Assembly (NCBI RefSeq): GCF_032854445.1
Contig: NC_088300.1
Coordinates: 68,794,984-68,858,983, forward strand
Direction of reading: 5' to 3'
DNA from: Liolophura sinensis
Lineage: Eukaryota; Mollusca; Polyplacophora; Chitonida; Chitonidae
Length of the DNA: 64,000 nucleotides
Below, piece by piece: positions 1 to 64,000 of the stretch. Under the pieces are notes generated by a model. The model saw nothing but the letters and a program-made list of their open reading frames with translations, was not told the origin of the DNA and did not search any database. The translations under genes were made by a program, and so were the position numbers. Numbering within the stretch: position 1 is the stretch's first letter; every line of letters starts with the position of its first letter.

Positions 1-228
1 CATTTTAGAAATTTCAACATTTACCTGCATTTATTAAGATTTTGTCAAAAGATAAAAAAAAGATAACTAATAAAGTTATTGCAGACAAAGGTTTATGCAG
101 TGTTGATTGTGTGAGTTTTACATTTTCACTGCCTATAAATGAGAATATAAACATGTACCCATAACAACGTAGAGTGACGTGTGCAGTCTGTATTTACATA
201 TACCACTGACCTGTACATCTACTGTTAC

Positions 229-297
229 CTGAGAAAGATCAATACTACCCAGCCTGCCTAACGCACCAATTAACTTTGTCACATGAGCACAGTGTAC
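229..297 (-). CDS. candidate next whirlin-like exon (second half of HHD2)
   Basis: One minus-strand frame reads VHCAHVTKLIGALGRLG followed by SIDLSQ and then a donor CTCAG/GTAACA at 229/228. The pattern resembles the second helical half of a harmonin-homology domain, where a similar-length segment follows the helix at the end of exon 10. No acceptor in the right phase to join exon 10 (phase 0) could be fixed; the right-hand boundary given is only approximate. This may be a chance match. Confidence 0.25.
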
Positions 298-691
298 GTC
301 TGGTTCACATAAACTGTGGCTCACAATGCCGACATATGTTTGTGTAAACAACAAACTTATCGAATACCATTCAAAAAGCATTGTTCGACATCTGTCACAA
401 AACTCTGCATGATAACTGATATGCATGCAGCACATCCAATAAACTATATTAGACCAGACATGATTGATAATGACCATACGTACAGTTTGTACTGTCTCAG
501 TACATACAGTACGGATATTTATGATAATGACTCCTTACGGGATTGGTCTGATAATGACAGTTAAAGCAGTACGGGGACATCAGAGAAAGTTCCATACTAA
601 GGTGTTGAGATTCAAATTAGGCAATTATTCAGAGGTTTGCCCGACAAAAATTGGCTGCTTTTGAAAAAGTGGGAACAAACTACAGTATGAT

Positions 692-1600
692 AAACCCAGA
701 CATGTCCGACAATATACTCACAGAATGTATGTGTCTGATAATGACAGTATACTCACAGTATATGTGTCCGATAATGACAGTATACTCACAGAACATACGT
801 ATCTGATAATGACAGTATACACATGTTCTATCCAATAATCACAGTACACTCACAGAATGTATGTGTCTGATAATGACAGTATACACCTAAGTTCTGTCTG
901 ATAATGATAATATACTCACAGAACTTATGTGTCTCAAAATGACAGAATACACATTTGTTCTGTCTGATTATCACAGTAAATACACAGAATGTATGAGTCT
1001 GATAATGACAGAATACACACACGTTGTCTGATAATGACAGTATACTCACAGAATGTATGTAACAATGACAGAAAACGCATAAGTTCCGTCTGACAATGAC
1101 GATATACCCACAGAACATATGTGTCTGATAATTACAGAATACACATACGTTCTGCCTGATAATGACAGTATACTCACAGAACACATCTGATCAGAGTATG
1201 TATGTATGTCTGATACTGATAGTACTCACAGTGCGTATGTGTCTGATAATTACAGAATACACATACGTTCTGCCTAGTAATGACAGTATACTCACAGAAC
1301 ACATCTGATCAGAGTGTGTATTTATGTCTGATACTGACAGTACTCACGGTGCGTATGTGTTTGATAATTACAGAATACACATACGTTCTGCCTGGTAATG
1401 ACAGTATACTCACAGAACACATCTGATCAGAGTGTGTATGTATGTCTGATACTGATAGTACTCACAGTGCGTATGTGTCTGATAATTACAGAATACACAT
1501 ACGTTCTGCCTGATAATGACAGTATACTCACAGAACACATCTGATCAGAGTGTGTATGTATGTCTGATACTGACAGTACTCACGGTGCGTATGTGTCTGA
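692..1600. repeat. tandem array with 118-bp higher-order period in whirlin-like intron
   Basis: Degenerate short units (motif GTCTGATAATGACAGTATAC with variants) fill the intron left of exon 10. Toward the exon they settle into a 118-bp period: the sequence equivalent to the exon 10 donor recurs with its boundary at 1584, 1466, 1348 and 1230. The shared core GTGCGTATGTGTCTGATAA is exonic in the first case and intronic in the others. Long open frames on both strands inside the array are products of its periodicity, not genes. Confidence 0.9.
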
Positions 1601-1753
1601 TAACTGCAGTAGCCTCATCCTCTGACAGCGTAGATCTGGCACGGTTCTCTACCTCCATCATACTGGATCCCCCAATGGAGCCACGGTGCATAATCTGAGA
1701 GCCAAAAGACTTCTCAAATACTCCTCTTTTTCTGATCGACCCGGAATAGGAAG
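1584..1753 (-). CDS. WHRN: whirlin-like exon 10 (start of HHD2)
   Basis: Acceptor TTTTTTGCAG and donor CACC/GTGAGT. It encodes a Ser-rich stretch and then ARSTLSEDEATAVIRHIRT, which resembles the first helix of the second harmonin-homology domain of whirlin. The donor and the last ~20 coding bases are part of the tandem repeat unit that fills the following intron. Confidence 0.75.
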
Positions 1754-4700
1754 CTGCAAAAAATAAAAAAACAATACAATAAATAAATTTTTTAGGATGT
1801 AAATTAATAGTATAGGTATATACCATAGAGCCAGAGATGCATGTGGATACCAGCACATCTAGTGTACAAGCCACAGCAAAAAATTAAAATACTGCACTAT
1901 ATTTTACATGCATAAAGAAAAAAGCACATGGTTTTTTTCTTTTTTACTTTGGTGTGAGAAACTGGAATGACATACTGGAGATACTCAGACCTGGCACTAC
2001 ACCTAACACTAGCACCAAGCAGTCAAGAACTTATCAGTTTATCATCTTTGAAATAATTTTTCTCAATGTTCTCGATGCTTTATCACATGTATTACCCATG
2101 GATTAATACACAGTTCAACTCTTACATGCTGTGTCCTCATGTTTTGTGCTTTTCTTCTTTCCTGTGGATCCTTTCTTGCTTCGAGATTTTCGACTTGATG
2201 CTACAAACAGAAAAATTTATACAGTTATAAGGTGTGCTTAACTGGAGTAGATTTGAATTTGAAATTACACAACGAAGTGCAGGATTTGACTTATTGTGAT
2301 TTTGGTTACACTATTATGGTAAACTGGAAGCATTCAAAGCTTCCTTTAAAATACCGCACACATGTGCACACACACACTATTGTCTCCGCAGTTGATTATT
2401 TTTCAAGAATCTGCACTTGTGAGTTTGTGGTTTGAGTGGTGATGGGCGACGGCTTGTACCACCTGAGCCCGCCTCTGATTTGTGTAAGGTAGATTGGGAT
2501 CCAAACCCATGCACATAAGGCTTTAAAACATTCCAATATCCCAATGAGCTGTCAGGGAAGACCATACAACCTTCTCCTTTCAGACGACTTTAAACATTTG
2601 TTGTGACGTCAATCCTTTGTCTAACCGATCAAAAGAATGTTATATATGAAGGGTCTTTTGGTTTCTGATCAATGTGAACCTTATTTTCTAACAATTTCAT
2701 TCTATGGCTTCACTTCAAATACACTAAACGTGGCCAGTGTGAGAAAAGGCATAGTGGTGTCATCAATGTGAGAAAAGGCATAGTGGTGTCATCAATGTGA
2801 GAAAAGGCATAGTGGTGTCATCAATGTGAGAAAAGGCATAGTGGTGTCATCAATGTGAGAAAAGGCATAGTGGTGTCATCAATGTGAGAAAAGGCATAGT
2901 GGTGTCATCAATGTGAGAAAAGGCATAGTGGTGTCATCAATTCTCATAGAGACCATAATGCTGGCCGCCGCCGTATAAGTGAAATATTCTTGAGCACGGT
3001 GTAAAATACCAATTAAATAAATAAATAAATAAATAAAATTCTCTTAGACACAAATATGAACAGCAAAACAAAGTTTGTACTAAGATGAACTGGGGGTCTA
3101 ATTTGTGGCATCCTAATCACGAACATTTTGGATACCTCGAGGCTTGGTTCTGTCAATGTTACAGAAATTGTATAATCTACTATCAGACTTTTCCAGATTA
3201 TATCTAAGCTTCAATCAATTCAGATCTACTTTCCCGCATAACTAATCATAGACCGAGTCACTCTCCATAATCTTACACACACAGTGTATGCACTTAATAT
3301 ATAGAGTGCAACCGCCTGAACTCTCATCCGCTAAAAGCTCTATCACTGTTGTACTAAAACTTCATGTAACACCATCACGAAAGATCAACCATGCTATGCA
3401 TTATTTTCAAATAGGGAAATAATGCGGCTAAGCCAGTATAAAAGAGCATTCCTTGACACTAATTATGATGTAACATTTTTTTTATATTTGAGAAGATATC
3501 GCACGATTCTAGAACAAGAACTGATAGTTTACTACAAACACGATACTTGAAAAAGAATCCTTTTTCCAGAATCAAGTGTTGTTCATTGTTTCTTTACTAC
3601 AGACTGGGGCAAATATTAATGTTCACCTACATGCACAATTTCATAATAAGAATGTGTTTTTTTAATGCTGCATACAAACACATATCAACATGAATACTAA
3701 CTGGATGGTTTTCTCTCCCTTCTCTCAATAGGAAATTCTGAAAAAAATAAAGAAATATTCATTACAAAAAACAGAACAAATGTTTATCTTTATATAGCTT
3801 GATAATTGAAAATAATATTTTGAATGTGTCCTATAAGGAGAAGAAAACATGGAATATATATATATATGTTCTGTTACAGAACATGAGATGAAATGGACTA
3901 CAACTCAAGGCAATAGCATTTGTGCAATGCTGTCGCTGTGAGTTCAAATCCAGCTCATGCTGGCTTCCTCTCCGACCGTACGTGGGAAGGTCCTGCAGCA
4001 ACCTACGGGTGGTTGTGGGTTTCTCCTGAGGTCTGCCCGGTTTCCTCCCACCATAATGCTGGCCGCCGTCATATAAGTGAAATATTCTTGAGTACGGCGT
4101 AAAACACCAATCAAAAAAATAAATCAAACAAATAGCATTTGTGTAAGGCTCCTGAGTCATTGTGCTGCGCTAACACTGTAACAACTTGGACACAGAGGCC
4201 GTGTATTGAAGCACAAGGGTATTGAGATATACATGTATCATACCTAGGTCCAGTGACACATCCCTGTTGTTTTCGGTCTCTGATGACCTGGCCACAGAAA
4301 CATCTAAATTTTGCTCTCCGTACAAAGAGTTTTCATTTTCATTTTCGAAATCATCAAGGATGAGATCCTCGAGATCGGATCCGGAGGAGTTGAGTTTGTT
4401 GTTGAGTGTGGAGTGTCTGAGGATGAACTGGGAGGAGTCCCTGGGCATGAGGATCTCTGTCTGTAAAGGTAACACTTGCTCAGTGTGGATGTCCAGGCTC
4501 AACTGACTTGAATCCTCGTCATCTGTCTGGGTGTACACCTCAATCTTACTCTCCAGCGGCACCCGCCTCACACGCCCCATGGGGAACTCGCTGTATGAGG
4601 CAGCACGACTCTGAGGCCCTGAAAATTGATGAATAGTTTTGTGACACAAGTCTAACATTACCTATACATAGGTTTCGGACAAATATGTATGTGTACAGGT

Positions 4701-7700
4701 ACACTACGACGTGTTGTTTTAGAATCATGACTGTTTTGTTTTTTAATGATAAACTCAGGAATCTTCACTCAGACGATGGTGGTTTACATGACCTAAAGAG
4801 CATTTTTACAGGCAAATAAATGTCACCAAATATTATTTTTGGTGCTGAAACTTTCTATCTTCGAGCAGAATATCGTCCTATGTTCCAAGCAAACCTCAAA
4901 ACACCTTTCTAAAATCAAGATCTCAGAATCAGGCAAAAAAAGTTAATCATGGACGAAATTTTATATGGTCATATGGAGTATGTCGTATAAATATTTTAAC
5001 CAAGTTCTACAACTATTTCTCAATGCTGTGTCATTCCTGATAAATATAGCTCTGTGTACAAGTAATGTTGGTACTATTCCAACACATAACTATAACTATA
5101 TCTGTACATGCACATAATGAACTTACTTGACCTTGATCCTTTGTAACCATTTAACCATTTGTACTCTGCATACATCTCCTTAAACACTGGGAACCGACCC
5201 ATATACTGCAACCAATGAATTCAACATTTAAGTTTAACCGTTCTGCAAAAGCAAGTTTTTTTATACCCTGCTTTGTAACTGAATCCTATGAAAAACATTA
5301 TAAGTTTTTGAGGACCGTGACTTTTACTTCGTGACGATTTTATGACACTAAATCACAAAAAATTCACCCCCAAAAAATATGAAAGAAAAACACCAGATTA
5401 ACATTCACCCATCAGTGACTGACACACATACAAGCAAAATTTATTTTCAAAATAAAAACAGAAGGAATAATTTTCTTGTGGTTTGACATCAAACAAAAAA
5501 CAATAAAACGTTTGGAATGCCCCATGCTACAGGGGCATTGATTCAGTTAAAATCCCAAAACATCTACCTAAATGTTCACTAGACATGAAAATACACAGAA
5601 AAATGCAAGAGTAAAATGTTCTAATAAAAGCTGAACATGGTTCTTGTTATAATCTGGTGATGTCATTAAAATAACCAAACCACTATCTCAGTTTTAAAAG
5701 AGAACACATGTTAACACCTACAAGTACTATATAAATGTGGTTTTTATGAAATGCCACTCTTACCCTGACAGTCAGAATAAGCTGCGACTGAGTCTTGAGG
5801 AAATTGACAGCCCCACTGTGGGTCAGGCCCTCAAATGATGTCCCATTCACGCTGAGGATCTGATCCCCCACCCTCACACCCTTCTGCTGAGCTAGGCCAC
5901 CCTTGTCAATTCTGTCGGAGCAACGGAATTAGTGTCAAAGTTTCAAATACCTTAGATTTTTTAATGATTTTGATGAAAAATATTAATTCTGAGGACCAAG
6001 ATGCAAATGTTTACAAGTATTAAATTACAAAAAAAAAATTTCCTTATAAACTGTGGGTCGTTCAGAGGTGTTGTGTACATATGCGGCATCTCTCCTTTTA
6101 AATTCCAGATTTCATTTTGAATGGGTGACAACTTTCAACGAGTTAATGCTCAGTAAATATAAAGAAACAAGTGTTATTTGATATGGTTTCTTACTATGAA
6201 ATAAAAATAAAGAGATTAAAACACAAATTAAAAAAAACCCCTACTACATGTATGTAGGCCTATGTACCATATATAACATATAATAAATCATTTGTTATTC
6301 AAACATAGATATGATACAGGAATAATTCATGACTGTTAGGCACAGTATATTATACCTGGAGACGAAGATGCCCAGTCCAAACTCGCTGCCCCCACGGATG
6401 TTAAAGCCAAGCCCATCCCTCAGTTCCTTCCTCTTCACACTCAAATTGACTCTGCGCTCTGATATCCCGTTTAGGAATGGCCCCAGGCTGGAAACAGGGG
6501 AGTTATACTCTTGCATGTCCCCTGTTACAATCTTCTGCTGCTCCGTATCATACCTAGGTAACAATAATGAATTTTATAATAACCATCATATGTATATATG
6601 AATTTCCTTGCAGTTTTATATGTCATAAGAATATATCGCGACAAAAGGTGACATTTAGGAAAGAAGACGACATCTTGATTATTTCTAATGTTGTATACAC
6701 GATTATTTCTCTTAATATAATTAATGGTCAGGTCAATGGGTGAGGAAACCAATGTGCCTGGAGAAACCAATGTGCCTGGAGAAACCAATGTGCCTGAAAA
6801 AAACACTGACCTTTGCCACATACCAGCTAAAGGATAATAGGGAAACATGATCAAATGACATGCACGTGCATTTATCTGTAATTTTATAAGTAGTCCTTTC
6901 ACAGCATTTACTTGAACAAAATGAACAAACCAAAGGATTGGACAGTTCCTGTTGTATTTCCCCACTACTTCTGTACTTCATGCCACAATGTTCAACATAA
7001 AGGACTTAATATAAAACTTCATCATGGCGCTTGGAATTTGGAGACAGGCTGTGACACATGTACTGTAGGCTGACAAAGACAGACAGAACTGAATCAACAC
7101 AACACTGTACTGTCTGGTGTACACCGCATTGGTGAGAGGCTCCTGGGTCATTACGCTGCGCTAGCTCACTAACCAACTGAGCCACGGAGGCCCCTGAATT
7201 TTTTTTATTGTATACCTATAAATGAAATCAGTTAAATTGTATCATGTTACTGCTCTGTACTTGGAGTGACTGATTGGGGTTTAAGGTCGTACTTAACAAT
7301 TTCATTTTTGACGATGAAGGAATCCTTAGAGTGCATGTAATGTGTCTCCTTGTTGCAGGACAGATTTCCATCGCTCTTTTATCTAGTGCTGCTTCACTGA
7401 GACGTTCCGCCCAAGCCATTTCCATCACTCTTTTATCTAGTGCTGCTTCACTGAGATGCCCCGCCCAAGCCATTATACTGATACACATCAACTAGTGGTT
7501 GCACTATCCCTTTCATGCTGAACGTCAAGCTAGGAAATTACAACTTCCTCTTTTAAAGTCTAAAGGTGTGACTCTACCCAGGATTTACCCTGGATCTACC
7601 GTTACCGAAGCGGACTACGGTCTAAGGAGTTCAGTATCCTAAATACTGAATGGTTTGGAGTAATCGGTCCATGAAGTCTCCAATAGTTACCATGAGATCT

Positions 7701-10040
7701 GTTCACATGAGTATCTCCAGCCAGGTACTTTCCCCGTCCGTTTAATCAGCAGTTTAAGATGGTTGTTATCAGTCAGCATCTTGACAGCGCTACTGGATGG
7801 TAGACCATCCATTGCTATGTTATTGACCTCCAGTATCTGATCTCCTGGCTGCACACCAGCAAAATCTGCAAATAGAAGCAGTCTGATGTATATAATGATG
7901 GCTACATGGTGTAAATGCTTTTTTTTTAAATTATATACCTACAAATGAAATCAGTTAAATTGTACCCTATTAGTGCCCGGTACTTGGAGTGATATTGGAT
8001 CCTTCAAAGCCATAATTTTTTCAACTTATATGGAAGCAAACGGATATACATGTAACTTTATGACCTAAAAGCATTCATGAACACTGTGGTGTTTATCATT
8101 TGCTCTCCGCATTTCTGTATAAGCACCGATAAGGAAATTTCCAAATTCCGCAAAATAATAAAGCAAAGATCAAAAGTAATATTCAGAGTGCATTGCCAGA
8201 TGAGAACCTTGAGATTGAAAAACTTTCTCTGGGCCAGCTGAATCTGTATGCATACCTGTGATTGTTATTTGTACGAAAAGAGAAAGTGAGTGAGTGAGTG
8301 CTTGGGGTTTAACGTCGTACTCAACAATTTTTCAGTCATATGACGACGAAGGAATCATTAGGGTGCATGCACGTGTAATGTGCCTCCTTGTGCAGGACGG
8401 ATTTCCACCGCTCTTTTATTTAGTGCTGCATCACTGAGACGAATTACCGAAGGCAAGTAAGCCGCCCCACCCGAGCCATTATACTGATACGGGTCAACCA
8501 GTCGTTGCACTATCCCCTTCATGCTGAACGCCAAGCGAGGAAGTTACAACTTCCTCTTTTAAAGTCTTAGGTGTGACTCGACCAAGGATTGATCCTGGAT
8601 CTACCGGTCCCGAAGCGGACAAAAAGAGAAAGTAGGTGAGAGATCACAGAGTAGGTGATCTAATAAATAGGTCAGTGTGAAGTGTTTTGTACATATGGGG
8701 TGGTATTGTATGTCCATGTGTGTTGAAATTCCATACTGGAAAAAAAGACGTCACAGGCGTCATCCAATACAGATTTTCAACACAAAATGTACAAAACACT
8801 TTACAAAAACCGAATAATATTCCTTTAATTGGGCCTCAATGCCTGAGAATCCTAAGGAGCTTCTCACCAGTTTAGAGTTGAATGAAGTACTCAAGAATTT
8901 TTCAACTGTCGGGTTTAATATCTACCTCTGTTCCTTACCTGCCACAGAGTCCTCATCCACCTCACTGACATATATCCCCAGACCATGTTCTGACCCACCC
9001 CTCACACTGAACCCCAGACTCTCATCATCGCTCTTGGTTATAGTTATCACTCTCACATCTTCCACTTCTTCTTGTTTTCCTCCTGTCAAGAAATGAAAAC
9101 AGAAATTTGATATCTTGGAATACGATATTCACGACACATAATTAATACTTGTTACAGATGTTTACAATTTATCTTGTACCCCGCTTCAAAACCCACAGAA
9201 ATAAAATGTGGAATAATCAACCCACTGTTTAACACTCTACTGTTGTTACTGTTGTTCTTTTATGGTTTTATGGAAATCGGGGTGCCTGGTGTAAACCACT
9301 GAACTTTGAGCAGTTACTGACAAACTTTTCTACATGTTACATACAGACAGGTCTTCGTGTAAAACATGTCAGAGCAACCTTGAATGCCATGTGGAACAAG
9401 GCAATCACATGTATGGTTCCAGTTTGTGGGTATACTGTCTTTATTGGGCACATATTGCACCCACATTTAAGAAATCAATTCTGGGCTTTCAAGATTGCGA
9501 ATAAGCCTATCTGTCAAACAGTGCAACCAGACAAACAGACACACAGATCTATGTACAGACAGAATGGCTAGCAAATAGATCACCATACCACTGATTAATA
9601 AATTTAATACCTGGATGTTGAAAGTACTTGTGTCTGTTGAGGCTAGCCACCTGTCTCGTCTGTTTCCGTGGAAGGGTGGAGGATTTGCTGGACATCAGCA
9701 CCCTTGGCTTGCTGATGCTCTCAGTGCTGCGGTAATGCAGGGCTCCTGGGTTGATGTTAGCCAGGTGAGATTTTCCCACCCAGTGGTCAAACTGCCCCAG
9801 GTGACTAGGTGGAATCAGTTCACGGATCTTTAGCGTCAGATCTTGTTTTTCGGGTGTGTTGAGCAGCACCTTGAGGCTGTGAACCAGTTTATCTACACGC
9901 CGATATTTCTGATACTCCTTCAGGGCCTTGTACAACCTCTCTCTCTCTGCCTCACTCAGGACGTAGCAGGCATGTTGCTGGAAGGACTTAATGCGGCGTC
10001 TTTTCTCGATACTTAGAGCTGTCTGTGAAACTGTGGCCAT
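1584..10040 (-). CDS. WHRN: Whirlin-like HHD/PDZ scaffold protein, 10 exons, 3' end outside window
   Basis: Exons (minus strand): 10040-9611, 9082-8939, 7865-7691, 6553-6356, 5911-5764, 5205-5127, 4618-4244, 3737-3702, 2200-2126, 1753-1584. All introns are GT..AG and all phases match, giving 610 codons with no stop. Residues about 20-95 form a harmonin-homology domain; PDZ1 is about 151-236 (SLGFSVRGGSEHGLGIYVS) and PDZ2 about 284-366 (GLGFNIRGGSEFGLGIFVS). Then come a linker with an acidic stretch, a basic Ser/Lys-rich segment and the start of a second HHD (ARSTLSEDEATAVIRHIR). The order HHD-PDZ-PDZ-linker-HHD matches whirlin; harmonin and PDZD7 differ in layout. Whirlin organises protein complexes in stereocilia, photoreceptor cilia and some neurons by binding C-terminal peptide motifs. 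The missing part (rest of HHD2, PDZ3) should lie left of position 1. Orthology to whirlin rather than another family member is inference. Confidence 0.85.
2126..2200 (-). CDS. WHRN: whirlin-like exon 9 (Lys/Ser-rich linker)
   Basis: Acceptor CTGTTTGTAG and donor AGCAT/GTAAGA. It encodes 25 residues rich in Lys, Ser and Arg (SSRKSRSKKGSTGKKKSTK). Its 75-bp length is a multiple of three, so it could be a cassette exon. The call rests on splice sites and phase. Confidence 0.6.
2738..2940. repeat. 29-bp minisatellite, 7 identical copies
   Basis: Seven head-to-tail 29-bp units start at 2738, 2767, 2796, 2825, 2854, 2883 and 2912; each contains GAGAAAAGGCATAGTGGTGT. I see no differences between copies. 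The array abuts a SINE 3' end on its right. It lies in the whirlin-like intron between exons 8 and 9. Confidence 0.95.
2950..3040 (+). mobile_element. SINE family A, 3' tail fragment
   Basis: It carries the family A 3' half (CATAATGCTGGCCGCCG ... AAATATTCTTGAG) and ends in an AAATAAATAAAT tail. Family A is a tRNA-derived SINE: full copies at 63,168 and 13,491 have a tRNA-like head with A-box (TGGCTCAGTTGG) and B-box (GAGTTCAAGTCC) sequence. Confidence 0.85.
3702..3737 (-). CDS. WHRN: whirlin-like exon 8 (36-bp micro-exon)
   Basis: Acceptor TTTTTTTTCAG and donor TCCA/GTTAGT. It encodes EFPIERRERKPS, a basic linker of 12 residues. The length is a multiple of three, so skipping it would keep the frame. 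It is called from the splice sites and phase, so it is less certain than the larger exons. Confidence 0.6.
3925..4130 (+). mobile_element. SINE family A, 5'-truncated, with target-site duplication
   Basis: It runs from just before the B-box (GAGTTCAAATCC) to the AATAAA-like tail. It is flanked by a 13-bp direct repeat AATAGCATTTGTG at 3912-3924 and 4131-4143, a target-site duplication typical of LINE-driven insertion. The right flank is itself an older SINE head, so the insertion may be nested. It lies in the intron between exons 7 and 8. Confidence 0.9.
4144..4180 (-). mobile_element. SINE family A, tRNA-like head fragment
   Basis: A short piece matching the reverse complement of the family A head (GGCTCCTGAGTCATTGTGCT). 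It adjoins the younger insertion to its left. Confidence 0.6.
4244..4618 (-). CDS. WHRN: whirlin-like exon 7 (long linker)
   Basis: Acceptor AATTTTCAG and donor CCTAG/GTATGA. It encodes about 125 residues with no recognised fold, probably disordered: Ser/Thr-rich with acidic stretches (QTDDEDSSQL; GSDLEDLILDDFENENENS). The phase fits both neighbouring exons. Confidence 0.8.
5127..5205 (-). CDS. WHRN: whirlin-like exon 6 (linker)
   Basis: Acceptor ATTGGTTGCAG and donor TCAA/GTAAGT. It encodes about 26 residues (YMGRFPVFKEMYAEYKWLNG...) following PDZ2. Both splice sites are strong and the phase fits its neighbours. Confidence 0.75.
5764..5911 (-). CDS. WHRN: whirlin-like exon 5 (second half of PDZ2)
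   Basis: Acceptor GCTCCGACAG and donor TCAGG/GTAAGA. It encodes KGVRVGDQILSVNGTSFEGL and the SGAVNFLKTQSQLILTVR segment that completes PDZ2. It ends in phase 0. Confidence 0.85.
6356..6553 (-). CDS. WHRN: whirlin-like exon 4 (first half of PDZ2)
   Basis: Acceptor TTGTTACCTAG and donor TCCAG/GTATAA. It encodes a spacer and then PDZ2 strand 1 with the binding loop GLGF and NIRGGSEFGLGIFVS. Leading phase 2, trailing phase 2. Confidence 0.85.
6727..6815. repeat. short tandem GAAACCAATGTGCCTG units
   Basis: Three adjacent copies of a 21-bp unit built on GAAACCAATGTGCCTG, followed by a decayed continuation. Related dispersed stretches (GGAAACCAGAGTACCTGGAG type) occur near 9,270-9,320, 10,600-10,660 and 11,250-11,310, so this belongs to a dispersed repeat. 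Confidence 0.7.
7124..7194 (-). mobile_element. SINE family A, tRNA-like head fragment
   Basis: Reverse complement of the SINE head: GAGAGGCTCCTGGGTCATTA through AACCAACTGAGCCACGGAGG. Only the tRNA-related part is present. It sits in the whirlin-like intron between exons 3 and 4. Confidence 0.85.
7262..7620 (-). mobile_element. SINE family B copy with internal duplication
   Basis: Reverse-strand copy of a second tRNA-derived SINE (tail side GGGGTTTAAGGTCGTACTTAA at the left; head side GGATCTACCGTTACCGAAGC at the right). A stretch of about 55 bp around TCTAGTGCTGCTTCACTGAG is duplicated in tandem at 7368-7472. Open frames here are element shadows. Confidence 0.85.
7691..7865 (-). CDS. WHRN: whirlin-like exon 3 (second half of PDZ1)
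   Basis: Acceptor TTCTATTTGCAG and donor CATG/GTAACT. It encodes GVQPGDQILEVNNIAMDGL and the SSAVKMLTDNNHLKLLIKR helix and strand that complete PDZ1. The exon/intron cut inside PDZ1 falls at the same point as the cut inside PDZ2. Confidence 0.85.
8288..8621 (-). mobile_element. SINE family B with 12-bp target-site duplication
   Basis: Starts at the left with the GAGTGAGTGAGTG tail and GGGGTTTAACGTCGTACTCA; ends inside the tRNA-like head (ACCGGTCCCGAAGCGGAC). Flanked by AAAAGAGAAAGT at 8276-8287 and 8622-8633. It lies in the whirlin-like intron between exons 2 and 3. Confidence 0.92.
8939..9082 (-). CDS. WHRN: whirlin-like exon 2 (first half of PDZ1)
   Basis: Acceptor CTTGACAG at 9083-9090 and donor GGCAG/GTAAGG. 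It encodes the first strands of PDZ1 with the carboxylate-binding loop SLGF and the following RGGSEHGLGIYVSEV. The exon runs phase 1 to phase 1. Confidence 0.85.
9611..10040 (-). CDS. WHRN: whirlin-like exon 1 (HHD1)
   Basis: Begins with ATG in a good context (AGCAACATGGCC) and ends at the donor CCAG/GTATTA. It encodes 143 residues plus one base. The helical harmonin-homology domain spans LSEAERERLYKALKEY to IRELIPPSHLGQFDHWV, followed by a basic Ser-rich stretch. The reading frame stays open upstream of this ATG to a possible acceptor at 10,067, so this Met may be internal (see the candidate exon at 12,765). Confidence 0.85.
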
Positions 10041-10065
10041 GTTGCTTGTCAGAGTTTGTCCCGGT

Positions 10066-12764
10066 GCTGTTTATATAGAACTGTTGCTAAAGAATACAGG
10101 TAATAAAGTGCAGCATGCTTGTATCCAGGACAACCTCAGTGTGGCCTAAGTGGGACTCTGGTATGTTTTAGCGGGACTGTCGTTAGTTCTTCTCCATTCA
10201 CTTTTTAGCTATATTCACATAGTAACCTGAAACAGAAACAAACAACAGCTCATAAAAAATGTATATCTATACTTGTGTATCTAACCTAACTACTCTAATG
10301 ATGCTAATTCCTCAACTATTTTGCATATGAAAGGGCAACTTTCAGTTCAATTTTTGCACATTTTTAATTTGGAGACAAAACTGGTCAATTTTAGGGCTTC
10401 ACACAAAGTATAATTGTATCAGTCTACACACAGAATAATGAATTCTGAATATGTTTGAAATGAATACCTTGCAAACATGTAAAAAGGCTTTAGAACTACA
10501 GTAGGCTACACTGATCTTCACTTTATCGCCTATCTCAGAGACGTTAAATGCCCTACTGAATAACTTTTCATTCAGATGACGGCCAAAATTATGTCTGAAG
10601 GAAACCAGAGTACCTGGTACAAACCAGAGTACCTGGAGGAAACCAGCTGCCCCTTGTCAGTTACCAGACATTAGCCTCTTAAAGTTGCATATGAATTTGA
10701 ACTGATGAGCATTGGTCTTAAAAATCATAAAATCAGAAAAGAATTGAATGTGCTATAAACTGTATACTAGTGTCTTTAAATAAAAACAAAGCTCCAACAT
10801 TCAAAGGTGATATGTCTCCTTATAGAGACAGACAAACTTCCTGATTTTAAACCACAGTGAGACTGAGAGTGGTCAAGTGAGTGACCAGAATAACTGGCCA
10901 GGGATCGGGGCTAGGGGCTGATAACTTCACTTACCGGTGTCTGGAGCAGCCTTATACATTACGTACATTTACAAACACTGCAGATTCTCACATTTACACA
11001 TCACAAATGTGTAAGTATGAGATAAGCTAGGCATGGTCAGCAGAATTAGAACGGCTTATGGATTTAATAGACATACGCACAGATGTCCGCATACAAGTAC
11101 GTGTACTGTAGATCTAGTATGTAAAACAAGGTGATATAAAGCCTGTAAGTTACCAGTACTATACTAGGTAAACTGTTTTTTTTTTCTTCATTGCTTAATT
11201 AATTGCCACAATCAAACAATTTTTATTAACACCATTGCGGTCAGTTTTATGGGTGGAAGAAACCAGAGTGCTTGGAGTAAACCACTGGCCTTAGGAAAGT
11301 TACTGACAGACTTAATTGCTTGCCATACTGGTGGAAGTCAAGTTTCTCAAAAAAGTCAGAAAATGCTTACCTCCAATTAAATTACATTATAGTAATCAAC
11401 TGTTCTCATATATCAGTTTACTTACCATGCCTGAAACATTGTGTATGATCTTTATCTGCCAGGCCCAAACTGTTTACATTTAACACAGATATTGATTTAA
11501 GTTTAATCCTAGTCACGACATGTATATGTACAATAGATTTTCTGATGACTAACTATGAAGTCAGCGTGACCTTCATACTGTAAAATATGTGGATTAGGAG
11601 TTAGTATATTAAGGCTTTACAGCATACATAGACTAAATGGTTGCTTGGCTACAGGGTACAGCTTGGTACATGTATATAGGTATTTCCTATTGGCATACAT
11701 GAAATGCAGGTTAGTTTAATCGGACTAAAGAAAATATGTGCCCCACCACCCAAATAAAACATGTAATGATAATTTTAAAAATTGGATAATACAAAAATAA
11801 ATAAAATACAGAAGAAAAATACACTCCAAAAATATGTACATGTAAATCAAATATATACATGTAGTCTATATAACATTAGTCCATGTATTGAATCAACTAG
11901 TGTGAATGTAAGAATTTTAAAATAGCACACAAGACCATCTAGCAGGACATGAGCCCATCTAGCAAGACTTGAGCCCATCCAGCAGAACTTGAGTCCATCT
12001 AGCAGGACTTGAGCCCATCCAGAACTTGAGCCCATCTAGCAGGACTTGAGCCCATCCAACAGGACTTGAGCCCATCTAGCAGAACTCGAGCCCATCCAAC
12101 AGGACTTGAGCCCATCTAGCAGGACTTATATATCTTCCCAGTCACCCTATAATGTGTTGCCGTTAATATAAATAGGTTGTATTGAAAAATAAAAGTAAGA
12201 AAAACTTACATTCATTCCAGTGTAATATACAGTAGCTGTATTTTGTTGTCGGCCTACTGTACATATGAGTAAAGTTAAACACTGTAAAGCAAGGCCTTGT
12301 TATACTACGCTTGTTGTACAAACATGCAGGCCTACATGTGTGCTAGGGAGCAATGGTATTGGTATGTACATGTAAAACAGGCCTGCATTTTACATGTTAT
12401 ATACGTGAATGTTCTTCGGTATGAGGCACACGGCCAGCTGTGAAGCCGTCGGCCACGTTGTACGGTCATGACTTATGCCGCCCGGTGGTCTGTGTGCACA
12501 GCGACCCAGTTTAACCCCGGACTGATCTGGACGGTCCGACCAGCTGTGCAATCGACAACGCGGTCAACAACTGACGACTCATAGAGAGATTGACAAAGCC
12601 GAACACAAAAACGACAACACAAAATACACGATGTTACAGCATGCAATGACAGCATGCACGATGTCAATGAATTCCCCCACAGAAAAATATCTTGACAATT
12701 AATTAATTCAAGGTGAACACCTAATATTACCTGTGTAATTAGACCTGCAACGTGACGCGCTTAC
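10066..12764. other. putative first intron / upstream region of whirlin-like gene
   Basis: No coding signal seen. It contains the dispersed GGAAACCAGAGTACCTGG-type repeat at about 10,600-10,660 and 11,250-11,310, a 20-bp minisatellite at 11,932-12,128, and a more CpG-rich stretch around 12,425-12,570. If the candidate exon at 12,765 is real, all of this is intron. Confidence 0.6.
11932..12128. repeat. 20-bp minisatellite, about 10 units
   Basis: Imperfect head-to-tail units of GAGCCCATCTAGCAGGACTT and variants (CCATCCAACAGGAC, CCATCCAGCAGAAC). One unit is internally shortened near 12,020. The minus-strand open frame across it (repeated LLDGLKFCWMGSS-like residues) is repeat-driven. Confidence 0.9.
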
Positions 12765-12795
12765 CTGCCAACATTTTCTCTTTCATGAACGCCAT
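12765..12795 (-). CDS. candidate 5' coding exon of whirlin-like gene
   Basis: An ATG at 12,795 (context CCAGATGGCG) is followed by ten codons (MAFMKEKMLA) and then a strong donor GGCAG/GTAAGC. An acceptor-like sequence (TTGTCTCTCCAG) lies just upstream of the ATG. Joined to an acceptor ending at 10,067 (TATAAACAG), the frame runs without stop into the exon 1 Met at 10,040. The gene would then begin here and gain about 19 residues. This is inference: exon size is small and no transcript evidence is available. Confidence 0.4.
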
Positions 12796-12799
12796 CTGG

Positions 12800-13479
12800 A
12801 ATCTGGAGAGACAACGGGAGATAATGCATATAGTTTCATTTCTACGAAGCTAAGTAGTGATCTCCCCTGAATTACATCTTTTTGGCCTTATATGTAGTCG
12901 ATTAAAAAGAACAGGACGGTCTTACATAAAACAGATTGGCGACATTTGATTTTTTCAGAAAAGCAGATCAAAAAAGTAGTGTTTTCTTCTTGTTATAAAT
13001 GTTTTGAAGGTAACATGTAAATTACACCGGGTAAGTTGAAAAGGATCGAATTTATTTCATCTTACAAGAGGTATCCAGGATTAATAGTTTGAAAACCAAA
13101 ACATAATTCATTTCGTCGTGATGTAAATTCTGGTTTTACAACATAGATGTACATTATAGGCTTACCAGTCCCATCCCATACTTCTTACAGCGCAAGTGCA
13201 GCTCACTACGCCCAATTTACGTCACTGCCACCACTAGACAAGTTTGACCTTCGTCAGATGCCTGATGCGCCTCGTGACTTTATGACTCAGTCGTAATTGC
13301 CAGTACTGGATTCGAACACGCGATCGACCTCATATGGGTCTACGGCCTAATGCTTACAGCGAGTGCATAGGCTTGTAAGTTTACATGAGCATTGTACACA
13401 GTTCTAAAATTTGAAATTTGAAGACTGAACACAGTTAACTTCGGGATTGTATGGTTATATAGGCCTACTACTGTATGCA
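12800..13479. other. intergenic, nothing assigned
   Basis: AT-rich sequence upstream of the whirlin-like gene. It probably holds that gene's promoter, but I see no distinct core element or other gene here. Confidence 0.5.
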
Positions 13480-13490
13480 TACGAATTATC

Positions 13491-13757
13491 TTCATTTATT
13501 TATTTATTTATTTATTTGATTGGTGTTTTACGCCGTACTCAAGAATATTTCATTTATACGACGGCGGTCAGCATTATGGTGGGTGGAAACCGGGCACAGC
13601 CCGGGGGAAACCCACGACCATCCGCAGGTTGCTGGAACACCTTCCCACTTACGGCCGGAGAGGGAACCAGCATGAACTGGACTTGAACTCACAGCGACCG
13701 CATTGGTGAGAGGCTCCTGGGTCATTACGCTGCGCTAGCGCGCTAACCGACTGAGCC
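13491..13757 (-). mobile_element. SINE family A, near full length, 11-bp target-site duplication
   Basis: Left end is the TTTATTTATTTATT tail with GATTGGTGTTTTACGCCGTA; right end is the tRNA-like head (CGCTAACCGACTGAGCC). Flanked by TACGAATTATC at 13480-13490 and 13758-13768. A-box and B-box equivalents are intact, so the copy looks fairly recent. Open frames across it are shadows. Confidence 0.95.
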
Positions 13758-13768
13758 TACGAATTATC

Positions 13769-14790
13769 AGTTCATGTAGCGTATGTTTGTAAGTTACACA
13801 ATACAGTCCCGAGACTTTCTTTTATCGTTAATTGCTTCATATATACTGAACTAAATGATCTAAATCTATAGACTATATACCGCGTCTTCGTAAATTTAAG
13901 CAATTGTCTTTCTTTCCATTGCAAATGGTGAATGTAAACTTGCACGTATATAGTCTGTAGTTATGTTAATTTCACAGAAACACCTGTATACAAACTTCTT
14001 CAACAGTTGCTTGTGTCAGAAAATGATTGCACGTGAGCTTAGGGTAACTTTGGTGAACATTTGACTTTTCTATCAGATGTAACCACTGAAAAGGAAAAAG
14101 GTAGGTATATAAAAGCAGGCCCTTGGCAAGTCGCCCGACAGCGTACAAATAAATTATATTTGAGTAGTGTGCTTGGTGCTTTTGGTATATTTCGTCGCGC
14201 ATAGCTGAGTTTTATTGGTTGTTTTTCTACGCTTTTACGACCTTTTTATGCAAACGGTCTGAGGGTGATCCTGGTGTACAGATACTATTCCTTCATGTCA
14301 GACCATCTGTTTGCTTGTACACTGAACAAGGGCGATAATTCAACATGTCCAATATACTCGGGTTTCTCTTAAATCTTTCTTTTTCCTTCTTACAGCTGTG
14401 GAAAGCAGTTAATGCTAAAGTGAGTCATTCCGTTATCTGTCGATTGATCGGTCAGATTTTTGACATCCCATCTTTCAACACGAGCCATTCAGTCAACAAG
14501 GCCAGTGACTGAGTGCAAGACGACATCCACGAAATCGGAGACTCTCGCCATTTGTGCTTGTTCCGTTTTAAGCCATTAATTATAAAGGAAAGACTTAGTT
14601 TTAAACTGTTGATTTTCCTTTACATATACACAGTAAGCTATAGGCTTATAGCGCGTAACATTCGTATTTTAACAGAAGATAATTAGATAATCATTATTTA
14701 CAGAATAATAAATAGAAATGTATAACTATACATATACACATGTACACATACTTTCATAAACAGATAAAATAAAGCAGTTTGAGGTTTAAG
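13769..14790. other. intergenic, nothing assigned
   Basis: No splice-bounded coding frame, SINE or strong repeat recognised; a few short AT-rich runs only. Confidence 0.5.
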
Positions 14791-14791
14791 A

Positions 14792-15160
14792 CTAACTAAT
14801 ACATTGGAATATTTTGGTGTGGCTAATGAAAGAACAAACATCTAAACAAATAGATACATTTAGTTCAGTTGGTAAAATACTACGGCCATAGATGAGATTT
14901 GCAGCTGAGATGTTCTCAGTATAATGAAGTAGTCTGATATTATTTAACATGATATCCCTTTTACCTTTTGCACCTTTTAGTAGATAATGGGCATCCGTTT
15001 CGAAAGGTTCACTACAAATAAATTTGGAAGAATCGATAATAAAATTGTTAAATAAGTCATCATTCAGAGAGATACAAAAATTTCTTACTCTACACAAAAT
15101 TATATTAGACCAGCCGTTGCCAAATAGATAATACCATTCCGGGGGCACTGGCGGATAAAC
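14792..15160 (-). pseudogene. non-LTR retrotransposon, C-terminal tail fragment
   Basis: The frame encodes PPEWYYLFGNGWSNIILCRV, then RNFCISLNDDLFNNFIIDSS and ETDAHYLLKG. This layout (Arg-Asn-x-Cys, then a Cys-rich finger and HYLL) is typical of the segment after the reverse transcriptase domain in CR1/L2-type LINE ORF2 proteins. The finger cysteines are incomplete (only ICS where a CxCG pair is expected) and an in-frame stop lies just upstream. I see no reverse transcriptase or endonuclease part, so this is a 5'-truncated dead copy. Confidence 0.65.
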
Positions 15161-18100
15161 TTTGTTCTAAAGCTATTTTAAATTCTGTAAAGTTATATTT
15201 TACAAGCAAGTATACAGGCAGTATAAAAGAGGAAAGAGAATCTAGCAGATCTCAGAAAGACACACCTGAAGAGACGAACTGCCGCACGGTGCTGCATTAA
15301 TTCATTACCCATTGTCAATATGCTCCAGCAAGTTGTAAGTATGTTCGGGCAGTAGCAGATTCAAGACGGCCAAGTCTTCACTAAAGAATATAATTAACAA
15401 TATTTCAGGATTGTTCAAACATATCAACAAAACTGAACCAAGGAGGTTGACAAATTCCATAGCTGACCTAAAATGAAAAAGAAATGTTAAGGTTTCTCTT
15501 AAATGCAATATGTACAAAAGTGCAATGAACAGCTGTAGGGTATATTTGAATGTGAAAGGTGTACTTGTGATCAAAATTGACATGTATTAAATACTTAAGA
15601 ATGCCGTCGAGTTGAAATATATGCACGGAGACATCGCAATTGTCTTAAAATAAATAAATAAGATACTTAAGTAGGATTCATAAATAAATAATAAATACAT
15701 ATGTTTTTCTTGTAAACTAGTAAGGTTATTGTTAAGGTAAAAAAGGTAGAACTTAAGTTAAACCCCAGTTATGTACATTTATATTTTAATATGCAGTGTA
15801 TTTTGGAGGATTGTTCAAAGAAAAAGAAGTTTTCATATAAAGGTATAGGTATCCCAATATTTACCTGTATAAACGTAAATAGCACTGGTATTTTTTTATA
15901 TTAACTGTTATCGGTTACGCTTCATTACTTCTGTTCTTATGATTTGTTATTAGATGTTGGAGAACATGTCTTCATGCATGGTCGAAACATTTATGCACAC
16001 AGTCCAAAGGTCCTGTGTGAACAGAGTTATGGGAGTTGCGCAACTTGGGTTTTGCTGTTTCAGAACGGCAGCCGGGTTGCGCGAGCACAAAAAGTCCGTG
16101 CCGTGGTTTACCAATTTGACGGACACTAACGGAAAACTGTTGACTACAGTCCAAGCCTGTATTATATGTATAATAACCTGAATTAGGAAGAACTTTCTGT
16201 GTGTTGGTCGACTCTGTCCTTCGTTCTTCTCCAAAACCGTTTACACGATCGACTTCACTTTGGGTGGGTGCATTGCTAAGGAAACAAGAAGCTGCAGTAT
16301 CGACTAATTGCTTATATATGCAAATTAGGTAATGATGACATTACAAATCTTTCGGCAATACAATTTCCTTCACAAAAACTTATTTTTCAGATTTCCAATA
16401 GCGTCAAGTGAGTACAAAAGTTTCTGACAAATCTTTTCAACGACAGTTTTATCAGTAACGAGTGTATAGGTATTTGCACGCAATATTCAAAGGTGGAAGA
16501 AAAGTGATATCCAACGAACCTAAGAGCGCATGCGCAAACTATCCAATGTGACTATCTAGTTAACATGGATAGTTTAAAACGGTTTGCCTATGTATACTTC
16601 TCAGCATGTATAAAGAAGGAACATGTGCTAAATGTATCGATTCATATCTCATTGAAGCTTTAGGCTGTATGTTCTAGAAGCCTTTTCACATAATACATAT
16701 GTATACATGGTAGAGCTGTCTGGTTTCAGAGTGTAAGAAATATTCACCATGTATCAGTTTCGGCTGGCAGTAAAATGATAATGCTTTTCTTTTGTTTCTT
16801 AATTGCTTTTTCTCTTCGATTGTACTTTTTGATTATAGGTATTTGTTTCTAATTAAAGAGGGCACCTGTGCATGGATTCAATGTCTGCATAGCCAGAAAC
16901 CAGTTTCGAAGCATCAAAAATGTAGTTAACTGTTTTGGACTTACGAAATTAAGACGATATTCCAAACTTAGCCCGATTACATTTTTCAAAGCCATGCTTC
17001 ACAGTTGACCATATTAAAAAATTATGCCCACTGAACCGCATATGGGCTGACAGGAGAAGTGCCTTGATGTTCCTAACACGCTGATGTAGCGAAAATAAAC
17101 ACCATTTATCACTTAGAAGAGATAGTTTGCTCTTCGATCCATTTAACCCAGATGATAGCACAAAGAGATGATATCTGTCATCAACCAGAAGTGATATGTA
17201 TTCTTGGAGTGGCTGAAGGCCCATGTGGTAGTAAGCATTGAAAGGTTAGAGGGTGTTCATTAATGTCGGGTGGTATCACGTGATTGCGTTGTAGCTCTTC
17301 CGCGGGAGTGTACGAATCGATGAATCATCCTGATAATTTATGCCATGTCGCTGGTGCTGATTAGCATATATTTGCAGCTATTTCCAACGCAGTTTTTGAT
17401 AAGTTGTTATATTGTGCTAACCTGATCCTAGATGCCATCAGTAATTACTTTGTGTTGTTTGGTAAGCAGTCCTGCAACTGTGGACGAGGCCCCAGCGGGG
17501 TGGGCTTCATTATGAAGATGTATTGGAAATAACGATGGCTATGTCTCTAATACATTACACTGGTCAGCTCAATTTAAGTTACTCATGAGCTTCCAACGAC
17601 CTCCCACATGTGTATCATTATCATTAACTGTAGCGTCTGTCCTCCTTCCAGTAATAACATAAATCTAGCATAAATACCTGCCTATACCGATGTGGGCCTA
17701 CTCCATACTTATCATATTTACGCACATATATACCTCCCTGTAGGTCTTACCTTCCTATCTATACCTCTCTGTAGCCTTTACCTTCCTACCTATAGCATGA
17801 TATATACACACCTCCATGTAGCCTTTACCTTCCTACCTATAGCATACACACACTTCTCTGTAGCTCATACATTCTTACCTACAGAATTTCGTACGCACAC
17901 CAATAAATAAGAATCAAATAAATAAATAAATATGTATACTTTGGTGTTTGAAGAGTCGCACGATTTCCAATCATATATTGAAGTTTGCAATGATCAGTCT
18001 TGTGTATATTATATACCAGAGCTTTCTGCATTTATGATGACAGCGTTCACATAAATATTTGCCTTCTCTGTTCATGTCTGTTAATGAAGTTTGTCTGTGA

Positions 18101-18195
18101 ACATGGTCACCACACCAACACAGTCGCATTTTGAAAATCTAGTAATAATGATTATTCGATGACTTTGGATTACAGAACTATTATTCTGGTTCAAC
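15161..18195. other. intergenic, unassigned sequence
   Basis: No confirmed gene. At 15,944-16,234 several frames are open on both strands in a locally more GC-rich patch, with a good acceptor-like TTTGTTATTAG before the plus-strand frame but no donor; no family recognised. At 16,949-17,224 a minus-strand frame of 91 residues also has no recognisable family. At 17,720-17,890 there are about three degenerate copies of a ~60-bp unit (TAGCCTTTACCTTCCTACCT). Confidence 0.45.
17720..17890. repeat. degenerate ~60-bp tandem repeat
   Basis: Three imperfect units share TAGCCTTTACCTTCCTACCT followed by TATAGCAT and ACACAC-type sequence. The plus-strand frame of Leu/Pro/Thr-rich residues is a product of the repeat. 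Confidence 0.7.
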
Positions 18196-18233
18196 ATGCA
18201 CCTTTCCAGCCGTACGTTGGAAGGTCTGTCAGC

Positions 18234-18432
18234 AACTCAAAAATATTTCACTTATGCGACGGCGACCAGCATTATGGTAGGAGGAAACAAGTTTAAACCC
18301 AAGGAAAACCCACGACTGCCTGAAGGTTGCAGTAAGACCTTCCCACGTACGACCAGGGAGGAAGCCAGCATGAGCTGAACTGTATTCATAGCGAGCGCAT
18401 TTTGACGAGAGGCCCTGGGTCATCGTGCTGTA
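18234..18432 (-). mobile_element. SINE family A, diverged
   Basis: Starts at AAAATATTTCACTTATGCGA, continues through the ACCAGCATTATGGTAGGAGG core and ends in the head (GGCCCTGGGTCATCGTGCTG). It is preceded by a short plus-orientation family A piece (CAGCCGTACGTTGGAAGG) at about 18,208-18,233, so two fragments meet head to head. Confidence 0.8.
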
Positions 18433-19950
18433 ATTATTGATGGCATCTATATCACATATGATATACTGTTTATGTGTACGCCATATATATGGGACATTAA
18501 CACCTTACATATGAAGAACTGATCAAACAATGTGTAGACCCAGGCATTAAAAAATTAATAGGGCCTATATGTACACATCAGATCATCTAAATTGATCATA
18601 AGTACACGTAAGTACATCTCTGGCAGGCATAATTATTGTGATAATTCTTTAATTAGCAAAGTGGTGCAAAGCCATATGCGCCTGTGTTGGATTGGCCCAT
18701 TTCAGGGCCCCGCAAAAAGTATAACTTTATTAATCTACACAGAATAATGCCTTCAGAATATGCTTGAATAAATATCTTGCAAACATGCGAAATGGTTGAA
18801 GAATTACAATACCGGTGTATACAGTTTCAGGACAGGAATCTACATGTCTATTCTAGACACTTCCAGACCCTGAGGATGAGTGGGGGTTTCCCAGTTTCCT
18901 CCCAACCTTATGGGTGCATTATGCAGATTTTTATATACCTTTTTCCTTCTTTTTTGGTTTTTACGACAGACAAAACAGCGCACGATGCTTTGATCAGCCC
19001 CGGTAATGCAGGCCTAAGTACATGTACAGGCTTAACCGACAGGCATGCAAATTATTTCCGATTATACAATAACAGGTTAATAATTCAATGAGATTTATGA
19101 CTTGAATGCGTTGAGGGAATAAAATTGATAGCCATGGCATCGCACAACTGAAATAGAAAGCCACGGTAAATCTCCTGAAAAAAATGCTGGTCACACTCCA
19201 GACCTTCGACAGAACCGGAGGCGGAGCTTGTCTGCGCAAGGTACTGAATAGTCATGAACTACCCTGTAGCCCTTCCTTTTCAACGCTTACCCAAGTGATC
19301 CGGGAAACGTCTTATAAGAGTCTATAAATTGAGATTATATATATGCGACTTGGACATAAACATAAAAAAATTCGTTTTCATATTCACATCAAAAATAAAG
19401 GATCTGGATCATGCCCACACTGATTTTTGTCAAAAACAAGCTCCGGGTTTTCAGCTACTTCGGAGCGAAATAAAACATAGTTGTTGTATTCCAATTGCCA
19501 TGTTAATTTTAAAAAGTGTGAAATATTAAGTATAACCAGTTTTATTGCATTCTTACCTAAGATAAATGTGTTAGAAGGTCAAACGACAGTTCCGGAAATC
19601 AACATTTTGCCAAACACTTAGGGCTGGCGGTTCCAAGAAATGAGAATTTTTTGGTAGGCAGTGCAAGGGAACACTGAAGTAATGGGAATTGCACATGTAC
19701 TTTGGCACCTATTCAAGAATGCCTCTTCGCTGGTAATTAATTTTGAAAGTTCTTTCTCGAACAAGCGTCTGTGGTAATCTCTATGGCCTTTAAGAGCCAG
19801 CTACAAACGTATCCAGAGAGTTTACTGACAAATTGATATATTTAACCAAGAAATTTGGACTTCAGACCGGATTCACTGGGAATTCGTGTGATCATTTGTC
19901 AGTTAATACGCTGTGGCTACTGTTCTGGCTTTACTCTCTATGCCGCAGTC
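18433..19950. other. intergenic, nothing assigned
   Basis: No coding frame with recognised family and no clear repeat. Confidence 0.5.
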
Positions 19951-20046
19951 TTTTATTTATTTATTTATTTGATTGGTGTTTTACGCCGTACTCAAGAATA
20001 TTTCACTTATACGACGGCGGCCAGCATTATGGTTGGTGGAAACCGG
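19951..20046 (-). mobile_element. SINE family A, 3' third only
   Basis: TTTATTTATTTATTTGATTG tail followed by the ACGGCGGCCAGCATTATGG core, stopping at AAACCGGGG. It directly abuts a second copy in the same orientation. Confidence 0.85.
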
Positions 20047-20290
20047 GGATTGGTGTTTTACGTCGCACTTAAAAATGTTTCACTTATACGACAGTGGCCA
20101 GCATTATTGTGGGAAGAAACCGTTCAGAGCCCGATGGAAACCCACGACTATCCGTAGGTTGCTTACAAACCTTTCCACGTACGGTGGGAGTGAAGTTAGC
20201 ATGAGCTGGATTTGAACTCACAGCGATCGCATTCGTTGGAGGCTCCTGGATCATTGGGCCGCGCTGGCGTGCTAACACCTCTGTCACGAA
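20047..20290 (-). mobile_element. SINE family A, nearly complete, abutting previous copy
   Basis: Begins at ATTGGTGTTTTACGTCGCAC without its own T-rich tail and runs to the head (GGCCGCGCTGGCGTGCTAAC). The sequence is more diverged than the copy to its left, which suggests the left copy arrived later, or that unequal exchange joined them. Confidence 0.85.
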
Positions 20291-20423
20291 GTGCCCCTTC
20301 ATGCGGTCTTTTACACTGTAAGTGTTTGTACACATGCAAGTATTTGTGCTGTGAAGTGCATTTTCCCTAACACGTTGTCTATTCCTTGTGTATTTTACAT
20401 GAGCCTATAGAGAATTTAGAGTG

Positions 20424-20695
20424 CTTGAGTGAGTGAGTGAGTGCTTCGTCGTACTCAACAATTCGTCGTACTCAACAATTTTTCAGTCATATGACGACGA
20501 AGGAATCCTTATGGTGTATGTACGTGTAATGTGCCTCCTTGTCGCAGGGCGGATTTCCACCGCTCTTTTATCTAGTGCTGCTCCACGGAGACGACTTACC
20601 GAAGGCATGTAAGCTGCCCCACCCGAGCAATTACACTGATACGGGTCAATGCGTCATTGTACTATCCCCTTCATGCCGAACGTCAAGCGAGGGAG
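20424..20695 (-). mobile_element. SINE family B, head-truncated
   Basis: GAGTGAGTGAGTGAGTGCTT tail, then a duplicated TTCGTCGTACTCAACAATT, then the body (GACGACGAAGGAATCCTTAT, TTTCCACCGCTCTTTTATCT) ending near GAACGTCAAGCGAGGGAG. No target-site duplication found. Confidence 0.85.
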
Positions 20696-20789
20696 TGCTT
20701 GAGCAAAGAGGTTGTAGGCTGGAATCTGCCTCCAATTGGATCGGCTACGGCTTTAAATCCGGAGTTTTGTTATTTTGAGCAGTACAAAT

Positions 20790-20873
20790 ACCTCCACTGT
20801 AAACCTGGACACCGCCCGCCATGTAAGAGAGAAGTTCTTGAGCACGGCGTTAAACATCAATCAAATAAATAAA
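20790..20873 (+). mobile_element. SINE family A-like tail
   Basis: Ends with GTTCTTGAGCACGGCGTTAA and CAATCAAATAAATAAAT, as in family A 3' ends; the part before is diverged. Confidence 0.65.
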
Positions 20874-20879
20874 TCAGCA

Positions 20880-23800
20880 CAACACAACTTAAAGCTACAT
20901 GTAGTTGGCTATAAACAGAACTTTAGATGACAAAGGCGTGAGAGGATGCATTGGGAAGTCTGTATGTGAATATGGGACAGTGCCCATAATTTTTCATTGT
21001 AAAGTGGTCAAACGTACACTGATATGAGCAATTATAAGAGTCCATATCGCAATCGTTTATACAAATTGTTAATGATCCCATATAACTGTCATACTTCATA
21101 CGGCTTAGTCCTTTTTGATACTATTACTCCATGGAGGGCTCAGGAGAAAAGGGACGCACTACGACTATAGAAACCAATATAGTTTGTACCAATAATTTGT
21201 AAGTATATAAGAAGGACAAAGGAGTAGAAATAATACATCCTTTATTCGGATCATACAGGGCAGGTTGAACAGCATCAACTATCAGTTGTAGCGTGTAGAA
21301 AGGCTTTGATACGACAGCACGCATTTGTAGCTTTATTCGCAGTATATAATGCGTGACTGAAGTAGGTAAAACAACACAGATAAAGAATGGAACAAGTATA
21401 TAATGGAAGTTGTTTGAAATGTCGGGTATTCTGTTTGGCCGATGTGATAGCTCATACGCGACAAATAATGTGTAAAAAAATCAGTGTGTAATCTGGCCCT
21501 GGCACGAACTTCAGTTGTTTGAAATTATGTTATACAACTGCTTATGTCCCCGGTAAAATATCATCGGATGTTCAAAGGTATCACGTACACTGATTACTGG
21601 GTACCAGACCCGTTTTTTTAAATGAAGATCGTTGATGAGTCCAGGGGAAAAGTGTGATATTTAATGGGGATTTTTCAAGTCGGGCGCTGCAGTCACTTTT
21701 ACGTTCATAGAACACATCTATATTTGGCCAAAGCTCGCGATGTACTTTTCACCAAACCACCGCTACAACTGTGTTTTATCGTGTTAGATAATGTTGTATA
21801 GAGTTAACCAGGGGGTTATCTAAAACCCCGCGGTGCTATGTTAGTGAGTAGCTGACACATATGTAAGTATAGCAGAGCTGTGTACGTATCAATTTACATT
21901 CCTACCACCTACGTGGGTTGCCTCAGCTCCAGTTCGAAATGTTCTTTCGTTCATTGACAAGTTTGAATCGCTCTTCCAACATTTATTGCGGTCAGAAAAT
22001 GGAAACCAAGATACACGCCGTCCTAATTTCAGATAGCGAGGTCTTTCTTTCTCCCGGCTCACGGGGCTGCAGATACAGTCTAGATATTGTAGAAACCCTG
22101 CGGTCGTTGCGCGGGTTAGCTTTCCTCGGTATTTTGACAGTCTGCAGTTCTTCCTTCCCAGCAAATTGCTGAAGAATCTATCTTTTCCGCCAACACCAGG
22201 CGCCCTGCCAAATGAGAGCGAGTCGAATAATGGAGTCAGTGAGAAGCCATGTCATCCATCGAGGCAGAATATAGCAGGATACAATACACGAGACTCTGGA
22301 AAAAGAACAAAAATACCAACAGAGTTAGTTCATGTGGTTGTGAGGCCCAGACCTTATACAAGAAGCTAAATATATGCCAAATATCTGATACACACTCTTA
22401 AACAACACGGCGGGTGGGTTTTAGAAAGCTTACGTAAAGATTTGTTTACGTTGGCTTACAGGCACACTTCATTATCCTCCTTCAAATCTTTTTATGGGTA
22501 TGGTATTACTTTGATGCAAGTATGACATAAATAAACAACCAAACATTCGAACCATTTCCTATCACTGTACCGGTTTAACACTTTTTTCAACGGTTGCTAG
22601 AATGTTCCCCGATTTATTTAATGTTATGTGATGAGATCCGTACGATTTTACCTGTCGGTACTTCCATGGTTATCTGTATGTATTCTCTTCGGCAAAATAT
22701 CTCTAAAACACAATCCACACGCATTATTTTACTTGATTAACTACCGACATGAAACAGAGAACATCTGCGGTTTAGCTAAAAAAAAACCCCAAAAAACCCT
22801 ATACCGTTACTCCATAGTGAAGTCTCGGTCCATAAATGTAAGTGTACCGTGATGTCACATGAATACGCCTAACCCATTAGAAGAAGCCCGTTTTTGGCAA
22901 AAACAAATTAACATATATGCATTTTTTCAATTACGGTTTACATTTTATCATTTAATATCTTGATATTCTAAAACGTTGCTCATTTAATATATTTGTCTGA
23001 AAGTTAATCCGTTTTCTGCAGGAGTCAAACTCAAAGTTTGGCCGTGTAAAATCACGCCATAGGAGTACAAATTGCTTAAACACTATAATATATTCAGTAC
23101 TGTGTACAACCAGCAGTCTAAAATCTTCCTAGCAAGTGGCCTAGCCACAGTGTAGTCCATCTGTTATGTAAGTATACAAGTGCTTGTGTCAGGGTGGCCG
23201 TATATACTGCTCTATAAATATCCGATGCTTAGGTCCTGGAATCCCATTAATACATTACCCCCGTACACCTGGTTGCAATATCCATGAACCGGTAAAGAGG
23301 CTCTTACTACATCCGCTGGGCAACGTACGAGTGACGAGCATGGATATAAAAATAGCTATTTAAAGGTATAAAGTGCAATATATTTATAGCCTGGTACATT
23401 TATACGGGATGTATGTTTTGTTTGGGCCTTTGTCGACGCAGGGTGGTGAAGGGGGATTGTTTATTCCCCGACCACTGGGAACCAGTCATTACATCTGTGA
23501 AAACACAGACCACGTGGGACGGTAGGTGGGGTATATGATAATTGGACTGAGACCCCAGCGGGGAGAGTTTGGTGCTTATACAATGACCAGAAAATCCCTA
23601 TAGGCTACTGACGTGCTAACATCAACAGTATTTTATACCTATCGCTGAAGCTGTGCTTTTTTTTCTGTCATGAGACATACCTACAGATTAACGCCTAGAA
23701 AAAGGCATATGCCACAGTATCAGCAATGGGGAAAAGGCAACTATACATTTTTGGGATATTCAAAAGAACCAAGGTGATTCATTTACAGCCAGACCTAATC

Positions 23801-24670
23801 AAGTATAGACTTTACATTCATACAATAGCTAAGTGTAGGCACATGTATTTGCTGCAATCGCCTGGCTAAGTTGAACAAAATTTGGTGAGGCTTGTTACTG
23901 ATGAAACTACCTCTCTGAAATGAGACTACAACGAATTTTCGCTGACGAAGGAAAACCGAAAGTAGTTTTGAGGTCATTCTTTGACATCCGTGTTTTTTTT
24001 GTTTCTGTTTTTTTTTTTTTTTTGTTTTTTTTTTCACAAATAGAGTTGCTGGTATAAAGTTTTAACAGAGCTAAATATAGAAGATCATTTGTACCAGTCA
24101 TCAAACTGACGGCTCCCTAACAACATAAGCAATCAAAGCTATTGGCACACTAGAAGACTCTGAAGTAACAATTTACACTTTCGTCCTTATCACGAATATT
24201 TGCCCCAACCAGCTGTATGTAATGAAAATTCCGAAATTATGCGTGGCAAAGAAATGAAATGCACAAGAATCACCACCTTTATTCATTTTGTGTGGGTAAA
24301 GAATTCGGATAATTTGGGGATATATTCAAAATTCTTAAATCTTTTACATTGTAGGTTACCCAGTTTGTATCAAAATAACAAATCTTGCAAACAGTAACAT
24401 ATTTCAGAATGGTCATTTCACCGATTCTTCAAGTATTGAAAATTTTCTTTTTCGTGTAAAGTATTCATTATTTCAAAACATCTCATTCCGAGGAACTGCT
24501 GGTTTCAAGAGGAAAACCCCAAATCAGTAATTAAGCCATACTCATTAATTCAGTCATTCAAATCCATCCGCCATAAGTTCTACCTCATGTTTTTCCACTT
24601 TTTAAAAACCTGTTCTCCGTCTTTCTTTAGTAAGAAAGAAAGTAGTAGTAAGAAAAATTGTTCAGTACGG
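20880..24670. other. intergenic, unassigned sequence
   Basis: No recognised gene. At 22,162-22,369 a plus-strand frame follows a good acceptor (TTCTTCCTTCCCAG) and ends in a stop, with AATAAA about 160 bp downstream near 22,530; it could be a terminal exon but matches no family I know. Poly-T runs lie at 23,993-24,034. Confidence 0.4.
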
Positions 24671-24673
24671 CGG

Positions 24674-24890
24674 ATTATTTGATTGGTGTCTTACTTATAC
24701 GACGGCGGCCAGCATTATGGTGGGAGGAAACCGGGCAGAGATCGATGGAAAACCACGACTATCTGGAGGTAGCTTGCAGACCTTCCCACGTACTGTGGGA
24801 GTGAAGTCAGCCTTGGGGGAACCCACGACCACCCGCAGGTTCCTGGTAGACCTTCGCAAGTACGGCGGGAGAGGAAAGTATGGCGGATTA
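24674..24890 (-). mobile_element. SINE family A with internal duplication
   Basis: Tail-side GATTGGTGTCTTACTTATAC, core GGCGGCCAGCATTATGGTGG, then two successive versions of the CCACGAC...GCAGACCTTCCCACGTAC segment, the second starting near 24,820. The head is missing. Confidence 0.8.
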
Positions 24891-24959
24891 AAACAATGAA
24901 ATAAATTAATCAATTGTTTGTCAATGTCATATAAGGGCAACCTCCGTAGGCGGGGGTTA

Positions 24960-25150
24960 ATCTGCGAACGCAGTAAAATGACTCATGAGCATCTCAATAA
25001 TGCGATCTCTGTGCGTTCAAACCCGGTTTATGCTGGCTTCCTCTTCGATCGTTCCCCTCGCGCTCTGCACGGTTTCCTGCAATCATAACGCTGGCCGCCG
25101 TCGTATAAGTGACACATTCTTGTGTACGGTGTAAAACACCAGTCATAATA
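24960..25150 (+). mobile_element. SINE family A, diverged
   Basis: B-box-like GCGTTCAAACCC, TATGCTGGCTTCCTCTTCGA, then AACGCTGGCCGCCGTCGTAT and GTGTAAAACACCAGTCATAA tail. The middle is shortened. Confidence 0.8.
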
Positions 25151-25552
25151 AATAAGATCATAAAAGGGACATTGATTACTGTATATATTACTAGACTGGT
25201 GTTTTTATATAACTTTCAAAATTCTGTAAATGAGTTTACAGGTTACCAGACTGAAGCATATTGTAGTAATAGCATACCTGTTATGAGTGCTGTCTGCGGC
25301 CCAGGCAATCGTCAACAATCACCAGAAATGAGCGTCCCAACAACAACAACATGACACGATATCAACAGAAAAATATCCACGTAGTGAGTTCTGCTAATCT
25401 ATTCAAAACCAGCTCACAAAGAGATTTTACCAGACGCTGAGCAAATTCAGAAGTTATACACAAATGTCTCTTTGTCATAACGGTAAGCTTGCAATGATCA
25501 GGTTCTTCCGGGATCTGCCACCTGCCTAAGGACGTATTTTTTTGTGAATTGT

Positions 25553-26230
25553 TTATACACGGTACTCAAGAAGAGTTGAGTAGCTCGTTTTGTCTTCGCC
25601 GAAGTTTGCGTTTACTGTAACCCGCGTGTTTTTCCCGTAGTACTTCGCCAAGTCTACTGTTGCCTCCCACAGCCCCTTCTGTCCACTCTCCTTCAGATGG
25701 GTCCACTCTTGGTCAGCCACTACAGCCACAGCCTTGGCGTGTGGGATAGATAGCCGGAAGCGAACGCTTGGTCCTTTAACGTCCTTGTGAAGCACCATCG
25801 GTTCGAAAATGTAGCAACCGTCCTTCCACTGGGCATACTGCTTAGGGAACGGATACGCCTTTTTGATGATTCGGGGACAATCTATGATATAGTTGTATAC
25901 TCCGATCAGCTGGTTTCCGGGGTCCTTGGCAGGAAGAGCGTATATCTGGAGTTTCCACCAGCCTTCGCTGGGAAGCGTTGCCATATAGGTCAGAACAGAA
26001 CCTTTGGACTGAGTGAAAACGTAATCTTTGCTCTCCTCCTCCGTTGAAGCCTTGATCAATGACGCTGTGGTTTTCACGGCATCTGAGTAGCCGATTTTGA
26101 CTTCCACCTCATTGCCTTGCAGTCGAATGACCGGATCGGAGTGGCTCATGACACTCAGACCATACTCCTTAAACTTGGGCTGTGCCCCCAGGTAACCATT
26201 GGGCAGATCTGGGACCGGTGCGTCGGCCAT
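25553..26230 (-). CDS. KY/hillarin C-terminal-like small protein, copy 1
   Basis: Single exon, 225 residues, from ATG at 26,230 (CCACAATGGCC) to a TAA; the start is chosen because copy 3 begins at the same alignment position. The N-terminus is LPNGYLGAQPKFKEYGL. Two beta-rich segments follow: residues about 17-120 (SHSDPVIRL, WWKLQIYALP, VYNYIIDC) and about 141-225 (EPMVLH, VAVVADQEWTHL, YSTLLEY), joined by YPFPKQYAQWKDGC. This pattern matches the repeated C-terminal Ig-like part of kyphoscoliosis-peptidase/hillarin proteins, cytoskeletal proteins of muscle and other cells. The transglutaminase-like catalytic domain is absent and there is no signal peptide or membrane segment. Function is unknown; a cytoplasmic binding role is inference. 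Confidence 0.8.
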   Translation of the reverse strand: MADAPVPDLPNGYLGAQPKFKEYGLSVMSHSDPVIRLQGNEVEVKIGYSDAVKTTASLIKASTEEESKDYVFTQSKGSVLTYMATLPSEGWWKLQIYALPAKDPGNQLIGVYNYIIDCPRIIKKAYPFPKQYAQWKDGCYIFEPMVLHKDVKGPSVRFRLSIPHAKAVAVVADQEWTHLKESGQKGLWEATVDLAKYYGKNTRVTVNANFGEDKTSYSTLLEYRV

Positions 26231-27206
26231 TGTGGAGACGGGTGAAGGGCTGAGTGACAAGACAAGGCGATCTGAGAGCAGACGCTAGAGTAAGGGCCGA
26301 GGATCCAGGCTCAAACTGACCCGCTAAACTCCCTGGCAGAATACCTCGGTAAAAAGGTTCGCCCTAAAGCGAGGAGCCAATGAAACAAAGGCAACAGCGC
26401 TTCAGCCCGCCTTCGCGCTCGTCGTTTTTGGTAAGTATTTTAGTGTGCTTCAGTTGCTGTGGTAACCCGACATCGGCATGTGGCACGAACTTAGCAGTTC
26501 CAAAAATACACTGCCTCCATTTCACGTTTATATTTACACTTTATCAACAGATTCTTAAACCCACGTCTTGTCAGAGCGGCGAATTTAAGGATCTGATGCT
26601 CTGATGGTGCGCTGTTGCACGTTTAACTGCTGGCCACAGGCTCTTAGACAAGGGATCGGGATAACATGCTGATGATGTCAGCCGTAGTTTAATTTCGGAA
26701 CTTAACTTCATCTGCAGGGGATCCAGAATCTTCACATCATCGTACATTTTCGTGAAAGTGACGGATGACATGTTGCATTATCAAACCGTTTTTAATTGAC
26801 CGAGCTGATTCAACGCGAAGGAATGATGTTTTTCAAGGAAGTTTTCGCAGCATGAAACAACAAAGCAAAGCTGTTTTCGCTCTACCATTGAATTGGCAAA
26901 TATAAATAGAAACGGAAAGGCTTTAGCTCCAAAGTCAGATACGGTACTTACTTGATATCCTTGATTTTCAGTTAGCAGTACAATGCTTTACGTTAAAATA
27001 AAAACTGAGTGAATCAATAGGACATTCCTAAAACCACACTACTCTCACTGTATCTATAAATTGCCATCGGATATGAACTGTTTTAAATAAATCCCCATCG
27101 AGTCTATAGGAGTCCAATCTAGAATTCGTAGGCATATGTCAACTTCGCCATTTCCGGCACAATCATGAACACTAATTTCCACACATTACGACTAATTCCC
27201 TCGCAT

Positions 27207-27302
27207 TATTTATTTATTTTATTTCATTGATGTTTCACGCCGTACTCAGGAATATTTCACTTATAGGATGGCGGTGGAAGGAAACCGGGGGGAGCCCGGA
27301 GG
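27207..27302 (-). mobile_element. SINE family A, 3' fragment
   Basis: TATTTATTTATTTTATTTCA tail, TGTTTCACGCCGTACTCAGG, then a shortened core (GGATGGCGGTGGAAGG) ending at GAGCCCGGAGGAAA. The head is missing. Confidence 0.8.
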
Positions 27303-30254
27303 AAATCCCTCGCATTACCACTAGTTCTCACATACTCTCACGGGTATAATACCAGTAACATCCACTAGAAAAGCAGACAGTCATCAACTTTCAGCAGTGT
27401 TTGGGAGAATTTGGAGATATTTCTGGCATGGAATTCCCAACTAATCTTACTGGATAGACCTATAACATGTTGGTGGTTCTATATTAGTCATAATGAAATG
27501 GTTAAACACTGCGATTATACCTGCCAAAAAAATGGCTTCCCGCAGTTCTGACAAACCATCTGGACACGGGGGCATTTGCCCAGCAGCGCATGGTGTTAAT
27601 GGTATGGGGTTTTTATTAATGGGTTAAGGCAAACCATACAACTGGGCATCTGGCGATGATAGTGCCGACTGCTGCATCGGTACATCTGTCGTAATTATAG
27701 CTCCAATAATATTGTCTCTGACAACACCCATGTCTAAATTTTACAATGGGGCTATAGAAAGGTGTCTGTTAAATAACTGGATCTGGGCATGAAGGTCAGG
27801 AACTCAGATACAAGACAGAGGTTCTCCAGGAGTGGGTACAGAATACAATAGTAATATGGGTTTTGTAAACCAAACACTGTACTGTCATATTACTCGCAGG
27901 AATCAAGCATAAACCAGTGAGTTTTAAGGCTGAACATATATACTCTGTATAAAGAGCAAAGAGATGTACTTGTACTCATCATTTAAATGTCATCTGAAAC
28001 TTGTATCACTACCCTTCCTTTTCATCCTCTTTTACGGCCTCTTAGGTGTCTAACGAACTCTTTGGATGTTTGGTTTTCACAGGGAAGACACGAGTTTGTC
28101 AGTGCAAATGAATTTCAGTCGGCGTATTCCCAAATTAGTCGAGAGGGTATCACTCTCAAGCTCGTTACTCTCTACCCACCGGTGAACTGCCATTGGAGCC
28201 ACCATCCTTTGCTCACGTGCTCAGCGTCTGTTTTTTTATCCGCCTTACTACCCCTGGCATGACTAGTGTTTGTCACAACCATTATATAATACATCAACGC
28301 AGCTTGCGATTTCGCAATACTATACATCTTATGCTGATGACATAGTCGCCAGGAATCTCAGCACTCGAGATGGGGAGACCGTTTGATGCACATAAGCTAA
28401 AACTGGCTTAGATGTAGACAGACATATCTCGTTTGCCAACTATAGTGTTGCATGGGCTAGAATGAGTTAATACCAAGCCTTCCCAAGAATCATTATTACC
28501 ACTGGTACTAATTTATCTTTCTGGTATACAGATCCGTCTTAATGTTACTCTACCACTATAGATATTGGTTAAAAAGTTAATGGATTAAAGTGCTTTGTTT
28601 TATCAACGACTTAGAATACCGATGAGTTCAAGGATTGCTTATCCATAGACAAAACAATGTTATGTAAGTTTTTGAAGAAAAAAAATAACATCAAACAGTC
28701 TAAATCAAAGAAAACGAATAAGCAAAATTGTGAAAAGCAGTCTGTCGCGTTATTTGGATGTGTACATGGCAATGTTATTCTTTTTTTTTTTTTTTTTTTT
28801 TAGAATTGATGCATCCCAATATTGTCGTTGACATGAGAGAGGTCTACAAGAGAGCGTTTATAAATGTATATTTGAGAAGATATTTTTGCTGCTCCGTTGA
28901 TGGTGGGTGATAACCTATATCTTTAAATTGTGATACTAAAAAACTCCATGAGTTCCGGATACCAAAGTTCGTCATGGTATATACTCTCAAAATATCGCAG
29001 ATTTCACAAAATCTCGAAATCAAAGGCGATATGAAACGAAAACAAGCTCTCTATATATTTCATGATTCACAGCGTGCAAACAAGGTCATTGAATCTCTGA
29101 GAAGATTTCATGTTACATTTAATTGAGATAAATGGCAGGTCTGTATCAAATTATGTGCTGCTCTTTTGATATACATGCGATAGTGGATCGTATCCTGCTT
29201 CTAAAAGCATCCAGTTGCGTCTTTCTCTGCGACTGAAAACGGGCAAACTGTGAAATGAACAAAAATGCTTGCTATGAACTGGAAAAAATGTGAGAAAAAT
29301 TGTCAGAAGGATCGCCAAGTATCTGCATGATGATATCATCTATAATGATATCGTCCATGGGCCAACGTGCTAAGGGGGTACTGATGTTTTTTCTTATTTG
29401 ATGGCGAATATATATCCTAAAGGTACTTAAGAAGTATCCAACAACAGTGACACTTTCGTTCCCATATCTGCTGGTTCTGTTTCACTTGAATGGAGATGAA
29501 AGTAAAATATTTGCGACCAGGGTACCTATTCAGAGCTTACATTATATAGGTTTAATTTGTTGGCGTATTTATCGTCTTAGGCTTCTAGAAGGTTCTCCAG
29601 TTATACATATAATATGTTTTTGTAAACATCTAGATCTTGTACATCTCTTAGACACCCCTGTGGGAATTTTGAATTGCAGTCTAACAATAAATTGATAAAA
29701 GGGTAAATCGTTGTTGTTAGATGTACCGTGTGAAAACAACACTGTTCGTGGTACAAACAATACATAAAATGTTTGGATGAATCATACGTTTTGTTTGTAA
29801 CCGAAGTCATACAGCTGTTATTTGTACTTGTTTGCGATGAAATCAGTGGAAACGTTTACTACAGATTGATTGATTGATTGGCAATGTCGGTGGCATCCCT
29901 AGGATGGCGACATTGCCAACAGTAGGCCTATCATTCTTCAGTGCTTGGAATTTTCACCAAAATAACCTCCAAGCCAATATCCTTCCAAACTAATTATGTA
30001 CCAGATGAGAGGTCCCAAAGAGCCAAGAAAGGATAATTATAGAGACAGTCCTGTATGATTTTTAAGCGGACGTGACTTTCTTCATCCCTTCTGAACCAAG
30101 AGGCTGCATGAATTCACTTTCCACCTCCCATAAGCTGCTTGCGATAATCTCGCTCAAAGATAAGCGGTATATTCACCAAAGCCAGAAACTTTTCGATGTT
30201 TATATAAAAGGCACAGTAGTACTCTATAGCTGTTAACTGCTGGACGTTGTCGGT
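27303..30254. other. intergenic, hairpin and poly-T only
   Basis: No gene recognised. Holds a T21 run at 28,781-28,801 and a near-perfect hairpin at 29,880-29,917 (arms GGCAATGTCG and CGACATTGCC). Confidence 0.5.
29880..29917. repeat. 38-bp hairpin
   Basis: Arms GGCAATGTCG (29,880-29,889) and CGACATTGCC (29,908-29,917) are perfect reverse complements; the inner part (GGCATCC CTA GGATGG) extends the pairing with slight mismatch. A GATT repeat precedes it. Confidence 0.75.
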
Positions 30255-30306
30255 TTAGTGACATATTCTGACGGCGTAAAACACAAATTAAACAAATAAA
30301 TAAATC
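30255..30306 (+). mobile_element. SINE family A tail remnant
   Basis: ACGGCGTAAAACACAAATTA followed by AACAAATAAATAAAT, a short 3' end. Confidence 0.6.
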
Positions 30307-30544
30307 AAAGGTTGCCAAATAAAGACGCGCAGTGCATCTCTGGATATTTGCAATAACTTTGTCACTGATCTCGTCCGTGTTGTGTTGACAATCCGCACTG
30401 GACTCGTACAATACCTCTCTGTGATGTACAAAGCACTTCACAATAACCTAATATATACCTGTAAGGCATCTAAACATTAGGTGGTATTATACAATATACC
30501 TGTCTACCTCACAATCAGTAAGAGGCTAAAAGAGTTGGTACAAC

Positions 30545-32520
30545 AATATTCACTGGTGTTGTACAGTAAAAAAAAAAGGCTGACAATCAATGACTGACTG
30601 GTATTATTCGCAGGTATTATATAGTGCCTGTCTTGCTTATTATCAACGATCGACTAAAAAGGCCGGTATGGCCTCCAAACATTTACTGACATTGTACGGT
30701 ACCTGTCAGTCTGACAATCAATGATTGTCTATATATAAAACGCCGGTGCAATCCAAACATCCACTGGCGTCTAATTATTCACGGACATCATACAGTACCT
30801 GTCTTGCTGTCGACCATTGACTGACTAAAAAGCCGCGTTAAGACATCCATACATTCACTGATATTGTGCAGTGCCTGTCACACTGACAATCAATGGTTGA
30901 CTAAGAAGCCGCGTTAAGACATCCATACATTCACTGATATTGTACAGTGCCTGTCAAGCTGACAATCGATGGCTGACTAAGAAGCCGTGTTAAGACATTC
31001 GTTGGTATTATATAGTACCTGTCTTGCTGATTATCAATGATGGACTAAAAAGGTTGGCGTGGCCTTCAAACATTTAATGACATTGTACAGTAACTGTCAA
31101 TCTGACAACCAATGATTGACTATATATAAAAGGCGGGTACGGCATCCAAGCACACCACTGGTGTTGTACAGTGCCTGTCTAGCTGTCAATCACTGGCTGA
31201 CTAAAAATGCCGGTACGACATCCAAATATTCACTGCATGGTTTTCTATAGTGCCTGTCCAGCTGGCAATCGATGAATGACGAGAAAAGACGGTACGGCAT
31301 CCAAACATTTATCGCATGGTTTTATACAGTACCTTTCAGGCAATCAATGACTGGCTACGGCATCCAAACATTCGCTTGCATTGTACAGCAGGCCATCAAT
31401 GGTTGACTAAAAAGCCGGTACAGCGTCTAATTATTCACGGACATCATACAGTACCTGTATTGCTGACGACCATTGATTGATTAAAAAGCCGCGTTAAGAC
31501 ATCCATACATTCACTGATATTGTGCAGTGCCAGTCACACTGACAATCGATGGTTGACTAAGAAGCCGCGTTAAGACATCCATACATTCACTGATATTGTA
31601 CAGTGCCTGTCAAGCTGACAATCGATGGCTGACTAAGAAGCCGTGTTAAGACATTCGTTGGTATTATATAGTACCTGTCTTGCTGATTATCAATGATGGA
31701 CTAAAAAGGTTGGCGTGGCCTTCAAACATTTAATGACATTGTACAGTAACTGTCAATCTGACAACCAATGATTGACTATATATAAAAGGCGGGTACGGCA
31801 TCCAAGCACACCACTGGTGTTGTACAGTGCCTGTCTAGCTGTCAATCACTGGCTGACTAAAAATGCCGGTACGACATCCAAATATTCACTGCATGGTTTT
31901 CTATAGTGCCTGTCCAGCTGGCAATCGATGAATGACGAGAAAAGACGGTACGGCATCCAAACATTTATCGCATGGTTTTATACAGTACCTTTCAGGCAAT
32001 CAATGACTGGCTACGGCATCCAAACATTCGCTTGCATTGTACAGCAGGCCATCAATGGTTGACTAAAAAGCCGGTACAGCGTCTAATTATTCACGGACAT
32101 CATACAGTACCTGTATTGCTGACGACCATTGATTGATTAAAAAGCCGCGTTAAGACATCCATACATTCACTGATATTGTGCAGTGCCAGTCACACTGACA
32201 ATCGATGGTTGACTAAGAAGCCGCGTTAAGACATCCATACATTCACTGATATTGTACAGTGCCTGTCAAGCTGACAATCAATGGATGTCTAAGAAGCCGC
32301 GTTAAGACATCCAAACATTCACTGATATTGTACAGGGCCTGTCAAGCTGACAATCAATGGCTGACTAAGAAGCCGCGTTAAGACATCCAAACATTCACTG
32401 ATATTGTACAGTGCCTGTCAGGCTGACAATCAATGGCTGTCTAAGGAGCCGCGTTAAGACAGCCATACATTTACCGGTGTCATATAATGCATGCTTAGCT
32501 GAGGGTCGGTGGCTGACAAT
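30545..32520. repeat. satellite array, ~76-bp monomers, 656-bp higher-order repeat
   Basis: Monomers of about 76 bp share TGACAATCAATGGCTGACTA, AAGCCGCGTTAAGACATCCA and CACTGATATTGTACAGTGCC. Groups of about eight unlike monomers repeat as a block: GTCTAATTATTCACGGACAT occurs at 30,769, 31,425 and 32,081, and other markers shift by the same 656 bp. The right end (about 32,200-32,450) is a run of the most similar monomers. No coding frame is supported. Confidence 0.93.
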
Positions 32521-33344
32521 GTACATTTGTTCTAGACTTGTAGCCTTTGAATTAGTATGGTCGAAGGCCGTATTTGAACCTGCACCTCGTGTGGTCTAGA
32601 CTAGGTTGAAAGACCAATGCCCTTAACTTTTATATCACGGCCCACTTCCACTTTTGAATTGTTTTTGAGGGTGTTTTATTCTCAACTGATTAATATCATT
32701 ACCTTGAGAAAACAAGTCTTCAGAATGTTTGTGCTAAAGACCTATTCACAAAATAACAATACAACTGCATTAACAAAGATTTCTGGAAATCTTACACTGG
32801 GTTGTAAATAAATTGAAGTAGATAACATGTCAATTATCTGGACTTTACACTGAGATTATCTCGGATTATTTTGTAAACACACGAATACATGACACAAAAA
32901 ACATTCGGTTGGAAAAAAAAAAATTTAGACGGTGAAAATTAATACAAAGGCAACAGCTGTCTTAGGTTTGCCAGAAAAAAAGAAGACAATACTGTATTGG
33001 TTTGATTAAATAGTGTTGCATAATGCTGTACATTAGGTATTTAGATACATTATGACGCATATATCTGTTACGAGTAATTTGGAAAAACAAATATGCGAGG
33101 TTTATAATAACTTTATATACGCCAGAAATGACACTCAGTAATTTTGGCTTACAATAAAATTACTATTATACCCAGGAGACTAACTAAATAGATTCTTGAG
33201 GAGAATGTCGGGTTATAAATCTTGCAGACCGTAAGTGACTATTGCCTTATATAAAACATCACCCTAAAACCACTTTCTTGCTTTTTTGCAGAATTTCTTT
33301 AACAAATAAAGAAACTGAATAGTAAGACTCATCCTAGTTGTTGC
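32521..33344. other. intergenic, nothing assigned
   Basis: AT-rich; no gene, SINE or tandem repeat seen. Confidence 0.5.
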
Positions 33345-33550
33345 ATGTCAGCGCAGCACAATAACCCAGGATCTTCTCACCAGTGCGGCCGGATGTGAGT
33401 TCAAGTCCAGCTCGTACTGGCTTCCTCTCCGGTACAAGAGAAAGTCTGCCAGCAACCTGTGGATTGTCATTCGTTTCCACAAAAATAATGGCCGGGGTCG
33501 AATTAGGGAAATTTTCTGGAGCCCGACTTAAAACTCCAATCAAATCAGTA
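33345..33550 (+). mobile_element. SINE family A, diverged
   Basis: Head AGCGCAGCACAATAACCCAG, B-box GAGTTCAAGTCC, then CTGGCTTCCTCTCCGG and a degraded 3' part (AATAATGGCCGGGGTCGAAT, AAAACTCCAATCAAATCA). Confidence 0.8.
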
Positions 33551-34784
33551 ATACATGAATTTGGAGCGATGGGTTAAGTGGTGATATCTACTAATTCTTA
33601 AAGGATACATGGGAAAGAACTAAATATCTAAGGTGATCTAAGTTTAAAAAAATTGTTTATTTTTGAGGAATATTTTATATCTTTAAATAAGCGGTCCATT
33701 TTATGCTTATTTTTCGTCAATGATCGGAAATTTTCATAAATGACATCATCGATGAACATACTGCGTTACAGGCTTAGCCCTTCGGACGCGTCCTTCCACA
33801 TAGTTGTCGTCACAGCTGCAGACTACTTCATTTTTTCTTTTTTTCTTTTTTTCCTAACCTGGCCATTAGGGCCTTAGGAAAACTATACCCTTAAATCCAT
33901 TTTTATGCCCCATTAGGAAAACTCAGAAGTTTTTTGTACATCCTAATATATATTATGACACATCCTAAACTGCATATTAAGAAAAGAAAAGAAAATGTTT
34001 CATGTGCCCTGCACTTTGGGCTCGTCCTCGGTGCATGGTCTGAATTGATATTTTAAACGATGTGGATGGACACATGAGCAGTGCAGTAGTGAACTGTTAA
34101 GTGGCGATACGTGACACGTGTTATGTTTTAGCAGGCTGAATAAATAATAATAGTCCGAAAATATGACGGTTTTTGTATTTCTCATGGGGTTCGTGTAGCA
34201 ATCAATAATATCCATTTGTGTGCAGTGTTTTCCTCTGTGGGCTATACACGTTGTTTTATATTTGGTAATCATTAATTATGTTTTTCTGTTCGTATGGTGG
34301 ATAGTAGAATTCAAACAATACATTATAAATCTGAAAAGAATGATGCCCCGTTAAGTGAAGTCTATAGAGGTGTGAAAACTTTTATGTGTTAGCTTCCGAG
34401 TGCTGCGTTAGTCAGTTTGACCTACTCTTACCACTGTATAATCGGCACAGTCTGTTTTTAGTCACACCTGTCGGGCAGCATTGTTTCTGGATATCGATCA
34501 GCTTCCCTAAAATCAATACCGGTACATTTTCATAGGAGACCTTGCCGAGCCATAGGACGTCCGTCCACTATACATAGACATGTTTCCCTCTCGACATCAA
34601 TCAATGGCGTGAAATGACGTTAAAAATGGACGCACTCTTTTATGCTATTTTTAAATATGGTTGAAACCCCAATCGATGAAGAAGTCAAATAAGTTTTATC
34701 TTCAGTGCCAGCAAATACAACCGTTTTAATATACAACGCGATTTTAAGTGTGTATTTTAATGTATTTTCTTAAAGTATCCCCGG

Positions 34785-34885
34785 TTTCCCGGACCAGCAA
34801 TAATGCAGGCCCTGTTGTGTAAGTGAAATGTTCTTGAGTATGGCATTAAACATCAATAAATCAAATAAATAAATAAATAAATGAA
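34785..34885 (+). mobile_element. SINE family A, 3' fragment
   Basis: GCAATAATGCAGGCCCTGTT, GTGAAATGTTCTTGAGTATG, then AAATAAATAAATAAATAAAT. Confidence 0.75.
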
Positions 34886-37125
34886 TAAACAAATACATAA
34901 ATAAATGATAAAGAATCCAGAAAACAATAGCCTCTTGCACATCTAGTTAAGGTATCTAAATGTGTATGCCCGTCCTTTGATACATGTATGCTAATATAAC
35001 CGTTTATATCATCGATAGCAACATTTGCTGAGGTCCAAACGAAGGGTAATGTTGAATACATGTGTTTTCAAAATTTGCGAATGTAAATTTGGCAATAGCG
35101 ACGTCATGAACAATCGCTCTTTGTGAATGGATACATGTTGTTACTGCAAAAAGCTACAATGAGTTAAAAGTTTTACAATGAGTACAACTCTTTTGTAAGA
35201 AAATATGGACAGAGCGTTCAAAATCTCTGGCGCTCTGCTTCATGATTGTGTCTAAATGGCGCTAGTTGCCGAGTGTAACCGTCTGTCTTGTAGACAGCTT
35301 TTATACAGACCAGCATGTCATTCTGTCCTATTTACGTACTTTACAGTACTTTCTTAGTTCTTTGGTAATTTGTGTTAAACCTTTGCCTTGCGATTATTGA
35401 CCCGGAACAGCCATATTGGTTGACGGCTGGTACACGAATGCCTGTTTCAACGCATAGATTATACGAAGTATAAGGACGCGCTGTTTACACCACGTGACAG
35501 ATGTGTATTGTTTTCAAGGGGCTATGCATGGATACAAACTAATAATGATATTTACTGTCCCTCGTGGTAGATGTATGAAGGTGATGTCGTTTTACCAAAA
35601 TAAAAGTACCACAACTGTGACGCCCAAGGTGTCCGCTGCACAAAGTTCAAAATCTTAAGCTTCTGTACAAATTAGAATATACGAAGGCGGATGCCCAAAT
35701 TTGCCTGAAATTATAATACCCCGATCACGATTTAGTGGTCAAATTTTTTATTAATCTGAATTAGGCTAATCCCAAAACAGCTTTGTGAAACATCATCCAG
35801 TTTTCCGTCCATTGTAGTTGTAACAGGCAGTAAATATATATACTTTTAAAAATGTAGACGATAGTCTACATAGAAGATCCACAGGTATGAATGTTCACTA
35901 TCTTTAATTAAGCAAACAGTTTATCAATATTAGTGAGACATGTGATGAAGGGAACGAAGTGCGGACGACTTTCAGTCGGTCTGATGTATAGAAAATGGCG
36001 GACAAGTTTGAATGAAAATCTCAAAATGCGTATGATGCAAGATGCGTGCTCGGTATTGGGTGTTTTTGGACGATTATCACGACATGTCGTTGGCAGCCTA
36101 ACTGTACTCTTCGTCATTCACATACAGTCGTATTTTTAAGAATATCCAGACAGACGTATCTTCTTTTCTTCATCACGGTGTAAAGATGCGTCATAATCTG
36201 CGTATGAATACATTCTGATAAGATTTACCCTAACAAAAGCAGTTTATACATCGTTCTATTTTCATCCGCGTGTTTAATTAATTGTATTAATTGATACACG
36301 CCTTTTTCGTAGCTATATGTCCCTATTCATAAAAGAACAAATCGATATTATTCTTTTAAACCAGGTTACAGGTAAAGGGACTGCAGTGCGGCTGCACCGG
36401 AGAGGGAATGTCACACACGTCATTTACTGATCCAAATTTGGTGACAGTGTAAATTATTCTAATAATTTCAGCAGTCAAGGGATAATATACGATTGTGAAT
36501 GACCGTCGAAACATATCAGAGCTATTATACTTACAAAGGAACCATGCTTTCCCGATTTTATTACCATTTCTTTAGTTACTGCTACGGATTAGTCTACGTT
36601 TGAGAGCGCAGTGCTCGACGATTAGACTGAAGAAGCCCTATCTTACGGCCCATTAGAATCGTATTGCTTTCCCAGTGTGCTTCTTATGAAGATTCCAGAT
36701 GTTTGTATCTGCTTATGAAAACATCTTGATACACATATATTGACTGACGCGCAGTATCACAAGAGAAAAAATGTGTATGTGTAGGCCTATCTGTCTGCCT
36801 AGATACAGGGGGGACAACTCTGTCTGCTTTAAAATCATACCCTTCGCAATGTAGGCCTACCAGTTCACAAATTTGGCAGGTGTGTATGTTGCAGATTTCT
36901 TCAGATATTACTCAGTACGATTTTTTTCATCAAAGAACAAATGACCCACCGACCTTTAAAATCTTTGAAGATACATCCTTATTATTTGCAAATAGAATTA
37001 ACAACACAACAATGATATGATAAGACATTGTAAATAAAAATAACATTCAATAATATGAACGACAAACCATGATGACCGGTCCTGACATGGGGAATTTTGT
37101 AACGTCCATAACTCTTTTCTGAGCG
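34886..37125. other. intergenic, nothing assigned
   Basis: No recognised gene or clear repeat between the SINE tail and the end of KY-like copy 2. It includes the 3' flank of copy 2. Confidence 0.5.
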
Positions 37126-37827
37126 TTATATGGTATATTCTAACACTGTTGCATATGATGGGCAGTTTTCTTGAAACCTCACATTAACGGATACCTTCTC
37201 ACCGTAACCGAAGTATCGTTTGTGAAGAAACACTTTACCGGACCACTCATTGCTTTGTGACGACATTCTCTCAAGTTCTGTCCATTCTTGATCAATCACC
37301 ACAGACACCCCCGAGGCGTTAGGAATGGTCAAGCTGAAACTGACCTCAGTGCCTGCTTTATCCGGGCCGATGTCCGTAGGAGAGCGTAAGGCAAAACCTT
37401 CCCGCCATTCTTTAGATTGTCTGGGGTAGGGCTTGGCTTTTTTGCTGATTCTCGCACACAGTAATAGGTAATTGTAAACGTTTTCCAGGCCTGATCCGCC
37501 GGCTTCGTCATGCACGGGTTGAGCGAAAATCATGAACTTCCACGATCCTTTCCTGGGTAAAGTGATGTTGAATTTCACAACTTGTTCGTCTTCGTCAATT
37601 TCCTTGTAAACGTACTTCGACCCATCTCTGCCCGTATCAGCATTCTGCAATTCGAAATCCATTAGCGTCGGATAGGTGTATCCTATTCGTATTGTCACTT
37701 GATTCCCATTGAAAAGACGGATAATTGAGTTCGTATGGCTAAATATGTCTAGTTTGAAAGTTTTAAACTTGGCCTGGGGTCCGAGAAACCCCAGTGGTAG
37801 CTTTGGCATAGGGGGAATCGTTGGCAT
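37126..37827 (-). CDS. KY/hillarin C-terminal-like small protein, copy 2
   Basis: Single exon, 233 residues, ATG to TAA. It shares the family layout: LPLGFLGPQAKFKTFKL near the N-terminus, FSHTNSIIRL, GSWKFMIFAQP, VYNYLLLCARI, hinge YPRQSKEWREGF, then a second segment with VSVVIDQEWTEL and SYATVLEY at the C-terminus. The hinge lacks the WKDGC cysteine of copy 1 and the middle is longer (HDEAGGSGLEN). It is the most distinct of the minus-strand copies by eye. No catalytic domain, signal peptide or membrane segment. A TATA-like run lies about 100 bp upstream. Function unknown. Confidence 0.8.
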   Translation of the reverse strand: MPTIPPMPKLPLGFLGPQAKFKTFKLDIFSHTNSIIRLFNGNQVTIRIGYTYPTLMDFELQNADTGRDGSKYVYKEIDEDEQVVKFNITLPRKGSWKFMIFAQPVHDEAGGSGLENVYNYLLLCARISKKAKPYPRQSKEWREGFALRSPTDIGPDKAGTEVSFSLTIPNASGVSVVIDQEWTELERMSSQSNEWSGKVFLHKRYFGYGEKVSVNVRFQENCPSYATVLEYTI

Positions 37828-37922
37828 TTTGCGCTGATTGTTATCCTGAAGTTATCAGAGTGGACGGGCTTCTCAGTAAAAGTAACTGTTTTACGTCGTC
37901 TGTATAACTCTCCTAGTTCGTA

Positions 37923-37937
37923 TACATATATATATAT
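37923..37937 (-). promoter_or_regulatory. TATA-like run upstream of KY-like copy 2
   Basis: ATATATATATATG about 100 bp upstream of the ATG at 37,827, a workable TATA distance with a short leader. It could also be only a dinucleotide repeat. Confidence 0.35.
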
Positions 37938-37939
37938 GC

Positions 37940-38617
37940 TGTAAGATTTGAGTAAAGTTTAACCTATTTCCTGTGTAGAACACACACGTCAAACACTGAC
38001 CCGCTGAGGACGTGCCTTTGGCAGACTTGAGTGACCGATGAGCGTTTGAATAGTTCGGTTTTGTCGCTTAGCACAAGGGAAACATGACTTTGTGTTTGTA
38101 AGACTCAATTGGTTGTTAAACGGCTTTGAAAGTATATTGTATTCAATCGAATCACGACTTTTTTCAATCTGATCCGATCTCCGTGCTGTTCGGAATGTGT
38201 GACCTGAAGACAAGGTCGCTGGTATTCTGTGAAAGCTTTGACGTATGTACCACTATGGCTGTTACCTTGATTTTGGTTCAGCGCTATTGAGCAGAAGTCA
38301 GTTAAACAGAGGAGTGATGTATTAGTTCTCCAGGCCAGATCGGATTAAGGTTATCTTGGTTTGTTATCATGTCAGTGGGTTAAAAGGTATCGATGGCACT
38401 GAATCAAGTATATGCGGTTATGAAGAATATCCTACCTAAGGCCCGCTATCATGAATCACAATCACAAAATAACATGTCAAATTTAAAAGAAATCATCTAC
38501 TATGAAGAATGAAGGCAATTAATCCCATGCGAGAAAACATTCTGTTGCAATAGTTTAGTTTTCCGTGCAGATGAATATATTGAGGTTACAGCCATTTTGG
38601 TTTGAAACAATGTTAGT
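37940..38617. other. intergenic, nothing assigned
   Basis: Upstream flank of KY-like copy 2; no gene or repeat recognised. Confidence 0.45.
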
Positions 38618-38872
38618 AGTATGGACCTCCAGCGCAGTGGACTGAGCTATGATCCTCTCGCCATTGCGGTTGCTGTGAGTTCAATTCCTTCTCACATTGG
38701 CTTTCTCTACGACCTTCGTGGAAAGGTATACCTGCAACCTGCGGATGATCATTCGTTTTCCACGGGCTCTGCCCGGTTTTCTCCCTCAATAATGTTGGCC
38801 GTCGTCGTATAAATAAAATATTCTTGAGTACCCCTACGGCGTAAAGAGTCAATGAAATAAAATAAATAAAAA
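38618..38872 (+). mobile_element. SINE family A, near full length, diverged
   Basis: Head CCAGCGCAGTGGACTGAGCT, B-box-like GAGTTCAATTCC, body TCTGCCCGGTTTTCTCCC, 3' end AAAATATTCTTGAGTACC and AATAAAATAAATAAA. Confidence 0.85.
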
Positions 38873-39105
38873 TTTATTATGGGTTCAGTATGGGTTAGAA
38901 TGTGTAAATGTTAAAAAGTATGTACAATCATGAAGTTTATTCTACTTTACAGACATGCTATAATGAATCTCCAAATCGTCACTTCATTTATTTGCTTTAG
39001 TGTGAAACGTTCTGAAGGATGGCCCACTTCAGGTGCACTACAACAATCCACAGTCTCACAACGTCATGTCATATTAGACACTTGTCTAATAGAAATCCTC
39101 ATCTG

Positions 39106-39519
39106 TCATGAGGAAAGGTTTTCTGCATTGTACTGGACAGGTGTATTTACTGTATATACAGTTATAATGTTCTGCCATCCAGGTGTGTCAAAGTCAGTTA
39201 TTCTAATTTCAAGGGAAAGTCTAATTCGACAAGAATTTTTCATTGCGAAATTACATATTAACAGCTTTCTGATGGAGCTTCTCATAAATTCTTTCTCATT
39301 TTCTAAAGCATTCTGAAAAGATGAATATATATATATCCATAGTTTAGATTTGTAATGGATTTTAGCCAACGTTTCCATAATTGCATTGATATCTTTGTAC
39401 CACGAAAAAATGTAAACGTTGTTACTCGTTTTCACTGCCTTACAGTTGATCATTAAAACACATTTATGACTTGTTGAGCCCAGTGTTAGCCGTACTATTA
39501 AAATACAATTTAACAGCAA
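39106..39519 (-). pseudogene. possible non-LTR retrotransposon tail fragment
   Basis: A 137-residue frame includes NNVYIFSWYKDINAIMETLA and KIHYKSKLWIYIYSSFQNAL, followed by KEFMRSSIRKLLICNF. Spacing and residues resemble the region between reverse transcriptase and the C-terminal finger of some LINE ORF2 proteins (KxKLRTY...F, then SxxxRSLLAQFR). The start lacks a clear Met context and no other LINE part is near. The call is tentative. Confidence 0.35.
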
Positions 39520-40930
39520 CCACTGGTATACTCCCGTGATGCAAATCGCTATAGTGTGTTAGATGCAGCCATGGAGTGCGATAATCGAGATCTGAGAGAC
39601 AAATGCAATAAGAATTCTGGACAATGATGTTACAAAAAGACATGATATAGATTGTTGCACAGTGTGTACCTTCCAGAATTCAGATGTTAATAATCATATT
39701 TTATTATCACTCCATAGAGACGGTTTAAATAAATACATACATAAATAAATAGCGAAATTCCAAGTAGTAATTTCCTCATAATAAGGGAGGTAACTCTTCA
39801 TATGAGTTCTGACGCGTGGTCGCAACCATAGGAATGAAATCGTATCTGATAGGAATGCACCATACTGAATAATTCATCAGTTTTATCGATACAGTGCCTA
39901 ACAAGTACATCCACAGAAAACTTTAGACAAGATACAAATAAAACTAATTGCAGAACAAGGCTACGCGTTAATATATTTACATATCTAATTAATACCGACA
40001 ATTACATGAAAAGTCAAATGCTGATTGCTATTCAACACCTCGGTAGATTATGTTTCTTCACTAATCCCACTCACGTATTACCTTACTGATTTTTTACATT
40101 TGATGATAGAAGGGTTAAAAAGAACACGCTTATCTACAAAGAATGTGTTGGATTTTCCTCTACATACATATACATGTGTCTTATGTTATATAATAAATAC
40201 TTATTTGTTTAGTTTGTTTAGTTAGTTTGTCGGTCACATAAAGTGTAAGACTTCGGCATGGAGAGCAGACTTAGTGCAAGGGTGACAATGTGATAATTAG
40301 CAAATGGTGGCACGTAACCCAACCTCATGTCAGTTTGTGCTTAGGGTTTCATTCTAATTTTTTCTAACTGCTTAAATAGTACGACCTTGCACGCTACTTA
40401 GAACCATAGGTTAAATACAATTACGTAAAAGATGCAGTAACTAATTTCACACGTCACTGTTCAAGAGTTACTCAAATGTTGTGCTGTCATCTTTCAGCAT
40501 TCTTTATACTATGTATCAAGATAGCATGTCTCCTAACAACACCCCGGTTTCCGTGCCGACGAAGTTAAGATTATAAGGCATGATGTGCCGTAAATGCTTT
40601 GAGGGATAATATTTGGCCTGTATCCATTAATACTCAGGAGATTACCCAACGTGCAATGCTTCATATACTACATCAGATGCTTCCTAAGTGTTACAAGGAG
40701 ATGTCCTTAAAGTGATTTCAAGAAAATGTGGTAATTCATCATTGTAATGCACTATCTGCGGTAAAAGCTTTCATATGAACAGAGGTCTAAAATCTGGCTA
40801 TTTTTTTAAAATGTGATATGCAATGACATATTAGTGGAGCGAAGGTTACATTGCGTGAACAGTAACACAAAAGTCCTCGCTTGTCACATCAAGTACTGAA
40901 GCAATCGAATCAGTGGTAGGCTGAAGTATA

Positions 40931-41434
40931 TTAAAAGAAACTTATAATAAGGAGTTTTAATGGGGCTAAAATCAGCGGCGATGTAATTTCATATATCTGA
41001 GCAGCGGAAATATTATAAGTTATAATTGTATTTGATAATAAAACCATCATTTTGTAGCGGAATTTGCAACAATAAGCGTCTCTGTCTTCATCTAATATAT
41101 TCTGGTTGTCCCACGCTTCAGCGGTGCGGAAGGAGGTAAGGGTATTAATTTGGGCCTGTACGGCTGTCTGTTCGTCTGTCAAGGTTTGGTTTCCCTGATA
41201 TAACTGCTCTAAACAATTGTCCAATTTTGATGTTACAGAGTTGTATGCAGGTTGAATTTGTGGAACTGTGGATAACCAGTCCGATCCACGAATAAGTTTT
41301 TCACATTTAAGTAATTCCGTGATTCTCATTTGTCGTATGCTTTTATTAGATGTTTTGAAACTCGTGTTCTTGGTGATATTGGTTATGAGTCTCGCGACTA
41401 TCGGCTTGGAACGCCTTTTTATGGTTTACGAGTG
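40931..41434 (-). CDS. uncharacterised open frame, possible exon
   Basis: A minus-strand frame is open from a stop near 41,432 to TAA at 40,931. The Met at 41,329 gives 132 residues (MRITELLKCEKLIRGSDWLS...); upstream of it the frame adds about 30 basic residues. The central part is polar and helix-prone (LDNCLEQLYQGNQTLTDEQT followed by AVQAQINTL), unlike random AT-rich translation, but the last ~40 residues are hydrophobic and less convincing. No family recognised, no clear splice sites. It may be a real small gene, an exon, or chance. Confidence 0.25.
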
Positions 41435-42675
41435 GTATACGATGTCGGACTTAGCGGTTAACTGCTCCAAATATCCTTTGTTCTTTACGTTCGTTTTTAG
41501 TGAGCTATGAGTAGGTCTATACTACATGATAAATACTACTTGAGTGGAACGAGAAGATTTCTTCCTGGCAAGAGTAGTAAACGGGTGAAGTACTTTATCT
41601 TATCCATCTTTCATATTCATATTTATATGTTGACAGTTTTGTAAAGATGAATGGTATGGAATCAGGTGTGGATCAGATACTTTCATCTGAAGTAGCATTA
41701 TCTGCTGGGTACACTTCAACTGGATACATGATATGTAACCATATGAATCCATGAATGTGTACATAAACTAATGAATCTATGAATCAACCCACGAGTGAAT
41801 GATTGAAACAATTAATCGATCAAACCACGAATCAATCAATCCCCGAACAAATAAATGAATCAAACAATCAACCAAGTATTTCATCAGTTAAGATCACTCC
41901 CAAGGTACATGAAACATTGCTGTGATGTTTAATGATACGTTAACCCCTTATCCAGATGGTGTCACCCCAAACACCGAGGAATTGAATCTAGCGAACCATA
42001 AGTATCCATCTTTTGTTACTAAGAGATAATCTGGTACAACTCAAATAAGGTTGAGAGGGTTGTCAAATCTCAAATGTTCCCACTCGAAACCCTTTCCTCC
42101 ATAAAATAAATTGAAAGAGGTTTGCAAAAGATATCACAGATAAGCGGACTGTGTCGTCATGGATGAGATATAAGCCCATGCATGTACTAATTCAACATAA
42201 TATAGTGCATGGCATACAGCAGAAGCATAACCCCGAAATAGTCTGAGAGGGAGCATTTCAAAAATAACATTAACATCGCTAGAAATACACACACACACAG
42301 AATACTGCTATATAATGCGACACAAACAGAGTAAATTGTAAATACTTGGCTAAAAATACACGAAAATATTTATTAATCACTCAAGAGCCTGGGTTTTCTG
42401 ACTACTCTGCTGGATTCACTCGATGCAGTTTTACATGCTCGAAACAATATAATTTCTTGTTTACACTGTCTATGTTTCTGTCTGATCTTCCCATGGCTAA
42501 ATCGTTCTGTGGTGAAATGCCGCCATCTTTTTTTTTTCATCTTAGGTCCTCTAAAGTTCCATTGGAGACTTTAATGAAAGCACCTCATTCCTTTAGTGTA
42601 GTCTTGCTCTTTTCGACATTCTCTAAACTAGGAAAGCAAATAAGTTACCAGAAGCTGTCAGCTTATATACAAATG
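41435..42675. other. intergenic, nothing assigned
   Basis: AT-rich; a short imperfect AATC-type stretch at 41,790-41,870. It includes the 3' flank of KY-like copy 3. Confidence 0.5.
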
Positions 42676-43361
42676 TCAAATGGTGTATTCAAGAAGAGTG
42701 CTGTATGAGCCTCCCTCTGGACCGTACAGAGCGTTTAGCGTCACAGAGGCGTTCTTTCCGTAATGATTACGCAGTACCACATTCCCGGACCATTCGTCGT
42801 CGATCTTCATTAAATGAGTCCACTGCTGTTCAACAACAACAGCCACTTTGTTAGCGTCGGGAATCGTCACACGAAAGCGGACGGTCGGCCCGCTGACGTC
42901 ACCATGTAACACCATCGGCTCCTTCAAGATGCAGCCGTCTTTCCAGTCCTTGAACTGGGTGGGGCGTGGGTAGGCGCGCTTGGTGACTTTCACACAGTGG
43001 ATCAAGTAGTTGTAGACTCCTGCCAGGCTCTTGCTAGGGTCGGACTGAGGAAGTGCGAAGATCTGGAACTTCCAGAATCCCTTGGCGGGAATGGTGATAT
43101 GATAGCTAATGGTGTTGTCCTCCAAGTTCGTCTGTGCAAACACACACTCGGACCGATCTTCCTTGGTGTTCGCTTCGATAAGAGAAAAAGTCGTCTTTAC
43201 TGGATCGCTGTAACAAATTTGGATCCTTAATTCATTACCTTCCCATTCTTTCATGTGAATCTTAGCGTCCGTGTGGCTGAGGACGCCCAATCCAAAAGTC
43301 TTGAACTTGATTGCGGACCCAAAAAACCATTGGGCAAGGACGGCTCCGCGACTGACGCCAT
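42676..43361 (-). pseudogene. KY/hillarin C-terminal-like small protein, copy 3, one frameshift
   Basis: The start homologous to copy 1 is ATG at 43,361, reading MASVAEPSLPNGFLGPQ. Just after GPQ the frame breaks: one base is missing before the conserved KFK (near 43,308-43,312). From KFKTFGLGVLSHTD onward the frame is open to TAA with all family landmarks: GFWKFQIFALP, VYNYLIHC, FKDWKDGC, EPMVLH, VAVVVEQQWTHL, SYSTLLEY. The 686-bp span plus one base equals 229 codons. Because the rest is intact, this is a very recent lesion or an assembly error. The open frame that starts further upstream has an unrelated N-terminus and is probably not the protein made. A TATA element lies about 90 bp upstream. 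Confidence 0.75.
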
Positions 43362-43450
43362 AGTAAAGGTTTACCAACTTGTTCCAGTTATAGAACTACA
43401 TCCACGAGACCTTTTCTCAGAGTAGAAAATATTCTGTTTGTGACAGTACC

Positions 43451-43456
43451 TTTATA
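43451..43456 (-). promoter_or_regulatory. TATA box upstream of KY-like copy 3
   Basis: GGGTATAAAGG on the minus strand, 90-95 bp upstream of the ATG at 43,361; a good match to a TATA box with a short leader. Confidence 0.45.
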
Positions 43457-43979
43457 CCCAGCAAGGCACATATTTAATAATACAAACTGGGGCGAGGTTA
43501 TGTTGAATGAGCTAAAAAAAAATATATTTATATGGAATTTAAGATCGAGTTTGGTGGTCACTCTAGGCAATGAAAGGGACTTGTAACGCATTTCCAGGTC
43601 AGATCCCAATTTGTAAGACCTGAAATCGACACCCTAGGTAACGATGAATTATGTGTGACATGTAGAGCTACGCCTTCCCGGGCCGTGGAATGTCTGGTCG
43701 TTACAGGACACCGCATGTAGACCCATGAACTTTAACACTGGTATAATCTTCAAACAAGCGATGTTGTTATAAATTGCTTTATTAATCTTTAGTAAATAAA
43801 CTCTCAGTTATGTGACCTACGACCCATTACTCCTGGGTAATATTATATGCATATAGATGGGGTAGTGTTATGAGTCGATCTCTTCAGATTCATACCACAC
43901 ACTTGACACGCCCGACACTTGATGTCTTTCAAGTGACTGGTCATGAGAGATAGGTGTGGAGAGTGTGTGTGTGTGGGTT

Positions 43980-43995
43980 GGGGGGGGGGGGGGGG
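43980..43995. repeat. poly-G tract after GT repeat
   Basis: A GTGTGTGTGTG stretch leads into 16 consecutive G and then AGGGGTGGAGGGG. Runs of this type could form a G-quadruplex on the plus strand. Confidence 0.85.
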
Positions 43996-43996
43996 A

Positions 43997-46900
43997 GGGG
44001 TGGAGGGGTCAGTGGGGAAGTTAAAGTGTCATGTACACACACACCAAAAACACAATCACTCACTCTCTAGCACCACTGTCAGCATTTAACCTCTCCCCTG
44101 CATAACTTGAATACATTTGTTGTAATAGCCCCACACTGCTGATCCTCATTCTGACCCTAGCTGTTAACGAATCCACAAAGATTTATTTTTTACTATTTAC
44201 TAATTGTATGTTGAAAACAACAAGCATGTTTTCAAATATGCTATTGCTTTGATGTTTTGACGTACACAAGTGCAGTTTTTGACATCGTACACTGTTTTAG
44301 AGATTGTCATTAAAAAAGCTTGACTCATGCTTACATGCTCTGTACTTATAATGACTAACAGGTTTACTCACCGGCACTCGAAAACACATTATAAAAAACT
44401 ATAAATTTTTATCGTAACAAAATTGACACGCATTTATTAGATGCAAGCGATCGTCTTCACTGACTCATACCAAATTGTATTTTAATATAGAAGAAAACTT
44501 TAAAAACGACAAAGAACTGAAAAGAGCACATTTTTTTCTATCTGGTGGTGCCTGCTGCATAATTTTGTGATTTTTCCTCGCCATGCACGTAAAGCCTGAA
44601 AACGATAAAGCTGGAATAATTCTTATGCTGAGGGTGTGTTAACTCGGAACCTACGACCAACATTCCGGTTTCTCCATCGTCAAGCGGAAAACGAACTGTA
44701 CTGTTCGCTACATCCTGGGAAGAAGCGTTCTAGCGGAAATGTGCGAACTGCATTTCGGCGATTTCCGACGGCAATTCTCCTCCTAACACAGAAGACTTCG
44801 GGACTAGTTCTTAGGCAAAATGGAGTCGCCCACAGCGGATTTTGGCGCTGACTTTATTTATAATTTGTCAACTTGAGGTACATATTAGAATTTTTATGGC
44901 ATGCACCTGCGAGGAAATGCATACTCTTTTCAATGGTATTTGTTTGATATATAAATTTTCTTCTCCTTTAACAGAGTCAAAACACAAAAATACTGACATT
45001 CGTGTGTAAACAAAGAAAAAAACCTCGGCGAGAAAATGTGTGCGGCTTAAACGCCAGAACTATGTTCTAATCGAAAGCGTTTCGTGGGACCTCATGATCA
45101 CCAATCAGATTTTGTAGGTTTATATCTGACAATGAATGCAACAACTAAATAAAACAACACGAGCATTTTTCATGTTGCTTTCGGCATTTTTCTCTAATGG
45201 TGTAGCAATGAAATCACGTTACAAAATAATGTACTTATACATGTGCACGTTGTAAGGTGCACTATTTTATTATTATTTGCTCGAACTCTTGGCCTTTTAA
45301 CAATGTTATTTGCACACATAATAATGACTGGAATTCGTAAACATGTATTATTTGTCAACGTAACAGCTTGGGTGCAGGGGGGATACATGTATACATGGAC
45401 AAAATAACAGAGAATGTCAAAAATGTCAAGAATCCCATATAGTTGTGTCTCGCAACAGAAACTGCTAGATTATATGATCAGTGTCGACGTGAGAATGAAG
45501 AATGGTATTATATACTGAAGTTTTCCTGCCATTGAACATGCATTAGTTAATATTCTTGACCTGACTATCTGACACTTAAGCTATGTGTGAAAGGTCGTAA
45601 CTTTGTTGAGAAATATATTGCCTGTCACAGTTCAAACACGGCAAGTAGCAGCAATAAAATCCGTTTTATACTTGATCGTTCGAGTACTTACGTATGAGTC
45701 AGTTATACTCCATTTATTTTCTAAATTCTAGAATCTCGGAATAAGGAACTTCTAATAGCTATTCACACGCCGAGTTTATTTATGCAAATAAATGTTTTTA
45801 ATTATTTTCTCCCCATGAAATTTCCTGTGAAATATCGTTAAAGTGTTTGATAACTTTACTAGTCTTTGTGCTACGAATCTGCACAAATCTGTTCCATAAA
45901 AAACTCACCTTTTGTCCTGCACAACTTGCAAGGAGTATCAGGGGCGTAGGAAGCAATTTTAAAGTGGGGTGGCCAAGAGTCCCCCCCTTTTTTTTTTCTT
46001 TATAACCGTTATATCTCTGAACCAATTCAAAGGACACTCTTGATGATTTCATGAGGGAATCTATCAAGTTTTGGGGGCTTTTCCTTCCAACAACTTTATC
46101 AGCTTAGTTTCGATGACTATCAGCATTTTTTTTTCACCTCTGTAACTTTGACATTATTAAAAGGAAACTTATAGACTATACGTGTGCCCTTTAAGCTTTC
46201 AACTCTATACTTATTAATTTGCGTAACTTTAGCAACAGTTACACCCACATGTATGGACATTTTTAAAACACATATGCTATTTAAAGCATCTAAGAGTGAT
46301 ACGCAGAACTCAGGAGTGCTTCAGTTCCACTGCTACTTTCAGTGTTTTGTATCGTTCAGTCACCTTTAGAATGAAACCTTCAGGAGAGCTGACTGAATGC
46401 TTGAATTAAGATTTGTGGTTCTTTTGTCAATATTCAGCTCTTGGTTCATGTCAGAAAGTTTATTATGCGGTATTAAATTTCCTCACGAGTGAACAGGATA
46501 TTTTGCCTTGCGCCATTTTCATTACGCTGTGTAGTACATGTATGAGACGTTACGCTTCAGTGATTCACATGATTATGTTATTGGCGTTCAATGCCGAGAT
46601 ACTTTTTTACTGATTTGACTGGGCAGATTAATGCAGCGTCCATGCAGAGTAAACCATATACTTGACAGACCTCCAGACCATACAACGGTCGGATAGGCGA
46701 AACTTGGATTCGAACTCACGACCTTATTGTTTTAGAAGACACTAATTTTTTATGAGCGACGTGATATTGAAAGTGGTTGTAAAACCTGGGTATTCCTCTA
46801 GATGAGGAATGAATGAATAATGTATGAAAAGGATGAGAAAATGCAAGAATAAATGAATGAATCAATCAGTCAAACTCCAGTCAACCAATCAACCAATAAA

Positions 46901-48918
46901 TCAATCAATCAATCAATCAGTCATCATCATTTAATCTATCGGTCGAGCCTATAGGCTAGTACGTCCAGTACGCTTGAGGACTACTGAAATAAAGATAAAT
47001 AGTCTGTGTACTGAGACCTAAACGGTATGTGTAAATCATTCCGTTCTGAGTTGTCACAAGCTGTTGTTCGCTCACCCATGGCGTGTTTATTCGCGGGTGA
47101 GTTCGGAATCAAAAGTTTGACCATGCATTTCAGGGTCGTGATTTTGAATTTTTGAAACCATGTGAAAAAACTCGATTTCGCCCGCACTTACTTCATGCAC
47201 ACTCGTAATTTTGTATACGTAGCGGTATCATATTGTAACTATTGTCATGTTCGCACAATATTCACGGTCGATCCGGTAACAGTTGCGAGAAGTGCAGCGT
47301 TGTATCGGGCTGCATACCTGTTACATAAAGGAAACCGGTGGGATACATATGCTGTCGTTACGCACAGATGTGATGAATATTGTGATATAACACGAACGAC
47401 AGCATACAATGAAATTCACGCGCACAGTTGTATAATAAACAGTATATCATCTGTATTATGTATAGAAGGTCATTTTATTTATGTACGCCTTGTGGTCATC
47501 GAGTTCTCCGCATACAAATGTCATCGCACCCTTGCGCATGCTCCCAGAGGAAGCAACTAACATATATGAATATGTATACCGCTTTATCGGATGTATCATC
47601 CTAATTATTTCGCATTATAAGTGAACGAAAATTGCAATGAAATGAGGGGACATATTAAAATTAGTTAATTACTTGGTATTCAAATTTAACATGTGTTCCG
47701 TTAAGTCTTTTTTTCCATTACAGGTGCAATGAGATGCTATGGCAATATATTTTACACAATCTTTAAATCTCGTCTGCTTTACTTGTGGCAAGTTATAAAA
47801 AATCCTGATGTGCCGCTGACAGGTGAATCATCCATGAAAAAGTTCTCCCCGGGGACAGCCAGACCTAACAAGAGAGGTTACCAGCTTTTTTTAGACAGGT
47901 CCTCTCCTATCCGGTTTTTAAATTGTTTCCTCCATTCTCTAACAAGTCCGTCGTCGCAAAGCGGAAGTTTGTGAGCCCCTGACATGATTTTCTTTTCAAT
48001 ACTGAGCAATGAATCAGTGTAACTCATACACCTGTTTGCCAAGAATTTGAACCAATAAAAATGAGGCTAACCCTAACAGATGGCGTAACCTTCGGGAGAC
48101 CTCGTACACCAGACATAGTTCTACCCATATACATTACACTGAACATAATCTGAATTCACAAGTGTATTGAAATTTAAGCCGGATTTAAACCATGAAAGCA
48201 GTCTATCCTTATACAAAACTATTGGAACTTACGGTCAGACTAAGGATATATCGACTTGATTGTTAAATGTAGCTACACTTTTAAACAATCAGCTAAATTT
48301 CACTTGATGAACTTCGGACTTACGCTGCAAAAGACTTCACGTCGGTTCGAGTCTACGCAAGAATCTGCTGTTACGCGATTGAGGTAGAGAAAAATGTTAA
48401 AACTGCGACACTGGCCTCTGGACAAATCAATCACCTTTCAAGACTGGTTGCGCTTGTGCAAGAAAAACATTGTAAATATGGCCAATTTTTAAACTACATC
48501 ATAACAAGAATCAATGATCAGACAACGATTTATAATTGTTATGAGCATGAATATTTTTCACTCAGTCAATTTAGAAACAGAAATACTGGCTGGATGCCTT
48601 ATAATATAACATTGCTGAAAACTGGCTGGATGCCTTATAATATAACATTGTTGAAATCTACAGAGCGGGTGGAAGTAAAAATCATGTATATCATATATTT
48701 ACCTCGCAGATAGTGCTATCAAACATATCTACCGAGGTGTCCAAAATGTGCAGTGTTTCATATTTTACAGTATTTCAAACATCATCCCCGATCTGGCCTG
48801 GTATACATATATACATATACGAATGTCAAATATTGCCAGATAAAACACATTCCTTTCCCACTGAATAACGCCAGTCCACAGAAAACCGCCTCCCAGGTCC
48901 GCATCACCTGTCGATCTT
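43997..48918. other. intergenic, unassigned sequence
   Basis: No recognised gene. Holds a CpG-rich patch at 44,640-44,855, a probable dispersed repeat around 45,930-46,080 (GGGGCGTAGGAAGCAATTTT), an AATC-rich stretch at 46,855-46,925, a plus-strand frame of 132 residues at 47,162-47,560 with no recognisable family, and a 33-bp direct duplication at 48,588-48,655 (GGCTGGATGCCTTATAATAT). Confidence 0.45.
44640..44855. other. CpG-rich patch, unassigned
   Basis: About 18 CpG dinucleotides in ~215 bp, far above the flanks. It ends near CAAAATGGAGTCGCCC. It might be a promoter or first exon, but no open frame continues and no gene is identified. Confidence 0.35.
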
Positions 48919-49610
48919 TTATATGGTATACTGCAGTAAGGTAGTGTAGGAAGATCCCTTATCGTCACCGAACCTGGCGTTGACAGTGACAGGGACGTTA
49001 CGTCCGTAATAATCCACCAGTTTAACGTTCCCTTCCCAGATGCCCTGTTTTCAGTTCATCCTTCAGATGGTTCCACGGCTGTTCGTTGTTGACACATACC
49101 GCGACGTCATTGGCTTTTGGCACCATTAACCTTGAAGTGAACGCTTCCGCCGCGGACGTCCTTGTGCAGGATGAGGGGATCGTACAGGTAGCAACCATCG
49201 CTCCATTGCTTGTAGCGTTTCGGATATGGGTAAGGCTTGGCGATGACTTTGGGACAATGGAGCAGATAGGTGAAGACGCCAAGGAGTTTCTCACCTTCTT
49301 CTGATGTTGGCAAAGCGTACAGTTCTAATTTCCAGAAGCCTTTTTCCGGTATGGTCACGACGAACTGAATTACCTGCTTGGATTCATCGTTCTGTATAAA
49401 AACAGTGTCTTCAGCCTCCTTGTCTTTGTCTACGGACTTCAGTGTGGCCAAGGTTCTCACGGGTTTTCGATAGCCAATCTCGATTTGAGCCTCGTTTCCC
49501 AATCAATCGAACCTGAGAGTTCTTGTGACTCTTGAGACTCAAGCCGAACTCCTTTAAACTTGGGATGTTTCTCCAAGATTGGTAATGCTCGGGAAATCAT
49601 CAAAAGACAT
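48919..49610 (-). pseudogene. KY/hillarin C-terminal-like small protein, copy 4, five frameshifts
   Basis: ATG at 49,610 (MSFDDFPSITNLGE) and terminal SSYTTLLQYTI before TAA at 48,919 frame a 692-bp copy. All family blocks are present but spread over three frames: KFK, EFGLSLKSHKNSQVRL, GNEAQIEIGY through HKDVRGGSVHF, LMVPKANDVAVCVNN with WNHLKDELK, and GIWEGNVKLVDYYGRN. Frame changes fall near 49,563, 49,555, 49,499, 49,126 and 49,045, each consistent with one extra base in a short A or G run (minus strand). Removing five bases gives exactly 229 codons, the size of copy 3. No other disabling change was seen. It is either a young pseudogene or an error-rich patch of assembly. Confidence 0.75.
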
Positions 49611-49828
49611 GATGGCAGTCTATAGACCGAACAATACTCTTAAATATACGTGCAGCCGAGATATGCTTGTGTAAGAATGGCGGCAGTGTACGATCGCACC
49701 TTGTTCACCCGTACAGCGACAGTCCCTAAACTGCCAGCCCTGGATATGAGTCAGCCGAAGAATGTCACCTCGAGTGTATTCAGGTATCCGCCCCGACAAC
49801 TGTTTCCTGACTGGCAATGACGCCGACC

Positions 49829-49834
49829 TATATA
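49829..49834 (-). promoter_or_regulatory. TATA box candidate upstream of KY-like copy 4
   Basis: GGGACTATATAGG on the minus strand in a GC-richer setting, about 220 bp upstream of the ATG at 49,610. A second candidate (GTATATTTAAG, about 49,638-49,648) is much closer to the ATG. Confidence 0.35.
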
Positions 49835-49839
49835 GTCCC

Positions 49840-51930
49840 GCGCCGACACAAAACCCACTCACGTTCTTATCAGTTCAAATAAAACACCATCGTTTTTCTA
49901 TACCAGTACTCTCATAATACACACAACGCACAACTAATTTAGGACGTGTTCGTTCAGGGAATTCTTAACTAGTGCATTTAACCCCGTGGAATTTCTTATA
50001 GAGGAAATATAAGAGAGATGACGTTTCCCGTAGATCACGATGACGCCGGCCATTTATTAGCTCCATATACTCCGGCATTTCTTCAGCACACGTCAAGCGA
50101 AGTTGATGTATAACAGGTTATGACCCCGTTTAGCACACTCGTATAAAAAGGAATAGAACGGCGACAATATGCGTGAAAGGCAAGCTCATTCAGGTGTAAA
50201 CTAATACAGACGTAGGCAGAAAAATGGGAGTTCGCCTTGTACATGAGTGATCTGACAGATAAAGGTGAATAAACTCATGTTAAACGGAGAGTTTGCAAGT
50301 CCTTGATGACAGTTCAAGTGATAAATCCTGTACAGCTTTAGTAATTTATGGGGCAGCATACAGTTACGTTCTCTGACACACATGGAGTATAAAACTCATT
50401 TACACGTGTAAGTAAAGTAGGAAGATGACAAGTGACCATAACTGCTAGCGTGCAAATAATTATCTTTTTTCGTTCAAGGGCCAGCATGTATTAACAGTTT
50501 GTATCATACAGCAAAGGCATTAATTTAAAGACAACAGTAAGTTTTTTTAATAATCCCAAAATCTAATTGAAACTACAGCATTTTAATGAACAGAATGGGA
50601 GTAGTTCAAACTATGAGAAAACTTCAGGCAGAGATTCAGCTTATTGTCTTGATGACATAAGATTATCTGTTTAAGCACCTGAGAAAATTTCCATTAACTT
50701 CAGTTTAACTGTGCCGCTTTAGTTTAATCATGACTGGCCTAAGGCAATAAATTAAGTGAATATGTACAGATTTCTATAGTATCCATAACTGATATAAAAA
50801 TGAACGAAAGCTACATTAATCTGTAAACAATTACCCCTTTATTCTGTGTTCAGAGGATTATTCCTGACACGATTTAGACATTGGATTGTAGACAATTACA
50901 CCTATCCGCGGGAAGTAAGTGTCAATAATCGATGCAGCAAGTCACCGCAACAAACAATTAAAACTTGAGTAAACCTTATTCAACACTTTTTGCTGTAGAG
51001 TTTATTTATACAATTGTCAACTAACTGAAAGCACCTTGTAGATTAGACGTGTAAGTATAAACATGCACAAATAAACAAAATGCATGCAGTTCACGCGGTC
51101 TTTGTTCAAAGGGAGACAATCTCAGGTGTGGGATTATGTGCCGTGGAAGACAATAAAGGAACAGTACCTACATTTTATTAATGTCGTGTTTCAATGGTCC
51201 AACAGATTTCTTTATCGAACGAGCGAAATAAATTATGTCTAATCATGCCATTTACGATAAATATCTTGTGCATTACATTTTCAGCAAACGACATTTATGA
51301 CGGCCAGATCAGCAGCACACCAATTCGTGCACATTCTCAACTTACGCAGCCCGGTCATAATACTTCTTGATCTGGATCTGCTCTGCTCTCAATTTGGAGA
51401 TAAATGCTACTTGTCCATCCTTAAACAAGTGTGATCAGAATTATTGTATGGGGGTGGGGTGGTAGTCACAGGTATTACTGTGGAACTGAGAAGATTTTTC
51501 GGTGGATACCTTGTAAGTTATAGTGCCAAGTCAGCCTGCCCTATAGTGTTCGCTAATTTGTCATTTGTCACAGAATTTCTCACCGAATACAAATAAAAGC
51601 TGCTATAGAAACTAAATAGGCTGGTTCAGAAATAACCAACAACTTATTACCTGCATGGATTTTAATGACGTTGGGGAAAAAAGACATTGCAAATACATTG
51701 CAAACTTATTCTGTATATTTACGTGAACTGTGTTGAACATGCCCAAGTTGCCCAAGCGGCTTAGAATCCGATGACTAAGACTATGTTTCTCTATTGTATC
51801 AGAGTCATCTGTCATGAATAATGCCTTTACCTTATAATGTGAGGCACTATACATCGTGCCTGCAATTGAGTGGATTAGTATTCAAGGCATTACTCGTTAT
51901 ACATGTATGCCATTCAACAGCTTAATTATA
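49840..51930. other. intergenic, nothing assigned
   Basis: AT-rich region between the divergent copies 4 and 5; no gene or repeat recognised. Confidence 0.5.
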
Positions 51931-52690
51931 AGGATGGAGGAAACCGGAGTGTATTGCAGACAGTTGGACAAGGGGTAATGTAACACATTCCGGATGGAGG
52001 AAACCGGAGTGTATTGCAGACAGTTGGACAAGGGGTAATGTAACACATTAAATGTTGTGGAGTAGTAAATATGGATGGAAGAAACCGGATTGTAGTGCCG
52101 ACAGTTAGACAAGAGGCAATGTTGTAACACAGTAAATTTTGTGGAGTAGTAAATTATGGATGGAGGAAACTGGTGAGTGAGTGAGTGCTTGGGGTTTAAC
52201 GTCGTACTCAACAATTTTTCAGTCATATGACGACGAAGGAATCATTAGGGTGCATGTACGTGTAATGTGCCTCCTTGATGCAGGACGGATTTCCACCGCT
52301 CTTTTATTTAGTGCTGCTTCACTGAGACGACTTACCGAAGGCAAGTAAGCCGCCCCGCCCGAGCCATTATACTGATACGGGTCAACCAGTCGTTGCACTA
52401 TCCCCTTCATGCTGACGCCAAGCGAGGAAGTTACAACTTCCTCTTTTAAAGTCTTAGGTGTGACTCGATCAAGGATTGATCCTGGATCTACCGGATCCGA
52501 AGCAGACGCTCTACCAACTGTGCTATCCGGGCCGGTGGAGGAAACTGGAGTGTAGTGCTGACAGTTAGACGAGAGGCAATGTTCTAACACAGTAAATTTC
52601 GTGGAGTAGTAAATATGGATGGGGTAAACCGGAGTGTAGTGCTGACAGTAAGACAAGGGTAATGTTGTAACATTATTTTTGTGGAATACC
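51931..52690. repeat. tandem repeat of GGATGGAGGAAACCGGAGTG units, split by a SINE
   Basis: Two identical 60-bp units start at 51,932 and 51,992, then longer units (~80 bp) carrying the extra GTGGAGTAGTAAATATGG. The array continues after the SINE at 52,536 with two more units. The same GGAAACCGGAGTG motif belongs to the dispersed repeat seen in the whirlin-like introns. Confidence 0.85.
52174..52535 (-). mobile_element. SINE family B, full length, 13-bp target-site duplication
   Basis: Tail GAGTGAGTGCTTGGGG at the left, body, and complete tRNA-like head at the right (minus-strand start GGCCCGGATAGCACAGTTGG, A-box like). Flanked by TGGAGGAAACTGG at 52,161-52,173 and 52,536-52,548. It sits inside the tandem repeat and is the best reference copy of family B in the window. 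Confidence 0.95.
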
Positions 52691-53035
52691 ACTCTTAACT
52701 AAATAATTACCATGCAAAATTTGTATTTTCAGTATTTTATTTCTTAGGCATATGTATGACAAGATAAGTGTTGAAAAATCCATATGATTTGGTGCGCTTA
52801 TCCATTTGTAACAGTTGAGATTACGTGGAGATCCATCTCCATATGGACTAAATATGTTGTATATGAATATGTCATGAATGAGTGTTTTATGTATCGTGTG
52901 TACGTTATCATGATCAATAACTTAAATGACCAATCTGTATCTGTCTAAACTTCTAAATCAAGGTCCACTTCACGACACGGTTCCCCCACACTACATACAT
53001 GTGTATACAAATAAGGATACGGTAGCGGTAGGCGG

Positions 53036-53250
53036 CTTCTGTGGCCTGGTGGTTAGCGTGCTAGCGCAGCATAATAACTGAGCAGCCTCTCAACAATGTG
53101 ATCGCTGTGAGTGCAAGTTCAGTTCTTGCTGGCTCCTCTCTGGCCATACGTGGGAAGATCTGCCAGTTGACTGCCGTGGTGTATAGGTGAAATATAATCT
53201 TGAGTACGGCGTAAAACACCAGTCAAATAATAACGTAAGTAAATAAATAC
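53036..53250 (+). mobile_element. SINE family A, full head, shortened body
   Basis: Head GTGGCCTGGTGGTTAGCGTG, B-box-like GAGTGCAAGTTC, TCTTGCTGGCTCCTCTCTGG, then a deletion in the middle and the end ATCTTGAGTACGGCGTAAAA with AAGTAAATAAAT tail. Confidence 0.88.
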
Positions 53251-53573
53251 GGTAGCGGCTGCAAACAGTTACTAAAAGGGCAAAATGACTTCGTCGAGTC
53301 GTGAACACTGTACACAGTATATACGTCATGTGGACCTACATGTTCTTTGTCATCATGATCGAAGAATATTACACTTACAGCTTTTCAAAGGAGAACATGT
53401 GGTTATTTAAGTATAACGACTCAAGCGAAATTCGAGGCTGTACGACGTGTGCGTGTCAAAACTGTTTTCAAATATTAATTAGTAGTTTCCTGGTTAAACT
53501 GTGTACAGAGCGACATGGGTATGGAATGAATATTTAAACAGGTGGCTAGTAAACGGAGCTTTCAACAATACAC

Positions 53574-53574
<1 letters not shown>

Positions 53575-53650
<76 letters not shown>
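53575..53650. repeat. (TA)n microsatellite
   Basis: About 37 uninterrupted TA units. Plus-strand Ile-Tyr frames across it are artefacts. Confidence 0.97.
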
Positions 53651-53651
<1 letters not shown>

Positions 53652-54501
53652 CCATGTCTTTAAGTGTGTATGTTGCCGTGTTTATGTTCCCAGACGTTAT
53701 GCTCCTCTCCTAATCTGTCAAAGTTTGATACGTTTAAGCTCTCTTTGCACATTCTGACAAAAAATCTGTCCTATTTACAGATGTTTATTATATTTCTCTA
53801 ATTATGTGTAAAAATGAAGAGGAATTCTACGTGTTTTGCATTTAGAAATAGAAGTTTTAGGTAGAACTTACTACACTTTAAGGCGCAGTAATATTTTAAG
53901 CCTAGTGGTCTCTTCACACTTGAGTGAGTTTATACAACTGAAATAATCTCTATTACAGGCACTAGGCCGTCTTAAGCCTTAGGGTATAGAAGAGCAATGA
54001 TCACGGGAAAGCCCTGGATGCGTTTGACTATGAAGAAATCCGTTTAAATGTCACACTAACTCTTCAGAGAAAACCAGATATCCCTGGGCTTTAGTGAAGT
54101 TCAGGTATTTTGTGTGGTTTTGTCGTGTAAACAGAGTGAACTGCAGCTAAAGGTCAGGGTACAATGGGTAGGACGACTTGTGAGGATCCATTTGGGTGGT
54201 ACTCCGAGGATTAAGGTATATACCCAGGGCTACAGAAACCAGCCGCTATTCTTGCACTCTGCAGCCGTGTGCACGTTCTTATAGCTTATATAAACAGGGA
54301 AGGATATATATGCTACGGTGCACCTAGTTCCTTTATACACAATATCTCTCTCACTCTCTCGTTCGTGCACGAACAAGCAACACGTGTATGCGCGTTTGGT
54401 ATCAGCTACTGCTACTAGAGAGATAAAACTTTCCAGCTGGATACGACGCCTGTATACTAAGCAGCTTCCGGAGCTAATGCGTTGGTTGTAATCCACCAGG
54501 A

Positions 54502-54510
54502 TATATATAG
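54502..54510 (+). promoter_or_regulatory. TATA box candidate upstream of KY-like copy 5
   Basis: TATATATAG followed by GC-rich sequence, about 245 bp upstream of the ATG at 54,754. The distance is similar to that of copy 4 on the other side. It implies a leader of about 215 nt, or an unseen leader intron. Confidence 0.35.
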
Positions 54511-54753
54511 CCTGCCTGCCCCTCCGCAGGAGTGTTTGGGATACCCTGCTGGCCCGGCTGCAGTGAAGCTGAATCATAGGGATTACCTGTCGTGTTTTCT
54601 AGATCATTCTGTCCTGACAAGTCTCTAGACATCTCAAACAGCGTACAGCAGCCTGCAGTGATAAAGGACGAACTGGGATTCTGGAATCCCTGTCATTGAC
54701 AACTATCAAACCAATACCGCCAAGAACACTTCGGAAACTTTTGATTCTCAAAC

Positions 54754-55446
54754 ATGGCGGGATCAAATCTGATGCTGCCGAAAATGGCGGATGGATTCCT
54801 TGGACCTCAGGCAAAGTTTGAGGCGTACGGATTGAGGACGATGAGCCACCCAGAGCCTGTTATAGTGTTGCCTGGAAATGAGGTGGAGGTGAAAATGGAA
54901 CGCACCCAGCCCATGAAAATGATGGCAAAGCTGGTTCCGTACGGGATTCCTAAAGAATGCGTGAACCACGTGCTGATGAGTGTGGACGAGTCGGGAACGA
55001 TCGTCAGCTTTAAGGTAACTATCCCTGGCACTGGCTGGTTCAAGCTCAACATCTTCGCCCTACCACCTTCCGAAGCAGGTCCTAAACTACTGGGTGTTTA
55101 CAACTACCTCATCAATGTCGAGAACATCTCCATCGAAGGTTACCCTTTCCCCAAGCAGCATGCGCAATGGAGGGACGACGGATGTTACGTGTGGGAACCA
55201 TTGATATTACACGCCGGATTCCGTGTTCCGGGGGTGCACTTTAAATACCGACTTCCGAACGCTGCCAAAGCGGCTATTCGTATCGGAAATACCAATGACT
55301 GGATTATGTTAGAACCAGGCAGTGAACGAGATGTGTGGGAAGGTAGCGGAGATCTCAACGGAAACTATGCCAAAGACACCAAAGTTAAATTGAACGTTAA
55401 TTACGGCGGAGCGAACTGGAACACACTGCTGGAATACACAATCTAG
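54754..55446 (+). CDS. KY/hillarin C-terminal-like small protein, copy 5
   Basis: Single exon, 230 residues, from ATG (AACATGGCGGG) to TAG; the only plus-strand copy, divergent from copy 4. A second Met (residue 11, MADGFLGPQAKF) could also start translation. Landmarks: MSHPEPVIVLPGNEVEVKM, GWFKLNIFALP, VYNYLI, YPFPKQHAQWRDDGC, EPLILH, NWNTLLEYTI. It differs from the others: the cysteine after VYNYLI is replaced (NVENI), one Asp is inserted in the WKDGC block, and the QEWTHL block reads NDWIMLE. It is thus the most diverged copy and may have a separate role. No catalytic domain, signal peptide or membrane segment. Function unknown. Confidence 0.8.
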   Translation: MAGSNLMLPKMADGFLGPQAKFEAYGLRTMSHPEPVIVLPGNEVEVKMERTQPMKMMAKLVPYGIPKECVNHVLMSVDESGTIVSFKVTIPGTGWFKLNIFALPPSEAGPKLLGVYNYLINVENISIEGYPFPKQHAQWRDDGCYVWEPLILHAGFRVPGVHFKYRLPNAAKAAIRIGNTNDWIMLEPGSERDVWEGSGDLNGNYAKDTKVKLNVNYGGANWNTLLEYTI

Positions 55447-56644
55447 AGTTCATGTAAACTATAATTTGACTGCACCATTTATTATTTCAAACCGGTCGTA
55501 TATATATATATATATATATATTTATGATGTCCAGTAAATAATTAAGCCTATCTATTTTCTAACACAAGGAATGTTATTTTGTAAATCGATCGACTGTGTT
55601 ATGTCATTTGGACTTCGTAAATTCGTCAATGCATAATTAAGTATTACTTGGGTTTGATTTTAGGGTTAAAAAGTTGAGCGTTTGAAATGAGCCGTTCGAG
55701 TTTCGGATTTCTTTTCTGTTCATCGTAAACGACCACAAAACCATGTTTAGTCTTTTTGGTGTTAGAAGTGAATGCTTTGTTCGATTTCTCGTGTTTTCAG
55801 TAAGTTTTACATTTTATGCCATATATATCCATAACCCCTTTTGCCCGCGCGTGTATGCATTCCATTTCGCACAGTAATTATATGTACTTTCTTTTGTTGA
55901 TGCATGTGTTAAACATTTGTATCTGTTACCACTTCGGAGTTGTGTTTATCCAGCCACCAGGAGAAGATAACTCTCAAGCGTATCGTCTTTCAACACCTTC
56001 TCGGTCTATTTTAGGTAGTATAGACTCTTGTGCCAGTGCCATTAGACAACACCTCACCCACGGGGAGCTGCAATAGTTTACTGAGTTAGTCTGAAACCTG
56101 ACCAGGACTATAGAAGTTTCTGTTAGGTACACAACTCCGATCCTAAGTGCAAACCCACAGACATGCATGGTACAGAGTTGATACAAAGATGAATGTGGTT
56201 AAGGTGCAGGTCAAGTTCATCCCTTTATATGTGACTTCACTTGTAAACGTGTTTACCATATTGACGTAAAATTTACACACACACGTCTAGTGTTACACTG
56301 GTTGCACTGTTCATGTAGTCATGCTGTGTTGTTACCTCTCATGCTGCTGTGGGTGGATCCATTACTATTTAGACTATTTGCGAAAAAAGAAATCATACAA
56401 AAAAAACAACTATTGTTAAAACAAAGAGGAACTTTGTTGGGAATGTAACATGACGATTTATGATTAAAATTCTTGTTCTTCACACATAAATCAGTTTTGT
56501 CTATATTATATAACATATTTACATTTATGGATTGATTGGCATTGATTGACAATGATTGGCGAAATTGTTGATTGATTAGTTGTATTGTTGAATGGTTTGT
56601 TACATTTGTGATTGATTGGTTATGTTTTAGACATTTACATAGTT
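55447..56644. other. intergenic, nothing assigned
   Basis: 3' flank of KY-like copy 5; a (TA)n run at 55,499-55,521; no gene recognised. Confidence 0.5.
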
Positions 56645-56826
56645 AATTATTTGATTGTTGTTTTGCTCCGTACTCGAGAATATTTCACTTATATAACGGC
56701 GGCCAGCATTACAGTAGGAGGAAACAGGCCAGGTTGCTGACAGACCTTCCCACATACGACCGTAGATGAACCCATGTGCTCTTGAGCAATAATGCTGCGC
56801 TAGCACGCTAACCACTCTGTCGTGCT
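56645..56826 (-). mobile_element. SINE family A, internally deleted
   Basis: TTATTTGATTGTTGTTTTGC tail side, ACGGCGGCCAGCATTACAGT core, a deletion of the middle, then the head (GCTGCGCTAGCACGCTAACC). Confidence 0.85.
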
Positions 56827-59800
56827 GTATAAAGGTGCTGAGTTACTGGATCAGTTGTCTACATTGTGTTGAAAAACTTGACCGCATTGAGATGAATGCT
56901 TAAGATGGTTTGGTCACTCACGATGGCCTTCACCAAGAAACAATCTTGTCGACAGCCCTTCGTCTACGACTATGCTTGCTGTGTATTTCGAACGTCATGA
57001 AGGTTACCTTTATATAAAAAATATATAAAGACTTTCAGCACAGAAAAAAAGGCCAGAGCAGCGTGATTATGAGCAAATGGTCACTGGTAACCGGTGAAAT
57101 ACGGCCTCTTGGCAGTTTACCTCATGCATTTAGGGTTTATTCTAACTATTTCGGATTCATTTATTAACTTCATTCCTGATTTATTTTCTCTTTGATTCAG
57201 AACTTTTGCAAATTTATCACGCACATTTTACACCGTTAACTGGAACAATTCATACACTAATATTACCGTTTGCGAGAAGTGTTTTTACACGATACAACGT
57301 ACCCATGCTACGTCTGCATGCGTAATTTCTTTTTTGGCAACACTTAGCAACGCTAGAAACCATGATAACTTAAATGGTTAATCATACCTAAGATTTTAAT
57401 GCTAATACTGTTATCTTCCACGATTCGGCTGTGGTTTTCTGCCATGCGAGATGTTGATGATACTGATGTTTTGTTTTGATTGTGGCTCCACTCCGGTGAG
57501 GTTTGTTTTGTGTCTCTCTAGATGTGGTGGCTATAGCTCATAATTGACTCAGTTCAGTAAATGCGTGACTAAACTTAGAAAGAGACAAGGGTCGGCGACC
57601 TTAAAAGTCTCCTATCTATGGAAGTCGGATTCTATCATTTCGGCTCACCCCCTGATATATATTACATTTGTGTAATAATGTTGTAAATGAAGATGTAACA
57701 CATGATTAATAGATATATTTGCACTAGAATTCGGCCTTATGAAGACAATATATATCAAGACGTGGACCCAAATACCCACCACACAAATATTGTTTTCAAG
57801 TGTTTTTTTTTTCCTCTCAAAAAATATATATATTGAAGACCACATTTACGACTAACTTTTTGCACTCTTTCATCTGAACTTTATGTAATTGTTATGTTTT
57901 CTCCACCTTTGGGTCTCACGCTATACTTGGAATTCGTGTATTCTTTGAAATCGTAGTTGTTGTAATTACGTGTATTATAATCATGACGTGATCTCAACAA
58001 AATTTTGCTAAAAATTTGTATATTTCGATTGCGAGATTTGACACCTCCCATCGTCCAACCATCCCACTAATCTTGTCATAAAATATCTTCTCTATAATGG
58101 AGAGCTAAATATAAAACCCTGTTGGAAGGTGATATTTTGATCAGATCCGGACCATAACACGAGATTGGGATGAACATCAGACTAATTAAAGATCATACCT
58201 TTCCGGGACCCCAATTTGCAATGGTTCAGTTTTGTGACAATCTCACAATATTCTATGAATGTCGTTAGTTAGGTTTAGGTTAGGGATAGTATATAGCCTG
58301 TTTCGTGCAATGGTGTGGCGAGTTTAAAAATCACGTCACAGTTTCATGAGAATAAGTTCAGGCCGAGATCAGAAGAGTGTGTGCGTGCTGGGTTCACTTG
58401 GCTTTCTGGGATAAAAGTCCAGCAATAAAGGACAAGGTCGTATCCAGCTTTCATATTTAACGACAAACCATCCTTTGACACATTTTATGCCGGGTCAACC
58501 CGTTACACTGGTTAAGCCTAACACACACGTTAGATGCAAGTCGTGATGGCGCATACAACGATTACTTCCCTTGCGACCACACGCTGTGAAAGCAAGAGCG
58601 TACGAGAGTTGTTTACTAGTGAAGCACGCAGTGAATAAGTACATTATATAGGTGTGCTTTGTTAATACAAACATATGCCAGCCTTGAGGGTTTGCATGTA
58701 ATACATACAGGTTAAAAGTAGTTACATACTCTCTGATACCAGTTGAAACTCTTCAACTCTTTCTCATGTCCAAGCTAGATTTTAAGTTTTAGATAATGAT
58801 TGTAAAAGCCGTTTTAGAATTAAATGTCTGTGTTGAAAGAAAGATCACTTTTGAAATCAGACTATTTTTGAAATGTGTTTCGCGTTTAAGATAAAAATTG
58901 ACCAGTTGTGACATGACCATACTGAATACTTTTTAAATAAATGTTTACCAATTTTGAAATAAAAAATGCAGTTTAATCACAACTGGTCATTTACTTAAAG
59001 TGAAAGTTATTAACCAATGAAAAAAGATTAATTTTTATTTCAAAAGTAGTCAGCAGGATTATTTTACTTGGGCTCAATTTTTATAGCTGCAGTTCCGTTT
59101 ACTTTAATACTGACATTTTATGTCAAACATGGTTGCTTGACTTATTTACGCAAGATTCAAGAATAGTTCACTACAGCTGGCCAACTCTGGTACAAGATCT
59201 TGGCAAATCTGCGGTCTTAAAGCGGCAGCCCAACCACTGTGATTCCAGCTCGTGATCTCAGCTCGTGATGGCCCAGAGTTTGTGGTGGTTCAACTGAAGT
59301 CTCGGACAGCGACACCATTTGTCGGACAGAGTTATATCCCCTGAACTACAGTGTAGGCTCACATGTTGTGTAGGTCTATATAGAGGGAAATGGCTTGCGG
59401 GTGTAGGCTTGTATTTGTATGGAAATGAGAAAAATTCAGAATGAAAAAAATACGGTGTCTCAAAAGGACGTATGTCGGATAATTTATTTATCAAACATCC
59501 AAAAGTATTCAAAATTGTACAGTTGTTACTTGTCTAGCTGTTTACTTCCGGCGCAGTCTTCGTACCCGTTTTCTCGTTAAAAAGTCAAGCTATGCTTTTT
59601 GAGATATCAATGGCCTCTGATTGCCATGGATACAGCATGCCACCTTGGCACGTTATTCCCCAGTCCGTGCTGACAGAGGAGACTCCCTAACGGACCCGCG
59701 CCCTGACACAGGATATAGAAATACTCCATGTTTACATAACGTTTTTGTTACATTGTTGGGTTACTACAATCGCTTTGGTTTCCTTGCATCGATGTTCAGA

Positions 59801-60284
59801 AATTAACATATTGTGTAAAACAGTAACAAAAGATTAATTATGCGTTGTCTGTTTGTCCAGCTATCTACCGTGAGAACATTCATGCAGCGTCTATGACTAT
59901 GCCTGTAAAGCGCTCTAATCAACGCCAGCCACGCAGGCGGGGTGAAGAGAGGCCCGTGCGGAGTAAGAGTAGTCGAAACGCAACGAATAATCACAGGCTG
60001 GTCACCTACAGACAATTTAGTTTTTCTGACGCGCGATATTAGCCTAGTTCGCAGTTCTCGAAACTAAAATTGATATTTTTTTAAAGCCGTATTTCATAAA
60101 TACAATTTCAGGCAGTTGATTTCAGCCTTTTGAATTTGAAGTCAGCATCCACACCTTATCTGACTGCTTATTACATGAACATGAACATAAACATGAACAT
60201 CACTACAATTCTGTAGCTAATTCTGCTTAAGCCCCGGTGGTAGGGGATGTCTATGTTGTTTCATTTCATAGACTAACATAAACA
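56827..60284. other. intergenic, foldback repeat inside
   Basis: No gene recognised. The foldback repeat at 58,845-59,050 is listed separately. Confidence 0.5.
58845..59050. repeat. imperfect foldback (inverted) repeat
   Basis: Left arm holds ACTTTTGAAAT and, ~60 bp on, TGACCAGTTGTGA; the right arm holds TCACAACTGGTCA and, ~60 bp on, ATTTCAAAAGT in mirror order. The two arms of ~75 bp pair imperfectly around an AT-rich centre. This layout suits a foldback or MITE-like element; no coding capacity and no clear target-site duplication. Confidence 0.65.
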
Positions 60285-60545
60285 GACGGACTGGTCGAGA
60301 TGGTTAGCGTGCCAGTGCGGAGCAATGATCCAGAAGCCTCTCGCCAATGTGGCCGCTTCTCAGTTTCATGAATCCAGCTCATGATTGCTTCCTCAGCAGA
60401 CGAACGTGGGGAGGTCTGTCAGCAGCCTCTGGGTGGTCCTGGGTTTCCTCCGGGCTCTACCCGACTTCCTCCCCCAGTAATGCTAGCCGCCGGCGTATAG
60501 TTGAAATAATCTTAAAAGCGGCGTAAAACATCATCTAATTACATA
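60285..60545 (+). mobile_element. SINE family A, near full length, diverged
   Basis: Head GGTTAGCGTGCCAGTGCGGA, body GTGGTCCTGGGTTTCCTCCG and CTCTACCCGACTTCCTCCC, end AGCCGCCGGCGTATAGTTGA and GGCGTAAAACATCATCTAAT. The tail is degraded. Confidence 0.88.
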
Positions 60546-62270
60546 ATATAGAAGACCTTTGAGTGCCCGTTTATCATTTAAAGAAAAGTGGGCGTTATTC
60601 GCTCAAACTTTTATGAGTAGTTTTGTTTTAGATTGTCTAAAGAATGAAATAGTTTAGTCTGCTTGCCTTCCAGTAATTTGTTCGTTGGCATATTGTACAA
60701 ACAAATCGAGCATTAGTTGTTGTTGTGCACCATATTTCTCCACAAATGACTGATAGCGGCTATTTTGAAAAAGAGAATTTGCTGAGCATTTTAATATATT
60801 TTACATTCTGGATGTAGTAGCTCGTAAAATGGCGGCAGTATTCAAATCCTTCTCACATTAAGGTGCAAAACACTGAACATTTAATTCTGGTACATTCCTA
60901 CAAAGTATTCGACGTTTAACATTTCGAGTTTAATACAGCTCTGAAATTGAATTAATAAAAGCGGTTGCTTGAACGTCAACTTTTAGAAATTTATCGACAA
61001 TTCCGAAAGACAGTAGGGACTTGTGTTTGCTGGATTGGGTCGATTGAATGGAGGGCAATTCGATTATTACCCTTGAAGTATGAGCACGTGATGATAGAAT
61101 GATCAACAGATATCCTATTAATAGTATGTCGCTGCTATATGATCAATGGAGATCTAGAACGGAATGTGATAATATTCTGTTCTCTTATGTAGAGGTTAAT
61201 TTCTGAACACTGTACATGGTGTAAATCAGTCTGTACAATGAATCGCAGTACAGACCTAGATCAAAATGTGTGCTGGAGACGCTGTGGAGGAAGGCCGAAT
61301 AACTGTACATTTCTGGATAAGAAGGTACAAGGCGCGTTGCGCCGAAGACTTTGCTGTCCAGAAATGTACAGATACATTTCTCCCACTCAAACGGTTGCAT
61401 TGGTGTTACACAATACACGATTTCTGTGACAAACGATTGGCGGTGGCATGGTATGGGGATACCAAGTGTGCTGATAGTATGGGGGCTATGTGTTGTAGTT
61501 TTAATTCTTTGTATATGGCGACATGACCAAGATACGCATCAGAAAAGCACAGCTGCCGTACTTCCCTGAGGGAGAAATTACGTTTTCTGAATAGAGCGGG
61601 GTCACAACATGCGTTTAATTCTAAACGTCTGCTGTACACATACATGACATAGGATCTTCTGTAGACCTAAGACAAAACCCTTTTCTCTGGACCTAAAACA
61701 GATGTTTTCTGTGTACACCGTAGAGCAAAACGTCAGCTGTAGACTTAGTACAAACCTTGTGCTATATACATGTATAGGCGTCAAATCCGACATTCGTATA
61801 TCAGCAATCCAGCAACAATCCGGGTCTAGAATAAACCGATATTCTAACAAACCTCCAAAAATTTTAATACTACCAGAGATAAAATAAAATTCATTTATTA
61901 AGGTTATATTATACTAAAACCTCTAAACAATTCCAAAAATATGGCAGTGTCAAAAACAGGATTAACAGAAAAATCGATAGCAGTTTAGGTAACATGTTGA
62001 ACTCCGCCCATTATCTAGCATGCCACTGGTTTTCAAATAACTATGAAATGACCCGAGGCAATGGGTTCTTGCCGTCGAAACCGAGCTTATGGACGTTAAC
62101 ATGAAGAATTAGAAAAAGTATTCCAGCTTCATTTTCCTCGCAATAATGACCTTAAAATGTGTAGAGTTTATGTTGTTATGTGTCACTGACCAAAAGGCAA
62201 TTTTGGTAGCGATTATGACTGACTTTACAGACAGCTGAATATAGGCCACTCTCTAAAAGAAATAGATTAT
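60546..62270. other. intergenic, hairpin inside
   Basis: No gene recognised. Several overlapping frames at 61,185-61,650 surround the hairpin at 61,307-61,371 and match no known family. Confidence 0.45.
61307..61371. repeat. 65-bp nested inverted repeat
   Basis: Outer arms TGTACATTTCTGGA (61,307-61,320) and TCCAGAAATGTACA (61,358-61,371) are perfect reverse complements; at the centre GGCGC-GTT-GCGCC forms a second stem. The stretches between them do not pair. Confidence 0.8.
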
Positions 62271-62583
62271 AGTAACTCCTCCAAAAGCAGCGGATTGCTG
62301 GTATTACAAACAAGCGATGGGAGTGAACGGCTTGTGCTTGACGATGGCAGACATCTCGAGTGAGGCTCGGTGGTACACAAACCACTGTCTCCGCGCCACT
62401 GTAGCCACTATTCTGAGCCACGCTGGTGTTGGAATACAGGTGATAATATTCGTATCTGGCCACCCGAACGAGTTCAGCCTGAGGAGTTACATACAGTTAG
62501 AGGCGTCTGAAGAACAACGCCCTTTGAGCAATGTTTTGAGCAATACCTTCCATCACGCAGGCAAAGAGTGCGACCCGAGTTGA
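62270..62583 (+). pseudogene. Crypton-type tyrosine recombinase, C-terminal fragment
   Basis: The frame reads WYYKQAMGVNGLCLTMADIS, then YTNHCLRATVATILSHAGV, VSGHPNEFSLRSYIQL, and ends in a stop. This matches the end of tyrosine recombinases of Crypton transposons and the related animal genes: the HxLRxT motif with catalytic His and Arg, the GH box, and the SY that may hold the nucleophile Tyr. An in-frame stop (TAG near 62,262) and the lack of any N-terminal part show a broken copy. The first catalytic Arg would lie in the missing portion. Confidence 0.7.
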
Positions 62584-63150
62584 AGATGTAGGCCTGAGTC
62601 TGCCGAAATCGGCATCACATGGTCATCAAATTCTCAGCAACGCTACCATCTCAGGAAGCCCCTTCCACTTAAGCTTCAACTGAATCTACAAGTTTCTCCA
62701 CGAAATAAACCATTCACTTCTGACAGTTTTTTGTTATTACATTAACTTAAATTCATCAATCCTCTGTCGTCACAAAACTGTTATGTTCAAATTTTGACCC
62801 CGAACTGACATGGACAGATGCTGGCGGGAAATGTGCATTTATTGGTTAATACCTGTCATGGGCTTTGCTCTGATTGGATGATTTATTTCCCACCCATTCC
62901 ATTGGCATGGACTTGCCCAAAATCATAACAACACAACGTAGACTATTACATGTTAACAAAAAGGAGAGAGAGTGGTTATTTTAGGTGTTATTTTCCCTCT
63001 AATTGTTTTATTTTTTCATAATGGCATTTTAGAATAGAAATAAAAGTACTTTGCCACTTCAAATTGGCAAAATTTGCACCTGCGGCCCCTCGTTCTCAAA
63101 CAATGGACAACTCCCGTCTGCTGTGCATTATCTTGGTGATTTGAGCATGG
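62584..63150. other. intergenic, nothing assigned
   Basis: Flank of the Crypton remnant; no further element ends were recognised. Confidence 0.5.
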
Positions 63151-63167
63151 CAAACTACGTTTTATTT

Positions 63168-63422
63168 ATTTATTTATTTGATTTGTGTTTTACGCCGTAC
63201 TCAAGAATATTTCACTCACGACGGCAGACAGCATTATGGTGGGAGGAAACCGGGCAGAGCCAGGGGGACCCCACGACCACACGCAGGTTGCTGAGGGCCT
63301 TCCCACGTACGGCCGGAGAGGAAGACTTGAGCTGAACTTGAACTCAGAGCGACCGCATTGGTGAGAGGCTCCTGGGTCATTACGCTGCGCTAGCGCACTA
63401 ACCAACTGAGCCACGGTGGCCC
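63168..63422 (-). mobile_element. SINE family A, full length, 17-bp target-site duplication
   Basis: Tail ATTTATTTATTTGATTTGTG at the left; head at the right begins on the minus strand with GGGGCCACCGTGGCTCAGTT. Flanked by CAAACTACGTTTTATTT at 63,151-63,167 and 63,423-63,439. Complete head and perfect duplication indicate a young insertion and define the family's 5' end. Confidence 0.96.
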
Positions 63423-63476
63423 CAAACTACGTTTTATTTCTTAAATAACATAGTACAAACCGTTAAATATTGTATG

Positions 63477-63510
<34 letters not shown>
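63477..63510. repeat. (TA)n/(TATG)n microsatellite
   Basis: TATATATATATATATATATA followed by TGTATGTATG. Confidence 0.9.
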
Positions 63511-63591
63511 CTTAGGGCATTATGCCGAAGACACCCAGTCACATTTGTCCTGGATTTACAAAAAAACAGTCATGTTTTCCCTGCTCTAAAC

Positions 63592-63705
63592 TCTCAGTGC
63601 TGAACGCCAAGCGAGGCAGCAACAAATACCATTTTCAAAGTCTTTGATCTGGCCCCATCCGGGTTTGATCCTGGGTCTCCCCAGTTCGAGGAGATCAGTG
63701 TTCCA
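63592..63705 (-). mobile_element. SINE family B-related head fragment
   Basis: GTGCTGAACGCCAAGCGAGG and TTTGATCCTGGGTCTCCCCA correspond to family B head and body, but diverged. The remaining right-hand edge of the window (to 64,000) shows nothing else recognisable. Confidence 0.6.
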
Positions 63706-64000
63706 AATCGATAATCGCAATCGATGGATAGATTTGTTTCACCGCCTCGGCAATATGGGGATCGCTTAAAGCAAACAGGTCATCGATACTCGTATCGCCT
63801 AGTAAATAAAGAAGATCGCGCTTCACAAAAGATTACTTTTTAGTAATCCCTGCATACAGTCGTTTTCACGGGAAAACAGGTATAAGCCTGTCAATGGAGG
63901 TGCGCACTTACCTATGGGAATACCCAGGTATGGTTTGTAAAAAGTATCACCGAATTTCACATAGATGTTACTTACGAGACATTCCAGGAATTCTACGAAT

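Follow-up and report, generated by a model that had tools for sequence, protein, structure and literature searches.

A cluster of probably stand-alone KY/hillarin tail units in the chiton Liolophura sinensis

The five units and their surroundings

The window is a stretch of 64,000 nucleotides (C6:68794984-68858983) in an assembly first published as Liolophura japonica (HiFi, 14X; PMC11068029), the species having been renamed L. sinensis in a published correction (PMC12441733). The genome searched comprised 609,464,459 bases in 632 contigs. Five related units lie in the window at the coordinates claimed in the initial annotation. Four of them are on the minus strand and the fifth is on the plus strand, and the gaps between them are approximately 4.8–10.9 kb by coordinates. 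In window positions, the units and the two domains of the first unit are:

c1, 25553..26230, minus strand: intact unit of 225 aa, ATG at 26230; nearest to the tail of the parent-type gene L001 (58% identity)
c1 first domain, 25844..26194, minus strand: Ig-like_KY (PF23265), residues 23–139 of the TTG-started ORF, E 4.4e-21
c1 second domain, 25553..25864, minus strand: C-terminal beta-sandwich in the predicted structure; weakly similar to CBM_48/GlgB_N, with scores under the Pfam cut-offs
c2, 37126..37827, minus strand: intact unit of 233 aa
c3, 42676..43361, minus strand: ATG at 43361; frame offset past codon 17, followed by 210 open codons to the stop
c4, 48919..49610, minus strand: ATG at 49610; repeated frame switches; stop codon in the homologous position
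c5, 54754..55446, plus strand: intact unit of 230 aa, on the opposite strand to the other four

Of the description as five copies of about 228 residues, the number of units held, but only c1, c2 and c5 are intact from the ATG (225–233 residues). Pairwise identities among the five units were 34–53%, c3 and c4 being compared over their open parts only. The listed ORFs of c1, c3 and c4 start at TTG. The start of c3 reads MASVAEPSLPNGFLGPQ, after which the homologous frame is another one. In c4, tblastn with c1 found four pieces separated by three frame switches, and by eye a fourth switch separates the ATG piece from the first of these; the tblastn pieces and the ATG piece together occupy three frames. 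Unit c4 is probably a pseudogene. The frame-switch points of c3 and c4 lie outside long homopolymers when inspected by eye, and since the assembly was also built from HiFi data, the lesions seem likelier to be real than to be errors. With c3 and c4 disrupted, the cluster thus appears to be partly decaying.

No DNA repeats of 60 bases or longer linking the units were found within window positions 24–57 kb. Tandem repeats of 76–79 bases, arranged in a 656-base higher-order repeat, are present between c1 and c2 (window 30767-32606) and are unrelated to the units. Elsewhere in the window, the minus-strand frame 9549-10040 matches the N-terminal domain of harmonin (USH1C_N, E 8.6e-9); a gene of whirlin/harmonin type probably has its first coding exon here. 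A weak Phage_integrase match on the plus strand at 62266-62583 (E 0.00059, below the cut-off) is perhaps part of a tyrosine-recombinase mobile element. When 10 further frames from the window and from the loci L004 and L013 were searched against Pfam, the harmonin N-terminal domain was the only match over the cut-off beside the units, apart from transposase families in L004, and none of these matches has a bearing on the cluster.

Two contigs of the assembly are mitochondrial in content. In C99, at least seven COX1 matches, including a partial one, follow each other at intervals of about 15.5 kb, and C632 is a mitochondrial contig of 15,209 bases. The gene order of C632, with the genes identified by eye from the frames and tRNAs, fits what we take to be the ancestral mollusc mitochondrial order. 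The assembly thus retains a concatemer of mitochondrial DNA.

Domains, predicted fold and the transglutaminase part

The Pfam profile search found Ig-like_KY (PF23265) in all five units with scores of 49.9–75.8 bits (E 4.7e-13 to 4.4e-21), all above the curated 27-bit cut-off; c4 was scored on its longest open piece. The proposed KY/hillarin membership was in this way confirmed for the first half of the unit in 5/5 cases, but the second half had no Pfam match over the cut-off. AlphaFold, run with 12 sequences, produced a model of two beta-sandwiches with a mean pLDDT of 91.9 and a pTM of 0.86, and because this two-domain model is confident, the unit is predicted to fold alone. The best 50 of 1833 Foldseek matches against the PDB were generic two-Ig-domain matches (TM-scores by query 0.21–0.31) and included antibodies, titin, pilus chaperones and filamin C; these best 50 therefore indicate the fold class only and no specific homologue.

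A search of c5 against PDB sequences gave one match, a nanobody (E 0.76), which was rejected. Among prokaryote contigs searched with c1, 26 stretches fit a short pattern, and by tblastn none of the 26 encodes a relative.

Also the claim that the catalytic part is absent stood, within the sensitivity of the searches, as no transglutaminase (TG)-like exon was found in or near the window. Transglut_core (PF01841) matched none of the five units in the Pfam profile search. A query consisting of the TG end and the first Ig-like_KY domain gave 33 matches, none of them at C6:68.7–68.9 Mb. When 11 pieces of KY loci, taken from the TG side or from further upstream, were compared with the window by tblastn, nothing was returned apart from the Ig-like parts of the units already described and matches at E >0.1.

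The parent-type gene and the origin and age of the cluster

Ig-like_KY was found in the genome in at least 55 matches at E ≤0.01, at least 53 of them over the cut-off, and grouping by hand according to place gave at least 30 loci, five of these in the window; the locus tallies are lower bounds because the search scores the best candidates only. For at least 23 of the at least 25 loci outside the window, the L001 query gave a match that covers its TG end (start at query position ≤12). At C8:20862 (L007) the TG end was read in its frame, and C10:14750 was the sole one of the 25 listed outside loci not showing a TG end. At C10:15731268-15780187, five KY frames that contain TG and are each 451 codons long form an array with one interrupted copy; it is a tandem expansion of the KY family separate from the cluster in the window.

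The search of the genome with c1 gave 24 matches at E ≤0.01. The best one outside the window was at C6:71315603-71316265 in the locus L001, with 58% identity over c1 residues 4–225 and E 6.5e-85, situated on the same contig as the units, 2.5 Mb away. The next match outside the window, C10:15860760, had 26% identity, and all others outside were at or below 30%. A single open frame of 580 codons in L001 encodes the final part of a TG-like domain as well as three Ig-like_KY domains and the same C-terminal domain as in the units. Its preceding exon ends at a GTAAGT donor, and the predicted junction yields Transglut_core with 30.9 bits (cut-off 23, E 3.4e-7). The units are the counterpart of the last two L001 domains, i.e. 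the third Ig-like_KY domain and the C-terminal domain.

The L001 exon expected to hold the TG cysteine reads GKTTYAMVFDTMC, with no cysteine at the expected place when aligned by eye, and L010, another fuller KY-type gene, reads GEIGYAQLF at this place, likewise by eye. The last exon of L001 includes HSWN and LVD, which we take to be its His and Asp motifs. The missing cysteine suggests that the parent-type gene L001 may itself be a non-enzyme. The places concerned are, by eye alignment:

L001 2996-3241, minus strand: expected TG active-site place without cysteine
L010 2414-2833, minus strand: expected TG active-site place without cysteine

An AlphaFold model of the L001 last exon (580 residues, 10 sequences) reached a pLDDT of 75.1 and a pTM of 0.57, making its domain arrangement unreliable; strands were discerned by eye in four successive regions.

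A tree was constructed of 12 tails, including the five units, the L001 tail and six other KY tails from the same genome. A branch with a support of 99/99 set the five units, together with the L001 tail, apart from the six other tails. This grouping, together with L001 being the best match, relates the cluster to an L001-type tail. The five units alone formed a group with a support of 56/83, and a pairing of c1 with the L001 tail was not rejected (p-AU 0.103). A single origin of the five units is weakly supported by these sequences.

Divergence was estimated for the 15 pairs formed by the five units and the L001 tail, with c4 represented by its longest open piece and c3 by its open part. The dN values ranged from 0.37 to 0.71. 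In 11 of the 15 pairs the synonymous differences were too many to be corrected, and the other four gave dS values of 1.91–2.99. The synonymous sites are thus near saturation, and the duplications therefore old. Neutral decay was simulated by placing random substitutions on the L001 tail, in 2000 runs for each number of substitutions; indels were left out, which makes the simulation conservative. At 150 substitutions, corresponding to a mean amino-acid identity of 61%, the open frame was kept in 0.6% of the 2000 runs, and at 250 or more substitutions (identity 45% or lower) in none of them. Units c1, c2 and c5 keep an open frame at identities of 58, 36 and 40% to the L001 tail, respectively, and these intact units are therefore not neutral relics. 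As judged from the coding sequence, c1, c2 and c5 appear to be old duplicates under purifying selection.

Three other explanations of the cluster were weighed. That it consists of decaying, functionless pseudogenes would agree with the disruption of two of the five units (c3 and c4), but the other three are open over 225–233 codons despite the near-saturated synonymous sites, an outcome that the neutral simulation does not yield, and this explanation is very unlikely. The units could also be the last coding exons of longer multi-exon genes with unrecognised 5' exons. From the upstream in-frame stop to the conserved block, c1 and c2 include three AGs each, two of them 5' of the ATG and those of c1 in a pyrimidine-rich context, so that these two units may have upstream coding exons, and an upstream exon with a GTAAGT donor is present in at least one full KY-type gene of the genome. 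However, the corresponding 48 nt of c5 are free of AG, so that no canonical acceptor can join an upstream coding exon to c5, and the open frames of c1, c2 and c5 start just 54, 24 and 9 nt upstream of the ATG. The AG-free stretch of c5, together with the failure to find any TG-like piece in or near the window within the sensitivity of the searches, argues for free-standing frames, and the last-exon explanation is unlikely.

The initial annotation took the lack of introns as a sign of retrocopying. The founder of the cluster would then have been a 5'-truncated retrocopy of a parent mRNA, followed by local duplication, and the intronless copies anchored at the 3' end do resemble truncated retrocopies. 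The inference from introns falls away, however, because the parent-type tail itself lies in one L001 exon; the copied part having no intron there, an intronless copy follows from the copying of a part of an exon just as well, and the absence of introns carries no signal. The copies and the parent-type gene are, furthermore, on one contig. A run of about ten A's is found about 160 nt past the stop of c3, but in the 400 nt downstream of the other units the A-runs reach only about seven (by eye). This absence is weak evidence, because age would erase most hallmarks of a retrocopy. There is no positive evidence of retrocopying beyond what the copying of a part of an exon also explains, and we consider a retrocopied founder quite improbable.

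The cluster is likely to be an old family of free-standing KY/hillarin tails, formed by the copying of a part of an exon, multiplied locally and in some members decayed. The 3' part of the last exon of a parent-type gene would have been copied to the site of the cluster, local copying, once with inversion, would have followed, and one or two of the copies would have decayed since.

Possible function and comparison with known systems

KY is a Z-disc protein in a proposed filamin C network according to yeast two-hybrid, biochemical and co-localisation work, and the residues proposed to be catalytic in KY are conserved across vertebrates, direct enzymatic activity having not been found as far as that account goes (PMC6078408). 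For leech hillarin, a location at the axon hillock and a link to septins are described (PMC3081291). These partner-binding papers concern whole KY/hillarin proteins. By analogy, each free protein of the cluster might be a two-domain adaptor, structural or competing, for the cytoskeletal partners of the full KY/hillarin type, a tentative reading in which the free tails would bind filamin- or septin-type partners either as adaptors or as competitors of the full protein. In the chiton Cryptochiton stelleri, a hillarin and filamin-A-like proteins are given under the proteins specific to the mineralised cusps of the radula; the same source groups that hillarin with proteins predicted to be mitochondrial, which counts against the cytoskeletal reading (PMC6351634). 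It would be a long shot, again by analogy, to suppose that a private set of free KY tails in chitons tunes the full KY/hillarin proteins as competitors or load-bearing adaptors, perhaps in high-load tissues such as the radula.

The stress-related role suggested at first gained nothing from the upstream regions: two heat-shock-element-like sites were present in the five 1-kb upstream stretches against about 1.9 expected, the background being 0.37 per random kb of the window. TATAWAW was found in the last 350 nt before three of the five ATGs and in 33% of random 350-nt stretches, and no promoter signal is claimed.

If natural tail-only proteins are under selection, this would suggest that the binding done by the tail domains is a function able to stand alone. 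Owing to its high predicted confidence, the unit also offers a ready two-domain construct for binding and structure work. No title on stand-alone KY tails was present among the literature listed, and novelty is not claimed on this basis; the main texts of PMC7850002 (the A. granulata genome) and PMC11068029 include none of the words kyphoscoliosis, hillarin and transglutaminase.

The second domain bears a weak profile likeness to the CBM48/GlgB N-terminal and isoamylase N-terminal domains, c1 giving E 0.0024 for CBM_48 and E 0.0036 for GlgB_N. However, the CBM_48 score of c1 was 18.6 bits against a cut-off of 22.4 bits, GlgB_N was likewise under its cut-off, and a CBM_48 match at E ≤1 was obtained from one of the 11 members searched. 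The axonemal protein FAP246 (PDB 7n6g, 7sqc) was a weak profile match to the second domain of the units (E 0.0039, chain residues 849–934), and the search of PDB sequences with the tail profile A1 gave FAP246 at E 0.016 together with three weaker matches; FAP246 was, however, absent among the best 50 of 1833 Foldseek matches, and the relation is unproven. With the KY/hillarin family, the units share the Ig-like_KY domain, the C-terminal domain, the domain order and the sequence blocks, but they differ from the full KY/hillarin proteins in corresponding to the last two domains only, without the TG-like part or further Ig-like_KY domains. What the cluster would add to this already known family is a set of tail-only KY/hillarin genes that appear to be both old and selected.
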